DNA of 64,000 nt, from positions 1,672,031 through 1,736,030 of the forward strand of contig CAJSYZ010000009.1 of assembly GCA_910574455.1 (NCBI GenBank), read 5' to 3'. The first letter of the stretch is position 1. Each line of letters begins with the position of its first letter. The notes beneath the pieces are model-generated. The model searched no databases and was not told the origin of the DNA. It saw only the letters and a list, made by a program, of their open reading frames with translations. This DNA comes from Trichaptum fuscoviolaceum (Eukaryota > Basidiomycota > Agaricomycetes > Hymenochaetales > Trichaptaceae). Shown one piece after another: positions 1 to 64,000 of the stretch. Both the position numbers and the translations under genes were made by a program.

Positions 1-1
1 C

Positions 2-508
2 TTTACAAAGGCACTCATCACCCCCATAATTCACAGCATGCACTTGCACGTTGAATGCCTCGCCGCGGGTGAACCTGACTTATCGGGTTGGCTGGAAGCC
101 TTTCTTTGCCACAACAAATACCCCACACTGAAAGAGCTTACTTTCGACTTCTTCGACTACGAAAGTAGGTTAACCTACGAGATACCCTTCGAAAAACTCC
201 CGACCTTGGAAACATTAACTCTTGATACGGCGCATTCGCAGGCTAATTTTAGTTATGACAATATGAAGAATAATGGTCCTATACCACCCCTTCGTTCAAT
301 ACATCTCCTGGGAGACATTGATTCTCGTTGGAGGTACTGGTTGGAACGCGTGAAGAAAAAGATGCAGGTCCAGGGCAAATTAGCTGATTTCGAGAGACTT
401 ACTATCTGCGCGCCCGACGTATTGAATGCAAATGGCGTGCGAGATATGTTCCCTGGCAAACATATAGTTTGGGCAGACTCCCCTGATCGGGTTAGAGTGT
501 TCGAGTAA
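2..508 (+). CDS. F-box/LRR-type protein, C-terminal part (runs off left edge)
   Basis: The reading frame is open from the window edge to a stop at 506-508, so only the C-terminal ~168 residues are visible. The sequence is rich in leucine-spaced segments of the kind seen at the end of basidiomycete F-box/LRR proteins (for example KLPTLETLTLDTAH) and ends with a short charged tail. It resembles the remnant at 53512-54217: both have a segment of the form LCHN....ELT..FFD followed by FEKL. That makes the two paralogues, and assignment to the family rests on this similarity rather than on a visible F-box. Such proteins usually act as substrate receptors of SCF ubiquitin ligases; that role is inferred here. 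The first in-frame ATG at 38 is probably internal. Confidence 0.55.
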   Translation, partial: FTKALITPIIHSMHLHVECLAAGEPDLSGWLEAFLCHNKYPTLKELTFDFFDYESRLTYEIPFEKLPTLETLTLDTAHSQANFSYDNMKNNGPIPPLRSIHLLGDIDSRWRYWLERVKKKMQVQGKLADFERLTICAPDVLNANGVRDMFPGKHIVWADSPDRVRVFE

Positions 509-1153
509 ATGAAGTTGTTTTCAAAAGCAAAGTTTCTTTGTCTTCTATCATATGCATTAGACCTAGGACGCCCTCTTTGTGTGATCTCCGTGGTTATTTA
601 CGAGACGGGTATGCCGTGTACTCATTAATATCAACCGAAAATGTCTGCTTGCAAAGCATGCGTGGTGGTTGAGGCTTGACGTATAAGCTGTCTCACCCTC
701 ACGCATCACGAAAACGTTACTAGCTCAGCCATAGGGCGACATACTTCTGATCTTTCCGGTCGTGTTCGGTGTTCATACACTCCCATCTGAGTCTCTATTC
801 GTGGCGGCTTGAAGTGAGGATATGAAGTCTTCTCAGCGCAAAAAAAAATTCATAGCCTTTGCGCATCCTTAAGTTTCCGCCAAGACTCCACGTTGATTGC
901 CCTCGCAAGTCGCCGGACTGCAGCACCATTGTGGCCAATCTTACAGCGTAATCGCTGTATTTCTCAAGTCTCCTGGATCGTCAATGGATGCGAGTTCCTC
1001 TATAATAGGTCGGTTCGGGTTGCCGAGGCTCATAACTGGTATAAAATGAAAAGGTAAGTATAGACAATATACCACAGTAGCCAAATAAAAGGCATACCTC
1101 CAAGAAATTAATCATTCTCGATGTTGTTGAGGATGCTTATATAGCCCGAGTAG
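509..1153. other. Intergenic, no gene recognised
   Basis: Between two convergent F-box-type genes. No long reading frame, no recognisable RNA gene and no repeat of note were seen. Confidence 0.6.
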
Positions 1154-2396
1154 CTACGTGACAGGATGGATACGTGTACAAAGCGACGATAACATATCGT
1201 CGACTTCCTTTATATCACCTTGCAAAGTTACACCAGCATCCGAAACAATCTTCAAAATCTCCATGAACCTGTCATCTGACAAGTATTCGGTCCATTCGAA
1301 ACCGTATAATGTTATGCGCTCAAGTAGTCTGGATGATGAGGTGAGCGCTCCAACCTGCACACGCAGCTTGCGCCACGACCACTCTTGATAGTTCTGTGGT
1401 TGTGTCCGTGACTGGAAGCCAAAGTATCTGACCATTTCCAGCTTCCCGTTAGAACGTTCCAAACGTCGCCAAGGTATTGCATGTAGACCGGCGTGGCGAA
1501 TGGGTGGCATGTGAAAATCCGCTGTGCTTCCTGGAAATGTGCCGACGTTCGCAATGTACCCCGACACAAACACAGGGAAATGAAGCTCTTCGAGATTCGG
1601 GCAGTGCAGCAGGCATCCATCCAGCTCGATACGGTCGATGCTCCAGTCTCGTTCCGGAGGCGAGATGCCAAACTCGAATATGCGTATTTTCTGAGCGTTT
1701 AGTCGAAGCAAGTCAATGTATTGATAAAGCGGTAGTTCTGCAACAGATAGTCGCCGAAGCGCTGGCAGATCCACGGGCTTGAATTTATATTGATCCCATT
1801 CCTTGCCGTGTATATGAGACCGGAAAAGACGTAACGTATGCACGTTTGGCAGATTTATTTGTAGAGGGGTTGGCTCTCTTGAGTTCTGTGCCCATGCGGC
1901 CACGTCGATGCTGATAGATAACACACAGAGCGAATTAAAGTTGTAGCATATAGCTGGAGAGATAGTCAAAGATTGGTCAAGCGAGACGTTCCCCAGAGAG
2001 TAATCTAGGCGTTGAACATTGGTGCCTCGATTAGACCATTGAGTAGAGAGCTCAGAGAAACCGTATGGATCCTTGAAGCTGCGTCCACATCTCTCGATCA
2101 CAGGATCTAAGAGATCGCGGTCGTGAGAGACGCATAGGACGTTTGGACAACATGCAATAATGCGACGAGCGAGTTGCGTGGAATCAACTCCATACATTCG
2201 GCATGGTGAGCTAACGGATCGACGGAATATGATTCTTCGCACGTACGATCCAAGACTACGAGCCTTGCCCCTCTCGTTAATCGCAGAGGCTTCGAGGGTG
2301 GCTGCCAAAGTAATATCCGACTTGTTGTTCCGGATGTGTATCTCCTCAAACAGATATTTCGTAGCCAATGCTCTCCATCGTAAGCAAACGCATGTC
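1154..2396 (-). pseudogene. F-box gene, 3' part (split by the 35.8-kb element)
   Basis: This is the larger, downstream part of an F-box protein gene read on the minus strand. From 2396 the frame is open to the stop at 1154. It begins with residues typical of the end of an F-box (CVCLRWRALATKYLFEE) and continues through a leucine-rich region. No in-frame start lies in the native sequence upstream, because the frame runs directly into the end of the mobile element at 2397. The missing first 55 or so residues are at 38190-38356, on the other side of the insertion. Removing the element and one copy of the 2-bp duplication joins the pieces without loss: 167 nt plus 1243 nt make 1410 nt, that is 469 codons and a stop. 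Neither half has a frameshift or premature stop, so inactivation is by the insertion alone and looks recent. Confidence 0.88.
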
Positions 2397-2409
2397 CATC
2401 AGGGAAACT
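2397..2409 (+). repeat. Left terminal inverted repeat of the giant element
   Basis: CATCAGGGAAACT, preceded by TC at 2395-2396 (possible 2-bp target duplication). It matches the inverse of 38175-38187 at all 13 positions; the 14th base differs. Confidence 0.85.
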
Positions 2410-2658
2410 TCCTTTTGCTTACGGCGACTGACGCGTCCTGACGCGTCCTGATTTGGCTGGCACCTGTCTGAAGGGTCGCTACTTCGTCTGAAAATACACT
2501 GATTGCCTTATCTCACTGAAATAAGGAGTGTTTCAGGATGCAAGCCGTCTCTCAGTGCATCAGAATGCAAGTCAGGATTTCAGTGCTCAAGTGTAATACA
2601 TCAGGGATTGCTTACGGCGGCTGGCGCGTCCTGAAGCTTCCTTAAATGGGTTGAAGCG
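2410..2658. repeat. Left subterminal repeat region of the giant element
   Basis: A second copy of the terminal module occurs about 200 bp inside the end: CATCAGGG, then GCTTACGGCG, then GCGTCCTGA, near 2598-2633, compared with 2397-2450. Short words such as CACTGATT, GTGTTTCAGG, CTGAAATAAG and TCAGGAC recur here and, inverted or direct, in the right end (about 37900-38150). Repeated subterminal words are typical of CACTA-like elements, where they bind the transposase; that role here is inferred. Confidence 0.6.
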
Positions 2659-2907
2659 TTGTCATGCCTGCCTGAGGTGTTGCCTGGCTGCCTGATGGCC
2701 TTAAAACGGCGTTTCAGGACAAAACCAGTGCGTAAGGAGGGAAGCTGTACATCAGGTGGCAAGTCAGACTCAAGTGAGATTTACTACTACTACCACTACT
2801 GTACTCAAGTGAACTTGGACCTCTGTTTTGAGATTTCAAGCTACCTTCATCTTCATGACATCTTGAAAGCAACAGCAAACACCATTGACAACCTCAGTCT
2901 ACAATGA
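2659..2907 (+). other. Small reading frame with weak F-box-like segment
   Basis: A frame of 82 residues whose C-terminal part (LDLCFEISSYLHLHDILK) is reminiscent of the first half of an F-box. It lies within the left terminal region of the element, contains a TAC microsatellite (YYYYHY) and ends with a stop at 2905-2907. It could be a captured fragment or chance. No other support was found. Confidence 0.25.
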
Positions 2908-3038
2908 TCATTCAACGAGAAGCAATTCAATAATAGATACAATCACGATGCTCCTGGCAACTTTTGAAGACAAGAGCATGCACTCAACAATTTACTCAAC
3001 AAGATAACACCGTTAGCACTATTCAAACGGGCCTCAGC

Positions 3039-3896
3039 CTACTCAATATCGAGCATTGGGAAGTGATGGATTACTGTATCCGGTAAGGCCAAGGCATCTT
3101 GATTCAAGACGGAAGCAACAGCAAACGTGCTGTGCGCGTCGATTGCCGCATCTAATAGAGCAGATGCAAGTGAGAAGATGGTCAGCCTGAGTGACAACTT
3201 GAAAAGGATAACTTACAATGGACTTGAGCAGCCGACAGCTCAACTTCGGCCCAATTGCTCATCGTGACCAAGACATCTTTTTCGATGTTTGTCTGCAGGA
3301 GCCTGCCCGCCATCTCCTCCAGCTTTATAAACGGTTGCGGAAACTTGAACCAGAGACGGGGGTTCAGAAGCAGCTGGAGCCAAGTTGGCGTTCTTGGCCA
3401 GAAATCGGGGTAAACGAAGCGCGCCCAATCTGTCAAATCGACACAGGAGGATACGGGAATGTCAAATTTATTCCTGATGCGAGTCGCATCACCTGCCAAT
3501 TAGTTCAGTTATGCCGCATAATGAGAGAAGAAATGGGATTGTCGTACCAGCGATTCCTGCTGACACTTTCCATACAGTTTCATCACCTAATAATTGTTCC
3601 AATCTTGGGGGAAGAGCATTAAGTAGATGAGTCCGGAGGAGGAACACATGTTGCTGAACCGCGAGTTGGATGAGGTCCACGCGATATAGCTCTGGTGAGT
3701 TACTCGCCCATTCAATGTCGAGGGCAACGAAGCGTCGTTCCGGGGCATCCGGCAAGGAAGCATAGATGACGTCTACGGCATTCTCCATCGTCGCGGTGGT
3801 CAGACATACTTCAGGAACAAGAGGTCCGAGTGTATAACTGCGAAGTTGAAGAAGAGGCGTTGGCGGAACCCCCAGGTAGTCGAGGAGATGTTGCAT
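3039..3896 (-). CDS. 3'-5' exonuclease domain protein (DEDDy, RNase D/WRN-like)
   Basis: The model has three exons on the minus strand, 3896-3548, 3492-3217 and 3151-3039, separated by introns of 55 and 65 nt with GT...AG ends. The exons total 738 nt, exactly 246 codons including the stop, giving 245 residues. Motif I reads FVALDIEW and carries the first two acidic residues. After the first splice the product reads AGIAGDATRIRNKF, the usual segment before motif II. Motif III reads VHYAAIDAH, with the Tyr and Asp of the DEDDy subgroup. These features match the WRN/RNase D exonuclease fold, which trims nucleic acid 3' ends. All key residues appear present, so it is probably active. It lies just inside the left end of the giant element and is therefore cargo. 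The start was taken at the first ATG; an upstream exon is possible. Confidence 0.82.
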
Positions 3897-4727
3897 CTGT
3901 TTGTGAAGCTGGCAAAAAGTCAGTGCAGTGATTTTGAGAGGAAATAGAAAGTAAGCACGATTTTTTGCATCCTAGATATCCTCCTTTGTGTCCAAGGAAG
4001 TCTTCGCGCGATGCGTACTCGAAGCACAGCATGGTCAATAAATAGGAGCATGTGGAGCCCCAACAGAATGTGATTAAAGTTCATGGCGAAGGGTTGAATG
4101 GGTGGGTGGGTGGCGGGGAGGGGCGACACCCACTCCGAGTTCACATTTATACAAAGCTCTTGCACGCATTTTTCTGATGCCTTATTCTTCTGGGAAAAGA
4201 AGAGAGGAATCTATCAGTGCATTGTACTATGGCTCGGATAAACCTCAAGCTGAACTGACAGGAGATAAGAAGGATTTCTTCTAGATGACTCGATTATGAG
4301 GCTTCTTTTCATTTTATGCACAAACAAACAAGAAAGTGAGTCAGGTTAACTCCGAAGAAGTCGGGAAGACATAGCTCACTACACAAGAAGCTGTTTCATC
4401 AGCTCTAGAAGGCAAAGCCACGAGTAAGCCGTCATACAATCAGTCATCCCTGGACACAACTCGAAACCGGAACCATGCCGATATGGGAAATGGGATCAAT
4501 GCACCCCAATCCGCTTTGAAAGAAGTAGATTGAATGAAGGCACGTTTCTTGACCTTAGAGCTGGGGGGATTGCGCTGTCGGCCGATAATCGACTTATTCT
4601 GCATATTGAAACCGAGCGATCTCCGTTTCGGCGGCAATGGTGGTGGCACAGAGGTGTTTGTCGTGGAATAGGACATGACTACTTGAACGATATCTAAGAT
4701 GAAGTAATACTTTTTCCCGTTTGATGC
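3897..4727. other. Between exonuclease gene and repeat array, no gene recognised
   Basis: Reading frames here are short and resemble nothing known to me. The sequence upstream of 4728 is unique, and homology with the repeated unit starts at about 4728. Confidence 0.5.
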
Positions 4728-7193
4728 ATTCGCAATTTGCGTCGTGAGCTGCTTTGCCAACGTCAGGTAGACTGTTTGACGCACCTCTCATCAATGAGCT
4801 CGAGCTCAAGGTTGCGGTACTCGAGGCATCGGACGCAAATACCGACACCGGAATTTCCGAAATCGATCCAGAGGATGGGGTGTGGTGAGGAGGCTGATCC
4901 CATCGAGCTCGCCTTCGCGTTTGGTGATCTCGGGCTTCTTGACGTCCGCGTACAGGAAGAAGTCGCAGAAGAGCGCTTGAGCCTGCCTAGGGCTTGCGCT
5001 TTTGAACTCGATCCAAACATCCATGCCACCGGGGCGCGAGAGCGCGGGGTCGAAACGCTCAAGATGGTTCGTCGCTGCGACGAGAAGAGGAAGCGGCCAA
5101 CAGCAGCGGCGACACCATCAAGTGCATTAAGAAGGCCAGAAAGAGAGAGCGTGTTCACGTCGGATAGAGTGTCATATTTCTTGCTTTTCTTCTTCTTGCC
5201 AATTTCTTCATTGTCGTCATCATCGTCATCTTATCCTTGTTGTCGGACAACAAAGAGCTCTTCTTCTTACCACCAGGAACACAGGTTGAGGACCCGTCGC
5301 GCGAAGTTGAGCGAGTGAATGCAGCGTCAAGGTCCTCGAGAAGGACAATTCACGGGGCAGGCACACGGCCCATAAGCGACGACAACGTCACATCGTTCAT
5401 CCAAAAAGCGGAACGTGAGATGGCGAGAATGTCGAGCATGAGCGCGCCAGCAAGGGCATGGATCAACGATGATCTGCCCAAGCCAGGGACACGATAGAGG
5501 AAATTGTCGCGACGAGAGTGGTTACCACGGTCAGCGCACCACTGATTCAGAAAGAGAGGTTAAACTTTCAGTCGATGTGTGGCACTTTATGTACATACCT
5601 TCTCTGATTGCAAGAAGTCCCTTGTGTCGGCAAGGAGCATCTCTTAAATCCCCGCCATGAGCCATGGAATCAGCGAAATAGATATGAATTTGATGGTCGT
5701 CTGGTGAGGCAAACTGGAAGCCTTTGAGCTCCTCATCTCCGAATGACTTGTCTCTGAAAGAAGACTTGCCCGGCAAGATGGTGCGCGCTGTCGTCTCGAA
5801 CTCGTAAGCGTGCTGGCATTCTAAGCGCTTCAACAACCATAGCATCAGCCAGTCATGTAGTTGTGTTCATCGGGTCATGAGCTATTGTTGCAATAGCGGA
5901 TAACTACTAGGGCTACTTACCAGTCCCCACAACAATGAAAGTGTCTCCGGAAGTCTCTAGTTTCCAACCTGACCATGGCTGTCAGTGGTGGTAGCGGACG
6001 ACGGAGGGCCTGTGATGCCAGTGTCAGACCCCACGTGGGAAGTCATCATGTCGATGCTGGGTACTACTAGTAGCAGGAGTGCGATGGCAATGGTGGTGGT
6101 GCTGTCTGGCGGTGTTCCAGAATTGCACCATCTTGCGTGCGCTGTAAACGGTGTGAGCTAGGATTCTGTATCAAATGGTATGTAAATAACGTGAAGTAAA
6201 AGGATTGAGAAGGAGAATAAACTCACCAGCCTTGAACTCCTGTGCCATGCTCGTGCAGACCTCTGTCTCCCATTCCGCCCAGATCTGTTACGACATAATT
6301 TAGTACAAAGTGCAGGAGAGCAGCGCATGGAAGATGTCGTATGTGAAGGAGACAGCGCCAAGGTTGAAGAAAATGACAAGCCTCAAGGTAGTGCAAGAGG
6401 ATGAGATGAGAGAGTTTGTGCGCATGGTGGGGGAGTTGAGGAAGGGGCTCAGTCTTGGGAAAAGGCGAGCGGCGATGTCCACGTCGGGCTCTTGCTGACT
6501 CGGAGTCGGGAAAACAATACTACCAAGTTGCGTGTCTGTCTTTGAATCAAGGTTGGTCGCAAAGCCCATTTGTTCCAGCTCCTCCGTCGTCTGCCAGAAG
6601 GCAATAGCATAAGTCAAGCCGTCCAGTTCCCTCTGACCTAGAACGTCCCGAGAATAACAACCGGTCATTCCATTAAAATTATTATACCTAATAGTTGTCG
6701 AGCAGAGCAGTTGTAGTAGTAGCCGGACCGACCTTCGCCCCTCAGGCTTAGTTTACTAGTACTAGTAGTTTCCGACTTCAAGCTGACCTCCGAATCGGAA
6801 GAACTTCCGAGTCAGAGCCTGAGACCGAGTCGTGGGACTTCAAGTTCAGCTCAAAAGTTCAAGTTGCCGAACAGTGACCCGTAACGATGTTCGGTCTTCA
6901 GGTTGGTAGACCCGGATTCGAGCCAGTCGTGAATTTATCGAGCAGTAATTAGAGCATCACTGGTGCCAGTGAGTCCAAGTCCGACTCGGAATAGTTAGTA
7001 AACAATTCATATCGTTTTTTATTTACATACAGTCATACAACAACTTGAATACCGATGCACAGAAAACACAAGTATAAGGTCGACGAACACAGAACAGGAG
7101 ACAAACATACAAAGACACAACTTGAATACTAGTGGTATGCACTGGTATGAGGTAATACTACGAAAAGAAAACAGTTAGAAATAGTTTGAGTAC
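4728..7193. repeat. Direct repeat A, copy 1 (~2.47 kb)
   Basis: Nearly identical to 11070-13534 and 17412-19876. The only difference noticed is one extra T in copy 1 near 6456 (CAGTCTTGGG against CAGTCTGGG). It contains the BCS1-like pseudogene. It is followed by unit B in copies 1 and 2 and by unrelated sequence after copy 3. Confidence 0.9.
4806..5975 (-). pseudogene. BCS1-like AAA ATPase pseudogene, copy 1
   Basis: Read on the minus strand this stretch matches the mitochondrial BCS1 family of AAA ATPases. It has a segment before the AAA domain (FETTARTILPGKSSFRDKSFG), a Walker A region, the Walker B block IVLLEDLDAAFTRSTSRDGS, the segment SLSGLLNALDGVAA, and the DPALSRPGGMDVWIEF block. 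It is broken in three ways. The Walker A lysine is arginine (VPGLGRSS). A TGA stands just before IVLLEDLD. The frame shifts after GLLNALDG, so that AATNHLERFDP lies in another frame. The N-terminal half is shorter than in normal BCS1. The family extracts folded proteins across the inner mitochondrial membrane; this copy cannot encode a working ATPase. The same lesions occur in all three copies, so decay preceded amplification. Confidence 0.82.
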
Positions 7194-7216
7194 AAGCCTG
7201 AGTCCTCACTGGCAGG
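5976..7216. other. Rest of unit A and 3' flank of the peptidase gene
   Basis: Short frames at 6158-6668 (minus) with splice-like signals may be remnants of upstream exons of the BCS1-like gene, but I could not match them. From about 6700 the sequence is dense in short palindromic words (TTCAAGTT, GACTCGGA, CTACTAGTAG). The equivalent stretch in copy 2 is 12318-13557 and in copy 3 is 18660-19876. Confidence 0.5.
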
Positions 7217-9826
7217 CTACTTCGTCTGACTCCGAGTCTGCGGTTTAAGTGAATTAAAAGGTTCCAATGCTGCTCGTTCCCGCTCAACCTTGTGGTGCTC
7301 CTCATTAAACCACGCTTCCCATGTCCTCGAGCCCTTGTTAGCCCTAGTTACCTTAATCTGTGGATGATATTCCGCAAGTTCCGACATCACTGCATCATCC
7401 TTTTGTGATTCGAATCCGAAATGAATATCACCGTAACCGGAGGTGCGCATCTCCGACAATTGTTGCCAAATAGGGACTCCGTAAGTGAACCCATCGTGTT
7501 GCCATTCCGTCGAAGTCGTAACAAAGATGATTGTACCAAGTGCGTTGGCATCCTGGTCGATGACCAAGCTTCCGGAATCACCTTGGTCTCCAAATATACG
7601 GCTACGACCACCGAAGTGCTTGCCGGGTGGAAATTGCAGGACCGCCTGCCAGCAACTCTCGACGCCCTTTACACCTTCTTTGATTCCACAGGCTTTGCGA
7701 CGTTTGCCTTTACCGGAGAATGTGACATCAAATTCTAGTGTAAGATCGACCCAGTAGGAAGTGAGATTGTTATAAACGCCCACTGTGTGGCCAGTTGTCC
7801 AACCAAACTTATATACCCGTCTTGTTTCAAGCTTCGAGGATACGACCTTTGTGCCATCATTCGCTAGTGCTCTATGGAGCTGCTTATCTTTAATCGCTTG
7901 TTCGTCCGTTTCTTCTTGATAAAGACGGCTGTAGATGTCGCGCGGTTTCGTGAAATCTTTGATATGCACCAGACCATCATGTACTTGAGTGCCTTCCTTC
8001 CATCCCATGAACTCCAGAATGTCGTCGAAAGCAGCTGAACCACACATGCTCTTTGGTTCATACCTTCTCAAGTCTGCATAATTCCAAAATTGCCCCTTCC
8101 CATGCTGCTCGCAGAGAGTAGTCTTGTCAGATGGGGAACGGTCGTCACAAATCCTGATCAACGCCCAGTCCGATGCATAGGGGTGCTTGCTAGTCCTCGG
8201 CTTCTTCGCGTCATCTTTCTTATTAAACCGATTGAACCTTCCCGGAGAGAATTCGACATATCCAAACTGCTCCATACACTGGAAATTCAATTCGCATCTC
8301 TTGACCTTGTTGAAGAAAGCTGTCGCGTCATCGCATTCCTTTTGGACTTCCTTCTTTACAACCTGATCTTTTATGATCTTCTTATCCACGAGAAGATCGA
8401 ATTCTTTCCTCTGCTTTTCCAACTCGCGTTCCATCATTCGTAAGTGGTCAGCCAGCTTCTCAGGCGTGAACAGCGAAACATAGGCCGTATAATTCGAGTT
8501 CTCGTCATGTTTGTAGTCGATGTACTGAGAGGCTTCCGTGATTTTATAGTTCTTGCCATCGCCTTTCGATGTTTTGTTGCCCTTCTTGTTCCCTTTGACG
8601 CCCTTCTTGCCCTTCTTATTGCATTTCTTGCCTTTCTTCAAGCTGGCATCCTCCAAGTTGCTTTCAGAATCCTCAGGATGAAGATGGAACTGTAAATTAA
8701 ATGGAATGGTGCCATGTCGACAACCGAGGGCATATAAGATGGGCTCCTCGTTTTGTATCTTAATCCCAAACAGTGACCCGGTTGAATAGCTGTCATACTG
8801 CGTTTTGCCCCTGGTCTCAGTGATGCCAAGGCATATCCCAACACATGTGGTGAAAGGCACAGCAAGGCGCTGTAAGTACGTGTTGGCGGTATGGCGATCT
8901 TCATAGTTGCCCATTATACGTGGCTCTAGAACCATAGGGCTTGCTCGGATCAGGCGGGAGCGGCTGGCGGGAGTGGACGAGATATTTTTCGATCCTGTAG
9001 GCCAGCCTTGGCCTTGAACACCGTGAGCGGCGTCAGAGTCACTATGAGGGTCGTTGATGCTCTGACCGGGGGCAGACGGAGTGAAAGATGGTCTAGGGCG
9101 CTTTAGGTGGTGATTGCCATCGACAGCCTCAGGAACGTCATCGTCACCAGCCTGAGTACGGTTACGCTTCATATTAGCAGGGCCATCTGTGTTATCGCCG
9201 GAAGCCAGTTTGATATGTCGTTCCCTAATCTCGACCTCGACATCATAAATTGCGAGCTCCCATAGTATGTCCTTCACCCTCTCCGCAGCCCAGCATCCCA
9301 CTTTAGGGTGGAGACTGGGCTCCGTATCAACTCCGATCATAACAACGACGGGCCACTCATTTTCAGCGAGCAACTCGTGTCTAATGCCCACACTGGCAGG
9401 GCGTTCGAGGCCAACGCGGTTAACCTCAAATAGGTTCGCCTTTCCGTGCCCCTCGAGATATAGTGCCTTGAATATCGGCAATATTTTTGGGAACAAGTCT
9501 GCATCCCAGAACTCAGTAATGCGGTGATCACCCACAACCCCTACGCATTTCCACATGTTAGTCCGTTCCCAGTCGCCGCCGGTGCGCCCGACCAGGCGAG
9601 GAGCCCCCTCCAGGCCATAGTAATATTCCTCCTGTTCTAAAGGCGAGATAGTTTCCCTTCGTGTGGCGCGATTTGGTGCCAGTGTACAGTGAGCCTGTAC
9701 GACGGTAGGCGCCTGAGTTGGGGAAGTACTGCCAGGTCGGACAGTGTCAACTTCGCGAGTCGACATGCCAGTGTGAGTGTTTGTTGGCATCCGAGGGGTT
9801 CTATGAGGCACTATTGATCCGCTCAT
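7217..9826 (-). CDS. Large protein with C-terminal trypsin-like serine peptidase domain, copy 1
   Basis: A single uninterrupted frame of 869 codons from the first ATG (9824-9826) after an in-frame stop. Residues 1-60 are disordered. Residues 65-205 form a compact region of unknown family (GLEGAPRLVGRTGGDWER, then FWDADLFPKILPIFKALYLEGHGKAN). Residues 215-300 are low complexity. A lysine-rich run lies at 396-424 and a probable coiled coil at 456-494. The peptidase features are H371 in ALGCRHGT, D553 in SDWALI and S751 in GDQGDSGS, which together look like a complete His-Asp-Ser triad with a chymotrypsin-like GDSG motif. The lysine insert between His and Asp is unusual. No signal peptide is seen, so it should act inside the cell. 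The target is unknown. This copy is intact; copy 2 is frameshifted. The single-exon structure contrasts with the intron-rich genes around it. Confidence 0.75.
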   Translation of the reverse strand: MSGSIVPHRTPRMPTNTHTGMSTREVDTVRPGSTSPTQAPTVVQAHCTLAPNRATRRETISPLEQEEYYYGLEGAPRLVGRTGGDWERTNMWKCVGVVGDHRITEFWDADLFPKILPIFKALYLEGHGKANLFEVNRVGLERPASVGIRHELLAENEWPVVVMIGVDTEPSLHPKVGCWAAERVKDILWELAIYDVEVEIRERHIKLASGDNTDGPANMKRNRTQAGDDDVPEAVDGNHHLKRPRPSFTPSAPGQSINDPHSDSDAAHGVQGQGWPTGSKNISSTPASRSRLIRASPMVLEPRIMGNYEDRHTANTYLQRLAVPFTTCVGICLGITETRGKTQYDSYSTGSLFGIKIQNEEPILYALGCRHGTIPFNLQFHLHPEDSESNLEDASLKKGKKCNKKGKKGVKGNKKGNKTSKGDGKNYKITEASQYIDYKHDENSNYTAYVSLFTPEKLADHLRMMERELEKQRKEFDLLVDKKIIKDQVVKKEVQKECDDATAFFNKVKRCELNFQCMEQFGYVEFSPGRFNRFNKKDDAKKPRTSKHPYASDWALIRICDDRSPSDKTTLCEQHGKGQFWNYADLRRYEPKSMCGSAAFDDILEFMGWKEGTQVHDGLVHIKDFTKPRDIYSRLYQEETDEQAIKDKQLHRALANDGTKVVSSKLETRRVYKFGWTTGHTVGVYNNLTSYWVDLTLEFDVTFSGKGKRRKACGIKEGVKGVESCWQAVLQFPPGKHFGGRSRIFGDQGDSGSLVIDQDANALGTIIFVTTSTEWQHDGFTYGVPIWQQLSEMRTSGYGDIHFGFESQKDDAVMSELAEYHPQIKVTRANKGSRTWEAWFNEEHHKVERERAALEPFNSLKPQTRSQTK

Positions 9827-9844
9827 ACTCTGATTCTCTGCCAC

Positions 9845-10302
9845 GAGTAGAAGTAGTCAACAAAGCAGGACTACCGGCGAAGGAGAAAGTAGGACTCACC
9901 TGGCCATATGCCATTGATTACACCTTCTAGTCTCTGCCTTGCAGATCGAATACTATTTTCCTCGTTGGATGGGCGAAAGCCCGTGATCTGCCGAGACAAT
10001 TCTATCAAATCAAAGCCTTCCCTTGGCGAAGCTGGATATCACCTCATTAATCATTGCTGCTGGTATAGGAGAACGTAGTAGAAAGCTGTAGGACTCACGC
10101 GGAATCGGATTTCTACGCGATGGCTTGGATGATGCCAGCATGATGCTGATTCAAGTTGAAGTCGTTGCTGTTGTGCTTTCGAGTTCAAGATGAATAGGTA
10201 GTACTATTGGGACGAAATGGGAAAGAATGCAGTGGGAAACTGAGTGCGTCGTCTTCAACCAGTGGCACTCAGGCTGGCAGTGCCATGGCACCGGCAGTGC
10301 TT
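9845..10302. other. Upstream region of the peptidase gene (copy 1)
   Basis: The 5' flank of the gene on the minus strand. No gene seen. The equivalent in copy 2 is 16187-16644. Confidence 0.5.
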
Positions 10303-10466
10303 ACTACTACTACTACTACTAGTAGTAGTAGTACTACTTACTACTAGTAGTAGTAGTACTACTTACTACTAGTACAGCCGGTTACTAGTAGTACTACTTA
10401 CTACTAGTACAGCCGGTTACTAGTAGTACTACTTACTACTAGTACAGCCGGTTACTAGTAGTACTA
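10303..10466. repeat. TAC/TAG palindromic microsatellite and 35-bp minisatellite, copy 1
   Basis: A run of TAC changes into TAG units (TACTACTAGTAGTA), giving strong hairpin potential. It is followed by three head-to-tail units of 35 bp, each starting ACAGCCGGTTACTAGTAG, at 10374, 10409 and 10444 (the last partial). Confidence 0.85.
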
Positions 10467-11069
10467 AAGATGATTGTCACCCCCCTGATTTCTGGTTTTT
10501 CGAGTTTTATTACTTCCACATAGCAGCAAAAATTCTATAAATATTTGTGTATAACTGCATCTTTGTTCTACGTATAATAGTATAGAAAGAAAGGAAATTC
10601 TCAATCAAAGTAAGAAGATAACAAGGACTTTCTGTGTTCTCGGGGTTACCAAATTTGGCATCATTTTCGTCTTTATATGCTGCCGGAAACTCTCATCTCA
10701 AACCCATAAAGCTTCAAAATTTAGCAGCATATAGCTATATGTCTACTTGTCCTACTATAGGAGTTTCATGACTGGTTATTGCCTGCATGGCTCTTGAAAG
10801 TGCCGAGTACCTCAAAAATGCCAAATAAAGCCAAAATTTGCTTTTAATTCATGAATCTGACATTCTTTCTGTAATATCTTCTGAACAACTAATCAGATAC
10901 TCTTGATAATTTTATGATGTATAGTAAGACATCTAAAGAAGCTTTCTGCAAAGTTAGAATGGTGAATGCACTGTGCATTCTGTTGTAAAAAATCAACATA
11001 TCCTGTAACTTAGGCCTTTTGAGTAATTTCCCACGACACCAAAACACTCAGGCTGGCACTGGCATTCGA
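10467..11069. other. AT-rich stretch without genes (copy 1)
   Basis: No frame, no repeat and few of the palindromic words seen elsewhere in the element. It stands out as more AT-rich than its surroundings. The copy-2 equivalent is 16809-17411. Confidence 0.5.
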
Positions 11070-13534
11070 ATTCGCAATTTGCGTCGTGAGCTGCTTTGCC
11101 AACGTCAGGTAGACTGTTTGACGCACCTCTCATCAATGAGCTCGAGCTCAAGGTTGCGGTACTCGAGGCATCGGACGCAAATACCGACACCGGAATTTCC
11201 GAAATCGATCCAGAGGATGGGGTGTGGTGAGGAGGCTGATCCCATCGAGCTCGCCTTCGCGTTTGGTGATCTCGGGCTTCTTGACGTCCGCGTACAGGAA
11301 GAAGTCGCAGAAGAGCGCTTGAGCCTGCCTAGGGCTTGCGCTTTTGAACTCGATCCAAACATCCATGCCACCGGGGCGCGAGAGCGCGGGGTCGAAACGC
11401 TCAAGATGGTTCGTCGCTGCGACGAGAAGAGGAAGCGGCCAACAGCAGCGGCGACACCATCAAGTGCATTAAGAAGGCCAGAAAGAGAGAGCGTGTTCAC
11501 GTCGGATAGAGTGTCATATTTCTTGCTTTTCTTCTTCTTGCCAATTTCTTCATTGTCGTCATCATCGTCATCTTATCCTTGTTGTCGGACAACAAAGAGC
11601 TCTTCTTCTTACCACCAGGAACACAGGTTGAGGACCCGTCGCGCGAAGTTGAGCGAGTGAATGCAGCGTCAAGGTCCTCGAGAAGGACAATTCACGGGGC
11701 AGGCACACGGCCCATAAGCGACGACAACGTCACATCGTTCATCCAAAAAGCGGAACGTGAGATGGCGAGAATGTCGAGCATGAGCGCGCCAGCAAGGGCA
11801 TGGATCAACGATGATCTGCCCAAGCCAGGGACACGATAGAGGAAATTGTCGCGACGAGAGTGGTTACCACGGTCAGCGCACCACTGATTCAGAAAGAGAG
11901 GTTAAACTTTCAGTCGATGTGTGGCACTTTATGTACATACCTTCTCTGATTGCAAGAAGTCCCTTGTGTCGGCAAGGAGCATCTCTTAAATCCCCGCCAT
12001 GAGCCATGGAATCAGCGAAATAGATATGAATTTGATGGTCGTCTGGTGAGGCAAACTGGAAGCCTTTGAGCTCCTCATCTCCGAATGACTTGTCTCTGAA
12101 AGAAGACTTGCCCGGCAAGATGGTGCGCGCTGTCGTCTCGAACTCGTAAGCGTGCTGGCATTCTAAGCGCTTCAACAACCATAGCATCAGCCAGTCATGT
12201 AGTTGTGTTCATCGGGTCATGAGCTATTGTTGCAATAGCGGATAACTACTAGGGCTACTTACCAGTCCCCACAACAATGAAAGTGTCTCCGGAAGTCTCT
12301 AGTTTCCAACCTGACCATGGCTGTCAGTGGTGGTAGCGGACGACGGAGGGCCTGTGATGCCAGTGTCAGACCCCACGTGGGAAGTCATCATGTCGATGCT
12401 GGGTACTACTAGTAGCAGGAGTGCGATGGCAATGGTGGTGGTGCTGTCTGGCGGTGTTCCAGAATTGCACCATCTTGCGTGCGCTGTAAACGGTGTGAGC
12501 TAGGATTCTGTATCAAATGGTATGTAAATAACGTGAAGTAAAAGGATTGAGAAGGAGAATAAACTCACCAGCCTTGAACTCCTGTGCCATGCTCGTGCAG
12601 ACCTCTGTCTCCCATTCCGCCCAGATCTGTTACGACATAATTTAGTACAAAGTGCAGGAGAGCAGCGCATGGAAGATGTCGTATGTGAAGGAGACAGCGC
12701 CAAGGTTGAAGAAAATGACAAGCCTCAAGGTAGTGCAAGAGGATGAGATGAGAGAGTTTGTGCGCATGGTGGGGGAGTTGAGGAAGGGGCTCAGTCTGGG
12801 AAAAGGCGAGCGGCGATGTCCACGTCGGGCTCTTGCTGACTCGGAGTCGGGAAAACAATACTACCAAGTTGCGTGTCTGTCTTTGAATCAAGGTTGGTCG
12901 CAAAGCCCATTTGTTCCAGCTCCTCCGTCGTCTGCCAGAAGGCAATAGCATAAGTCAAGCCGTCCAGTTCCCTCTGACCTAGAACGTCCCGAGAATAACA
13001 ACCGGTCATTCCATTAAAATTATTATACCTAATAGTTGTCGAGCAGAGCAGTTGTAGTAGTAGCCGGACCGACCTTCGCCCCTCAGGCTTAGTTTACTAG
13101 TACTAGTAGTTTCCGACTTCAAGCTGACCTCCGAATCGGAAGAACTTCCGAGTCAGAGCCTGAGACCGAGTCGTGGGACTTCAAGTTCAGCTCAAAAGTT
13201 CAAGTTGCCGAACAGTGACCCGTAACGATGTTCGGTCTTCAGGTTGGTAGACCCGGATTCGAGCCAGTCGTGAATTTATCGAGCAGTAATTAGAGCATCA
13301 CTGGTGCCAGTGAGTCCAAGTCCGACTCGGAATAGTTAGTAAACAATTCATATCGTTTTTTATTTACATACAGTCATACAACAACTTGAATACCGATGCA
13401 CAGAAAACACAAGTATAAGGTCGACGAACACAGAACAGGAGACAAACATACAAAGACACAACTTGAATACTAGTGGTATGCACTGGTATGAGGTAATACT
13501 ACGAAAAGAAAACAGTTAGAAATAGTTTGAGTAC
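11070..13534. repeat. Direct repeat A, copy 2
   Basis: Offset from copy 1 by 6342 bp. It is joined on the left to the end of unit B by CATTCGAATTCGC, whereas copy 1 begins after unique sequence. Confidence 0.9.
11148..12317 (-). pseudogene. BCS1-like AAA ATPase pseudogene, copy 2
   Basis: Copy within repeat A2, with the same arginine in Walker A, the same TGA before Walker B and the same frameshift as copy 1. No difference from copy 1 was noticed in this stretch. Confidence 0.82.
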
Positions 13535-13557
13535 AAGCCTGAGTCCTCACTGGCAGG

Positions 13558-16168
13558 CTACTTCGTCTGACTCCGAGTCTGCGGTTTAAGTGAATTAAAA
13601 GGTTCCAATGCTGCTCGTTCCCGCTCAACCTTGTGGTGCTCCTCATTAAACCACGCTTCCCATGTCCTCGAGCCCTTGTTAGCCCTAGTTACCTTAATCT
13701 GTGGATGATATTCCGCAAGTTCCGACATCACTGCATCATCCTTTTGTGATTCGAATCCGAAATGAATATCACCGTAACCGGAGGTGCGCATCTCCGACAA
13801 TTGTTGCCAAATAGGGACTCCGTAAGTGAACCCATCGTGTTGCCATTCCGTCGAAGTCGTAACAAAGATGATTGTACCAAGTGCGTTGGCATCCTGGTCG
13901 ATGACCAAGCTTCCGGAATCACCTTGGTCTCCAAATATACGGCTACGACCACCGAAGTGCTTGCCGGGTGGAAATTGCAGGACCGCCTGCCAGCAACTCT
14001 CGACGCCCTTTACACCTTCTTTGATTCCACAGGCTTTGCGACGTTTGCCTTTACCGGAGAATGTGACATCAAATTCTAGTGTAAGATCGACCCAGTAGGA
14101 AGTGAGATTGTTATAAACGCCCACTGTGTGGCCAGTTGTCCAACCAAACTTATATACCCGTCTTGTTTCAAGCTTCGAGGATACGACCTTTGTGCCATCA
14201 TTCGCTAGTGCTCTATGGAGCTGCTTATCTTTAATCGCTTGTTCGTCCGTTTCTTCTTGATAAAGACGGCTGTAGATGTCGCGCGGTTTCGTGAAATCTT
14301 TGATATGCACCAGACCATCATGTACTTGAGTGCCTTCCTTCCATCCCATGAACTCCAGAATGTCGTCGAAAGCAGCTGAACCACACATGCTCTTTGGTTC
14401 ATACCTTCTCAAGTCTGCATAATTCCAAAATTGCCCCTTCCCATGCTGCTCGCAGAGAGTAGTCTTGTCAGATGGGGAACGGTCGTCACAAATCCTGATC
14501 AACGCCCAGTCCGATGCATAGGGGTGCTTGCTAGTCCTCGGCTTCTTCGCGTCATCTTTCTTATTAAACCGATTGAACCTTCCCGGAGAGAATTCGACAT
14601 ATCCAAACTGCTCCATACACTGGAAATTCAATTCGCATCTCTTGACCTTGTTGAAGAAAGCTGTCGCGTCATCGCATTCCTTTTGGACTTCCTTCTTTAC
14701 AACCTGATCTTTTATGATCTTCTTATCCACGAGAAGATCGAATTCTTTCCTCTGCTTTTCCAACTCGCGTTCCATCATTCGTAAGTGGTCAGCCAGCTTC
14801 TCAGGCGTGAACAGCGAAACATAGGCCGTATAATTCGAGTTCTCGTCATGTTTGTAGTCGATGTACTGAGAGGCTTCCGTGATTTTATAGTTCTTGCCAT
14901 CGCCTTTCGATGTTTTGTTGCCCTTCTTGTTCCCTTTGACGCCCTTCTTGCCCTTCTTATTGCATTTCTTGCCTTTCTTCAAGCTGGCATCCTCCAAGTT
15001 GCTTTCAGAATCCTCAGGATGAAGATGGAACTGTAAATTAAATGGAATGGTGCCATGTCGACAACCGAGGGCATATAAGATGGGCTCCTCGTTTTGTATC
15101 TTAATCCCAAACAGTGACCCGGTTGAATAGCTGTCATACTGCGTTTTGCCCCTGGTCTCAGTGATGCCAAGGCATATCCCAACACATGTGGTGAAAGGCA
15201 CAGCAAGGCGCTGTAAGTACGTGTTGGCGGTATGGCGATCTTCATAGTTGCCCATTATACGTGGCTCTAGAACCATAGGGCTTGCTCGGATCAGGCGGGA
15301 GCGGCTGGCGGGAGTGGACGAGATATTTTTCGATCCTGTAGGCCAGCCTTGGCCTTGAACACCGTGAGCGGCGTCAGAGTCACTATGAGGGTCGTTGATG
15401 CTCTGACCGGGGGCAGACGGAGTGAAAGATGGTCTAGGGCGCTTTAGGTGGTGATTGCCATCGACAGCCTCAGGAACGTCATCGTCACCAGCCTGAGTAC
15501 GGTTACGCTTCATATTAGCAGGGCCATCTGTGTTATCGCCGGAAGCCAGTTTGATATGTCGTTCCCTAATCTCGACCTCGACATCATAAATTGCGAGCTC
15601 CCATAGTATGTCCTTCACCCTCTCCGCAGCCCAGCATCCCACTTTAGGGTGGAGACTGGGCTCCGTATCAACTCCGATCATAACAACGACGGGCCACTCA
15701 TTTTCAGCGAGCAACTCGTGTCTAATGCCCACACTGGCAGGGCGTTCGAGGCCAACGCGGTTAACCTCAAATAGGTTCGCCTTTCCGTGCCCCTCGAGAT
15801 ATAGTGCCTTGAATATCGGCAATATTTTTGGGAACAAGTCTGCATCCCAGAACTCAGTAATGCGGTGATCACCCACAACCCCTACGCATTTCCACATGTT
15901 AGTTCCGTTCCCAGTCGCCGCCGGTGCGCCCGACCAGGCGAGGAGCCCCCTCCAGGCCATAGTAATATTCCTCCTGTTCTAAAGGCGAGATAGTTTCCCT
16001 TCGTGTGGCGCGATTTGGTGCCAGTGTACAGTGAGCCTGTACGACGGTAGGCGCCTGAGTTGGGGAAGTACTGCCAGGTCGGACAGTGTCAACTTCGCGA
16101 GTCGACATGCCAGTGTGAGTGTTTGTTGGCATCCGAGGGGTTCTATGAGGCACTATTGATCCGCTCAT
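13558..16168 (-). pseudogene. Trypsin-like peptidase gene, copy 2, frameshifted near 15903
   Basis: Nearly identical to the gene at 7217-9826 but with one extra T near 15903. The N-terminal frame ends after ...GGDWERN at about 15899. The rest (N-terminal MWKCVG region, lysine-rich part and peptidase domain) stays open as an 800-codon frame that could start from an ATG at 15958-15960 with a different N-terminus (MAWRGLLAWSG). It is either a real inactivating mutation, a sequencing error, or a variant with an altered N-terminus. The catalytic His, Asp and Ser are all retained downstream. Confidence 0.75.
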
Positions 16169-16644
16169 ACTCTGATTCTCTGCCACGAGTAGAAGTAGTC
16201 AACAAAGCAGGACTACCGGCGAAGGAGAAAGTAGGACTCACCTGGCCATATGCCATCGATTACACCTTCTAGTCTCTGCCTTGCAGATCGAATACTATTT
16301 TCCTCGTTGGATGGGCGAAAGCCCGTGATCTGCCGAGACAATTCTATCAAATCAAAGCCTTCCCTTGGCGAAGCTGGATATCACCTCATTAATCATTGCT
16401 GCTGGTATAGGAGAACGTAGTAGAAAGCTGTAGGACTCACGCGGAATCGGATTTCTACGCGATGGCTTGGATGATGCCAGCATGATGCTGATTCAAGTTG
16501 AAGTCGTTGCTGTTGTGCTTTCGAGTTCAAGATGAATAGGTAGTACTATTGGGACGAAATGGGAAAGAATGCAGTGGGAAACTGAGTGCGTCGTCTTCAA
16601 CCAGTGGCACTCAGGCTGGCAGTGCCATGGCACCGGCAGTGCTT

Positions 16645-16808
16645 ACTACTACTACTACTACTAGTAGTAGTAGTACTACTTACTACTAGTAGTAGTAGTA
16701 CTACTTACTACTAGTACAGCCGGTTACTAGTAGTACTACTTACTACTAGTACAGCCGGTTACTAGTAGTACTACTTACTACTAGTACAGCCGGTTACTAG
16801 TAGTACTA
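16645..16808. repeat. TAC/TAG microsatellite and 35-bp minisatellite, copy 2
   Basis: Same as 10303-10466, displaced by 6342 bp, with the same unit number. Such unstable repeats normally drift, so the equal number supports a very recent duplication or an assembly effect. Confidence 0.85.
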
Positions 16809-17411
16809 AAGATGATTGTCACCCCCCTGATTTCTGGTTTTTCGAGTTTTATTACTTCCACATAGCAGCAAAAATTCTATAAATATTTGTGTATAACTGC
16901 ATCTTTGTTCTACGTATAATAGTATAGAAAGAAAGGAAATTCTCAATCAAAGTAAGAAGATAACAAGGACTTTCTGTGTTCTCGGGGTTACCAAATTTGG
17001 CATCATTTTCGTCTTTATATGCTGCCGGAAACTCTCATCTCAAACCCATAAAGCTTCAAAATTTAGCAGCATATAGCTATATGTCTACTTGTCCTACTAT
17101 AGGAGTTTCATGACTGGTTATTGCCTGCATGGCTCTTGAAAGTGCCGAGTACCTCAAAAATGCCAAATAAAGCCAAAATTTGCTTTTAATTCATGAATCT
17201 GACATTCTTTCTGTAATATCTTCTGAACAACTAATCAGATACTCTTGATAATTTTATGATGTATAGTAAGACATCTAAAGAAGCTTTCTGCAAAGTTAGA
17301 ATGGTGAATGCACTGTGCATTCTGTTGTAAAAAATCAACATATCCTGTAACTTAGGCCTTTTGAGTAATTTCCCACGACACCAAAACACTCAGGCTGGCA
17401 CTGGCATTCGA

Positions 17412-19876
17412 ATTCGCAATTTGCGTCGTGAGCTGCTTTGCCAACGTCAGGTAGACTGTTTGACGCACCTCTCATCAATGAGCTCGAGCTCAAGGTTGCG
17501 GTACTCGAGGCATCGGACGCAAATACCGACACCGGAATTTCCGAAATCGATCCAGAGGATGGGGTGTGGTGAGGAGGCTGATCCCATCGAGCTCGCCTTC
17601 GCGTTTGGTGATCTCGGGCTTCTTGACGTCCGCGTACAGGAAGAAGTCGCAGAAGAGCGCTTGAGCCTGCCTAGGGCTTGCGCTTTTGAACTCGATCCAA
17701 ACATCCATGCCACCGGGGCGCGAGAGCGCGGGGTCGAAACGCTCAAGATGGTTCGTCGCTGCGACGAGAAGAGGAAGCGGCCAACAGCAGCGGCGACACC
17801 ATCAAGTGCATTAAGAAGGCCAGAAAGAGAGAGCGTGTTCACGTCGGATAGAGTGTCATATTTCTTGCTTTTCTTCTTCTTGCCAATTTCTTCATTGTCG
17901 TCATCATCGTCATCTTATCCTTGTTGTCGGACAACAAAGAGCTCTTCTTCTTACCACCAGGAACACAGGTTGAGGACCCGTCGCGCGAAGTTGAGCGAGT
18001 GAATGCAGCGTCAAGGTCCTCGAGAAGGACAATTCACGGGGCAGGCACACGGCCCATAAGCGACGACAACGTCACATCGTTCATCCAAAAAGCGGAACGT
18101 GAGATGGCGAGAATGTCGAGCATGAGCGCGCCAGCAAGGGCATGGATCAACGATGATCTGCCCAAGCCAGGGACACGATAGAGGAAATTGTCGCGACGAG
18201 AGTGGTTACCACGGTCAGCGCACCACTGATTCAGAAAGAGAGGTTAAACTTTCAGTCGATGTGTGGCACTTTATGTACATACCTTCTCTGATTGCAAGAA
18301 GTCCCTTGTGTCGGCAAGGAGCATCTCTTAAATCCCCGCCATGAGCCATGGAATCAGCGAAATAGATATGAATTTGATGGTCGTCTGGTGAGGCAAACTG
18401 GAAGCCTTTGAGCTCCTCATCTCCGAATGACTTGTCTCTGAAAGAAGACTTGCCCGGCAAGATGGTGCGCGCTGTCGTCTCGAACTCGTAAGCGTGCTGG
18501 CATTCTAAGCGCTTCAACAACCATAGCATCAGCCAGTCATGTAGTTGTGTTCATCGGGTCATGAGCTATTGTTGCAATAGCGGATAACTACTAGGGCTAC
18601 TTACCAGTCCCCACAACAATGAAAGTGTCTCCGGAAGTCTCTAGTTTCCAACCTGACCATGGCTGTCAGTGGTGGTAGCGGACGACGGAGGGCCTGTGAT
18701 GCCAGTGTCAGACCCCACGTGGGAAGTCATCATGTCGATGCTGGGTACTACTAGTAGCAGGAGTGCGATGGCAATGGTGGTGGTGCTGTCTGGCGGTGTT
18801 CCAGAATTGCACCATCTTGCGTGCGCTGTAAACGGTGTGAGCTAGGATTCTGTATCAAATGGTATGTAAATAACGTGAAGTAAAAGGATTGAGAAGGAGA
18901 ATAAACTCACCAGCCTTGAACTCCTGTGCCATGCTCGTGCAGACCTCTGTCTCCCATTCCGCCCAGATCTGTTACGACATAATTTAGTACAAAGTGCAGG
19001 AGAGCAGCGCATGGAAGATGTCGTATGTGAAGGAGACAGCGCCAAGGTTGAAGAAAATGACAAGCCTCAAGGTAGTGCAAGAGGATGAGATGAGAGAGTT
19101 TGTGCGCATGGTGGGGGAGTTGAGGAAGGGGCTCAGTCTGGGAAAAGGCGAGCGGCGATGTCCACGTCGGGCTCTTGCTGACTCGGAGTCGGGAAAACAA
19201 TACTACCAAGTTGCGTGTCTGTCTTTGAATCAAGGTTGGTCGCAAAGCCCATTTGTTCCAGCTCCTCCGTCGTCTGCCAGAAGGCAATAGCATAAGTCAA
19301 GCCGTCCAGTTCCCTCTGACCTAGAACGTCCCGAGAATAACAACCGGTCATTCCATTAAAATTATTATACCTAATAGTTGTCGAGCAGAGCAGTTGTAGT
19401 AGTAGCCGGACCGACCTTCGCCCCTCAGGCTTAGTTTACTAGTACTAGTAGTTTCCGACTTCAAGCTGACCTCCGAATCGGAAGAACTTCCGAGTCAGAG
19501 CCTGAGACCGAGTCGTGGGACTTCAAGTTCAGCTCAAAAGTTCAAGTTGCCGAACAGTGACCCGTAACGATGTTCGGTCTTCAGGTTGGTAGACCCGGAT
19601 TCGAGCCAGTCGTGAATTTATCGAGCAGTAATTAGAGCATCACTGGTGCCAGTGAGTCCAAGTCCGACTCGGAATAGTTAGTAAACAATTCATATCGTTT
19701 TTTATTTACATACAGTCATACAACAACTTGAATACCGATGCACAGAAAACACAAGTATAAGGTCGACGAACACAGAACAGGAGACAAACATACAAAGACA
19801 CAACTTGAATACTAGTGGTATGCACTGGTATGAGGTAATACTACGAAAAGAAAACAGTTAGAAATAGTTTGAGTAC
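17412..19876. repeat. Direct repeat A, copy 3 (end of array)
   Basis: Offset from copy 2 by 6342 bp, with no difference from copy 2 noticed. Homology to the other copies ends abruptly after GAGTAC at 19876, about 25 bp short of where the peptidase gene stop would lie. The next gene (stop near 19915) begins instead. Confidence 0.9.
17490..18659 (-). pseudogene. BCS1-like AAA ATPase pseudogene, copy 3
   Basis: Copy within repeat A3, with identical lesions to copies 1 and 2. Confidence 0.82.
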
Positions 19877-19914
19877 CGAGTCCTCCCAGTACTACTACTA
19901 CATCCGAGGCAAGC

Positions 19915-20838
19915 TCAGTGGAAATCCCAAGTATAAATGTCTACCTTTTCCATAGAATTTACATAACTCTCCCAGATGCTATCCATGAGCTGTGATACTG
20001 ATGTTGCTATTCGTCGAAGCAAGTGATGGTGCTTAGGTAGTAGAGCCGCTGACTCGGAGTCGCTTCCGTTTCCATCGCTTCCACTCGCATCTGCACTCGC
20101 ATCTGCACTCGCATCTGCACTCGCATCTGCACTCGCATCTGCAATTGCACTCGTAAGATCAGACAGAAACTTGACATTGACATTGCCCGGTTCTCGCTCC
20201 TTGCCCTTAACTGACTTTGACAATTCAACTTGCCGATCTACAACTTTGTCCGGTTCTTGATCCTTGAGCGTAAATGGCACACCCCAGACTACGTGCAGAA
20301 GGGTAAGAAGAGCATTAATGTCAAGGGTTTCTTGAGGTCCTTTCTTGACCATGGAGTAGGGCCCCTCTTCGGAGAGCATATAATCTTTAATCCAAGACGG
20401 GGTTTCCTGGACATCTTCCAACTCTCGGCCATAAAGTTTGGCAGGTGCCTGTATCAGAGCCAGAGCCACAAGATGCCTCATTCGGTCCGTACCCATGGGA
20501 TAATTTAAGTTCGCCTCTGCACGTAAAACAAGAGCTAAAACCGTTTGCGCAGCGAAGGGACAAACTCGTCCATGTTGGTATCGGTTCAGTAAATTGCGGA
20601 ATGGTTCACCGTCTTTGACGACTTCGCCGGGTATGTCGCAAAGAATAATCTGTATTGCGCGAAGGAGACACGATGCTCGCTCACGATGAATGTTGCGCCG
20701 ATGTCTGAGGTGGACCAGAAGTTTCGCAATCTTCGACGTTCTCTTGAAGCCGGGTCGAGAATGCAAGCCTAACGGAAGATCACATATTTGCAGCTCTTTC
20801 AGATACTCCACGTTGACAACACGACCAGCGATAGTCAC
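19915..20838 (-). CDS. Unrecognised protein, C-terminal exon(s)
   Basis: A 307-codon frame that overlaps by 4 nt the end of the frame at 20835-22127, most probably joined to it by a small intron starting GTGACT near 20838 or by a frameshift. It begins VTIAGRVVNVEYLKEL and contains an even helical segment (LLNRYQHGRVCPFAAQTVLA) and a disordered DAS-repeat region encoded by a 12-bp tandem repeat at about 20087-20146. It ends at 19915, only about 40 bp from the end of repeat A3. I do not recognise a family. It probably belongs to the same gene as the two upstream frames. Confidence 0.5.
   Translation of the reverse strand: MTIAGRVVNVEYLKELQICDLPLGLHSRPGFKRTSKIAKLLVHLRHRRNIHRERASCLLRAIQIILCDIPGEVVKDGEPFRNLLNRYQHGRVCPFAAQTVLALVLRAEANLNYPMGTDRMRHLVALALIQAPAKLYGRELEDVQETPSWIKDYMLSEEGPYSMVKKGPQETLDINALLTLLHVVWGVPFTLKDQEPDKVVDRQVELSKSVKGKEREPGNVNVKFLSDLTSAIADASADASADASADASADASGSDGNGSDSESAALLPKHHHLLRRIATSVSQLMDSIWESYVNSMEKVDIYTWDFH
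20087..20146. repeat. 12-bp tandem repeat (codes for DASA repeats)
   Basis: About five units of CTCGCATCTGCA, in frame, encoding alternating Asp-Ala-Ser-Ala on the minus strand. Confidence 0.85.
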
Positions 20839-22127
20839 CTCTCTTTCGTTTCGGACAGACGTTCGAACTTTTCAACGCAAAAGGTCACCAAGTCGCCAAT
20901 GAAGTTGTGTAGCTTGAGTGCGATGGGGAGGGACTTGAAGTCCTGCTTCTTCAAGACTTCTGCGGCTTCCTTATGCGCATCCTCGGCCTCCTCAGGCTCG
21001 GCCTCCTTCAAGTTGTCCCTTGCCTTCTTGGCCTGCCTTTCTTGGTTGATATACATACGTGTTGGCAATTCCTCCGAACCTATATAGTCCAGCGAGGCCA
21101 TCGCATTGAAGCCGTAATCCTCGTCTTCAAGTGATAGAGTGAAGGCAGAGTCTGATTTCCCCGAAAACCCATCTACTTCGGTGCTAACTCGAACACGCTT
21201 TAAGAATTTATTCCTTTCTTCTGAATTGTCATCTTTCGTCGTTGGCATTACGCCACAAGATAGAATCTCCTTATATTTTTCGTTCTTAGGGTTATCGAAG
21301 ATATCGCATAAAGATTGCTGATCCTCAGTATTAAGGATGTTTTGTATCTTCTCCTCCATTTTGATGACCTGCTCTTTTAAGAGCAGGAAGAGGGCGAAGT
21401 TAAATTCGAGTGCGCCGTGAAAGCGCGGAAGGAAGGATTTGAACATAGTGTTGATGCCCATCACGTCCAAGAGATCATAGTTTGCAGGTTGCCCAAGCTC
21501 TGGCACTTCCTCTGCGTTTTCGTCGTACTCGGTACGGAGATTTCCTTTCAGCGTCTCCAAGTCTTCACTCTTTGCAACCAAATTCTGGTAATGGAATCGC
21601 GGACTCGGAAGCTTCGTGTCCGAGTCGGGGGGGTTGTCAGACTGAGCGTATTGTGTAAGCTCACTAGTAGGACCTTTATTCGACATGGTCGGGTCCTCGT
21701 TACGTTTAACGCCACTAGGCTGAGTGTTGGGCTCAGTAGCCTCAGCTTCGCGAAGTTCTGTGTTCGGGGGTTTATTCTTCGGGTTCTTCCCCTTCTTCTT
21801 CTTCGCTGACTTGTTCGTGTTGGGTGAGCCGGCCTCAGGCTGAGTCGTGACGGTGCCGGCCTCAGGCTGAGTCGTGACGGTGCCGGCCTCAGGCTGAGTG
21901 GCGGGCTTAGTCTCAGTCGGTGGGTAGATGAAGGACTTGTGCAAGGTCGAAACCTTTCTGTACAATGCGGATGGTTTCACACCCGTATCGGCGACAGGTT
22001 TTTTACTGGCCGGCTCAATCTTGAACGAATCTAGTTCCGGATATGCGTACCGGAACGCCTTGAACAAGTCATCTCTGGCATTCTCGCACAGAGAGCGGAT
22101 GGCGGTGGCGGCGGCCGCATGCTCCAA
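20835..22127 (-). CDS. Unrecognised large protein, central exon
   Basis: A frame of about 430 codons. Upstream, a good donor (GCTGAA|GTAAGT, near 22195) and acceptor (GGCAG near 22128) give an in-phase splice from a short exon reading YGLVVSAFAE to LEHAAAATAIRSL, so the gene may start at an ATG near 22228 or continue from the frame at 22213-23091. The product has a helical N-terminus, three 9-residue TQPEAGTVT repeats (27-bp tandem repeat, about 21825-21900), a lysine-rich patch KKKKGKNPKNK, a helical middle (FHGALEFNFALFLLLKEQV) and a charged helical C-terminus. No known domain is recognised. It could be a structural or regulatory protein; function is unknown. Confidence 0.55.
   Translation of the reverse strand: MEHAAAATAIRSLCENARDDLFKAFRYAYPELDSFKIEPASKKPVADTGVKPSALYRKVSTLHKSFIYPPTETKPATQPEAGTVTTQPEAGTVTTQPEAGSPNTNKSAKKKKGKNPKNKPPNTELREAEATEPNTQPSGVKRNEDPTMSNKGPTSELTQYAQSDNPPDSDTKLPSPRFHYQNLVAKSEDLETLKGNLRTEYDENAEEVPELGQPANYDLLDVMGINTMFKSFLPRFHGALEFNFALFLLLKEQVIKMEEKIQNILNTEDQQSLCDIFDNPKNEKYKEILSCGVMPTTKDDNSEERNKFLKRVRVSTEVDGFSGKSDSAFTLSLEDEDYGFNAMASLDYIGSEELPTRMYINQERQAKKARDNLKEAEPEEAEDAHKEAAEVLKKQDFKSLPIALKLHNFIGDLVTFCVEKFERLSETKER
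21825..21902. repeat. 27-bp in-frame tandem repeat
   Basis: Three units of GCCGGCCTCAGGCTGAGT plus a spacer, coding for TQPEAGTVT on the minus strand. The core CCTCAGGCTGAG is one of the palindromic words frequent in the element. Confidence 0.85.
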
Positions 22128-22212
22128 CTGCCAGTGCCATGTGAATCATGTAAACGAATGAAGACGCAGAGCAGTAACTTGAACATCAAACTTACTTCAG
22201 CAAACGCTGATA

Positions 22213-23091
22213 CTACCAAACCATACATGTGCTGCACTTGGATGGTAGAGCGATGATTCTCTCGCGGTCGGCCATCTCCGTTTTCAAGTCAATGATTTGG
22301 AGAGTCCTCTTGAGCGATTTGAGCTTCACGTAGAGAGTACTGTTCGGCTGCTCTTCCTGAAGCTCATTCGCGATTTCATTGAGACTTTTGATCACGGAGG
22401 TGAGGTCGTTTGGAAGGTCTGCCGTCAAGCCCTTTTTTAGCTCTTTGATGGCGATGCGCGACTTGGAAACGCTGTACTTCAGGCATTCGTCGAGTTCTCG
22501 TATCAGGTTTTCAACATCTCTCTGCAGCGATTGCCACTTTAACCTTCCCGCCTCTGCCTCATCCCCGCGCTTCGACTCCAAGGACCAAAAATGCTCTTGA
22601 GGAGCGTCGACAGCCATTTCAGCCCTGATCTTTTGGCCCAGATCATAAACGGTATTAGTTTTCCCCGGGCCCACGCGCGCCTCCCAAGTAGCGTCCCCTA
22701 CGTCTTCCTCCAGATGGCGTAACGCGATTCCCGCAAGCGGTTCTGCTTCAACACGCAGTTCCGACATTTGGCGCAAAATTTCTTGTGCAAGCGGAACACT
22801 TCGACTACGGTAGTTTTCCCATGATGACTTTGCTTTCGTCACGAGTTCATCTGCTACTTCAGAGGAATAAGACTGTGAAGTGTTGGTGGAGTCCAACAAT
22901 GCTTTGCCTCCAGAATCCGTTGGTGACTCTAATACTATATCATCTGCTCGCACAACTTTGGTGTGTTCCTTTGGAAGGCGAAACGACACCCTTTCAGGAG
23001 TACTGTCTTGCAGTAATATCCGCCCTATTTGACCATAATGATCATGAGTATTTTGCTGGTTGTAACGATCAAGCAGTATACTACATACCAT
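22213..23091 (-). CDS. Unrecognised protein, N-terminal frame
   Basis: A 292-codon frame read towards the hAT-like element's left side. It contains long helical and coiled-coil-like stretches (ENLIRELDECLKYSVSKSRIAIKE is followed by KSLNEIANELQEE), with a mixed-charge N-terminal part. It is either an independent gene or the first exon of the gene continued at 22127. The phase of the visible splice signals favours a further small intron or a separate start for the downstream frame. The family was not recognised. Confidence 0.45.
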   Translation of the reverse strand: MVCSILLDRYNQQNTHDHYGQIGRILLQDSTPERVSFRLPKEHTKVVRADDIVLESPTDSGGKALLDSTNTSQSYSSEVADELVTKAKSSWENYRSRSVPLAQEILRQMSELRVEAEPLAGIALRHLEEDVGDATWEARVGPGKTNTVYDLGQKIRAEMAVDAPQEHFWSLESKRGDEAEAGRLKWQSLQRDVENLIRELDECLKYSVSKSRIAIKELKKGLTADLPNDLTSVIKSLNEIANELQEEQPNSTLYVKLKSLKRTLQIIDLKTEMADRERIIALPSKCSTCMVW

Positions 23092-23589
23092 ACGGACTGG
23101 TTATTTCGGACTCCGTTGCAATCTCTATGGCAGGTGACAGCCCATTGAGTAGTACTGATTGATGCTTGAGCCCTATTTAATAACATTCAAGATGCCAGTG
23201 ATGACCATGCCTGTGAGTGATGAATTACTATTAAACCGTATAGTACTACACACCGAAGGCCTGCAATGCTTCTTTGATTGTGCTAGCCTTAGCCTGAGGC
23301 TGAGTCTTGTCATCATGCAAGTCTACCGCAGGACTAGTTGTCATTGTTTATTGTGCAGTTAGACTCGGAGTCTGCCAGCCTGCCAGTGAGTGAGCCTGAG
23401 TGACACGGCGATGGGCACAGGGTAGAGCATGACACGGGTGCACCTGCAGGTGCACCCGGATCCGTGATGCGCAGGTACCTGCGCAAAAAAACTGATACCT
23501 GGATCCGACCCGGAACCGTGGGAAACGGATCCGGGTCTACCTGGACCCGTTACCTGCAGGTATTGCAGGTACCTGATGCAACCCGCAGG

Positions 23590-24925
<1,336 letters not shown>

Positions 24926-25254
24926 TCATCGTAGTCGGCGGGGTCAAGAGGTTGAGTATAACTTCCATAGAGAGCTTCGACATAGCTCGGAAGTGGTCAT
25001 ATCGAGTAGAATGTGAGTGAAAGTAATGGCACATCGTTGCGTTCGTCGCGCTCAAGGTGGGCGCACGTGATTTACCGGGTACCTGCAGGTACCCGGTCAG
25101 GTACCTGGACAAAAAATATGCAAACCTGGACCTGCAGGTAAGCGTGGGAACCAGGTACCTGCGCACAGGTGCACCTGGAACCGCAGGTATTTGAGCGCAG
25201 GTACCTGCAGGTACCCACAGGTGACCTGTACCCGTGTCATGCTCTAGCACAGGG

Positions 25255-26440
25255 TCAGGGTCGCAGCCTTGGCGTAGTAGTATGTACTACTATGTAGTAC
25301 TTGTTACAATTTGAACTCAGCTTATCACTGATCATGATGCTGTCTCAGATAGTATTAGTAAGTCGGAGCCTCAAGTTCCGAGTGGCGCTAGGACCCCGAG
25401 GAGTCCGAATAGTACTACTACTACTAGTAGTATCATACTCAGGCTAGGCCTGCCGGAAACTCTTGAATGGATGGGTTTTATCCGGACAAAACACTTCAAC
25501 TTGAACTGTGGATTCTCTTACTACTAGTAGTACTAGAATTCGGAAAAGAGCGGGACTGGGAACTTTTAGCGCAATTTTAGTCGGACTGCCGGGCAGGCCT
25601 TTGGCAGTCCTTTCATCCGGACTCCGTACCCGGGCCATGCCTTCAAGTTGGTTGCATCATGATCCGGGGATGGTTACTATCCAAATCCGATAAAAGCTTT
25701 GGCAGGCCTTTAAGTTGTGCCGGGCCACTGCCGGGGTCTGCCGCCTCCGAGTCAACTTCAAGTTGAACTTGAAGTTGCCACTGGCAGTGGTACAAGCCTT
25801 AGGTCGGAAAAAAGAATCGAAGTTCAGGATCGGCGCCCGGTCTTTCAGAGAAGAATTCAGCAACAACTTGAATACTACTACTAGTATAGGGCATTGTTAG
25901 CCAAACTTGCAACTTGAACAGGCCTCCGCACTTTTTGGGGTGATTTAGCTGGAAATTTACTTCACATTTTTCAAATTTTGATTCCTTCAAATACTATCTG
26001 GAATGCCAGTGTACTACTACTACTACTAGTAGTAAGCCTAGAGCCTGAGCTCAAACTTTTCAAAGAACAATTATCCGGACAACTTGAACTTGAAGGCCCG
26101 GCATGATCATCTGCGCCGGTGTCACGGCCCGAGCAGTAGCCTGAGTATATAGTACTCAGGCTAAGGCTGGCACTGGCAGTACTAGTACTAGGGCTTCAAC
26201 TTGAACTTGTTCAAGTTCAAGTTGCTGGGGTCCTGTGCCACTGTGGCACTGCTGCCACCAGTGCTGGCGACCACTGGGCAGCCTGCGGGTATGGTTTCAA
26301 CTCAAGTTACTACATAGTAGTACCGACGGGGCCACAGCGGCGTGTGCTAGTGATCCCCCTGTTGCCGTATAAGTACTCACTGAGCTGAAAGCTCGAGCCC
26401 ACTTTCACTATTCAAGTTGCTCTTTGACAAGACTCTGAAA
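25255..26440. other. Word-rich intergenic DNA of the giant element
   Basis: No gene. It is dense in the recurring palindromic words (TACTACTAGTAG, TTCAAGTTCAAG, CACTGGCAGTG, GACTCGGA, GCCTGAG). It forms the 5' flank of the gene that starts at 26441. Confidence 0.6.
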
Positions 26441-28372
26441 ATGTCATACCTCTACTTCAGCGATCCGGATGACCATGATACAGACTCGGACACTGGCAGT
26501 ACTACTAGTGACGACTCGTATTCAAGTTACGAGGCGGATCCTCTTAGTGGTAGAAAAACTCAAATCATCTAACATCGAGCGCAAGACTCAATTGAAGACA
26601 GATGGTCGTCTACTTTCTCTAGACTTTCACGGCTCTACAGGCTTCGTCGAAGGCGATCTCCTCAAACGACTTGACGTGTTCGCTAAGAACTCGAACGTCG
26701 GAATCCAGGCCATTGACACACTCTCCACGAAGATAGTTAACGAGATACGGCATAATCATTATCGCCGTTATGCGACCCAGAATGACAAACTTCTTCTCTC
26801 CACGGTGGCCATCTTTAAGATAGTGGTCCAACAGACAAGACGAGCCCTTCATGATTACCAAGAGGAGCTAGACAAAGTCAAGAAAAGGCAGTTGTTGATA
26901 AACTTCCGGGCAGTACGGAACTTGACTAATCTCCTCAAGTACATGGGCGACTTGAATGATGTGCACCTTACAAACGTAAGTCATAAATTCATTACAACTC
27001 GGACTTGCCACTGGCAGTGTACCAGTCGTGATAATATTTGTACTGACTTTCTTCTCCGGTGATTGCCAGTGGACGTCCGCTGAATTTGCTATTCGGAACA
27101 CTGTAGGCGATATAAGGTTAATGGTGGTGTTGGCGCTTGCGGAGCTCCTTCCAAGTTCTGAGTTCATATCGCGAGAACGCCGAGAGTACTATACTAGGTT
27201 CATCAATGGTACCGGATGGTCGAAATTTCTGGATCGCGTAACGGTCTTTTATCACTCACACTACGTGTTCTATCCAGTTGGCTTAAAAGGGGATGGGAGG
27301 TGGATACACCAGAATTCCATATTCTCCTGCTTTCAGAACAAGTTCTTCGAATCCTCTTACCTTAATGATGCTAGTACGCGTCACGGTCGAGGCATGATTC
27401 GACTTCCGACGGCGATCCAAAACTCTACTACCAATGACAACTACTCTCACCCGCACGCCATGGAATTTTCGCTGCCAGTGTTCACATCAGGCCTTGACTC
27501 GTCCACGTCGACAGTGCAGCGCACGGCTTCCGGGCGTGACCCTAATGACTCGCCAGTGGTAATAGGGGGTCCTGTGCAAGCGTTGAGGTTCTTCGTCCCT
27601 CTGCTTATATGGTCGTACAACGCGTGCAAGGAATGTTTGGTTTTGTTAGATGCCCTCATTGCACAAGTTCATCAGGAAGTCTCCATCCCAGACTCATTGG
27701 CAGGTTCGGCATCGGCAGATCGAACACCGAAAATGAAGGTAGAAGTTGATTACTCCGCTGTATTTCTACACGGTTCAGCGGTGGATGTACGCCACCGATT
27801 GGCACGCTCAGGCGACCTCGTCAAGCTTGTTTCCGTCATCGACGCTGTGGAGAAGGAGGATGCTGTTCAGGATACCACAAAGCCATCCATCAAATTGTAC
27901 ACTGTTGGTGAAGTGGGCAAGATGGAGGATGCTGTACACCGGCAGAAGTTCGAGGATGAACTACGCAAAGAACGCCAGACCTTCCTGAACAAATTCAATT
28001 TGATCAAGAAATGTCTATTAATTCTTACGGACGACCTCTTTATGCACGTAATCCTCCATCTCAACGTTCGACCGACAGTACAAGAACGGGCGGGAGTAGT
28101 CGCCAGCAACCCTCTTGTCAAGGTCCTCGAGGGTGATTTTACGTGGCTTAGTCCAGAAACTTCACCAATCCGATGACGATTATGACTTCAACCGCGAGAA
28201 CCTTTTTTCGACAGAGCGCGAGATGGATTCTTTCGTCTCCACAGCAGTTGGTAGTGAATCAATTTTTTGTGAAGACTACAAAATCTTACTAGCGCTTCTC
28301 GAAAACCTTAATCCTCTTGGAGACGACTCTTCGAACATCAGCTCGGGACCCATTCGCGATGGTAGTAACTAG
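26441..28372 (+). CDS. Unrecognised ~600-residue protein of the giant element
   Basis: The first ATG (26441) opens a short acidic frame (MSYLYFSDPDDHDTDSD). The main frame continues in another phase from about 26550, so a small intron or a frameshift lies at 26510-26580. An intron at about 26976-27068 (ACGTAAGT to TTGCCAG) and another at about 28096-28156 (61 nt) link three open stretches in phase. The product is largely helical, with a basic patch (LDKVKKRQLLINFRAVRNL), a hydrophobic stretch (VQALRFFVPLLIWSYNACKE) and a charged C-terminal helix. No known domain was recognised. It is convergent with the transposase gene. By size, place and sequence style it is a companion of the genes at 19915-23091. 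Confidence 0.5.
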
Positions 28373-28951
28373 GGTGCTCAGGCAGGTCCGGCTTCTACGA
28401 TATTGACCCTCACTCATGTGGGATAACTTTGTGCTTGTACTGTGTCGCAAATGTCTACTATACTAGTACGCAATAAGGACTCGGAGGCTTTTTTTTCATT
28501 CTACATTCCGTTCAAGTTATTACTATTCGAATATTTCATTTATGTTTATGAAAGGTTATTCAATTTGTCAACTTGAAGGGTTGTACTGATATTTTTCATC
28601 AGTTTACTCCCTTTTCAAGCTCCTCTGTGCTGTACTACTAATCTGCGAGCGCAGCGCAGATTAGTAGTACTAGTATTGGTATAGTTTGAAAACGTTGGTA
28701 TTGTGATGTGAATGTTTTCTTGATTACTACTTGTATTAAATAAAATAGAAAGTTTATTTAGCTTGAAGGTCTAAGTTCAAGTTGTGCCAGCCTGCCAGTG
28801 AGTGTACTCCGACTCCGACTCCAAGTCGGAGTCTACTTATTACTAGTAAGTACTACTAGTACTAGTAGTAAAATGGACATCGTAGTACAGAGAATTCCAA
28901 CCATCGTGCCTACTGTACTTTGTGTGCTAAATGAAGAGTTTGTTTTTATCA
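28373..28951. other. Intergenic between convergent genes, with hairpin
   Basis: No gene. It contains the perfect hairpin at 28632-28670 and further palindromic words (TCCGACTCCGACTCCAAG, TACTAGTAGTAAG). Confidence 0.6.
28632..28670. repeat. Perfect 16-bp inverted repeat, 7-nt loop
   Basis: The arms are GTACTACTAATCTGCG (28632-28647) and its exact inverse (28655-28670), with loop AGCGCAG. It lies between the 3' ends of two convergent genes. Confidence 0.9.
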
Positions 28952-31900
28952 TTATCTACTTTCGTACAATGTTTCGTGCATGTGCATGTCTACAAATCGG
29001 TTAACATAGAATCTATCATAAAAGTCCAAGGACTCCTCGGGTGTCAATGACTTTGGAGGACATTCATCACCCTTTGGCACCCCAAGGAGGTGAGCCAAAC
29101 GAAAGATATCCCCTATACCTATCACAAATAGCTTCGGAGCCTTGCAGTCACGGTGGTAGTAGTGACGTCTGCCACTGGCTTTCACACCAGGACAGGTGGT
29201 AAAGGTGTCTAACTCATATTCCGGCTCGACAATCCACATACTTGTTTTTTGGTCAGGCGAGTCTCCAACACGCTTGAAAAATTGGACGAGAGCGCATTCC
29301 TGACGTTTCAATTTACTAACGGCAAAGGAGAAAAGAAGCATAACTCGGGCAACTCGCATTCCTGCAAACCCCTTTTTGCGAGTATTAACTCGAACAAGGA
29401 CTGCATCACGTCTTGCCTTTCCGCGCCAAGAGGGATTGGACCTGATCACCTCCCTCATTGCTTGTTCTATAGGGATCGATTCGCCACGGAAGGCAAAGAA
29501 AGCGGTGGCTGAATGGAAAATTGAAAAGTCATTGCTTATGTCCAATTCAACTGCTGGTTCGGCTCTGCCAGAGGAGCCCCTTAAGTTGGAGTTGTGCTTC
29601 TCGTACTTGTTGAATAAGTAGTCTTTAATGAGCTGTGGGAGTTTTCGGAGCTCTGGATGGCCTTTTATCGCCGCAAGAGCGTTAAGTTGCTTAGGGTACA
29701 CCGTACTGGACTCTGCAAGGATGATATCAAAGAAGTCAGATGTGCAGCACCAAAAGCATGGGTTACTAAGTACTAATACTTACGTGACTTCGAAGCCATT
29801 AACATCAAGCTCAAAGGGTCATTTCTGCCACCCAAGCGCATCTGGCGTTCAGCATGTAGTATGTCATGAACCGCAAGATGCTGAGGCCCATGCACTAAGC
29901 TTTCGGGATCTTCCAGGTCTGCAATTTCGTTGAGTTCATTATTGCCCACAATGTCATCGAAGAAGTCCTCTGTATCATCAGCTGCGCCAGCTACGGGTGT
30001 ATCATGATCATGGTGCATCTGCTCCTTCCGAATTTGGGTCCTCTCAGCCTGAGCGTCATCTGTCTCCGACTCTGACATATTCCTGCGCAGAACATCTTGC
30101 AAAGCTCTCCATGAAGCCTCAGCCAGAGGACTTTCCAGCATTCCACGCCTCTTGAAGTCTGCCCTCGATGCAATAAGTTTACTGAGACGTTGGTTTGCTG
30201 TGATCATCTGACCCAAAGGATCATTTCTGTTTGAGCGTCGCCATGTTTCCTTCACCGCGTAAATGTGTTTATTCTCTGTGATCGATGAACACAGACCACT
30301 CGGTGCAGCGAACAGAGGGATCATTGTAGGATAGTGGATCATGGCATGCTGTCGTGGAAGTGAGAAGTTATCCCGGATGCCTTTAGCTATATATTTGCCG
30401 ATAACGGTGAAAGTGATCCAAAGAGGCTTTGATTTGATCAAGAGTTGAGACTGTAATCGTGTACCGACGCACAAGGTAACAGAAGTCAAGAAATGCACTC
30501 AATGCGCGAATCATATCATCGTGCGCAATGCCCACAATAGCCGGAAGATACACCTAAGCAAGTTGCATCAAATATCAGCAAACCACCGCCTCGAACAAGA
30601 CAGAAAGGTCATATACTTTCATAAGTGCCTTAGAATCATTGCCTGTCCATTGCTTGAAGCCTCGGCCTTCGGGAAATCTGCGAAGTCCAGGAAAAGGAGC
30701 AGCAACTCTGATTCTACGCGGAGATTAGCAGCAGTATTCACATTAAACAACTTGTGAAAAAACAGCACCTTTTATCCACAACGTCCAGCTCTGTCGTGGT
30801 CAAGCTCTGGCAAATCCACTCAACAAGGTGATCCTTAAATACGCCTTTGATCATTTGGTGCAGTAGGTCCGGAGAAATGAGATCGCATATATCTGCACGT
30901 GGAAAGTCATTGGTGAAGGGCTATGGAGCATAGTCGTGGTCAGCTCACATTGTATGGAGAGTTTAGAACACTTACCACAATATCTTGGTGGAACCCATAC
31001 TCTTTTCGAACCGTTGCTCTACTTATGCTGTTGTCATCCACCTGTTCTATCAATCGTTCGTGTAGCTCTTTTGTTCGAGGATTTGTAACAAATTCCGGAT
31101 TATCTAGATTCTTGTGAGGTGATGTACATCTATATGGCCACAGTAAGTCATTTTCTCTAACTCGAGTTGGATGTGATTTTTGGAAAGGACAATACTTACT
31201 TGCAGCACCATCCAGTGCATATTGCGCATAGACTCACCTGTTCCGGATAATCGGCTATATACGAGCCGAGTCCGAGAACTGACCTACGCAAGTGACCATC
31301 AGGGCACCGGAGAATGGTTTGTTCATTGTTTATGGACATTGCTGTCTTCAGTGGACTCAAGATTCTTGATATAGATGAATGAAAGATTTGATGTCTAAAG
31401 CGACGGAAGTCATCTGACTTTTCATACTGCCGTTCAGCTGCAAAGCATCAGAACTTGAACACAAATGAATAGCTCAGTTTTTGACACACACTCTTTGGTA
31501 TTGCTAGAAATGCTACGAGCTGGACTGTATTCAGCTTTTGGGACCGCCGGGCCTTGTTAGATACATTTCCTATTGAAAGATATAACGGATAATATTCGTT
31601 GTTGCCAGTTCCAACGGAGACTGTTGTCTTGTCGCTCCCTAAGATGACCGGAACGAACATAGACCCATGGACCGCTTTATCTTCGGCGAAGATTTTGTTC
31701 TAAGTCAAGGATTATCAATACACTTCTTCCAACTTTGAATGCTGCATGATTCATGACTTACAGCCTGTTCCCAAGCAAAGTTTCCGGACATGTAGTTTCT
31801 GAAGACTCGTTCTTTGTTGTCATCAGAGTCCTCCTTCGGCTGATACTCACGAAACGGGACATAGTCGAATTCGCCTTCCAAAGCTGGATTATCCACCAAA

Positions 31901-32930
31901 TTCCGGATCACTTCCAAAGGATCCCGATACCAAACATCATATTCTTTCCTCTTCCATGACTCGGTGTTCTCATTTGTCACCTTTTGGCCATTGTCGTCTG
32001 TGTAGAAGTTACTAAAGGATTTCCAAGACACATCACCGACTTTCGTAGCATCAATGACGTTATACATTTTTTGCGCGTCTCCATTGAGTAGCGTACTAGT
32101 TGAACCCAGATCTAAGTCATCGTCAGGCTCTGTCGCATCCAATTTGGAACATCCGCAAGATTTTACATTCTCCGCCGCCTGAATCAGCTGATAAGCCTTC
32201 ATGATTCCCAGAAGCTTTGTTATGTTCCCAGCAGACATTTGCTCTTCTCGATAGAGAAAATCTGCGAGCTCAAAATCTGCTCGACACGAATAGGGGAAAC
32301 CAGTCATTTGACGCAGATTCGTTTCGCGGAGCGGGTGAGTCTTCATATTCTAAGAAGTTCCCTTCTGTATCGCATGGAGTGGCTGCACAATGTTTGGTGT
32401 CAAAATGCTACAGTAAACCGGGAACAATTAATTTGGCGCGCACCATTCAAGTATCTGTGATACACCTTCAAGTTATCCTCACTCTCCTTATAATCTCCAA
32501 TGTCGGAATCCAAGTCTTCAGAACGGCCACTGTCACTTCTGGTGACAGAATGGGACAGAGAATGAGGTCTGTCCAAATCTTGAAGCAGCTCGTCTCGGCC
32601 TATACTGAGCATCGAGATATCCTGTGTAAGCATGGAAATATCGTAATCGTAGGAGTCAGAGCCGCTCTCAGAATGACCCTCTGTTGGAAGTTCGGACAAC
32701 CTCAGGAGAGCTCCAAGTTGAGGACTTGGAGCTCGTATGGGTCGAATAGGTGACGATTCATATTCGTGACCACAGGCAGAAGAACTTGCCAAGAATGACG
32801 TCGGATGAGCTGAATATTCATGTCTTGCTCTTCCAGATTGACTCTTGAACGTCCTACTACAGCCGGGCAAGGTGCATCGAATAGTTGGTGGAAAATGAAA
32901 GGGATCGTGCTTTTTCCGTGTCGCTGGCAT
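28952..32930 (-). CDS. Plavaka-type transposase (CACTA-like), apparently complete
   Basis: A many-exon gene on the minus strand. The N-terminus (from the ATG at 32930; an in-frame ATG at 33173 is possible) has a C2H2 zinc finger (CTLPGCSRTFKSQSGRARH), the usual DNA-binding start of Plavaka proteins. Next come ELADFLYREEQMSAGN, then YDVWYRDPLEVIRNLV with FDYVPFREY, then VPVILGSDKTTVSVGTGN and YYPLYLSIGN, all family blocks. Around 30650 the sequence reads RFPEGRGFKQWTG, then DNFSLPRQHAMIHYPTM, SSITENKHIYAVKETWRRS and, at the end, IRSNPSWRG and MWIVEPE. The exons joined without a visible stop wherever I checked splice sites, for example a phase-matched intron near 32385-32445. The enzyme should cut at the element ends and move it. 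It is the only transposase found and the likely mobiliser of the 35.8-kb unit. It is divergent from the gene at 33209, with about 280 bp between starts. Confidence 0.88.
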
Positions 32931-33208
32931 CAACTTGAATGTAACCTCAGTAGTAGTACACGTTGACAATTGGGACTCACAGCTGAGCCTCACTGGCACT
33001 GGCAGGCTGCTAGCACTGGCAGTGACTCGGACTCGGAGTGCCACTGGCAGTGAACTTGAACCTGAGTTAAAATTAGTCATAGAGTAGTCACGGTAGTAGT
33101 GGGCGTAAATTTTCAACTTGTCTAAGATAGACGCCCCCGCCTCCCTGATCTTGAACTTGCACCTTCGACACATCTTATCATCATACAAGTCTCAAAACAC
33201 TGCACAAA
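32931..33208. promoter_or_regulatory. Bidirectional promoter region, transposase / companion gene
   Basis: Two genes diverge from this ~280-bp stretch. It contains a dense cluster of the palindromic words (CACTGGCAG, GACTCGGACTCGGAGT, CCACTGGCAGTG, ACTTGAAC). A frame open through it yields only biased residues encoded by those words, which favours the start at 32930. Confidence 0.5.
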
Positions 33209-36200
33209 ATGTCAACTCAAAGACAGACAAGAGCTAAGAACAGCGAAAAGCACCCCGGAGCAGTCGTTGGACAACTCAGAACAAGACGAACACAGGAGGA
33301 GATATTGCGGGAGAAGGAAGAAAAAGAGAAAAGGAAAGTACGGCAGGCAGAGAGGCGGGATGAGGCATTGAAGGAGAAGGAAGAGAAGGAAAAGCAGAAG
33401 GAAGAGCGGGCAGCCTTCCGCAGAGCTGCGGCCCAGCAAGTCGCGGTTGCGAAAGAGAGGAAAAAACTCGCTGCGGAGCAAAAACGGGCAGCAAAAGAAC
33501 AAGAGGCAGCTGACAAGGTTCGCAAGAAGGTGACTGCAGCAGAGAACCAAGAAGCAGCGATGCTAGAGACCGTAGAGCTTGAAAACAACTTGTCAAAGGC
33601 TCTTGAGACACGCACCCAGATGGGCTCAACAGTGCCCAAACTCACTGGCAAACGTGGACGTAGAAAGCCAAAAGGCGAAGCTAGCAGTAAGTCTTCAACT
33701 TTAGATCAGTGATGACACAGATCATTTGAACTGGCATAAACAGACTCGAAGAACGATGTTAAAGACGTATCGGGTTGTGAAGATGGACACAACGAAGACT
33801 TGGATATTCGTGAGTAACATTGCCTATACATTTTCAGATGATCTCAAAGCTTGGAGGTTGAACACTGTGACTCACCTTAATGCGAAGCAGCGAGTATGGA
33901 TGAGCCAAACAGGGAGCCTGCAAAAAAGGCTAGGAAAGAAGATTCCAAAGGTGAACTTCCATTTCGCACACGTGTGCAGACCGCAAAGATGTCCAGGTCT
34001 GCCGCCACCGTGACTCCCAGCGACGCATTCTTTCACGCTCCTGCAGGACCGAACGAGAGTCTTTCTGGTGAAGAAACGGACATAATAGACTCGCCCGCTA
34101 CGTCAAGGCGGAACGACAAGACAAAACGCCCTGTCAGGGCGCTTCGCAACACAGATGATTCCACTTTCATTGGTGAAGAGGGTGGAGGTCTTGAGGTGCC
34201 AGTGGCAGGGATAGACTCAGAAAGGATCAATTTGTGAGTTTGAGGTTTGAATCTTGCATTGCGTCTGAATCAGTATCTGGTACTGTCAAGTCGATGTAAT
34301 GGTGAGTGAGAAGCTTGATTTAGACTCAATTATTAAACTCATACTAGTATGATCATCATCATCCCGACTACCTACTCAGGCTACTACTACCGTGACGCTC
34401 CCGGGCCGAGACCCAACTTCAAGTTGGAAATCCTTCACCTGCAACATTGACGCTCTTGTCTTTGCTACCACTATATTATGACCTTGCTGACGCAAAGCTG
34501 CACCAGACACACCGTCGAATTGCCAGATGATGAAAACTTAAGTCCCTGGGAGGATGAAGGAGAAACAATAACCCTTACAAGCTATCATGGTGTAAAAAAT
34601 AGCACAATCAGCGTGCAACAGAAGGCACATCTTGTCGATTCGGAATCAAATGTTGTGAGTTGACGGAGCATTAGAATGGCAGATGCAGTCTGAATAACTT
34701 GTTTATAGGGCGGAAGCGATCCGAAGAGGCTAACAAGGCCGGCTCAAGCTTGTGTGAGTCCGACTGATTACTGTTCGATTCATGTCAGTTGCTCCATGAC
34801 CGTTTGTTCATATTCCTTCGTTATTGTTTATCTGCCAACTGCCGTCTCATGAACAGGATGGAGGTAGCAGCAACGTCAACTCGAAGAAAAGGAAGTTATT
34901 GCGTGACACTCTTTCCGGGTCGCAGGTTTCAACGGTAAGCGATGTCATATCATTCTACATTTTTTCAATCTACTGAGTAATCCCTTCCCGTACTCGAGGA
35001 TAAGAATAACAAGATAAATCCAGGTGGACAGGTGAGTACCAGACAGTGATCTTCATGGTACATCCTTCCTTCATTGCTTACTGAATTGGTATTTTGATAG
35101 GATGCAAACAAGAGGACTGCTATTTCGCAGCTTAGCGCACCGGTAAGTCTATCTTATCTCAACTTCTCTCGTTCCCCCCTTATTTATGGTTGTAAGGTGC
35201 AATCACTAGCCTTGGAACCCCGTGTACAGGTATGTGTGAGTGTCGATGCACTGTAGGCTCACTTCCGGTGCTCTCCTGTGGCAACTATTCGTTTCCTTCT
35301 TCACTTCAAGTTGAGCGCTAATGTGTGAATATGAATAGGACATCACAGTCACAAAGAACGGAAAGAGGAAGTCGCCACCAGACACCGACTCTCAGGTTAA
35401 TGTGGTAATTCTTCTACCTTCACGTGCAATGAATTCCTTCATTTTATGTTTACTTATTTTAAACCATCTCAATAGGCTAATAAGGCTGTCAAGATCAAGA
35501 AGTCATTGTTGACTGACATGGACACACAGGCCGGTGCCACAGTAAGCGTCAATTCTATGGTAACCGGCATTTTAAGTTCGTATCTGATCAGGCGGAAAGG
35601 ACTTGAGTAAGAAGAGGAAACCCTCTGACATTCCTTATCGGCCTGAGGCCGATATGACAGTAAGTGCTTCTTTTCGAGCTGTTCACTTGCCACGGATAAC
35701 AGCTTTCTGACGTGCTGCAGCCGGAGCTTGGATCCGCTACCTCTAATCGCAAGAGGCAGTCGCTGGTGGCTGATAATGAAGTAAGTGAGAGTCGATTGAT
35801 ACACTCTAAATGTAGACATTCACCTTTTTTTCTTACTAATAGTCTGGTGGTCGAAAGATGTCGTTAGCACCTCGAGCACCGTCCCTTGCAATGACGAGAG
35901 CATCCTGCACCCCCGGACCCGAAGTGTTAGTGACTGGGGCTTATCAAGGTCATCGCAAAGTCTCTCGGACTACTAGCTCAGTTTGTCGAATCAAATTCAT
36001 TTCTATGACATATTTTGCTGATTTACTTATATGCAGACATCAGTGGGACTTGAGGACAAGGATCAAAATGAAGGAAGGGAAGGATCTCGCGTGCCAGGCA
36101 GGAAAAGGGCGACGAACCAGTGTCTCCCTCCCGGTACTCAGGCAGGATGGACTCATATTCTATTACCTTCACTATTTCGCGCAGTTGGAAAGTCCGTCAC

Positions 36201-37578
36201 ACCATGGCAAACTCCGGACAATAAGCTCATCAGCTCACTGTGGGGGAAAGTGTTTGATTCTGTGGAATTCAGTTACGAAACTCAGTTCGCCGATATCTGT
36301 TCTCTAGTTGAGTCAATCTAACTTATCTCCAAGTCACCTTTACCAAATTGAGATGCGATCCTTGTATTTCAGGTGGCCCAGAGATGCTCTGATAGCTGGC
36401 GCAAGAAACTTTTTGAGAAAGCTGAGCAATCAGTTGCAAGTTTTATCAGCGGCGAACAATCAAAATCAATGCGAAACGAAGCAATTGTGAAGACGTTGCA
36501 GTCGCTAGTTGACAAGAAGAAAGCCGAACCGTTTCTATGGGAAAGCTGGTATAGTATGGAGAGGGTAAGTAAAAGAGTATTTATTGTCGCATTTTGTGTC
36601 CATGCATTGACCCTAATTGTACAGAAGCAAGGACTGTTCTGCTCTGACCTTGTGGTCTCAGTGTTGTCCGTACACATTGTCTTGGCCATGGGTCGGCATA
36701 AAATACTGGACAGAAACACCATAGGAAAGCCTATCGGTGCCCTCGCCCTTGCGGCAACAGCGGTATCTACTTTTTTCAGCACTTATATTGTCCTTATTCG
36801 CTGATCTTCCCATGGATAGGTCAAGGTTGCCATTGATAAACAGGTGGCTCGGTTGCAAAATATCAAAGAAGAACTTGGCGGCGCTGAGTGGTATTTCACT
36901 AGCGCTCTGTGGCAACCTCATACGGACGACTATGTTAACTTGTTGTCAAATCCCTCTTTCTTCACTGAATCAAACTGGGAAAAGGTTCGATCCCGCCTCC
37001 TAGCTTACGATGCCAGTACAGATATCGATACGAGAAAGAACACCGAACTTGTTGGATCGGGTATCACTGGCAGGGACTTCTCCTTGTATTTTGACGTTAT
37101 AGATGCAGATTCGACCTGCGAAAAAGCGTATGACGAAGACGCTGATAATTGGGAAGACGGAACCGACGGAACCGACGATAAGGGCGAAGAGCGTGAGGTG
37201 GCTGAGTATAGAGGCGAGGTGGAAGGTGATGCAGAGGACGAGCATGCTAATGCTGAGGGTGACGACAACCTGAGTGAGAGCGGGGACGAGGGAGTTGACA
37301 AGATTGAGTGCAAGGGCGATGATGACGGCGAGGGCGATGACGACGGCGAGGGCGATGACGACGGCGAGGGCGATGACGACGGCGAGGGCGAGGACGACGG
37401 CGAGGACGACGGCGAGGGCGAGGGCGATGACGAGGGCGAGGACGACGGCGAGGGCGACGGCGAGGACGAGGGCGAGGGCGAGGGCAAGGACAAGGACAAG
37501 GATTTAGGTGGAGATGGTGATCATGAGGAGGACGACGCTTCAAAATGGGATTCGGCTACGGACTGCGTAGACTTCTAA
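33209..37578 (+). CDS. Transposase-linked nuclear-type protein with micro-exons and acidic tail
   Basis: The first exon (33209 to about 33686) codes for a highly charged coiled coil (EKEEKEKRKVRQAERRDE) ending with KRGRRKPKGEAS. Between about 33720 and 35860 follow roughly a dozen small exons of 8-75 nt with good GT...AG ends. Many carry a KRK-type basic motif (SKKRKLLRD, NGKRKSPPD, SKKRKPSD, SNRKRQSLV, ANKRTAIS). From 36031 comes a conserved-looking region (WTHILLPSLFRAVGKSVTPW, then LWGKVFDSVEFSYETQF, SWRKKLFEKAEQSVASFIS, GRHKILDRN and IGALALAATAV). It may be related to the DUF6532-like proteins common in agarics, but this is uncertain. The last exon ends in a long acidic DDGEG repeat. Basic motifs plus an acidic tail suggest a chromatin or DNA-associated partner of the transposase. 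It is divergent from the transposase and probably co-regulated. Confidence 0.6.
34708..35842 (+). repeat. Array of micro-exons with related KRK motifs
   Basis: Visible exons, each preceded by AG and followed by GT: about 34708-34750, 34859-34933, 35024-35031, 35101-35142, 35197-35229, 35339-35406, 35476-35541, 35591-35659 and 35721-35780. Several share the plan Lys/Arg cluster, then Ser/Thr-Asp, then Gln. This suggests repeated exon duplication. All are within the gene at 33209-37578. Confidence 0.6.
37315..37497 (+). repeat. Acidic DDGEG coding minisatellite
   Basis: Imperfect tandem units built from GACGACGGCGAGGGC, in frame, coding for the acidic tail of the gene above. Confidence 0.9.
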
Positions 37579-38174
37579 GGGCAAATCAATCACTAGTGAG
37601 CCTCTTCTTTTCGTTTCTGTCCGTGCGCTCAACATTATATTACCATCGACTCGCAGAGCAGTCTTCAATTCTGCATGTTCTTTGGCGTAGCAGTAGAAAC
37701 AAAGGCACGGCAGCGAAATGTGGCCTGCCACTGCCCGTCACGGAAGAGGTTCAGGATAATGTCGTGGCGGATCCCATGATAGCGACTGCTATGCTTAGTC
37801 TTGCGTAAATGACTGATGTACTTGAACGCTGAGGCACTGATAGCTACATAATGTTGTCTTATATATTTCTGATGCAATGAAATACTTGGAACGTTCTTAT
37901 GCACTTAGACTCTTGAGCACTGCAATTTGTCTTACAACACTTGTCTACTGCTGTAATTAAAGGATGATACACTGGAGCACTGGGGTGCAGAATGCCTGAA
38001 ACACTTAGAGCACTGATTCAGCCATCTTTCCTTATTTAAGCCAGCCCGCACTTATTTCAGCCAACTTGTCCTGAATAATGGGAGGACATGCATGAATAAG
38101 TAAAGCTTGCCTTATTTAAGACTTCAGTCTCTCAGGACGTTTAAGTAACACTTAAGTCACTTTCAGCAGAAAGT
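37579..38174. other. Right terminal region of the giant element
   Basis: No gene. It is AT-richer and contains repeated short words (GAGCACTG, CACTGATT, CCTTATTTAAG, CAGGAC) shared, partly inverted, with the left end at 2410-2760. It ends at the terminal repeat. Confidence 0.55.
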
Positions 38175-38187
38175 AGTTTCCCTGATG
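38175..38187 (-). repeat. Right terminal inverted repeat of the giant element
   Basis: Reverse complement of the left repeat, followed by TC at 38188-38189. The host F-box frame resumes at 38190. Confidence 0.85.
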
Positions 38188-38189
38188 TC

Positions 38190-38356
38190 AAAGATCGTTT
38201 GGTCTGCAATGTTGCAATAGTCTGCGCACTAGTTCGCTCTAATTCCAAGTATTCAAATAGTGGTGGATTGTTGATGACGACAGATAGGTCCTGTGACGTA
38301 TTAAAAGTTGCTTGAGAAAATATCTGGTCAAGCAGTTCCGTTGGTAGTCTATTCAT
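38190..38356 (-). pseudogene. F-box gene, 5' part (split by the 35.8-kb element)
   Basis: The start codon is at 38354-38356 on the minus strand. The product begins with MNRLPTELLDQIFSQA, a clear first helix of an F-box, the segment that binds Skp1 in SCF ubiquitin ligases. After about 55 residues, at ...KRSLT, the frame enters the right end of the mobile element and would stop shortly afterwards inside it. The continuation lies at 2396-1154. It was transcribed divergently from UTP10, with only about 270 bp between the two start codons, so the two genes probably shared a promoter region. Whether a truncated protein is still made cannot be told from sequence. Confidence 0.88.
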
Positions 38357-38627
38357 GATGTGACGCTTTGAGTGAGAATGCTTTTCGTGTCGTGAATAGG
38401 TTTACTTAGCTAGTCGTAGTCGAGGTAAGAAAGTGAAGTATCGGAACTGCAAGATTTTACTTTAGCAGACCGTGGGAATTATATCTAAATTGTCCGAGTC
38501 TGCAAAAAGTTCTGCACTCGCTTCAAGTTTTGCACGAATCCTGCATCTGCATTGAGTGCATTCTTAAGCGCCAGCCTGGCGTTGCCTTACAATCGGAAAG
38601 CAATCCAGCGAGGGTTGTAGAGACAGT
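38357..38627. promoter_or_regulatory. Shared promoter of the F-box gene and UTP10
   Basis: A 271-bp divergent gap between the two start codons. No specific motif is assigned. Confidence 0.4.
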
Positions 38628-41600
38628 ATGCCCACTAGCCTTGCATCACAGCTTGCAAAATCTGCTTCACTCAATGCGCCATTATTATCGGAAACCGCCC
38701 GCAAGAAACATTTCGCTTCCTCCTCATATCTCTTCTCGGCGAATGCGAAGGGCCAAATCGATGACCTGGACTCAATATTCGCACTTGCGATCAACTCATT
38801 AGCCCAGTTGAAGCAAATCTATGCCTCTATTGCGATATTCGACGAGCAGTCGACCGTATACCAGTCTCTGTTCTCGCAGAAGGCTCGGGAGACGGATAGG
38901 ACGCTGCTGGGCCGAGAGGAAGCGGAGGAGGTCAATGCGGCTATAGCGTCGTTCATGAGGGCATTAGGTCCATGTCTGTTAGAAGTCACTGCAGGACGGG
39001 TAATTGAATGGCTGGTCCGAAGATTTCGCATACAAGAGTTCAACGTCAAGGACATCCTTGCACTCTTCCTACCTTACCACGAATCCCCCCACTTTGCAAA
39101 AATGGTTACAATCCTTTCAATCGACGAGAATGCACCTTGGGCGTTCCTCGCGTCGTACAAATCCGCGGGAAAACCTGTATCTCGGACAGTTCTTGCTGTT
39201 GAGATGCTGAAGAGTCAAGACCTGGCGCGATTTGTTGCCAATCTTTTGCCGGAGGCTTTCGGACAGCAGGGGGGGATCAATGTCCACCGTACGCTGCTTT
39301 GCTTCAATACATCCTTATTGCTAGAGTTCGTGGCACGCGCGAACGGAAAGGATTTGGATGCTGGTACCTTGGCGTATCTTCTTCCGGCCTTACTTCAACC
39401 GCTGAGAGTCGAGGAACAGGATAGAAGGGTGTCTGCTGCTAACAGAAAGGATGGAATCGTGAGTAGGATGCCTTCTTCAGTTGGATATTCTTGTCTAACA
39501 CTTATATTAGCTAGGAAGTTACGTACTACTTGCTGCTTTATCGCAAAAATGTGCATTCTCGACCACCGCTTTGAAGAGTCTAGTCTATGCAATGATACAC
39601 AGTGCCTCAGCCATGGCAGTTGTGGATGCCTCGCAGCTAACCACTGCTCTCATTTCGGTGCTAAAGCCTCAAGAGCCTTTGGACAGCTTTCCACAAGGAG
39701 TAGTGGATGAATTGATTGCATTGCCGTAAGTTATCTTAACATATTCACTTGCTATCAACTTTCTGAAGACTGTGCAGTGATTTTATCCGAGCACTTTCTT
39801 CGTCACTGAAATATGCGGGCGTCGGAAAGCTGCTACTTCCACTGCTGTCGCATCTGGTTGCCAGCGAGAATAGAGCCGCAGTAGAATTGCTAGACTTTCT
39901 GGTAACCAATTCCCGAGTGCCGGGGAACATCGTGAAAGAAATAGCTTCAAAACTTATTCAGAACGACTCCAGGAAGTTGCTGTCGTCCCTGCACCAGCGT
40001 CACCCGGAGCGCTTGCGCAAAGCAATCGAAGAGCTGGCAGAAGCACACGGAGACAGGGCCGCCTTGGATCAACTGCTTATGGACATTTCAATGGTGAGAC
40101 GTTTTTGCCACCTTGGACTTCTCGCTAAAGTAAAACTACTTTAGCCGGAAGGCCCTACGGGCGTACCGCGAGACGCTATTCTTGCCTCCACTGACGGGGA
40201 GCCATCAATTAGAACAAGTGCAGTCCGACAGATTGCTAAGCTTCTTTCCGGGGACATCAGCAGTCTAACCGAGGAGGAGATTGTGAGTCGTGCAGTATTT
40301 GTCTACCGTCCATTATCTTATTATCATTTACAGTTATCCCTTAAAAACGCTCTTCTTGCAAGATTATATGATTCCAGCTCTGTTGTTCTTGAGGCGTTGT
40401 ACATGGAATTAGCAACAATCGTTCCTCTCGTCTCGGACGCGAATACCCTTAAGGCGCTTGCTGAGTCACTACTTACTCAGACAACTTCGCGACCAGTGTT
40501 GCGTGTGCACCTCTCTTTCCTTTGCAATGGCTTTTACGAAGCAAAGCCGGAACTAGGTCTCCAAGTGCTACTTCAGATCATTCTCCCTCACGCATTGTTT
40601 ACCAAATCAAAACAAAAATCGGCAATGAGCGTTTGGGAAGTCGTGACCTCATCAAAACTAAGTTCGCACAAGCTACTCAAAGGTCTAAAAGAAGCTGTAA
40701 AGGAGGTAGTCGGTGGCTTTAAGGATGGCGAGAAAGCGAGTATCAGTGCCGAAGAAATGGCGAAGACAAATGCAGCAGTTGCTAAGGCACTTTCTGGTAC
40801 TTTCCCCTTTCCATTTCTTAAGTTGACATTCGTCTTATGAGATTGTAGAGAATTTCCGGGCCTCAAACGACTATCCGGACCTCCTTGACTGGTTGCTGAC
40901 AAACATGGAGTCTAGTGTCGATCCACGCACTCGCTTGCTTGTTTTTCTCATCACGAAGGAGCTCCTAAGGAGTTTGTCGGGCGAGCACCAAGTAGATGCT
41001 GCTTTTAGTGTTCTTCACGCAATTGAAATATCCGAACTTGGGAACGTGGGCAAAATCGATGATGCAGACACTCTGAATGAAGGAGCATTCGAAGACGCGC
41101 TGTCCGAGGCTATCATCTTGAAGCCAAGCAGTCGATCGACATTGACGAAGGCGCAGCTGTCTATATGTCTCTTACTTCCATCCATCCCTCGACCTGTAAA
41201 TGTTGAAATTGATTGGTTCTTACACGATGAGGCGAGTAAAAGTTATATTGCCTGTACAACCTCAGGCTTTGCTGACCCTGTGCAGGTCGATGCTTCAAAG
41301 GACAGAGGTGCACGCTATTTGTATTTGTTGCGCGCAGTGTATTCCTCCGTTAACTCTGTGCTTTCGAGCAACGCACTTGCATCGTATATCAACCACCATC
41401 TATTTCGGCAACTGGGTGTGGACTCTTTACTTTTCCTGGCCGGACTTTGGTTGCATGCTTCGGAGGCTATCAAATATGTCGCACTTCGTCATACTTCTGC
41501 TTTCCTTCGTGCCCATTCGTCCGAGGCGCCGGTTGATTTCCAGACCATACTCCCCTGCATTACTTTGTGCGCTACAGTCATCCGACAGGCGAGTTCGTGA

Positions 41601-44600
41601 TGCATCATTAGAGTGCATCGCAATTCTATCGCAAGCGTCAGTGGCTGCGAAGCCATCAGCTGTTTATGCTTATGAACAGGTGTATGGACCTTCATCTGCG
41701 TCTCTGCAGTACCTCGATTGGTTGGATGAATGCAACTATATCAAATCCCTGGCAGAGCGCAAGGAGCACTTCTCAAGTGACGGCAACTACATTATCGCAT
41801 TCCATCAGGAGCGGCTGTCTGCATCAAAAGCTGAAGGAAAGAGGGATGTCAAGTAAGTCCTACTTCCTACTTCTGCCCACTGAGTGTTGTATTAACCTTT
41901 TATCCAGACAAAGACAAAGGATTCTGTGTTATCTTCTTTCGCATGTTCCTTCCTGTCATGTCATAGCATTGTCATCCTCATTGCTAAGGTCGCTTTGCCA
42001 TGTCTCTGATGCTATCAAGTTGCAGATGTTATTGCCACTCATCAAGACTCGACTGGAATCCCAATGGCCAATTGAATCAAGCCCTAAGGAAGAAGAACAA
42101 ATGGTATTGACCCTAGAGTCTTTCGATAGATCTTCTACGAAGGACATGAACGCGGACGAAAGTAAGGCATGGTCTATCCTTTTACTTGCCCTACAAAAGT
42201 ACCATGCTATTGGTAAGTGAATAAAGACATGGTTTTTCGTATTATCTAAAAAAATATGACAGGGAAACGTACCCCCGGATGGAATTGTCTGCTGAAGAGT
42301 CTTTCGGATGGCACATTCGCTTCACTTTCTTATAAGCGTCAACTGGAGCTTTCTCTCCTTCTCATTAAAATGGGGACAAGTGCAAGTGATGTCGTAAGTA
42401 TCTCGACTCGTTAACTAGTCTTGGGATTAAAAACAATTATGGCTAATTATCACCTAGATGGGCATAAAATCCCTTCTCGTCAAACTTCTCAAAGAGGCGT
42501 CGTTGGTTTCCGTAGTGTTAAAAAGTTTGCAACCAACGTCGGCTGGAGCTGGGGAACGCACCGCTAAACGTCAAAAGGCAGATGTGTACGTGTTAAATCT
42601 TCGTGCTACACTTTGTCATGGTATCGGCTTACTTTTTTCCGTATGTTACCAGACCTGTAGCAGGACAAGAAGAATCTCTTCCCATGTTAACTTTGCTTGC
42701 GGAAGTTTTGTCTGCTTCGGATTTGCCTGGGTCCCTCGATCTCATCTCAGTCCTGCTCGATACTCTTGCTCGTACCATTGGTTCTGTCGTTGCACCACAG
42801 TCAGACCTTATTTACGTTGAGCAGTTACTTATGACCTGTGTCGAGTCGGCAGCTTCGCAAGTGAAGGTGCGCCGCCAATGCTCATGTACTTTGATTCCAT
42901 GCGTTGAGCTATCTTTGTGTAGGAAATGCCGAATCTCGCTCCAAACGCTATAAGGTTGGATGTACTCGTAGATCTTATGCGAGGTGATTTCCCTAACGAT
43001 ATTCTTTTTTCTATTACTCTAACACCCATCCACCATAGCTTCCGAAAATCCACAAACATTCCACCAAGCACTACTGCTTATGGCTTCGCTGGCTAGGCTT
43101 GCCCCTGAATCTGTCTTGCGGAACGTTATGCCCATCTTCACGTTCATGGGCTCCAATGTTTTCCATCGCGACGACTCTTACAGTTTCAAGGTCATACAGA
43201 AGGTGAGGTTCACAGACACTCGTCATTTCATATACCCACTTACTTGTCTTCTTAGACGACGGAGAGTATCGTGCCTGTCGTAACGGCTTCGTTGAAAGAA
43301 AAATTCAGCAGTCGCTTGGACTTATTCATAGGTTGGTCGGATAACTACTATAGCCTTAGGTCAACTGTCAATAACAGTGCTTTTAAAGGGGCAAGGGAGT
43401 TTCTCCGGACTTTCACAGACGCAGCGAACCATATACCTCGACATCGTCGAACGAGGTGCATTCAAACAGCAGTTTTGTTATGACCTTCGCTTATTGACAA
43501 TGCCTTAGCTTTTTCACTCACCTTGTCAACGTGTTAAATCCTCAGGACTTCTTACCTCCCGTAATCATGCTCCTTGCTGATAAACTTTCCACTCGGATCT
43601 CAAGACAAGACATACTCGAGGCTCAGTCAACACTCAGCCTTCCTTTGAGTATATTACATCACTATGTGGTTGCTACTCAAATCACTGTCAGTGCGATTTG
43701 TTGGGTTGCTTGACGATGCTCTAAATGAACGTTTTTAGAGTATAAGGGATGTGCTGATGGAAGCTAAAGGTCTTCTCAATGCAAAGCAAAACCCAGCATG
43801 CGAGGAAAAGACGTTCTTAGAAATAACTCCGTATGCTCCGTTTAATCATCGAGTATATCCGAGACATGCTTATCGACGTTTCTCTAGTGACGAAGACCAA
43901 CCCAGTTCTGCTCCGATGCTTCGCAAAAGACAATGCCAAACACTTATTGTTCTAGTTGGTTGTTGCTTTAAGCAAATGTTCCCATCTCCAGCCATACAGG
44001 ACTTGGACAGCGTCGTGTCTACTATCATCTCGACCTTACTTGAACTCGCGCTATTGGATGAGAACGAACAGACAAATGAGGATCTGAAAGAGATCGGAAG
44101 CATTTCTCGATGGTCACTTCTTCAGACATTAAGAGTTATATCGGTCTCCTCTTTCGTCAAGACGATTAGTTCAATGCTCTCTAGCACTAATAAAAAGGCA
44201 CGTAATGTAGAGATAGGATGTGTTCTCAGTTTCTTACCCTTTATTAGGTGCAGCAAGGCGCACTCGAGCTACTTGCTCAACGTGTGCCACTCATGAAGGC
44301 AGACGCAAGAGAGGAGGTTTCGCTGGCGATGGTAGATATTGTCGACACGATCAAAAATTGCGTATCATCTTGCGAAGATGATGCTTTCCTTAACGAATCT
44401 ATGAGGGCCCTGTCAAGCATTGTTGGATCTGCTGGACCGAAGGAAGAGAGCGCACTGTCGGCCGTGCTGCCTGTCGTTCTGGATATTGCAGCGAAACGCC
44501 CTGAAGTATCCGACGCAATGGTTACTGTACCAGCTTTAATGTAAGATATCTTTCCATTACTGTGCGTTTACATTATCTAATTGGCGAAAAGAGCGAAATT

Positions 44601-46156
44601 AGGTCCTCGCGTTATTCCTCATCTCCGACTTGTCATCACTACTTGCGGTTTGATCCTGAGGGGTGACGTGAAATTTCATCAAGGTATGATCTTTTTCTTT
44701 TCTCTTGAAGTCATGCCAAAATCTCTTATGTATTTGCCAAGAATCTGTGTCTGGATCCTTACGAGCTTTAACGGCGTCACTGAAGACTGTCTCTGGCTTT
44801 TGGGGTCAGCAGGAGTTTAAAAATCATCATCGAATTATACTTGGAACTGGATAGCTCAGCTACTTTCGCGCCGCAATTCGAAAAGCTTGTGAAGTTGGTC
44901 GCAAAAACCATTCCAAGTAAAATACTTATGACTGCTTTGTTCCGATCCTGGCCTGCTGTAGATCTCCTTTCAAGACCAGTAGGTGGTTATTATGCAAGGT
45001 GTTTAATGTCACAAAGCTAACGTGGCCTCTTAGGATGGGCGGACCAAATTCGCCAGATTCTTCGATTTGCTTAAACGTTGTCTGCACTTCGCGAAACGCA
45101 GCGATGTTTTGGAAAGCTTAAGGTCGCTGTTCACGAACTTTTTAGACTCATTTGGTGTTCGAAACGAGGCTCCAACAGATATCGTCAAGGTACGACACTA
45201 TATTTGATGTCTAAGTTTAATACTGACGATAGAACAGTTGGAGGATGAGATTATAGCCGCTTATGTTGAACTCGTGGTTAAGCTCAATGAAACAGCCTTT
45301 CAGCCTCTCTTTAGAAGATTCTGCGACTGGGCATTCGGTGACGAAACTTGTGAGAGACGAACCAGTGCGCACAGTATGTAAATACTCATGACTTTTTGTA
45401 GCGATCTCAAGGAAAATTACGTTTTGCCGAACATACTCCGCTCTTCTTGATCTTTTCAAGGTAGCTGTAACGGGATACTGAAGTGTGACGATTGTGCTTA
45501 ATTTCGAGCTTTAGGAACTTATGACACCATACATGCATTTGTTGTTGAGCAACTTCGTCGATCTCTTGGAAGAATTCCAGAAGGGGGCGGAATCCGACAC
45601 AGAACTATGGGTCGCGTCGGTTGAGATGTTATCTAAGAATTTCTCGTCTGATGATGGGAGTGAGTGATCGATCATGCGCCGAATATGAATATTTCAACTA
45701 ATACCTTCTGCAGCTTTCTGGAGGGATCAAAGACTTCGCAGCGTCACGGAGCCTATTGTTCAGCAAATTCCTATCTGTGTCGACCTAAAGCCGGCGAACG
45801 GGAAGGCACTTCTATCCGAATGTCTAACATCGCTCGTCGAGTCCATCGATGACGACGCCCTGTTGCAGTCGGTTAATCGTTCCATCCTCATGCATACAAG
45901 GTCCGAGGATGCGAGAGTCCGTCTCTTTGCACTCTCGTGTGCTGTTGCGGTTTGGCAAACGCATGGAAGGAAATTTAGCAGTAAGTCTGCGATCAACATT
46001 TGTTCACACAAAGTTTACATTGCTCTAGATTTTGGTCCTGAGACTGCAACCTTCGTTATGGAATGTGCAGAAGATGAAAATGACGATGTGGTTAGAGAAT
46101 GTCACAAGCTGAAGGATGCGGTAGAAGGTGAAGTAGGCAAGATAGAGGGCCTATAA
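38628..46156 (+). CDS. UTP10: U3 snoRNP-associated protein UTP10 (HEAT-repeat)
   Basis: A many-exon gene for a protein of roughly 2000 residues. The N-terminus [20 protein letters not shown] and the block [20 protein letters not shown] with [16 protein letters not shown] are characteristic of UTP10/HEATR1. The rest is a long succession of HEAT-like helices (for example [20 protein letters not shown] and [16 protein letters not shown]), and the end ([14 protein letters not shown]) corresponds to the BP28-type C-terminal domain. UTP10 belongs to the t-UTP part of the small-subunit processome in the nucleolus and links rDNA transcription with early cleavage of pre-rRNA. Introns are 50-65 nt. The product ends at 46154-46156, only about 60 bp from the 3' end of the convergent kinase gene. 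Exon joins were not all checked, but no lesion was noticed. Being essential, it confirms that the right flank is ordinary core genome. Confidence 0.9.
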
Positions 46157-46215
46157 AAACAAGCAGGAAAGCAACAATAACATGATATGATAATTAGCCC
46201 AGGGTATCTAATATG

Positions 46216-49200
46216 TTAAGATAAGATGGTTCCCCCAGAATCAACACTTTGTCTGCGATGAATGCGTTCTTCAATGTCCTTGCACTGCATCAAAAGGTTT
46301 ACTACTAGGGGACGCGCGCATGCGCTGTCAATGAATGGTGTCTAATTGATAGCTTCAGTTACCAGAACAGAGTCTGAACGAATCGTTACTCACCATTAGA
46401 AGGTCGTGAGCAGAAGGTCGGGAGGAAGAAGGTTTCGAACATAAGGATAGGAAGTCATGGAAAGATCGTGAATAAATTTCGGGCTGAGATAAATCAGGCC
46501 ATGTGTCGGGAATTTGCTGAGGATCGTCGATGCCAATGAAAGGAGGTTCGGTCTCGGCCATTTCCCAAACTGTTGCGCCTAGGGACCACACGTCCACCTT
46601 TCGCGCATCATATACACCATCCCTCATTTCTGGCGCCTATCCAACCAATTATCTAAACATCAACCTATTCACTCGCCATCAATGACATTGAAACGTACCT
46701 GCCAATACAGTACCCCTACCACATCGGTTGACACAGGAGCGGAGGGGTTGATTAGTAGAGCAGAGGAGAAATCAGCTAGTATAGAATTAGCGAACAACGC
46801 CATAATGAGACTTCTTGAGTAAATCGTACCAATCTTTAAGACGCCCTGACTGTTGACCAGCAAATTGTCAGAGCGAACATCTCGGTGGGCAATCCCAAGG
46901 TCTTCCAGGTGCGCCAGAGCGTCAAGTACCTATAATGTACAACATTGTCAGCGACTAATAAAACTGCGCTCTCTACGCTTGAACTGACATCTTTCGTGAA
47001 TCGTGCGACCATTGGCTCCAGCAGCATTAATCCCTCTTCTGCAAGGGCGAGCATATCCGCCAGACTCCGCTCCATAAGTTCCATCTCTATCCAAAGACAG
47101 TCCTCCGCAAGATCCACATATAGAGCCTCCATTGAAAGAATGTTTTCATGCCGAATGCGAGACATGATCGCGAGTTCTTTCTCAAGGTCCAATAACTTCG
47201 AGGAACCACCAGGAACAAGAGGGACATTCTTTATCGCAACAAGTTGTCTGACTTCACCAGCTTCGACTTGTGATTTCTTGGCGGAACTGGGACGAACTAC
47301 AACTTTGGCGACGAAAACAGACCCGGATTCTCCTTCAGCTATCTCTTGCATATCCGAGAAGAGCTTTCGGGGATCTACATCATGATTAATGTATTCTTCC
47401 AGTGGTGCGAGGATCTCAGAAACCCAACCCCTATATCGCTGCATAGGCGATGAGTTCGCTGATATCGGTGAAGGAGTCAGGTCTCCCACAAACGGAGTAA
47501 GGAGTTTCTGAGAGCTTCTCCGTACATCAAGAGCTGCAGTACCATTTATCTGTATCGAGGGTCGTCTGTCCTGTGAGTTTCTGCTGTCCTGTGAGTTTCT
47601 GTTCAGTATGCCTTGCTGTACACCTTGTTGCAAGCTGGGATTGCGTTGCAAATGGTTGAAAACAGCAACGGAGTCTCGCTTCACGTTTCCATGCATTTCA
47701 AAGTGGGGGGACGTGGGTGAGTCGGTCAACCAATCGACCACTGGAGTGCCGCCATCGTCGACCCCGTAGTAAAGCCCATCAGCATCGTCACTCGGGTTCG
47801 AATAGACACTTCTGCGCATGCTGATATGTTTCGCTTGCTCCTTAGCCCACTTCCGTGAACCAGCTTCAGAGTCGGTGGGTGAAAGGAAGCTCCCTTCTGA
47901 GTCCGTAGATCTCAGCTCGATACGGACTGCATTAGTGAGACGCGAGATAGTATCGTCCTCTTCGTCAGCGCCCTCAGTGGATGATTCAGAGCAGGAGGTA
48001 ATAGACAACGGGTTAGCTTGTGAAGAATAAGTCGACGAGACTGATGAGCTTGATTGAGACGAACGGGTAGAAGAGGGGCTTGGAAGACGGTTGTTTGATG
48101 TGGAGGCCGTTGGCAACTGACCTATTCCTAATGGACCATCTACACCTGTCATGGAGGCACGGACGGGGTCAACAGGTGAAGGTGGGGGGAGACGCGGTGA
48201 AGTCGGGCCTGAACTTGGCATGAATGAACCTTCAAGTGGGGATGGAGGGGGCATTGGAAAGTCTAAGGCACTCCCATCTAAGATGGACGACGAATCTACG
48301 CTACTCCCAGTCAAATCTGCACTGATATTGCTCATACTACTAGTGCTTGGAGTCTGACCATGTCGAGTAGGCATTGGTGCAGGTACTGCTGCTGCATTTG
48401 CCATGGCGGGCTTCGTCGCTCGAGCGATTGTCGCATCACGTACAGTTGTGACCGTCGCTTTACTCCATCGTGAGCTACCAGATATTGTCGCCTGCGAGTC
48501 ACGGCTACTTGGTTGGGAGATACTTGACGATCGATCTGGTTTGAATTTGAGGAACTCATAATTAAATTGCGGAAGAGGGGGAGGGGAGCTCGTGTTTGAA
48601 AGGTATGTAGATGATGGGCGTGTAGGGACAAGAAGGGCGGATGCATCGATATCAAAGCCATTGTCATCCTCCTCTTTTCCATTGCTGACAGGCGATTGGC
48701 ATTGTACAAGAGACATAACCTCATCAAAGAGAGGGGAAGTACCATCAATAGATTGGTCAGCTTCAGAGAGGACAGATCGGGCTGGCGAAGATAATAAAAG
48801 AGGAGGGATAGCGGATTTCTTCGGTGTTGTAGTAAGTTCGTTAGGAGATGTAGTCGAGCGACTGAAATGTGAGGCCGAAGATGTTGCTCTTGTTGACGGA
48901 GCAGCGACGTACTTCGAACCAAACGAGTCAAGGTTAGGTGAGGAGGAAGTCGTTGTTTCTGACGATTCTAAAACAGAGAACAGTGATTGTGACCAGCTGC
49001 TAAGGTCGTTATCCATATCCACATGTAGCGACAGCCTAGGAGCTTTCGGGGGTGGACGTGTGACTGGTGAGGGTGGCGGAGACGCTTCAGACAAACGAGA
49101 TATATCGTTCTCAGTCCGAGATGGTGTCGATAAGTGTAACCTGAACGGTGACGAACTAGGGGGCGTAGCGAGGCGGGGTTGTTCGCTTCCTAAGGGGTGC

Positions 49201-50876
49201 ATGTATTGGCTGGCAGTCGTCGTTAAGCCAAGTGGTCGAACATCTTCGTCATCCCCATACGAATGGCCCGTAGCTCTTTGAGATGCGCTGATATTCAGAT
49301 GTGACTGTGGTGTCACCGTCTCTTCTGACCTAGCACCTAAATCCGAGTCACTTCTCTCTCTGTGATCTACCCCACGATTATCCCCAACGCTATTCACGGC
49401 TAAGTCGCCAACTAAACCTCCCGTTTTCCGAGACCTTTTCATCGCTTCCAAGACACCTCGATTTTCCACGCGCATGATCAGCCTCACCGTACGCGGGAGG
49501 CGGTGAGCCCGACACTGTCGGACTCATGTTCGTTACTCGGAATATCGTTTGCCTTTGCGACGGAGGTGGCGTACGCGGTGATTCCTGTACACCGTAGGCG
49601 TCTTCGTCATCTACTGATGTGTACGAACTATTTGAACGCGCAATAGATGTATTCGAATTCGTAACGTCGGTTACCGAACGCGCGCCGGTGGCTATGCTTA
49701 TGTTGGTACGCGACAAGAAAGATTGTGGGTTAGAGCGCAAGGAATCTGCGCGCGAGGGTGCTGGTGAAGGTAAAGGTGACGAACGAGATCCGTAAGGGTA
49801 ATTGAAGTTGAGGGGTGCAACAGACACAGGAGAATAGGAGCGATTATCTGTGCTGCGGATAGTGTTGGAAATAGATATTGCATCGTCGTTCGCAGACGGG
49901 CGCCGTAGCGAAGTTGATCGTTTGGGAACATTCGGCAAGACAAGAGAGGCAGGTGAAACTGGTGATAGGGAAGGCGAATCGGCTAGTTTGTTGACATTGA
50001 GTGAAAGAGGCAATTGGGGTACAGGCGGTATTGGAGGTCGGATAGAGTCTGGGGATAGGTCGGGATGGTTGAGCAGATAGGTCGTACGGTTGCGTCTCGT
50101 TTGTGACGCGACAATCTCAGCTTCAGTGAAGCCGTCGGCACGAAGTTGATTTACCCATTCTATAGGTAAACCACCCAACCTGTGCAAAGAATTCAATCAA
50201 TGATGGTATTAGAGATAGTGTTATAGCTGCATTACCCTTCATCTACGTGCATATCATGCTTTGGGTAATATAAGCATGTAAACGAAACAAAGGCGAAGAG
50301 AGTGCGTACCTTGACATTGTATGGCCGTGAAATCGCGTCGTCCCCGTCCGGCGTGTCAACAATAACACCGTCCTCCGAAAACCCAAAGCTTGCGTCTGGA
50401 TCCACCGTTTGCAGTGTTAGCTTTGATGAGTTCGAACGCGAGAATAACTTTGGACGTCGGCCTATGCCCAGTGAAGTCGATATCTTTGAGAAGCCCCTCC
50501 GAAAGCTGCTCGACCCAGAACCACCTGTGCCTGTCCCGTTCTTTGAGGACGTTCCACCAAATTCGGAAGGCTGCATCGTACTCGTAGATGGCACCGGTGA
50601 CACACTTCGAAGACTTAGGTCGTATTGCGAGCGTGAGGCATAGCTCGGGCTTGGCGGGATGCGAAGCGTGTCCGTGTCACAGTCGGCCAATGATAAGTTC
50701 GTTGTCGACGCGGCACGCGATGGTGCAAGAGACAAAGCCGAACGTGAGCCACCAAATTGCGAGTACCATGCATCTTTCGGGGGCGGAGGGGGTGGTTTTG
50801 ACGAACTAGAAAACTTTCCAAAGACATTGAGGGTCGAGAAGCGCGACGACTTGAGATTAACGGCGGGCCCGTCCAT
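46216..50876 (-). CDS. CRIB-containing PAK/STE20-type protein kinase
   Basis: The start is at 50876 on the minus strand. A Ser/Pro-rich N-terminal region is followed by a p21-binding CRIB motif split by two introns (AISRPYNVK, then HDMHVDEG, then LGGLPIEWVNQLRADGF), the binding site for Cdc42/Rac GTPases. A very long Ser/Thr/Pro-rich linker follows. The kinase domain lies at the end: LVAIKNVPL with the ATP-binding Lys, LEKELAIMSRIRHENIL, the catalytic loop AHRDVRSDNLL, and YWQ-APEMRDGVYDARKVDVWSL. The metal-binding motif reads ADFSS rather than DFG. Joining the final intron at about 46340-46395 adds a C-terminal tail ending at 46216. Such kinases control polarity, budding and mating signalling at the plasma membrane. 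There is no PH domain visible, so it is STE20-like rather than CLA4-like. The linker is far longer than the usual ~300 residues of the family. Confidence 0.85.
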
Positions 50877-51886
50877 TTGGACCGATAACCAGCTATCGGT
50901 ATAAAAGAGAGTCTAAGAGGCGGGCCAGAATGAGTGCGTGTTGCCCGATGTTGTCGAGCTCGCCGTCGGTATCGAGCTCGTTGTCGGTGTCAAAAGGGAG
51001 GGGAAATCGAAGTGAAGGGAAGTTAGGAAACCAAACCATCTTACTACGGCACAGATGAGAATCAATTTCTGCATTTGGATAGCCTTGGCTTCAAATTCAC
51101 AAGTCGAAGTTCGGAAAATATCATACTTTCTCCATTCCCTTGTCAGTGCGCCATTATTTCCAAGATAAACACACATCCGTATTCAATCACACATGAGACG
51201 ATATATAATTGATCGTGGTGCTTACTATAGGTAGATTGACAGAACGGTAGGTGATACACTAGCAAACCCCCATATATAGTATAGTATTATTACTTATCGA
51301 CATCTATGGTATTTTTGCACCCAGATCCTCCTTACAGTCCATCTGTGTAAGAATACTCAGCCTTTCATCGAGTTCTGCGGAGCTTTAGAGCTTGTTCTGG
51401 TGTTGAAGTCGATCAGGGTCTCCTTCGCGACACAGTAGTACATGTACTTTTCCGAAATCGCCGCCGCCCGGCCTCTGCCAGTGAATCATATAGCTCCTGC
51501 TCATGCACACCAAAAGATCGTCACAGCAGCTGGTTCTCCACAGGATCTGATAGGAGCGAGAGGATGTTGGACAGAACGTGTAGGCTTTCTGAAGGCACTA
51601 AATCACCGCATGGATGTCCGAGGCACAAGTCAAGATGGCTCGTGCCATGAAATGCATGAAACATCGCGGGAGTCTGAAGAAGGCGTATCCGATCAAACGT
51701 AATTCAATTTCTCTGTAAACACGTCAATTATCAATCGCCACTGTGTTGCGAATCCTCCAGTGAAACCTCTTTGATATTGTCGTTGATTCGACCTTTGGTC
51801 GTCGCTCTTTTTTTAGTTACAACGAACATAGCCTTCGATAACCCGTTCCTGGGAAAGAAATGTCTCCTCGAACTCTCCCTCTAGTG
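50877..51886. other. Intergenic, no gene recognised
   Basis: The 5' flank of the kinase gene. Short frames at 50913-51176 and 51442-51702 show no recognisable family. Confidence 0.5.
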
Positions 51887-52270
51887 TTAAAACTGAAATC
51901 CGCGAAGCAAGGCGCCTGGCTCAGGAATTGGCAGGAGTGACCATGATAAAGTTCGAAGTTCAAGAAACGCATTCGTAAGGAACACTTCAGTCGATATGAG
52001 CGTCCAATCCGGCACATCTGGAGAGTTCATCAAGGATGTTAAGAAAGCAGAGTAACCGAAGTTATCTGAGATTTCATAGAAATGATGTATTTTTGTATCT
52101 CGTGTTTCTTGGCAATCCCCAAGAAATTCGCAAGCGTGCGAACATGTGTTCGGCGTCCTCCACATCCCAAAAAACGACCGTCTCGATATTGATAGGCTCG
52201 CAAGCCAGCCGTTAGTGTAGTGTTGTAGTAACGGCTGGTACGACTCAATCAGAAGTGGCCGAGTCACCAC
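51887..52270 (-). pseudogene. F-box-like protein remnant
   Basis: A minus-strand frame of 127 codons. Its end (FLTNAFLELRTLSWSLLPIPEPG) looks like the C-terminal part of basidiomycete F-box proteins. No F-box is present upstream. It is probably a fragment; the match is weak. Confidence 0.35.
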
Positions 52271-52800
52271 AGTTTGACCGATTTGGAATTGAATATAAAG
52301 GGAAGGACCCTACTGTCTGACCGAAAGAGTGGGAGTGAGACAAAATAAGAGTAAAAGTCCCACGCAATTTGCGCCGGTCATAGGTCCGACGCGCGCGTCT
52401 ACGTGCCTCAACGTAGAGTCAATTTGAGCACGGTAGCTGCAACTCCGAACAGCTTGAGCACATTGTCACATTACAAGACTCCTTCGAGAGCAAGCGCGAT
52501 ACATTACAATCTATGTGAGATATCAGCCAGCTTCTCCCGTACCCAAGCGTCCGCACACACAGGATTTGAATACAGGACTCGGGGACTCGGAAACCATCGG
52601 CAACTTAAGAACCCTGTGAAAATCTGCCTTTACTAAGCTGAATAATCAGGCACATTGTGACTAGTAATGGGTCACAATGACGTTACAGGCCTCCTTCTGA
52701 TTGAGTCATACCAGTCGTTTCTCTTTCACGACACAAACGACTGGTTTACGAGTCTACGATATTGATATCGTGGAACTTCGGCAGCCTGGCAGATCCATCC
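52271..52800. other. Intergenic, no gene recognised
   Basis: Only a short frame of 77 codons without family resemblance. It leads up to the MITE. Confidence 0.5.
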
Positions 52801-52802
52801 TA

Positions 52803-53429
52803 AGGTAGGCGTCATGCTTTTTCAGCCACCACGTGACCTTTACTTCGTCACAAAAAATTCCGCACTCTACTCCTCACTCAGACATGAAGAAAGATGACTT
52901 TAAACACCAACAAAGATTAGGTGTAGGCCATAGCTATCAAATGATGCAAAAAATTTTGGGGGAAAAGCATCCAAGTGAAAGTTATTTTGAGAAAAAAGTT
53001 TTTCTTTCCTAAATGCATTAGAACCTGTTTTCTGTGTGTTTCCCAATTTTTTGAAACTTGAAGACCGGAATTTGGCCCCGTTACTTGTGACGTGACATAA
53101 CTATATATGGTATATGACATAATCGCTCTGTTGCGGCAAAACCCGAAAGTGAATCACCGGCCGGTGATGATCACCGTGAATCCGGCCGAAGTGAACCCGG
53201 GTCAACAGCAGGCAAGTACTTGTTGTCTGGCATCACCTGAATTACTTGTAAAAAATATAATTTACATCGGAATTACTTCTTACATGCTATTTAAGTGATT
53301 CCATGATATACAGGTATTTTTATTATTTTATTTTATTTTTCGGTTCCCAAAATTTCGAAGATTTGGCCCCGTTACTGTCACATGTCACAAATCACGTGAC
53401 AAGTAGATGGAATAGGCTGACGCCTACCT
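52803..53429. mobile_element. MITE (~627 bp), TA target site, Tc1/mariner- or PIF-like
   Basis: AGGTAGGCGTCA at 52803-52814 is repeated inverted at 53418-53429, and TA stands on both sides (52801-52802 and 53430-53431). There is no coding capacity. The inside holds a repeated phrase ATTTGGCCCCGTTACT (about 53072 and 53351) and several TCACGTGAC-like palindromes, as expected for a foldback-prone miniature element. The TA duplication suggests mobilisation by a mariner-type enzyme. Confidence 0.8.
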
Positions 53430-53511
53430 TATCATGAACCTCCTTCAACCAATCCCTTCAGCAATAATCAGTCCCTTTCAGGTGTAGTGTGCGGAGGGGC
53501 GATATGGGACC

Positions 53512-54217
53512 TTATTTCGTATCGTCCGAGTCATCCAAAGCCAAAGGAAAGATTGGGTGCCAGCCCATGGTATCAAGAGAAAGTTTGTTGAAGTTAAGAA
53601 ACTTCTCAAATTGGGTAATGTAATTGGATCCTTCGCTGTGGTCGAAGAACTCGAGAGTCAACTCTTCCACCATAGAGTTATCATTGTGACAAAGCAGAAT
53701 TTTGAACCATTCAGACAAGCCTATCCAATCCAACGAAGAATCATAATGCACGACCTTCAGGTGCATGGCCCGCAATGCAGGCGTGACGAGAGCCCTGGCG
53801 ACTGCAGAGACGGCTGTTGCGACATTGTGCCTAACCGAAGCGACTTAACTTTGCTCAGTACCTGTGGCGAGATACATTCATTTGTGAACCGTCCTCCAAG
53901 AATCAACTGAAGGTCCTCTAACTGAGGTAAACACAGAAGGAAATCGAAGAGACGATGAGGGCTGGGACGTTCCTTATCTCCCCGAAGCAGGCTTTTCAGA
54001 GACGTCAACGAAGGAAGAGCCTAAAATGCCAGAGGGATGAATTTTTTCGACGCGAAGATATCGCAAATTTGGTACCAACCATGATTGTTCTCGTGCAGAA
54101 ACTCGAGAACAAGGTCAAACGCGGGAGTGTGGCATCTTTCAGGCGATCGATCACCCTTGCACCGGTTGATAGTATCATACTTTGTATTGCCTGAGGTTCA
54201 GCAAAAAGTTCAGACAT
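53512..54217 (-). pseudogene. F-box/LRR-like gene remnant
   Basis: Three minus-strand stretches, 54217-54005, 54008-53757 and 53775-53512, form a leucine-rich protein: MTSLKSLLRGDKERPSPHR, then FLLCLPQLEDLQLILGGRF, then LCHNDNSMVEELTLEFFDHS. The first join may be an intron (acceptor TTTTAG). The second seems to need a frameshift near 53770, so the gene is probably broken. The last stretch is clearly related to the frame at the left edge of the window (2-508). Confidence 0.5.
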
Positions 54218-54660
54218 GCATCGATGTCATTGAGATCCAACTGTTAATCTGGACCAAACACAGCAAGGCGGAGTAGCATTTAGTAGGAATGAGAGGGAGA
54301 AAGTCTCGTCGAAAAGAGAGAGGAATTCGTCGGGCCGGGAGCAACTTGAATTTAAGTAAAATAAATGTTCTTTTCGTTGTTCAATTTCCTGCCAGAGGTT
54401 CGTGCGCTTCGTTATTGCCGCTCAGCTCTCACACTTACCGCTCGAAGATATTGGATGGTGCAACAGATCGACAATTTTGTGTGGACCTTTATGTGCGGAT
54501 ATAATCTGAATACTTCCGAGTCGCTATTAGTTGAGGACTAGTGGATTTCAGGGGTATGTTTACGGTCACGGTCATACAATAACTGGAAATAATCTCAGAC
54601 TGAATTCGAAGAAGACAAGAAGTAAGTACATCTGATGCTGAAAGAAACAAGTGTACTGGC
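54218..54660. other. Intergenic, no gene recognised
   Basis: Short unmatched frames only. Confidence 0.45.
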
Positions 54661-55297
54661 CTATGTTTGTTCGCATCTCTTCTTCAGCCCATCCGCAAAT
54701 GCTTCAAAGGCCTGGAAAAGCGACTTCCCAAGGAACCACTTGAGCAGGTATGCAAATACTCCACTGAAAGTCTCTCGGGTTTCGTACAACGTCTTGCCGT
54801 CTTCGCTCTCGCTAAGTGCTTGCCACCTTTGCGCACGCATCGCCCATCGTGGGTAGTCAATGTTCGTCCAAGCCAGAAGGCGCTTCTCCTTGTCAACCAC
54901 ATCGACGATCTCATATGGCTTCTGAGCAACCTTCTTGTCGCTCATTGAGGGCGGAATGTGGCACTTCATCAGCAAGAACTTTCCCGCGATGAGTGTTTGA
55001 TCTGCATCCTCCTTCTTGGACGCATCCACTATGGTCATTGCACGCCTGAGACAGGGCGTCTGTCAGTGGCTGATTCCGCCAGCTCAGCAGATTGAAGATA
55101 CACACACAAATGGATTCCTGGGCGGTGACATCGGTCAGGTACTGGGATCATTACAATGCACTGGATACGGACCATTCGTGATACTTTGGCAGATCTGTCA
55201 AGACATCCCAAACCCTCTCTATTGGTGCATCAATCGTACGCTGCACAGATGCAGTGAAGACGCCGCTCTCTATCACGGGAGGAAGTTTCGAGGTCAT
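54661..55297 (-). CDS. SRPBCC (START-like) small ligand-binding protein
   Basis: The first exon from the ATG at 55297 gives MTSKLPPVIESGVFTASVQ and then RTIDAPIERVWDVLTDLPKY, the start of the helix-grip (SRPBCC) fold. Two introns follow. In-phase joining gives HEW-NPFV-RAMTIVDASK, a typical family sequence, and then LLAWTNIDYPRWAMRAQRWQ and a C-terminal helix, ending at 54661 after about 173 residues. Proteins of this kind bind lipids or other hydrophobic molecules. The ligand is unknown and there is no signal peptide. Confidence 0.7.
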
Positions 55298-56117
55298 TGC
55301 AGATGCCCACTCGCATATTGAAGGATTGCTACGTTGGGCAGAGTGAGTACTTTCACCACCTAGCCGGCCGGCGTGCATCCACGGTACTATCCAAAAATAA
55401 CTATGTGCCAGTGGGAACAAATGCTGTACATTGTTCCCCGACTGTAATTATACCATTACTGCAGGCACCGGGCAAAGTACTGCAGATTAGTCGCCCTTGC
55501 GAATTGGCTTGAGTAAGTGATAGATAAACTACGGTGTCGAATCCGTTAATTCTGAGAAAAAACTACGACATAGTACATGTACAACTGGAAGTAAGGATGT
55601 CAGTAGCCGGTGCATCCGAGTCAACGATGGAATATTATGATCGTCCTGGATCTTTCTTGTTATTTCTTTGTTACACTTCTAGTCGAGGCAAAGACGAAGG
55701 AGATTCGTGCAGAAGATTTGGATTGTCATCCTCATCATCTCACACGAAGCAGAATCACTGGCCCGGGAATCATCAGTGAGGGGAGGCGGGACGATATAGG
55801 TGCCGCAAAGATGTCGAAGGACGGAACAAACCAGGACTTCAAGTTATAGGAGTACAGAGCGCTATTGGGGACATACAGGGTATCGGCTGCCAAACAAACC
55901 ATCTCTAAGTTGACAATACAAGTACGATGGTACGAGGACAACAATGTGATCAATCATGACTATAAATGTGCTTCAGTAATATTTAAATATTGTAGGCATT
56001 GCTATGTGCGGTAATTGCGAATAGAAAATGAACTATGCGTGTATGCGGTAGATAACTATGCGGATGAGAGAAAATTAGAAAGCAGAGGGAGAAGGAGATG
56101 GATGTGATACTCCTTCT
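55298..56117. other. Intergenic, no gene recognised
   Basis: Frames of 70-80 codons without recognised families. Confidence 0.45.
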
Positions 56118-58369
56118 CTAGTGTCTGAAAAGCCTCGCGACGACCTCGGCAGCGCCTTCAACAACGCCGGATTCAGTAGCCCCGCCTTCTCCAGCTGCAG
56201 CTGAAAGCGCATGCGCGACGCTAGTGCAATCCAGCATCTGCTCAATCGACTCTTGGCCTGGGTAGAACCAGCTGCATAAGGCCTTTGAAAGAAGTTAGAT
56301 GAGCGAAATAGTATTTCTGGACTTGGTCCTTACAATCATTAAGTAGAACATGACCATTATAAATCCCTCCACCCAGTTTGTCTTCGCATCTGCGGTGACG
56401 TAGTTCACCAAGAAGCATGCCCCGAGCACGAGAGCGACTTCATAGAAGTCTACGGGGAAGTCAGTGGATGTCGGGTAATCGTAATTTTTTTATTGCGCAC
56501 CAAAAAGCAGAGTCAGCGGCTTATTCGTCCACCAGCTAAGCAGGACCAGGAACGGCATCCAAAAGAGAGTGAATTGGATGCTGAGATCGATTGCGCGAGC
56601 CTTCGCGAGAGTGGCAGGCGGTTCAGGTTCGAGGAAGAAAGCGGCACGGAGGAAGTACATGATCGCAACAACACCATCTGCGGAGAACGAGACGATTGGA
56701 AGTAAGATGAGTCCGAACCACTCCTCCTTGATGTCCTCCCTGCTCGCGGACGAACTCGATACTCTCAACAAGCTAAGAAGCACAGGGAATAATGATCGGA
56801 AATCAATGCATTCGGTAGATCAGGCTTCGAATCTACGTACCATCTCGGCTGTGACAGCCATGACAGCAATTGTCGCCAACAGGAATGCAATGCAGAACCA
56901 CGAGCTTACTTCCGGATCTCCGTGAGCAAGATGATGTTCTTCCTTATGCAGCTCCGCAGGCGCATTCGGTGCAGTCGTAAAAGAATTTCCTTCTCCTGGT
57001 GGGTTATGCAGAAATATCCGGGATGCAATGTAACTACGATCACATTGAGAATTGCAGCCAGTTGAGGAGTTTTGATATATGGACGGTACACAAGTAACAA
57101 AGAACAGCAATGCCACGGCTCATTTGCAGGAACATGTGGCGCGTTTCATCACTCACGACCTGACTTTCCGCGGTCACGGTGACGGCATCATTCAATGCCC
57201 CGAAGAAAGCTGCAGGAATAAGGAGACTCAAAACACTAAGTGTCGAAAAAAAAATAGGTTAGGTGTCATTTCGAGTGACGTCAGGACAGCCTTACCCTAT
57301 GGTCAGTAAAGTGTGGGTTCAGTTTGCGTAGTATGGGGGTGGAGGTTCTGTTCCCATATACGAGCACCACCGGTAAGAAATGCAGTGCCAGGTATGAGGA
57401 GCAGGTGAAGGAGTACAACGCCTGGATGTTTGGTTAAACGAAGGCTCAAAGCTTTCAACAAAGATTCACTAACCAATGATTGTTGCCTGCAATAAACGGA
57501 GTCTTACTTTACCGCGTCAGATTTGACAGCAAAGGCACAAGGACGATGGTATAGTGCTACGCACTCGCATTTTTTTACTAGGATAATGATGGCTAGAGTA
57601 GCTTCAACAGCACTACAAATAGCCCTCATAGTAGCTTCCGCCTCCTTGGAAGCGAAAGGTGTAGCTTACTTAATTAAGCGAAATGCAGATAAAGATCTCC
57701 GAGCTGCTTTCCTGTATAAAAGGTCATTTTTTCGCCCGCCATTAGTCGAATAATCTTTCGAGTGGGATAATAGACAAGAACCAAACTGCTCGTGATAAAT
57801 TAACGGAGGGATTTGGGGAACTACGATTGACGACAATACGAGCGAACGTAGCATTGTCATTCTTCCACTGTAAAGTGGGATGCCCATGCGAACGGGATAA
57901 AAAGCAACAGCAAAATTTAGTACTGCAATCAATTATATTCAATTCAGATACAGCGATAGTACGAAAAGGAAGCTCACCACTGCTCTTCCCAACGTTCTTT
58001 GCACTCTTCCACAACCCCGATTGGCCTTCGACCTATGCCTAGAAAGCGATCCCAAAGCTTTTGTCGATTGTTGGGCTCGCTACTGGTCCAAACTCGCTTT
58101 CGAATTTTGCCTCCAGATTGTGCATTCCCTGAGCAATTCCGTGCTCGACGCGTGAAGCAAGTGCAGTGGGGTCCAGCAATCCATGTCCATGTCCCTCATA
58201 ACTATGCCCATGCCCATTCCCTCCATTCACCCACTCCTTTTGTGAAGCGCGTGAATTTGTGCGATGGAGAAGACTTGAGAAAGGTTCAACTTCATGTCTG
58301 GCGATTGTCCTTCCGTTAGATGATGGTGGGGTTTCCTCCCTTGGCGAGGAGGGAGAAGTCTGCGACATG
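56118..58369 (-). CDS. Vacuolar Ca2+/H+ exchanger, CAX family
   Basis: A many-exon gene from the ATG at 58369 (MSQTSPSSPREETPPSSNG; His/Gly-rich N-terminus GNGHGHSYEGHGHG) to the stop at 56118. The second half is diagnostic: SREDIKEEWFGLILLPIVSF, SADGVVAIMYFLR, LAKARAIDLSIQFTLFWMPF and VLLSWWTNKPLTLLF, followed in the last exons by a segment like GACFLVNYVTADAKTNWVEG. These are transmembrane helices of the C-terminal exchanger repeat, with the acidic residue near the conserved SADG motif. The family moves Ca2+ into the vacuole in exchange for protons. Introns interrupt the N-terminal half (56940-58030), where not every exon end was resolved. The protein ends with an acidic/Gly region and LFRH. 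Confidence 0.82.
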
Positions 58370-58979
58370 GTGCGTGAAAGACCTCGTCGAATAGGCCTGG
58401 GGAGGTGAAATAGATACAGCACAGCTGTTCAACGCCGTAAGTGTGGCGACCTTCATCATTATACATGCACCAACACGTGTGCCAAGAAACTAAGACAGGG
58501 CCCTGATGCATTAATTTACTTCGGAGCCCACTTTAGTGCACCTAAGCCTCGCTTGTTCGCTATTACCGACCATCATGCATGTCCGAGTCAAAGAACAGCC
58601 GGTCAAGAGGAGATGAAGACAACTACGGAAAAGTGTACTTTGTTCCAAGTGCGATCACTGGCGATACATACTTGGGACAAGAATGTCTCAGCTTCATTGC
58701 AAAGCCCGGGACATGCTACTAGTAAGTACGATAGAACACTCGAGGAGGATGAACGCAAAAGGCTCATCACAAGGAAGAAAGAGGTGGAAGACTATGAAAT
58801 GGCTGGCAATGCTTCAAGACGAAAGAAAGAATAGTATTTTTGAGATGACCGTGGGACTTTTCAAGTTATTGCCAAGTGGTCGCCTTCGATACCAGGATTA
58901 ACAGCCATCTCTTCCTCTCACCATTTACCAGGCGCCTCCTTACTCATTGACTTGGGCTTGAAACCAACACTCTACACTA
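58370..58979. promoter_or_regulatory. Divergent intergenic region, CAX / DUF1365 gene
   Basis: About 610 bp between two start codons. Small frames at 58553-58901 are not convincing genes. It presumably holds both promoters. Confidence 0.4.
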
Positions 58980-60761
58980 ATGCATGAAGATATTCCAAAT
59001 GGATACATACTAACGAACAAAGTGGTGCACTCTCGTTTCCTTCCATCAGCAGCCAGCCACGCGTTCACATATCCAACCATCGCTTTTCTCGTCTCTCTGA
59101 ATGCTCTGGAAAGCAACAAACTTGACTTGTCTCGAGGCTGGTTATTCGGATATGGCGGTCTTTGGGGGCGGCTGACTGGAATTCGGCCGTCCGCGTATTT
59201 GCATGATCATGACTTCACTCTTGCTGGTCAGGAGCTGCAACGAAACATAGGAGATATGAAAATGTTAGGCAGAGGTCCAAGCATCGCTCAGAAGCTCCGT
59301 GCCGTCCTACTTCGCTATGGACACAATCCACTAGAACTAGATGATGCATGGATGTTGACCATGCCCAGCTACTTGGGCTTTGAGGGAATAAATCCGCTTA
59401 CCGTATACTATTGCTACAGGAGGGACGATCCCAACCTCTGGATCGTTGTTTTAGAGGTACACAATACCTTCGGAGAGCGACATGTCTACGTTCTCCGCAC
59501 TGGAAGGGAGTCAGAGGAAGAAGACGTGCCGCCAGGGTTTACACATTCATGGCTGTTTCCTCGTCAATTCCATGTCTCCCCGTTCAATGATCGCTCAGGC
59601 TATTATAAATGCTCGATCGTTGAGCCGTGGAAGCATCCAGTCTCTCCTTCATCTATGCTAGAGGATGATAATGATCGGTCCCCCGGTTCAAGCTTCAAAT
59701 ACCCGTCCGTGCAGATCCATCTTTATACCACGCAACCTACTCGTCTCAAACTCACAGCTCTGCTACGTCCCACTTCGGTTATCTCGCTTAACACACGCAA
59801 CCTCCTCTCTACACTCCTCACATTCCCCTTGACGCTCTTCTTGTCCTTCCCGCGAATCGCGTACGAGGCATATCGGCTACATTACGATAAACAACTAGAT
59901 GTGTACGCGCGCCCTGAGCCACGAGCAGTAGAAGAGTCGGTTGAAAAGGCATTCTCCTCTGACAAGAATCTCGAGCCTAGAAATCCTGTGCAGGATGGAG
60001 TGGGACACAACCTGGGTAGAGGTGGAGGTGTTGGCTGGCAGCCCGAGGGGATACTTGAACGATACTGCCGTCTCGTTACTGAGGACGTACTCGACCACCA
60101 AGCTCAAGCTCGTTGGATACATGTTACTCTAGTCTCGTCGAACCCGGCGTTAGGGCAGAGACATTTCCTACCTCACAACGTGAATGCGGATGAGAAACCA
60201 ATAAAATACCTAACGCTCACCTATCACACGTCTCGTTTCTTCCTCGTACTTTTATCCTCGCCTTCTCCCCAGCACGCCCTGCTCGTCGCAAGAGCAGAGG
60301 GCTTATGCATAGTATCGGACGAAAACTTGTTTGTCCAAGTATTTACTGGGCATCCGACTGGAAAACCGTCAGGCTTGTCCGGCTGGCTTTGCCATTTGGC
60401 ACAGAGAATCCGCTTGAGGCCTATTCCAGTATCTCTCCACCCGCCTTCATTCCCTTTTATCTCCTCAGGCGCTCATCCACTTGATCTACCTTACCAATCT
60501 GCTTCAACCTCATCGACAATATCAATCCTTCGACCACTGTGCAGCCTTCTCATCATCATAACGACACTCCTACTCACACGTTTAGAGCAAACTATCTTCT
60601 TCGTCTTTCATGCTCGATTCGTTCCGGGAGATGAGCCATGGCTAGCATGGTCACGCGCAGCAAACATATGGTTGAAGGAGAAGGGGGAAATCGACGAAGG
60701 GCAAGATCCTTATACAAATCATGGAGGCGTAGATAGAGTAGGAAGTATTCTTAGATCGTGA
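58980..60761 (+). CDS. DUF1365 family protein
   Basis: A single exon of 593 codons. The N-terminal half fits the family: TNKVVHSRFLPSAASHAFTY, LALE-type spacing (VSLNALESNKLDLSRGW), MLTMPSYLGFEGINPLTVYY, EVHNTFGERHVYVL and QFHVSPFNDRSGYYKCSI. A hydrophobic stretch (LLSTLLTFPLTLFLSFPRIA) and a C-terminal membrane segment (LCSLLIIITTLLLTRLEQ) suggest membrane attachment. The family has no firmly known activity. Bacterial members sit beside genes for fatty-acid modification, so a lipid role is possible. It is longer than bacterial members (about 250 residues) because of the insert and C-terminal extension usual in fungi. Confidence 0.8.
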   Translation: MHEDIPNGYILTNKVVHSRFLPSAASHAFTYPTIAFLVSLNALESNKLDLSRGWLFGYGGLWGRLTGIRPSAYLHDHDFTLAGQELQRNIGDMKMLGRGPSIAQKLRAVLLRYGHNPLELDDAWMLTMPSYLGFEGINPLTVYYCYRRDDPNLWIVVLEVHNTFGERHVYVLRTGRESEEEDVPPGFTHSWLFPRQFHVSPFNDRSGYYKCSIVEPWKHPVSPSSMLEDDNDRSPGSSFKYPSVQIHLYTTQPTRLKLTALLRPTSVISLNTRNLLSTLLTFPLTLFLSFPRIAYEAYRLHYDKQLDVYARPEPRAVEESVEKAFSSDKNLEPRNPVQDGVGHNLGRGGGVGWQPEGILERYCRLVTEDVLDHQAQARWIHVTLVSSNPALGQRHFLPHNVNADEKPIKYLTLTYHTSRFFLVLLSSPSPQHALLVARAEGLCIVSDENLFVQVFTGHPTGKPSGLSGWLCHLAQRIRLRPIPVSLHPPSFPFISSGAHPLDLPYQSASTSSTISILRPLCSLLIIITTLLLTRLEQTIFFVFHARFVPGDEPWLAWSRAANIWLKEKGEIDEGQDPYTNHGGVDRVGSILRS

Positions 60762-61099
60762 AACTCACTGATAAACTATTGGAATTCAGCTTTAGTTATA
60801 TGCGTTTGACCGTGATGCACACATGAACCGAATCTATTGAATCGTTACATTTCAAATCTAAGAACAACAAAACACGGTACAGAACGATACTCTAATTCTA
60901 CACAGACCTTGAAGCATGAATGAATATCTAAGACAGTGCAGAATTAGACAATGGATGGCGTGATAATGACCATGCGATAGTCCGATACAAATGATTCAAT
61001 GATTCCGACATTACATTCCAGTTAACAATCAATCAATGTCCAAAAAACAATGACTATTCCAACCAGGGACAGTTTGGCCCGCATCCAGTACCATTCACT
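60762..61099. other. Convergent intergenic region
   Basis: No gene seen. AT-rich 3' flanks. Confidence 0.6.
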
Positions 61100-62106
61100 T
61101 CACTCGAGGCCGTGCCCATCATCCCAGCCACCCTTGTCGCGGACGCCCTGATTGCCCGCGCCAAACTTATTCTTGGCCTTCGCCTTTCGGCCGCCCAATT
61201 CCTTGTACATTTCGCGCATTTCAAGCTTTCCTGGCTTTGCTTTCTCTACCGCTTCTTGGCGCCACTGTTCCTCACGTGCCTCACGCGGAGTAACGTAGCC
61301 GGAACCTGAGCGAGGGCTAGAGGAACCATTTAATCCGCTGGAGAATGAGTCGATATATGGCGAGTTCGGTCGAGAGACGCGTGAAGGAGGAACATAGAAT
61401 GTTCCAGCCATATCCTTGTCGCGCTGCGAATTAGTCTTCATGAACATTTGTCGCTGATTTATTATAAATTAGTAAGACATGGATAGAATATTGATTCCGA
61501 AACATACCCAATTCAATTTGGATTCGCGCCTAGTCCATTTGCCTGGAGGTAGTGAGTCATCATGGAAACTATCCTTCCGATGATGCTGGAACCAAACTAT
61601 ACGAAAGATAAACAATTCAGAAGAAAAAAGACTAATAGTCCAACATACCATAATTCAATGACTGGCTTTTCTCCCACTTTTTACAGACCCTTGAACAACG
61701 CGCTAAATCCTTGATTTCCAGCATTCCGAAAATACGCTGCGAAACTTCAGTTGGGAAGGCACGCAAAGGGTCTTTGGTCGAGCCTTTCGAGACGATGTGG
61801 AGAGGGCCCGGGACACGCCGCTTGCTCGCACCGGAGCGAGTCGGCGAAGAGGCCCGAGACTGTGGGCGAGACGGTGCTTGAGAGCGAGACGGAGACCCAG
61901 GAATTGAAGTCTGACCATCATATTAGCGATGCGAGCCATATATTATCGGTAATACTGACAACTCCGACGAGTTCATCGTCTGAATCAGAAAGGTTGGTCG
62001 GCGATGAGCTACGAAGAGATGCCGCCGCCAGTTTCGAATTCAATTTCTCAACGCCCAGTGCATGTGGGCGGAGTACATCTTGTAATAGTGATGTCGACGT
62101 CGACAT
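61100..62106 (-). CDS. Small F-box protein
   Basis: The start is at 62106 (MSTSTSLLQDVLRPHALGVE). The first intron (GTCAGT...CAG, about 61912-61960) leads to a Ser/Pro/Arg-rich stretch and then the F-box: FPTEVSQRIFGMLEIKDLAR, CSRVCKKWEKSQSLNYVWFQ. After further short introns the protein continues with HRKDSFHDDSLPPGKWTRRE and MFMKTNSQRDKDMAGTFYVP and ends in a Lys/Gly-rich tail at 61100. The F-box should bind Skp1 in an SCF ubiquitin ligase. There is no LRR or WD region, so substrate binding must lie in the unusual C-terminal part. It is distinct from the F-box/LRR group at the left. Confidence 0.75.
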
Positions 62107-63115
62107 CTTCTGGGGTTAGATTTCCCGATAAGTTTGTGTGTGCGAGAGGAGATGGTGGTGGTTTGAGGGAAGAAGAGTTTGGAGGTCAACTCGTGCCGGG
62201 GCCAGAGACTGCTTAATTTGACGAATTAACTAATGACGTCAATTTAAGTTTACGTAAGCATGTCTTATTAGTAACTTGAAGTGTTAATTGGGCTCAAGCG
62301 ATTCGCTTAGTATTCCTTTTGGGGACCGCTTCGGGATTGACTCAAGAGCTCCTCTAAGTCCGGAACCTAAAGAAATTACTCATTTTCATCCTGCTGGTTG
62401 ATTTATTTGTTGGTAAAATAAGAGGATAAGATAAATGGAACATAAATGAACAATAACTGTGGATTGATGATACGGAGTAATTCGGCTACACTTTGCACGG
62501 CGATCTGGGGTAACTGTATACAAAGAATTCAGAAGAATCAGATAACGATGTAGATGAACAACAAGCATCGAACACGAGGAGTGAAAGGTCAATTCATTAA
62601 AACTTCGATTGAGCCCATGCGGCAAATGCGTGCATCTTGGTATACTTAACTGCGCCCTTGACATGAGGCATAAGTAAGTACTAACCTTCTGCATATAATT
62701 GACATGACACTCGCGGCCTGAACATCAGCAAAGATACCAAAGAAACGCAGGGACGAAACCTTGTGGGAAGCTGGAGAAGTAGCAAAGAGTTATGACCCGA
62801 GGGCCCATTTATCTTCAGTGTGAGGCTTTCGCACATAGTGTAGCTGAGGGAGAAATGAATACATGTGTGCACTAGATTTGGGGTAACTTTATTCAGAACC
62901 ACAAGTTGATCATGGTCACTACATTACCTGTGGAATATATCCACGGCGACCGTCTTTAGGATATAACGACTTCAATCTTATCGTCACGCCCTTCGAGTCA
63001 AGTATGACTGACCAATCCTATGTTTCAGTAGAGAAATACAAGTATCTGATAAAACTATTGTTTGTGACGTTCGTACAGGCATCAATACCTCTCCGACGGA
63101 GAATCTTCGTACACC
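62107..63115. other. Intergenic, no gene recognised
   Basis: About 1 kb. Frames at 62386-62902 are unmatched. 5' flank of the F-box gene and 3' flank of PP28. Confidence 0.5.
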
Positions 63116-64000
63116 CTAAGCTTTCGTAGGCCTAACTTTCTGCAGATTCTTCTTCTCCTCAATTTCCTTTGCTTTAGCTGTAATAGTACAGCAATCGATT
63201 AGCAAATCCGCTTTAGGATTTAGAGACAATATATACGACTAACCATCAGCCTCAGCCTTGCGCTTAGCCAACGCATCTTCGCGTTCCTTGCGAATCTTGG
63301 CCAGGCGAGCGAGGTCCGTTTTCGCCTGATCTGTCTTTCCTTGAAGATGGAGCTGTTGAAGCAGATAAAATTTTGAACATTGCAGATTCGGGAAAGAATG
63401 CTTAAGCATACCTTCCAGTAGCGTTCCTGAGCCTCTTTCTTCTCTTTCTGCTCTCTATTGCTTACAGTTAACTTGATATCTTGGCACAAATGAGAGTGAA
63501 CTTGCCTTTCTCTGCGAGAAAGCTCCCTCGGAGCACCCAAATCCGAGATGTTCAACTTCTTAGTGACATGATTCGGGTTTATCAGGTCCTCGTCATCATC
63601 CTCATCGTCCTCATCATCCTTTCCGGCTGGACTTTTCCCGTCGGCTTTCTTCTTCTTGAGCTCACGACGTTCGGTGCGACTCAACTCGGGTTTACTTGCG
63701 CCTCCGGGAGCAGGGACTTCATCCTCGGACTCCTCCTCTTCCGACTCCTCTTCATCCTCCTCGCTGTCATCGTCATCACTGTCTTCTTCCTCGCCTCTTC
63801 CGGGACGTCTAAGGTAAAGTTATCCTACTGATCGTAGAGATATGCATTCAGATGCAACGTGCCTCCGATCTGTCGATACAGCGGTGCCGTTCTCATCAAG
63901 AACCAAGTTGCGACTATTAGACAATAAAGTCGTTCGATACTAGGCAGATCTACACAGGAGCAGACCTGAAGCTACGTCCGCCGCCACGCTTCTGTTTGAA
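63116..64000 (-). CDS. PP28 / PDAP1-like phosphoprotein (5' end beyond window)
   Basis: Read on the minus strand: FKQKRGGGRSFR at the right edge, an intron, an acidic region (DEDDEDDDEDLINPNHVTKK), LNISDLGAPRELSRRE, then QKEKKEAQERYWK, LHLQGKTDQAKTDLARLARI and RKEREDALAKRKAEAD, with the stop at 63116-63118. This is the casein kinase substrate PP28 (28-kDa heat- and acid-stable phosphoprotein) family. Members are small, highly charged and largely helical, and their function is poorly defined. The first residues lie outside the window. Confidence 0.82.

Follow-up and report, generated by a model that had tools for sequence, protein, structure and literature searches.

A large PlavakaB-type DNA transposon in Trichaptum fuscoviolaceum carries a hypervariable gene that is probably a recognition or counter-silencing factor

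What kind of element has split an otherwise open gene of Trichaptum fuscoviolaceum, and what does it carry? In the stretch of 64,000 nucleotides analyzed here (the window, to which all positions refer), an element of 35,791 bp occupies positions 2397–38187. Its ends are a perfect 13-bp inverted repeat, with an L-type left end (2397–2409, plus strand) and an R-type right end (38175–38187, minus strand). Within the 64-kb window, the repeat CATCAGGGAAACT is found at these two places and nowhere else, compared with a mean of 0.01 occurrences over 100 shuffles; the exact ends described in an earlier note on this DNA are confirmed. The dinucleotide TC is present on both sides (2395–2396 and 38188–38189). 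To the left lies the 3′ part of an F-box-like gene (1154–2396, minus strand) and to the right its 5′ part with the start codon (38190–38356, minus strand); a paralogue with 42% identity is found at G000:C5:7160579. When the flanks are joined with a single TC, they give 484 stop-free codons, or 469 counted from the first methionine, as the earlier note had reported for the two rejoined halves. The joined frame is at most 427 or 429 codons if both TC copies are kept or both dropped. The proposal of a transposon inside an intact F-box gene thus stands for the frame, which is otherwise open, but the F-box label is weak, as PF12937 scored 21.2 bits, below its cut-off of 24.3.

The F-box-like frame alone cannot fix the length of the target duplication because treating ATGTC as the duplicated sequence still leaves a long frame (483 codons). 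The choice between TC and ATGTC was settled in favor of TC by seven other complete elements, which are flanked by TG, TA, CG, AA, TA, CT, and CG. With the window copy included, the 2-bp duplications are perfect in 8/8 complete elements examined, which rules out ATGTC, and all eight carry CATCA..TGATG termini. The homology edges of other copies were also compared: eight left-end loci (including the window) and two right-end loci stop at the same base, and the flanking 25 bases at these loci carry different letters. No mutual blastn match at E 1e-3 was found among the 300-bp flanks of the eight complete elements.

The element encodes a transposase gene of several predicted exons (approximate limits 28955–33000, minus strand) matching PF18759 at 31705–32349 with an E value of 7.6e-25 and 88.3 bits against a cut-off of 26.3; its N-terminus, read by eye, resembles a C2H2 zinc finger. 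A genome search with PF18759 also matched the window at 31184–31714 and gave 165 matches in this genome and none in the 14 control genomes. Passages of Kojima 2025 (PMC12730594) give PlavakaB elements CATCA..TGATG termini and a target duplication of 2 or 3 bp. PlavakaB transposases are further characterized by DDE catalytic residues accompanied by C(2)C and H(3–4)H motifs. Because the transposase, the ends, and the 2-bp duplication match this published group, the complete transposon at 2397–38187 is, as judged from its sequence, a large copy of the PlavakaB DNA transposon family, a known mushroom type. The earlier note was right about the transposon, its exact ends, and the open gene, but had expected a new, different kind of cargo element, which the PF18759 transposase, the termini, and the duplication contradict. 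The large size and variable content would fit a Starship-like or otherwise new class, but next to no credence can be given to this reading in view of the same three features and of the scan of 24 element ORFs, in which no Pfam match to a tyrosine recombinase (the Starship captain) was detected. The scan covered 17 of the 19 ORFs of at least 180 aa (the other two being repeat copies) and seven shorter ones; it likewise gave no match to a TET/JBP dioxygenase, the gene that marks TET-positive Plavaka elements, although short exons could escape such a scan. A literature search for large basidiomycete elements with terminal inverted repeats returned nothing useful.

Searching the same genome for copies with the same ends, as the earlier note had suggested, revealed many of them, a large number being near-identical: there are 171 L-type (left) and 338 R-type (right) ends. 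Sixty adjacent end pairs span 13.7–63.4 kb each and together cover 1.77 Mb, nested insertions included, and 35.8 kb is thus an ordinary size within the family. Part of the length of the window copy comes from a 6,342-bp block present in about 2.4 tandem units. The first unit (4728–11069) is followed by a second (11070–17411) that differs by one substitution and two one-base gaps, and by a truncated third (17412–19876) that is identical to the second over 2,465 bp; this internal repeat is very recent.

Such near-perfect 6.3-kb tandem units are difficult to assemble, and the same contig carries the right flank a second time, at a distance of about 108.6 kb. When 801 bp spanning the element end were compared with this second flank, 796/801 positions were identical, with no substitutions and five one-base gaps, all in or beside short single-base runs. 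Two further samples matched it at 100% (49725–50025) and 99.6% (63740–64000). Two samples of the expected left end and left flank of a second element, assuming the same length, gave no match to the window. Either the assembly has duplicated this flank falsely, or the duplication is real and very recent. It is very unlikely, however, that misassembly of a long repeat produced the whole 35.8-kb structure, since the exactly restored F-box-like frame and the intact TC duplication would not be expected from a chimeric join, and 43 adjacent L/R pairs of 13.7–59.9 kb were found elsewhere.

Several other genes lie within the element. The left gene consists of two neighboring ORFs (3185–3971, minus strand; 105 and 160 aa), matched in the copies S17b and M20 (92–100% amino-acid identity) and R20a (52–62%); it has no Pfam match, and the left module gives a BCS1-like impression by eye. 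An ORF of 879 aa (7217–9856, minus strand) may be protease-like, a label given by eye from its GDQGDSGS motif and without library support: no Pfam match over cut-off, no PDB match, and no database relative at E 0.001 were found. In the genome, 17 of 59 rows cover its residues 1–875 or more, 16 of them stop-free, and a second copy in the window has a frame broken upstream (13558–15978, minus strand, 806 aa). Gene Y (19915–23100, minus strand) is read here as three ORFs (19915–20871, 20835–22145, and 22213–23100), the second being part of one longer frame in other copies. With 20835–22145 as query, nine other copies were matched over residues 1–435 with open frames of 609–758 aa; a tenth, 81% identical, has five stops. 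A broken polyubiquitin-like sequence (24341–24925, minus strand; PF00240, E 6e-57) has stops in its longer frame. The right gene (33155–37578, plus strand), matched in S17b, M20, and R20a, has many short introns, as its open-frame pattern suggests, and the four exons scanned gave no Pfam match over cut-off. Adjoining the transposase gene is gene X (26439–28369, plus strand), whose predicted second exon (about 27031–28369) has its frame broken near the end. The window copy has frame breaks in gene X, in gene Y, and in one of its two copies of the 879-aa ORF; some of the one-base breaks could be sequencing errors.

Gene X, which lay outside the view of the earlier note, is hypervariable. Its protein identity is only 18–76% between copies whose left and right modules are about 93–99% identical, and about 18–45% between major classes. 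Profile searches of a protein database returned three and two proteins only: two of them, P0001 and P0002, hardly differ from the gene X of the M20 and window types, and the third, P0003, shares 56% identity with the M20 type. Pfam gave no match above a cut-off and PDB no match at all, and structure prediction gave no usable model (mean pLDDT 36).

Within allele groups, gene X changes mainly by amino-acid replacement. Omega was at least 1.9, with p < 0.005, in five of nine overlapping pairs, which share sequences and are not independent: 3.1 (p 1.1e-5), effectively infinite (p 5.7e-4), 2.8 (p 2.8e-5), 1.9 (p 0.002), and 1.9 (p 0.003). Three shallow pairs reached p 0.07–0.13 only, and the deepest, L068-L061, gave 1.1 (p 0.55). 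About 19 replacement and no silent changes separate R20a from L060, and R20a differs from L058 by 128 replacements in 1008 sites versus 16 silent changes in 294. Mismatches at the three codon positions numbered 62/53/26, 77/70/56, 9/12/6, and 6/10/3 in four pairs. The transposase is under purifying selection, with omega of 0.24–0.46 in three deeper comparisons and mismatches predominantly at the third codon position in 9/9; the shallow R20a-L058 comparison gave an effectively infinite omega from very few changes (p 0.13). Taken together, the sequences show gene X as several deeply diverged allele classes with mainly replacement changes within classes. Its protein changes far faster than the other parts of the element do, suggesting a molecular arms race.

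A decaying or non-coding gene X, simply drifting or mutating fast, would also be diverse, and the broken frame in the window copy and the shortened longest frames in S17a, S17b, and S17d (319, 358, and 262 aa) point that way. However, many other copies keep open frames of 434–468 aa, and 88 of 97 matches, several of which are pieces of one gene, are stop-free within the matched stretch. All gaps in the four pairs checked are multiples of three, with no out-of-phase column. Drift would give an omega of 1 instead of the observed 2–3, and kappa (1.4–3.4) is unlike that of repeat-induced point mutation. Decay is thus highly improbable, since gaps that keep the frame and an omega above 1 largely refute it, and repeat-induced mutation or drift was ruled out as the source of the diversity by omega, kappa, and gap phase.

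The copies themselves are recombinant mosaics, whose left part, center, and right part have different histories. S17c is closer to M20 over the left 4.7 kb (0.13% difference, versus 1.54% from S17a) but closer to S17a over the right 9.15 kb (0.95%, versus 4.57% from M20), and trees of the left and right parts disagree. S17b and S17c are 95–100% identical over 17.2 kb except for one valley, located at gene X (element positions 5701–7800). In 500-bp steps away from gene X, divergence between the window and M20 declines clearly (12.2, 8.0, 8.2, 11.2, 6.6, 5.0, 2.4, 1.6, 0, and 0%), but with one later step of 3.4%, and between S17c and M20 it goes up once more on the far right, with one step of 8.6%.

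Recombination might also have brought together central parts of Plavaka families that separated long ago, and the diversity of gene X would then reflect family age without any arms race. The low identity between major classes agrees with this, as does the silent divergence of the transposase, raised beside gene X as linked old lineages would give: between the window and M20, the two exons closest to gene X have dS of 0.19 and 0.28, compared with 0.12 further away, 0.03 in the N-terminal exon, and 0–0.01 in the right gene (the S17b values of this gene at 33215, probably affected by a frame-shift, were left out). However, age alone should give an omega at or below 1, and over the short time spans that separate members of a class, replacement exceeds silent change and gaps stay in frame. 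We therefore regard this explanation as rather unlikely.

We favor, with a probability of about 0.8, a PlavakaB element in which mosaic copies carry a diversified, replacement-driven gene X, probably acting as a recognition or counter-silencing factor of the element. From its family, the DDE-type Plavaka transposase would bind the CATCAGGG/CCCTGATG ends, excise the element, and reinsert it elsewhere via a 2-bp staggered cut; such a cut inside the F-box-like gene would have produced the TC duplication. Rare gene X alleles may have an advantage when the common ones are recognized by the host's factors or by resident copies, and recombination between copies would put new alleles onto the shared ends and transposase. 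More specifically, and only tentatively, gene X might be the transposon's own self/non-self factor, with common-allele copies repressed by the host or by same-allele residents and rare alleles escaping. The family would then resemble a population with a mating-type or incompatibility locus, in which frequency-dependent selection keeps many old alleles while the shared ends and transposase are reshuffled around them.

If the role of gene X is confirmed, it would provide a countable and testable case of adaptive protein evolution within a cut-and-paste transposon, and a route to asking what silences mushroom transposons. Large Plavaka elements are understudied despite the 1.77 Mb spanned by 60 end pairs alone, and large fungal mobile elements with variable content need not be Starships.

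EnSpm/CACTA elements have plant members. Passages of Kojima 2025 describe for them a recognizably related transposase and mostly CA..TG termini, but with 3-bp duplications and CAC..GTG ends instead of the 2 bp and CATCA found here (PMC12730594), which rules out EnSpm/CACTA proper. PlavakaB shares with our element the CATCA..TGATG ends, the 2-bp duplication, the PF18759 transposase, and a fungal host, whereas a hypervariable, positively selected gene and a mosaic structure are absent from the corresponding passages (PMC12730594). In Marasmius oreades, Plavaka was likewise defined by PF18759, and the transposable element library reaches about 42 kb, the element not being named, but the genome is 44 Mb versus 59.1 Mb here and no gene X is described in the relevant excerpts (PMC8290104, PMC9674265). 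Starships are also large fungal elements with variable content but, in the sections concerned, are classified by their tyrosine recombinase captain (PMC13066641, PMC12134995). A literature search for transposon genes that are hypervariable or under positive selection returned nothing useful. The coiled coil of LINE-1 ORF1 undergoes adaptive evolution. According to extracts of two reports (PMC7449397, PMC5940361), it is an unusually fast-evolving region of a transposon protein and in this resembles gene X; LINE-1 is a retrotransposon, however, whereas gene X is an entire gene, belongs to a cut-and-paste element, and has allele classes swapped between copies.

The exact ends claimed in the earlier note at 2397 and 38187 were borne out, as the window contains CATCAGGGAAACT two times, once beginning at 2397 and once in inverted orientation finishing at 38187, with 0.01 occurrences expected. 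The interrupted gene rejoins into 469 codons with one TC retained, the frame being lost with both or neither, but its F-box label proved weak (PF12937, 21.2 bits, below the 24.3 cut-off). A paralogue of this gene on contig 5 is 42% identical and stop-free. Seven further elements were taken whole and compared with the window copy; all eight start with CATCAGGG, finish with CCCTGATG and are bordered by a perfect 2 bp target duplication, and no match was found when their 300-bp flanks were compared mutually. Eight left-end loci, including that of the window, and two right-end loci, all found by similarity, stop at the same bases.

In the 59.1-Mb genome (12 contigs), the left-type end pattern was detected at 171 places and the right-type pattern at 338, while the reversed patterns were found at none. 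With one mismatch allowed in each and three positions distinguishing them, the two patterns cannot have counted any place twice. Supposing that every end pairs, the genome would contain approximately 250 elements. Pairing drew on 69 left-type places (of 100 listed) together with the full 100 listed for the right type, and covered contigs 1 to 4 and a portion of contig 5. Among these listed matches, at least 60 adjacent end pairs were recovered (median length 26.7 kb). Of the 60, 43 are left/right pairs with lengths of 13.7 to 59.9 kb, and the other 17 are right/right pairs measuring 20.0 to 63.4 kb; 49 of the 169 ends were left without a partner. Pairs on contigs 1 to 4, which were listed fully, cover 1.55 of 23.18 Mb (6.7%), nested insertions included. 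Scores were obtained for 40 of 342 candidate left ends and 40 of 272 candidate right ends, each of which was 99-100% identical along all or almost all of its length. The right/right pairs (G000:C1:2214805-2234988 and 16 others, about 20 kb or longer) form a sister subfamily with right-type termini at both ends, and its type of gene X was apparently also present inside two left/right pairs, C4:112794-139766 and C3:4486759-4500428. At both G000:C7:299144-299196 and C5:1992323-1992368, two like ends in the same orientation lie only 24-34 bp apart, either because one copy inserted beside another or into its end, or because an end was duplicated.

The right flank (38188-64000) is present again about 108.6 kb away, from G000:C9:1818854 onwards; an 801-bp sample had no substitutions and five one-base gaps, and samples as far as the end of the window also matched, while two samples from the expected left side of this second copy did not match the window. 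This is probably a false assembly duplication, so the numbers of copies may be a little too high, and not much weight should be put on one-base frame breaks confined to single copies.

The window copy is long partly because a block of 6,342 bp (4728-11069) is repeated. One substitution and two one-base gaps separate the second unit from the first, and the third unit, truncated to 2,465 bp, is the same as the second, indicating either a very recent amplification or, in part, an assembly effect. An ORF of 879 aa (7217-9856 and 13558-15978) carries a GDSGS motif. Of the 59 rows that matched this ORF, 17 are full length, and searches of Pfam (over cut-off), the protein database and the PDB gave no relative. 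The minus strand of 4700-6700 resembles, by eye, a decayed BCS1-like AAA ATPase with Walker A- and B-like stretches, and three pieces of it gave no match to Pfam. Many short palindromic TACTAC/GTAGTA runs (10305-10470, 16647-16810, 25410, 26012, 28848) and, by eye, dispersed CACTGGCAGTG motifs were seen, and these are possible structural or binding repeats. The region 19876-28914, without a DNA match of at least 150 bp in the M20, S17 and R20 family copies, contains gene Y (19915..23100, minus strand), a broken polyubiquitin-like sequence (24341-24925) whose longer frame is interrupted by stops, and the window allele of the hypervariable gene X (26439..28369, plus strand). Repeats of 33 and 27 bp related to the polyubiquitin-like sequence lie near 24025 and 24884.

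Gene X adjoins the 3' end of the transposase gene (about 28955..33000), on the opposite strand, and its versions are very unlike in copies that are otherwise nearly identical. Between the copies S17c and M20, the left module (5.1 kb) is 99.3% and the right module (9.3 kb) 93.1% identical, whereas the middle is alignable only in 65-70% patches. When 19 versions of the protein, a number of them incomplete, were compared in pairs, identity was 86-100% inside sub-alleles, 63-82% from one sub-allele to another of the same type, 36-45% between the L068/L069 and S17 types, 21-33% among the remaining main types, and 18-22% to the window type. At least 97 genome matches were obtained with the M20 version and at least 104 with the window version, although some rows represent fragments of a single gene and the two lists may overlap; 88 of the 97 M20-query rows are stop-free inside the match. 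Searches for gene X gave no known domain (sub-cut-off matches only), no PDB relative and no usable structural model.

The surroundings of gene X are mosaic. Over the left 4.7 kb, S17c diverges by 0.13% from M20 and 1.54% from S17a, but over the right 9.15 kb by 4.57% and 0.95%, respectively, and the trees of the two parts conflict. Per 500 bp outward from gene X through the transposase, the window diverges from M20 by 12.2, 8.0, 8.2, 11.2, 6.6, 5.0, 2.4, 1.6, 0 and 0%, with a single later step of 3.4%; on the left side the boundary is abrupt. S17c versus M20, however, climbs back to 8.6% at the far right in one step, and the outward fall is therefore not general. S17b and S17c (17.2 kb) are 95-100% identical except for one valley at gene X (element positions 5701-7800). 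The picture resembles a set of old alleles at gene X amid recombining surroundings. Thirty boundary loci were fetched, of 40 scored among 300 candidates. The window cassette was present in 18 (98.7-100%), with a transposase 3' end 97.7-100% identical, and absent in 12 (11 in a cluster, one apart), where this end was 86.4-87.0% identical.

A pairwise codon model was applied to nine overlapping pairs of gene X versions. Omega was 3.1 for R20a-L058 (p 1.1e-5), effectively infinite for R20a-L060 (p 5.7e-4), 2.8 for L060-L058 (p 2.8e-5), and 1.9 for both L061-S17c (p 0.002) and L061-L065 (p 0.003); the other values were 2.6 for L064-L065 (p 0.08), 3.2 for S17c-L065 (p 0.07), 3.9 for S17b-L061 (p 0.13) and 1.1 for L068-L061 (p 0.55). 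The adjoining transposase exons of the same elements hardly differ (R20a-L058, t 0.014 versus 0.366 for gene X). None of 12 shallow transposase comparisons departed significantly from omega 1, including R20a-L058, also effectively infinite with very few changes (p 0.13), and three deeper ones gave 0.24 to 0.46 (p 0.03 to 2e-7). At the DNA level, in four gene X pairs, all gaps were multiples of three with zero out-of-phase columns, and mismatches at codon positions 1/2/3 (62/53/26, 77/70/56, 9/12/6 and 6/10/3) were more frequent at the first two, whereas transposase exons had the usual position-3 excess in all nine comparisons. These patterns in gene X are therefore poorly explained by drift, decay or a transition-biased mutator. 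The selection result does not depend on one-base frame breaks.

The simplest reading of a transposon gene that changes by amino-acid replacement is a conflict, whether against a host silencing factor or among copies carrying the same ends. We favour, at about one chance in three, the inference that gene X encodes a recognition or counter-silencing factor. Gene Y may be a second variable gene. Its ORF (20835-22145) lies within open frames of 609-758 aa in nine other copies (residues 1-435 matched, stop-free), and a tenth is 81% identical with five stops. Relatives at 34% identity (C1 near 1.13 Mb, C2 near 4.46 and 5.10 Mb, C7 near 3.09 Mb) lie a few kb from gene X versions 53% identical to that of the window.

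The ORF 31705-32349 (minus strand) matched the Plavaka domain PF18759 (E 7.6e-25), which had 165 matches in this genome and none in 14 control genomes; among 24 element ORFs scanned, no tyrosine recombinase or TET/JBP domain was seen. Judging from the family, movement would be by cut-and-paste. The published Plavaka accounts, in the parts available, deal with how Plavaka is classified, with TET genes and with family counts. A literature search confined to main texts, largely of non-subscription journals, gave no paper describing a Plavaka gene that is hypervariable and positively selected. In the accessible text of the Marasmius oreades work, the transposable element library includes elements reaching about 42 kb (PMC8290104, PMC9674265). 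Plavaka is grouped with EnSpm/CACTA, Mirage, Chapaev and Transib in the available portion of Kojima 2025 (PMC12730594), where PlavakaB families are described as ending in CATCA..TGATG and duplicating 2 or 3 bp of target. The element agrees with PlavakaB in both its termini and the length of its duplication.
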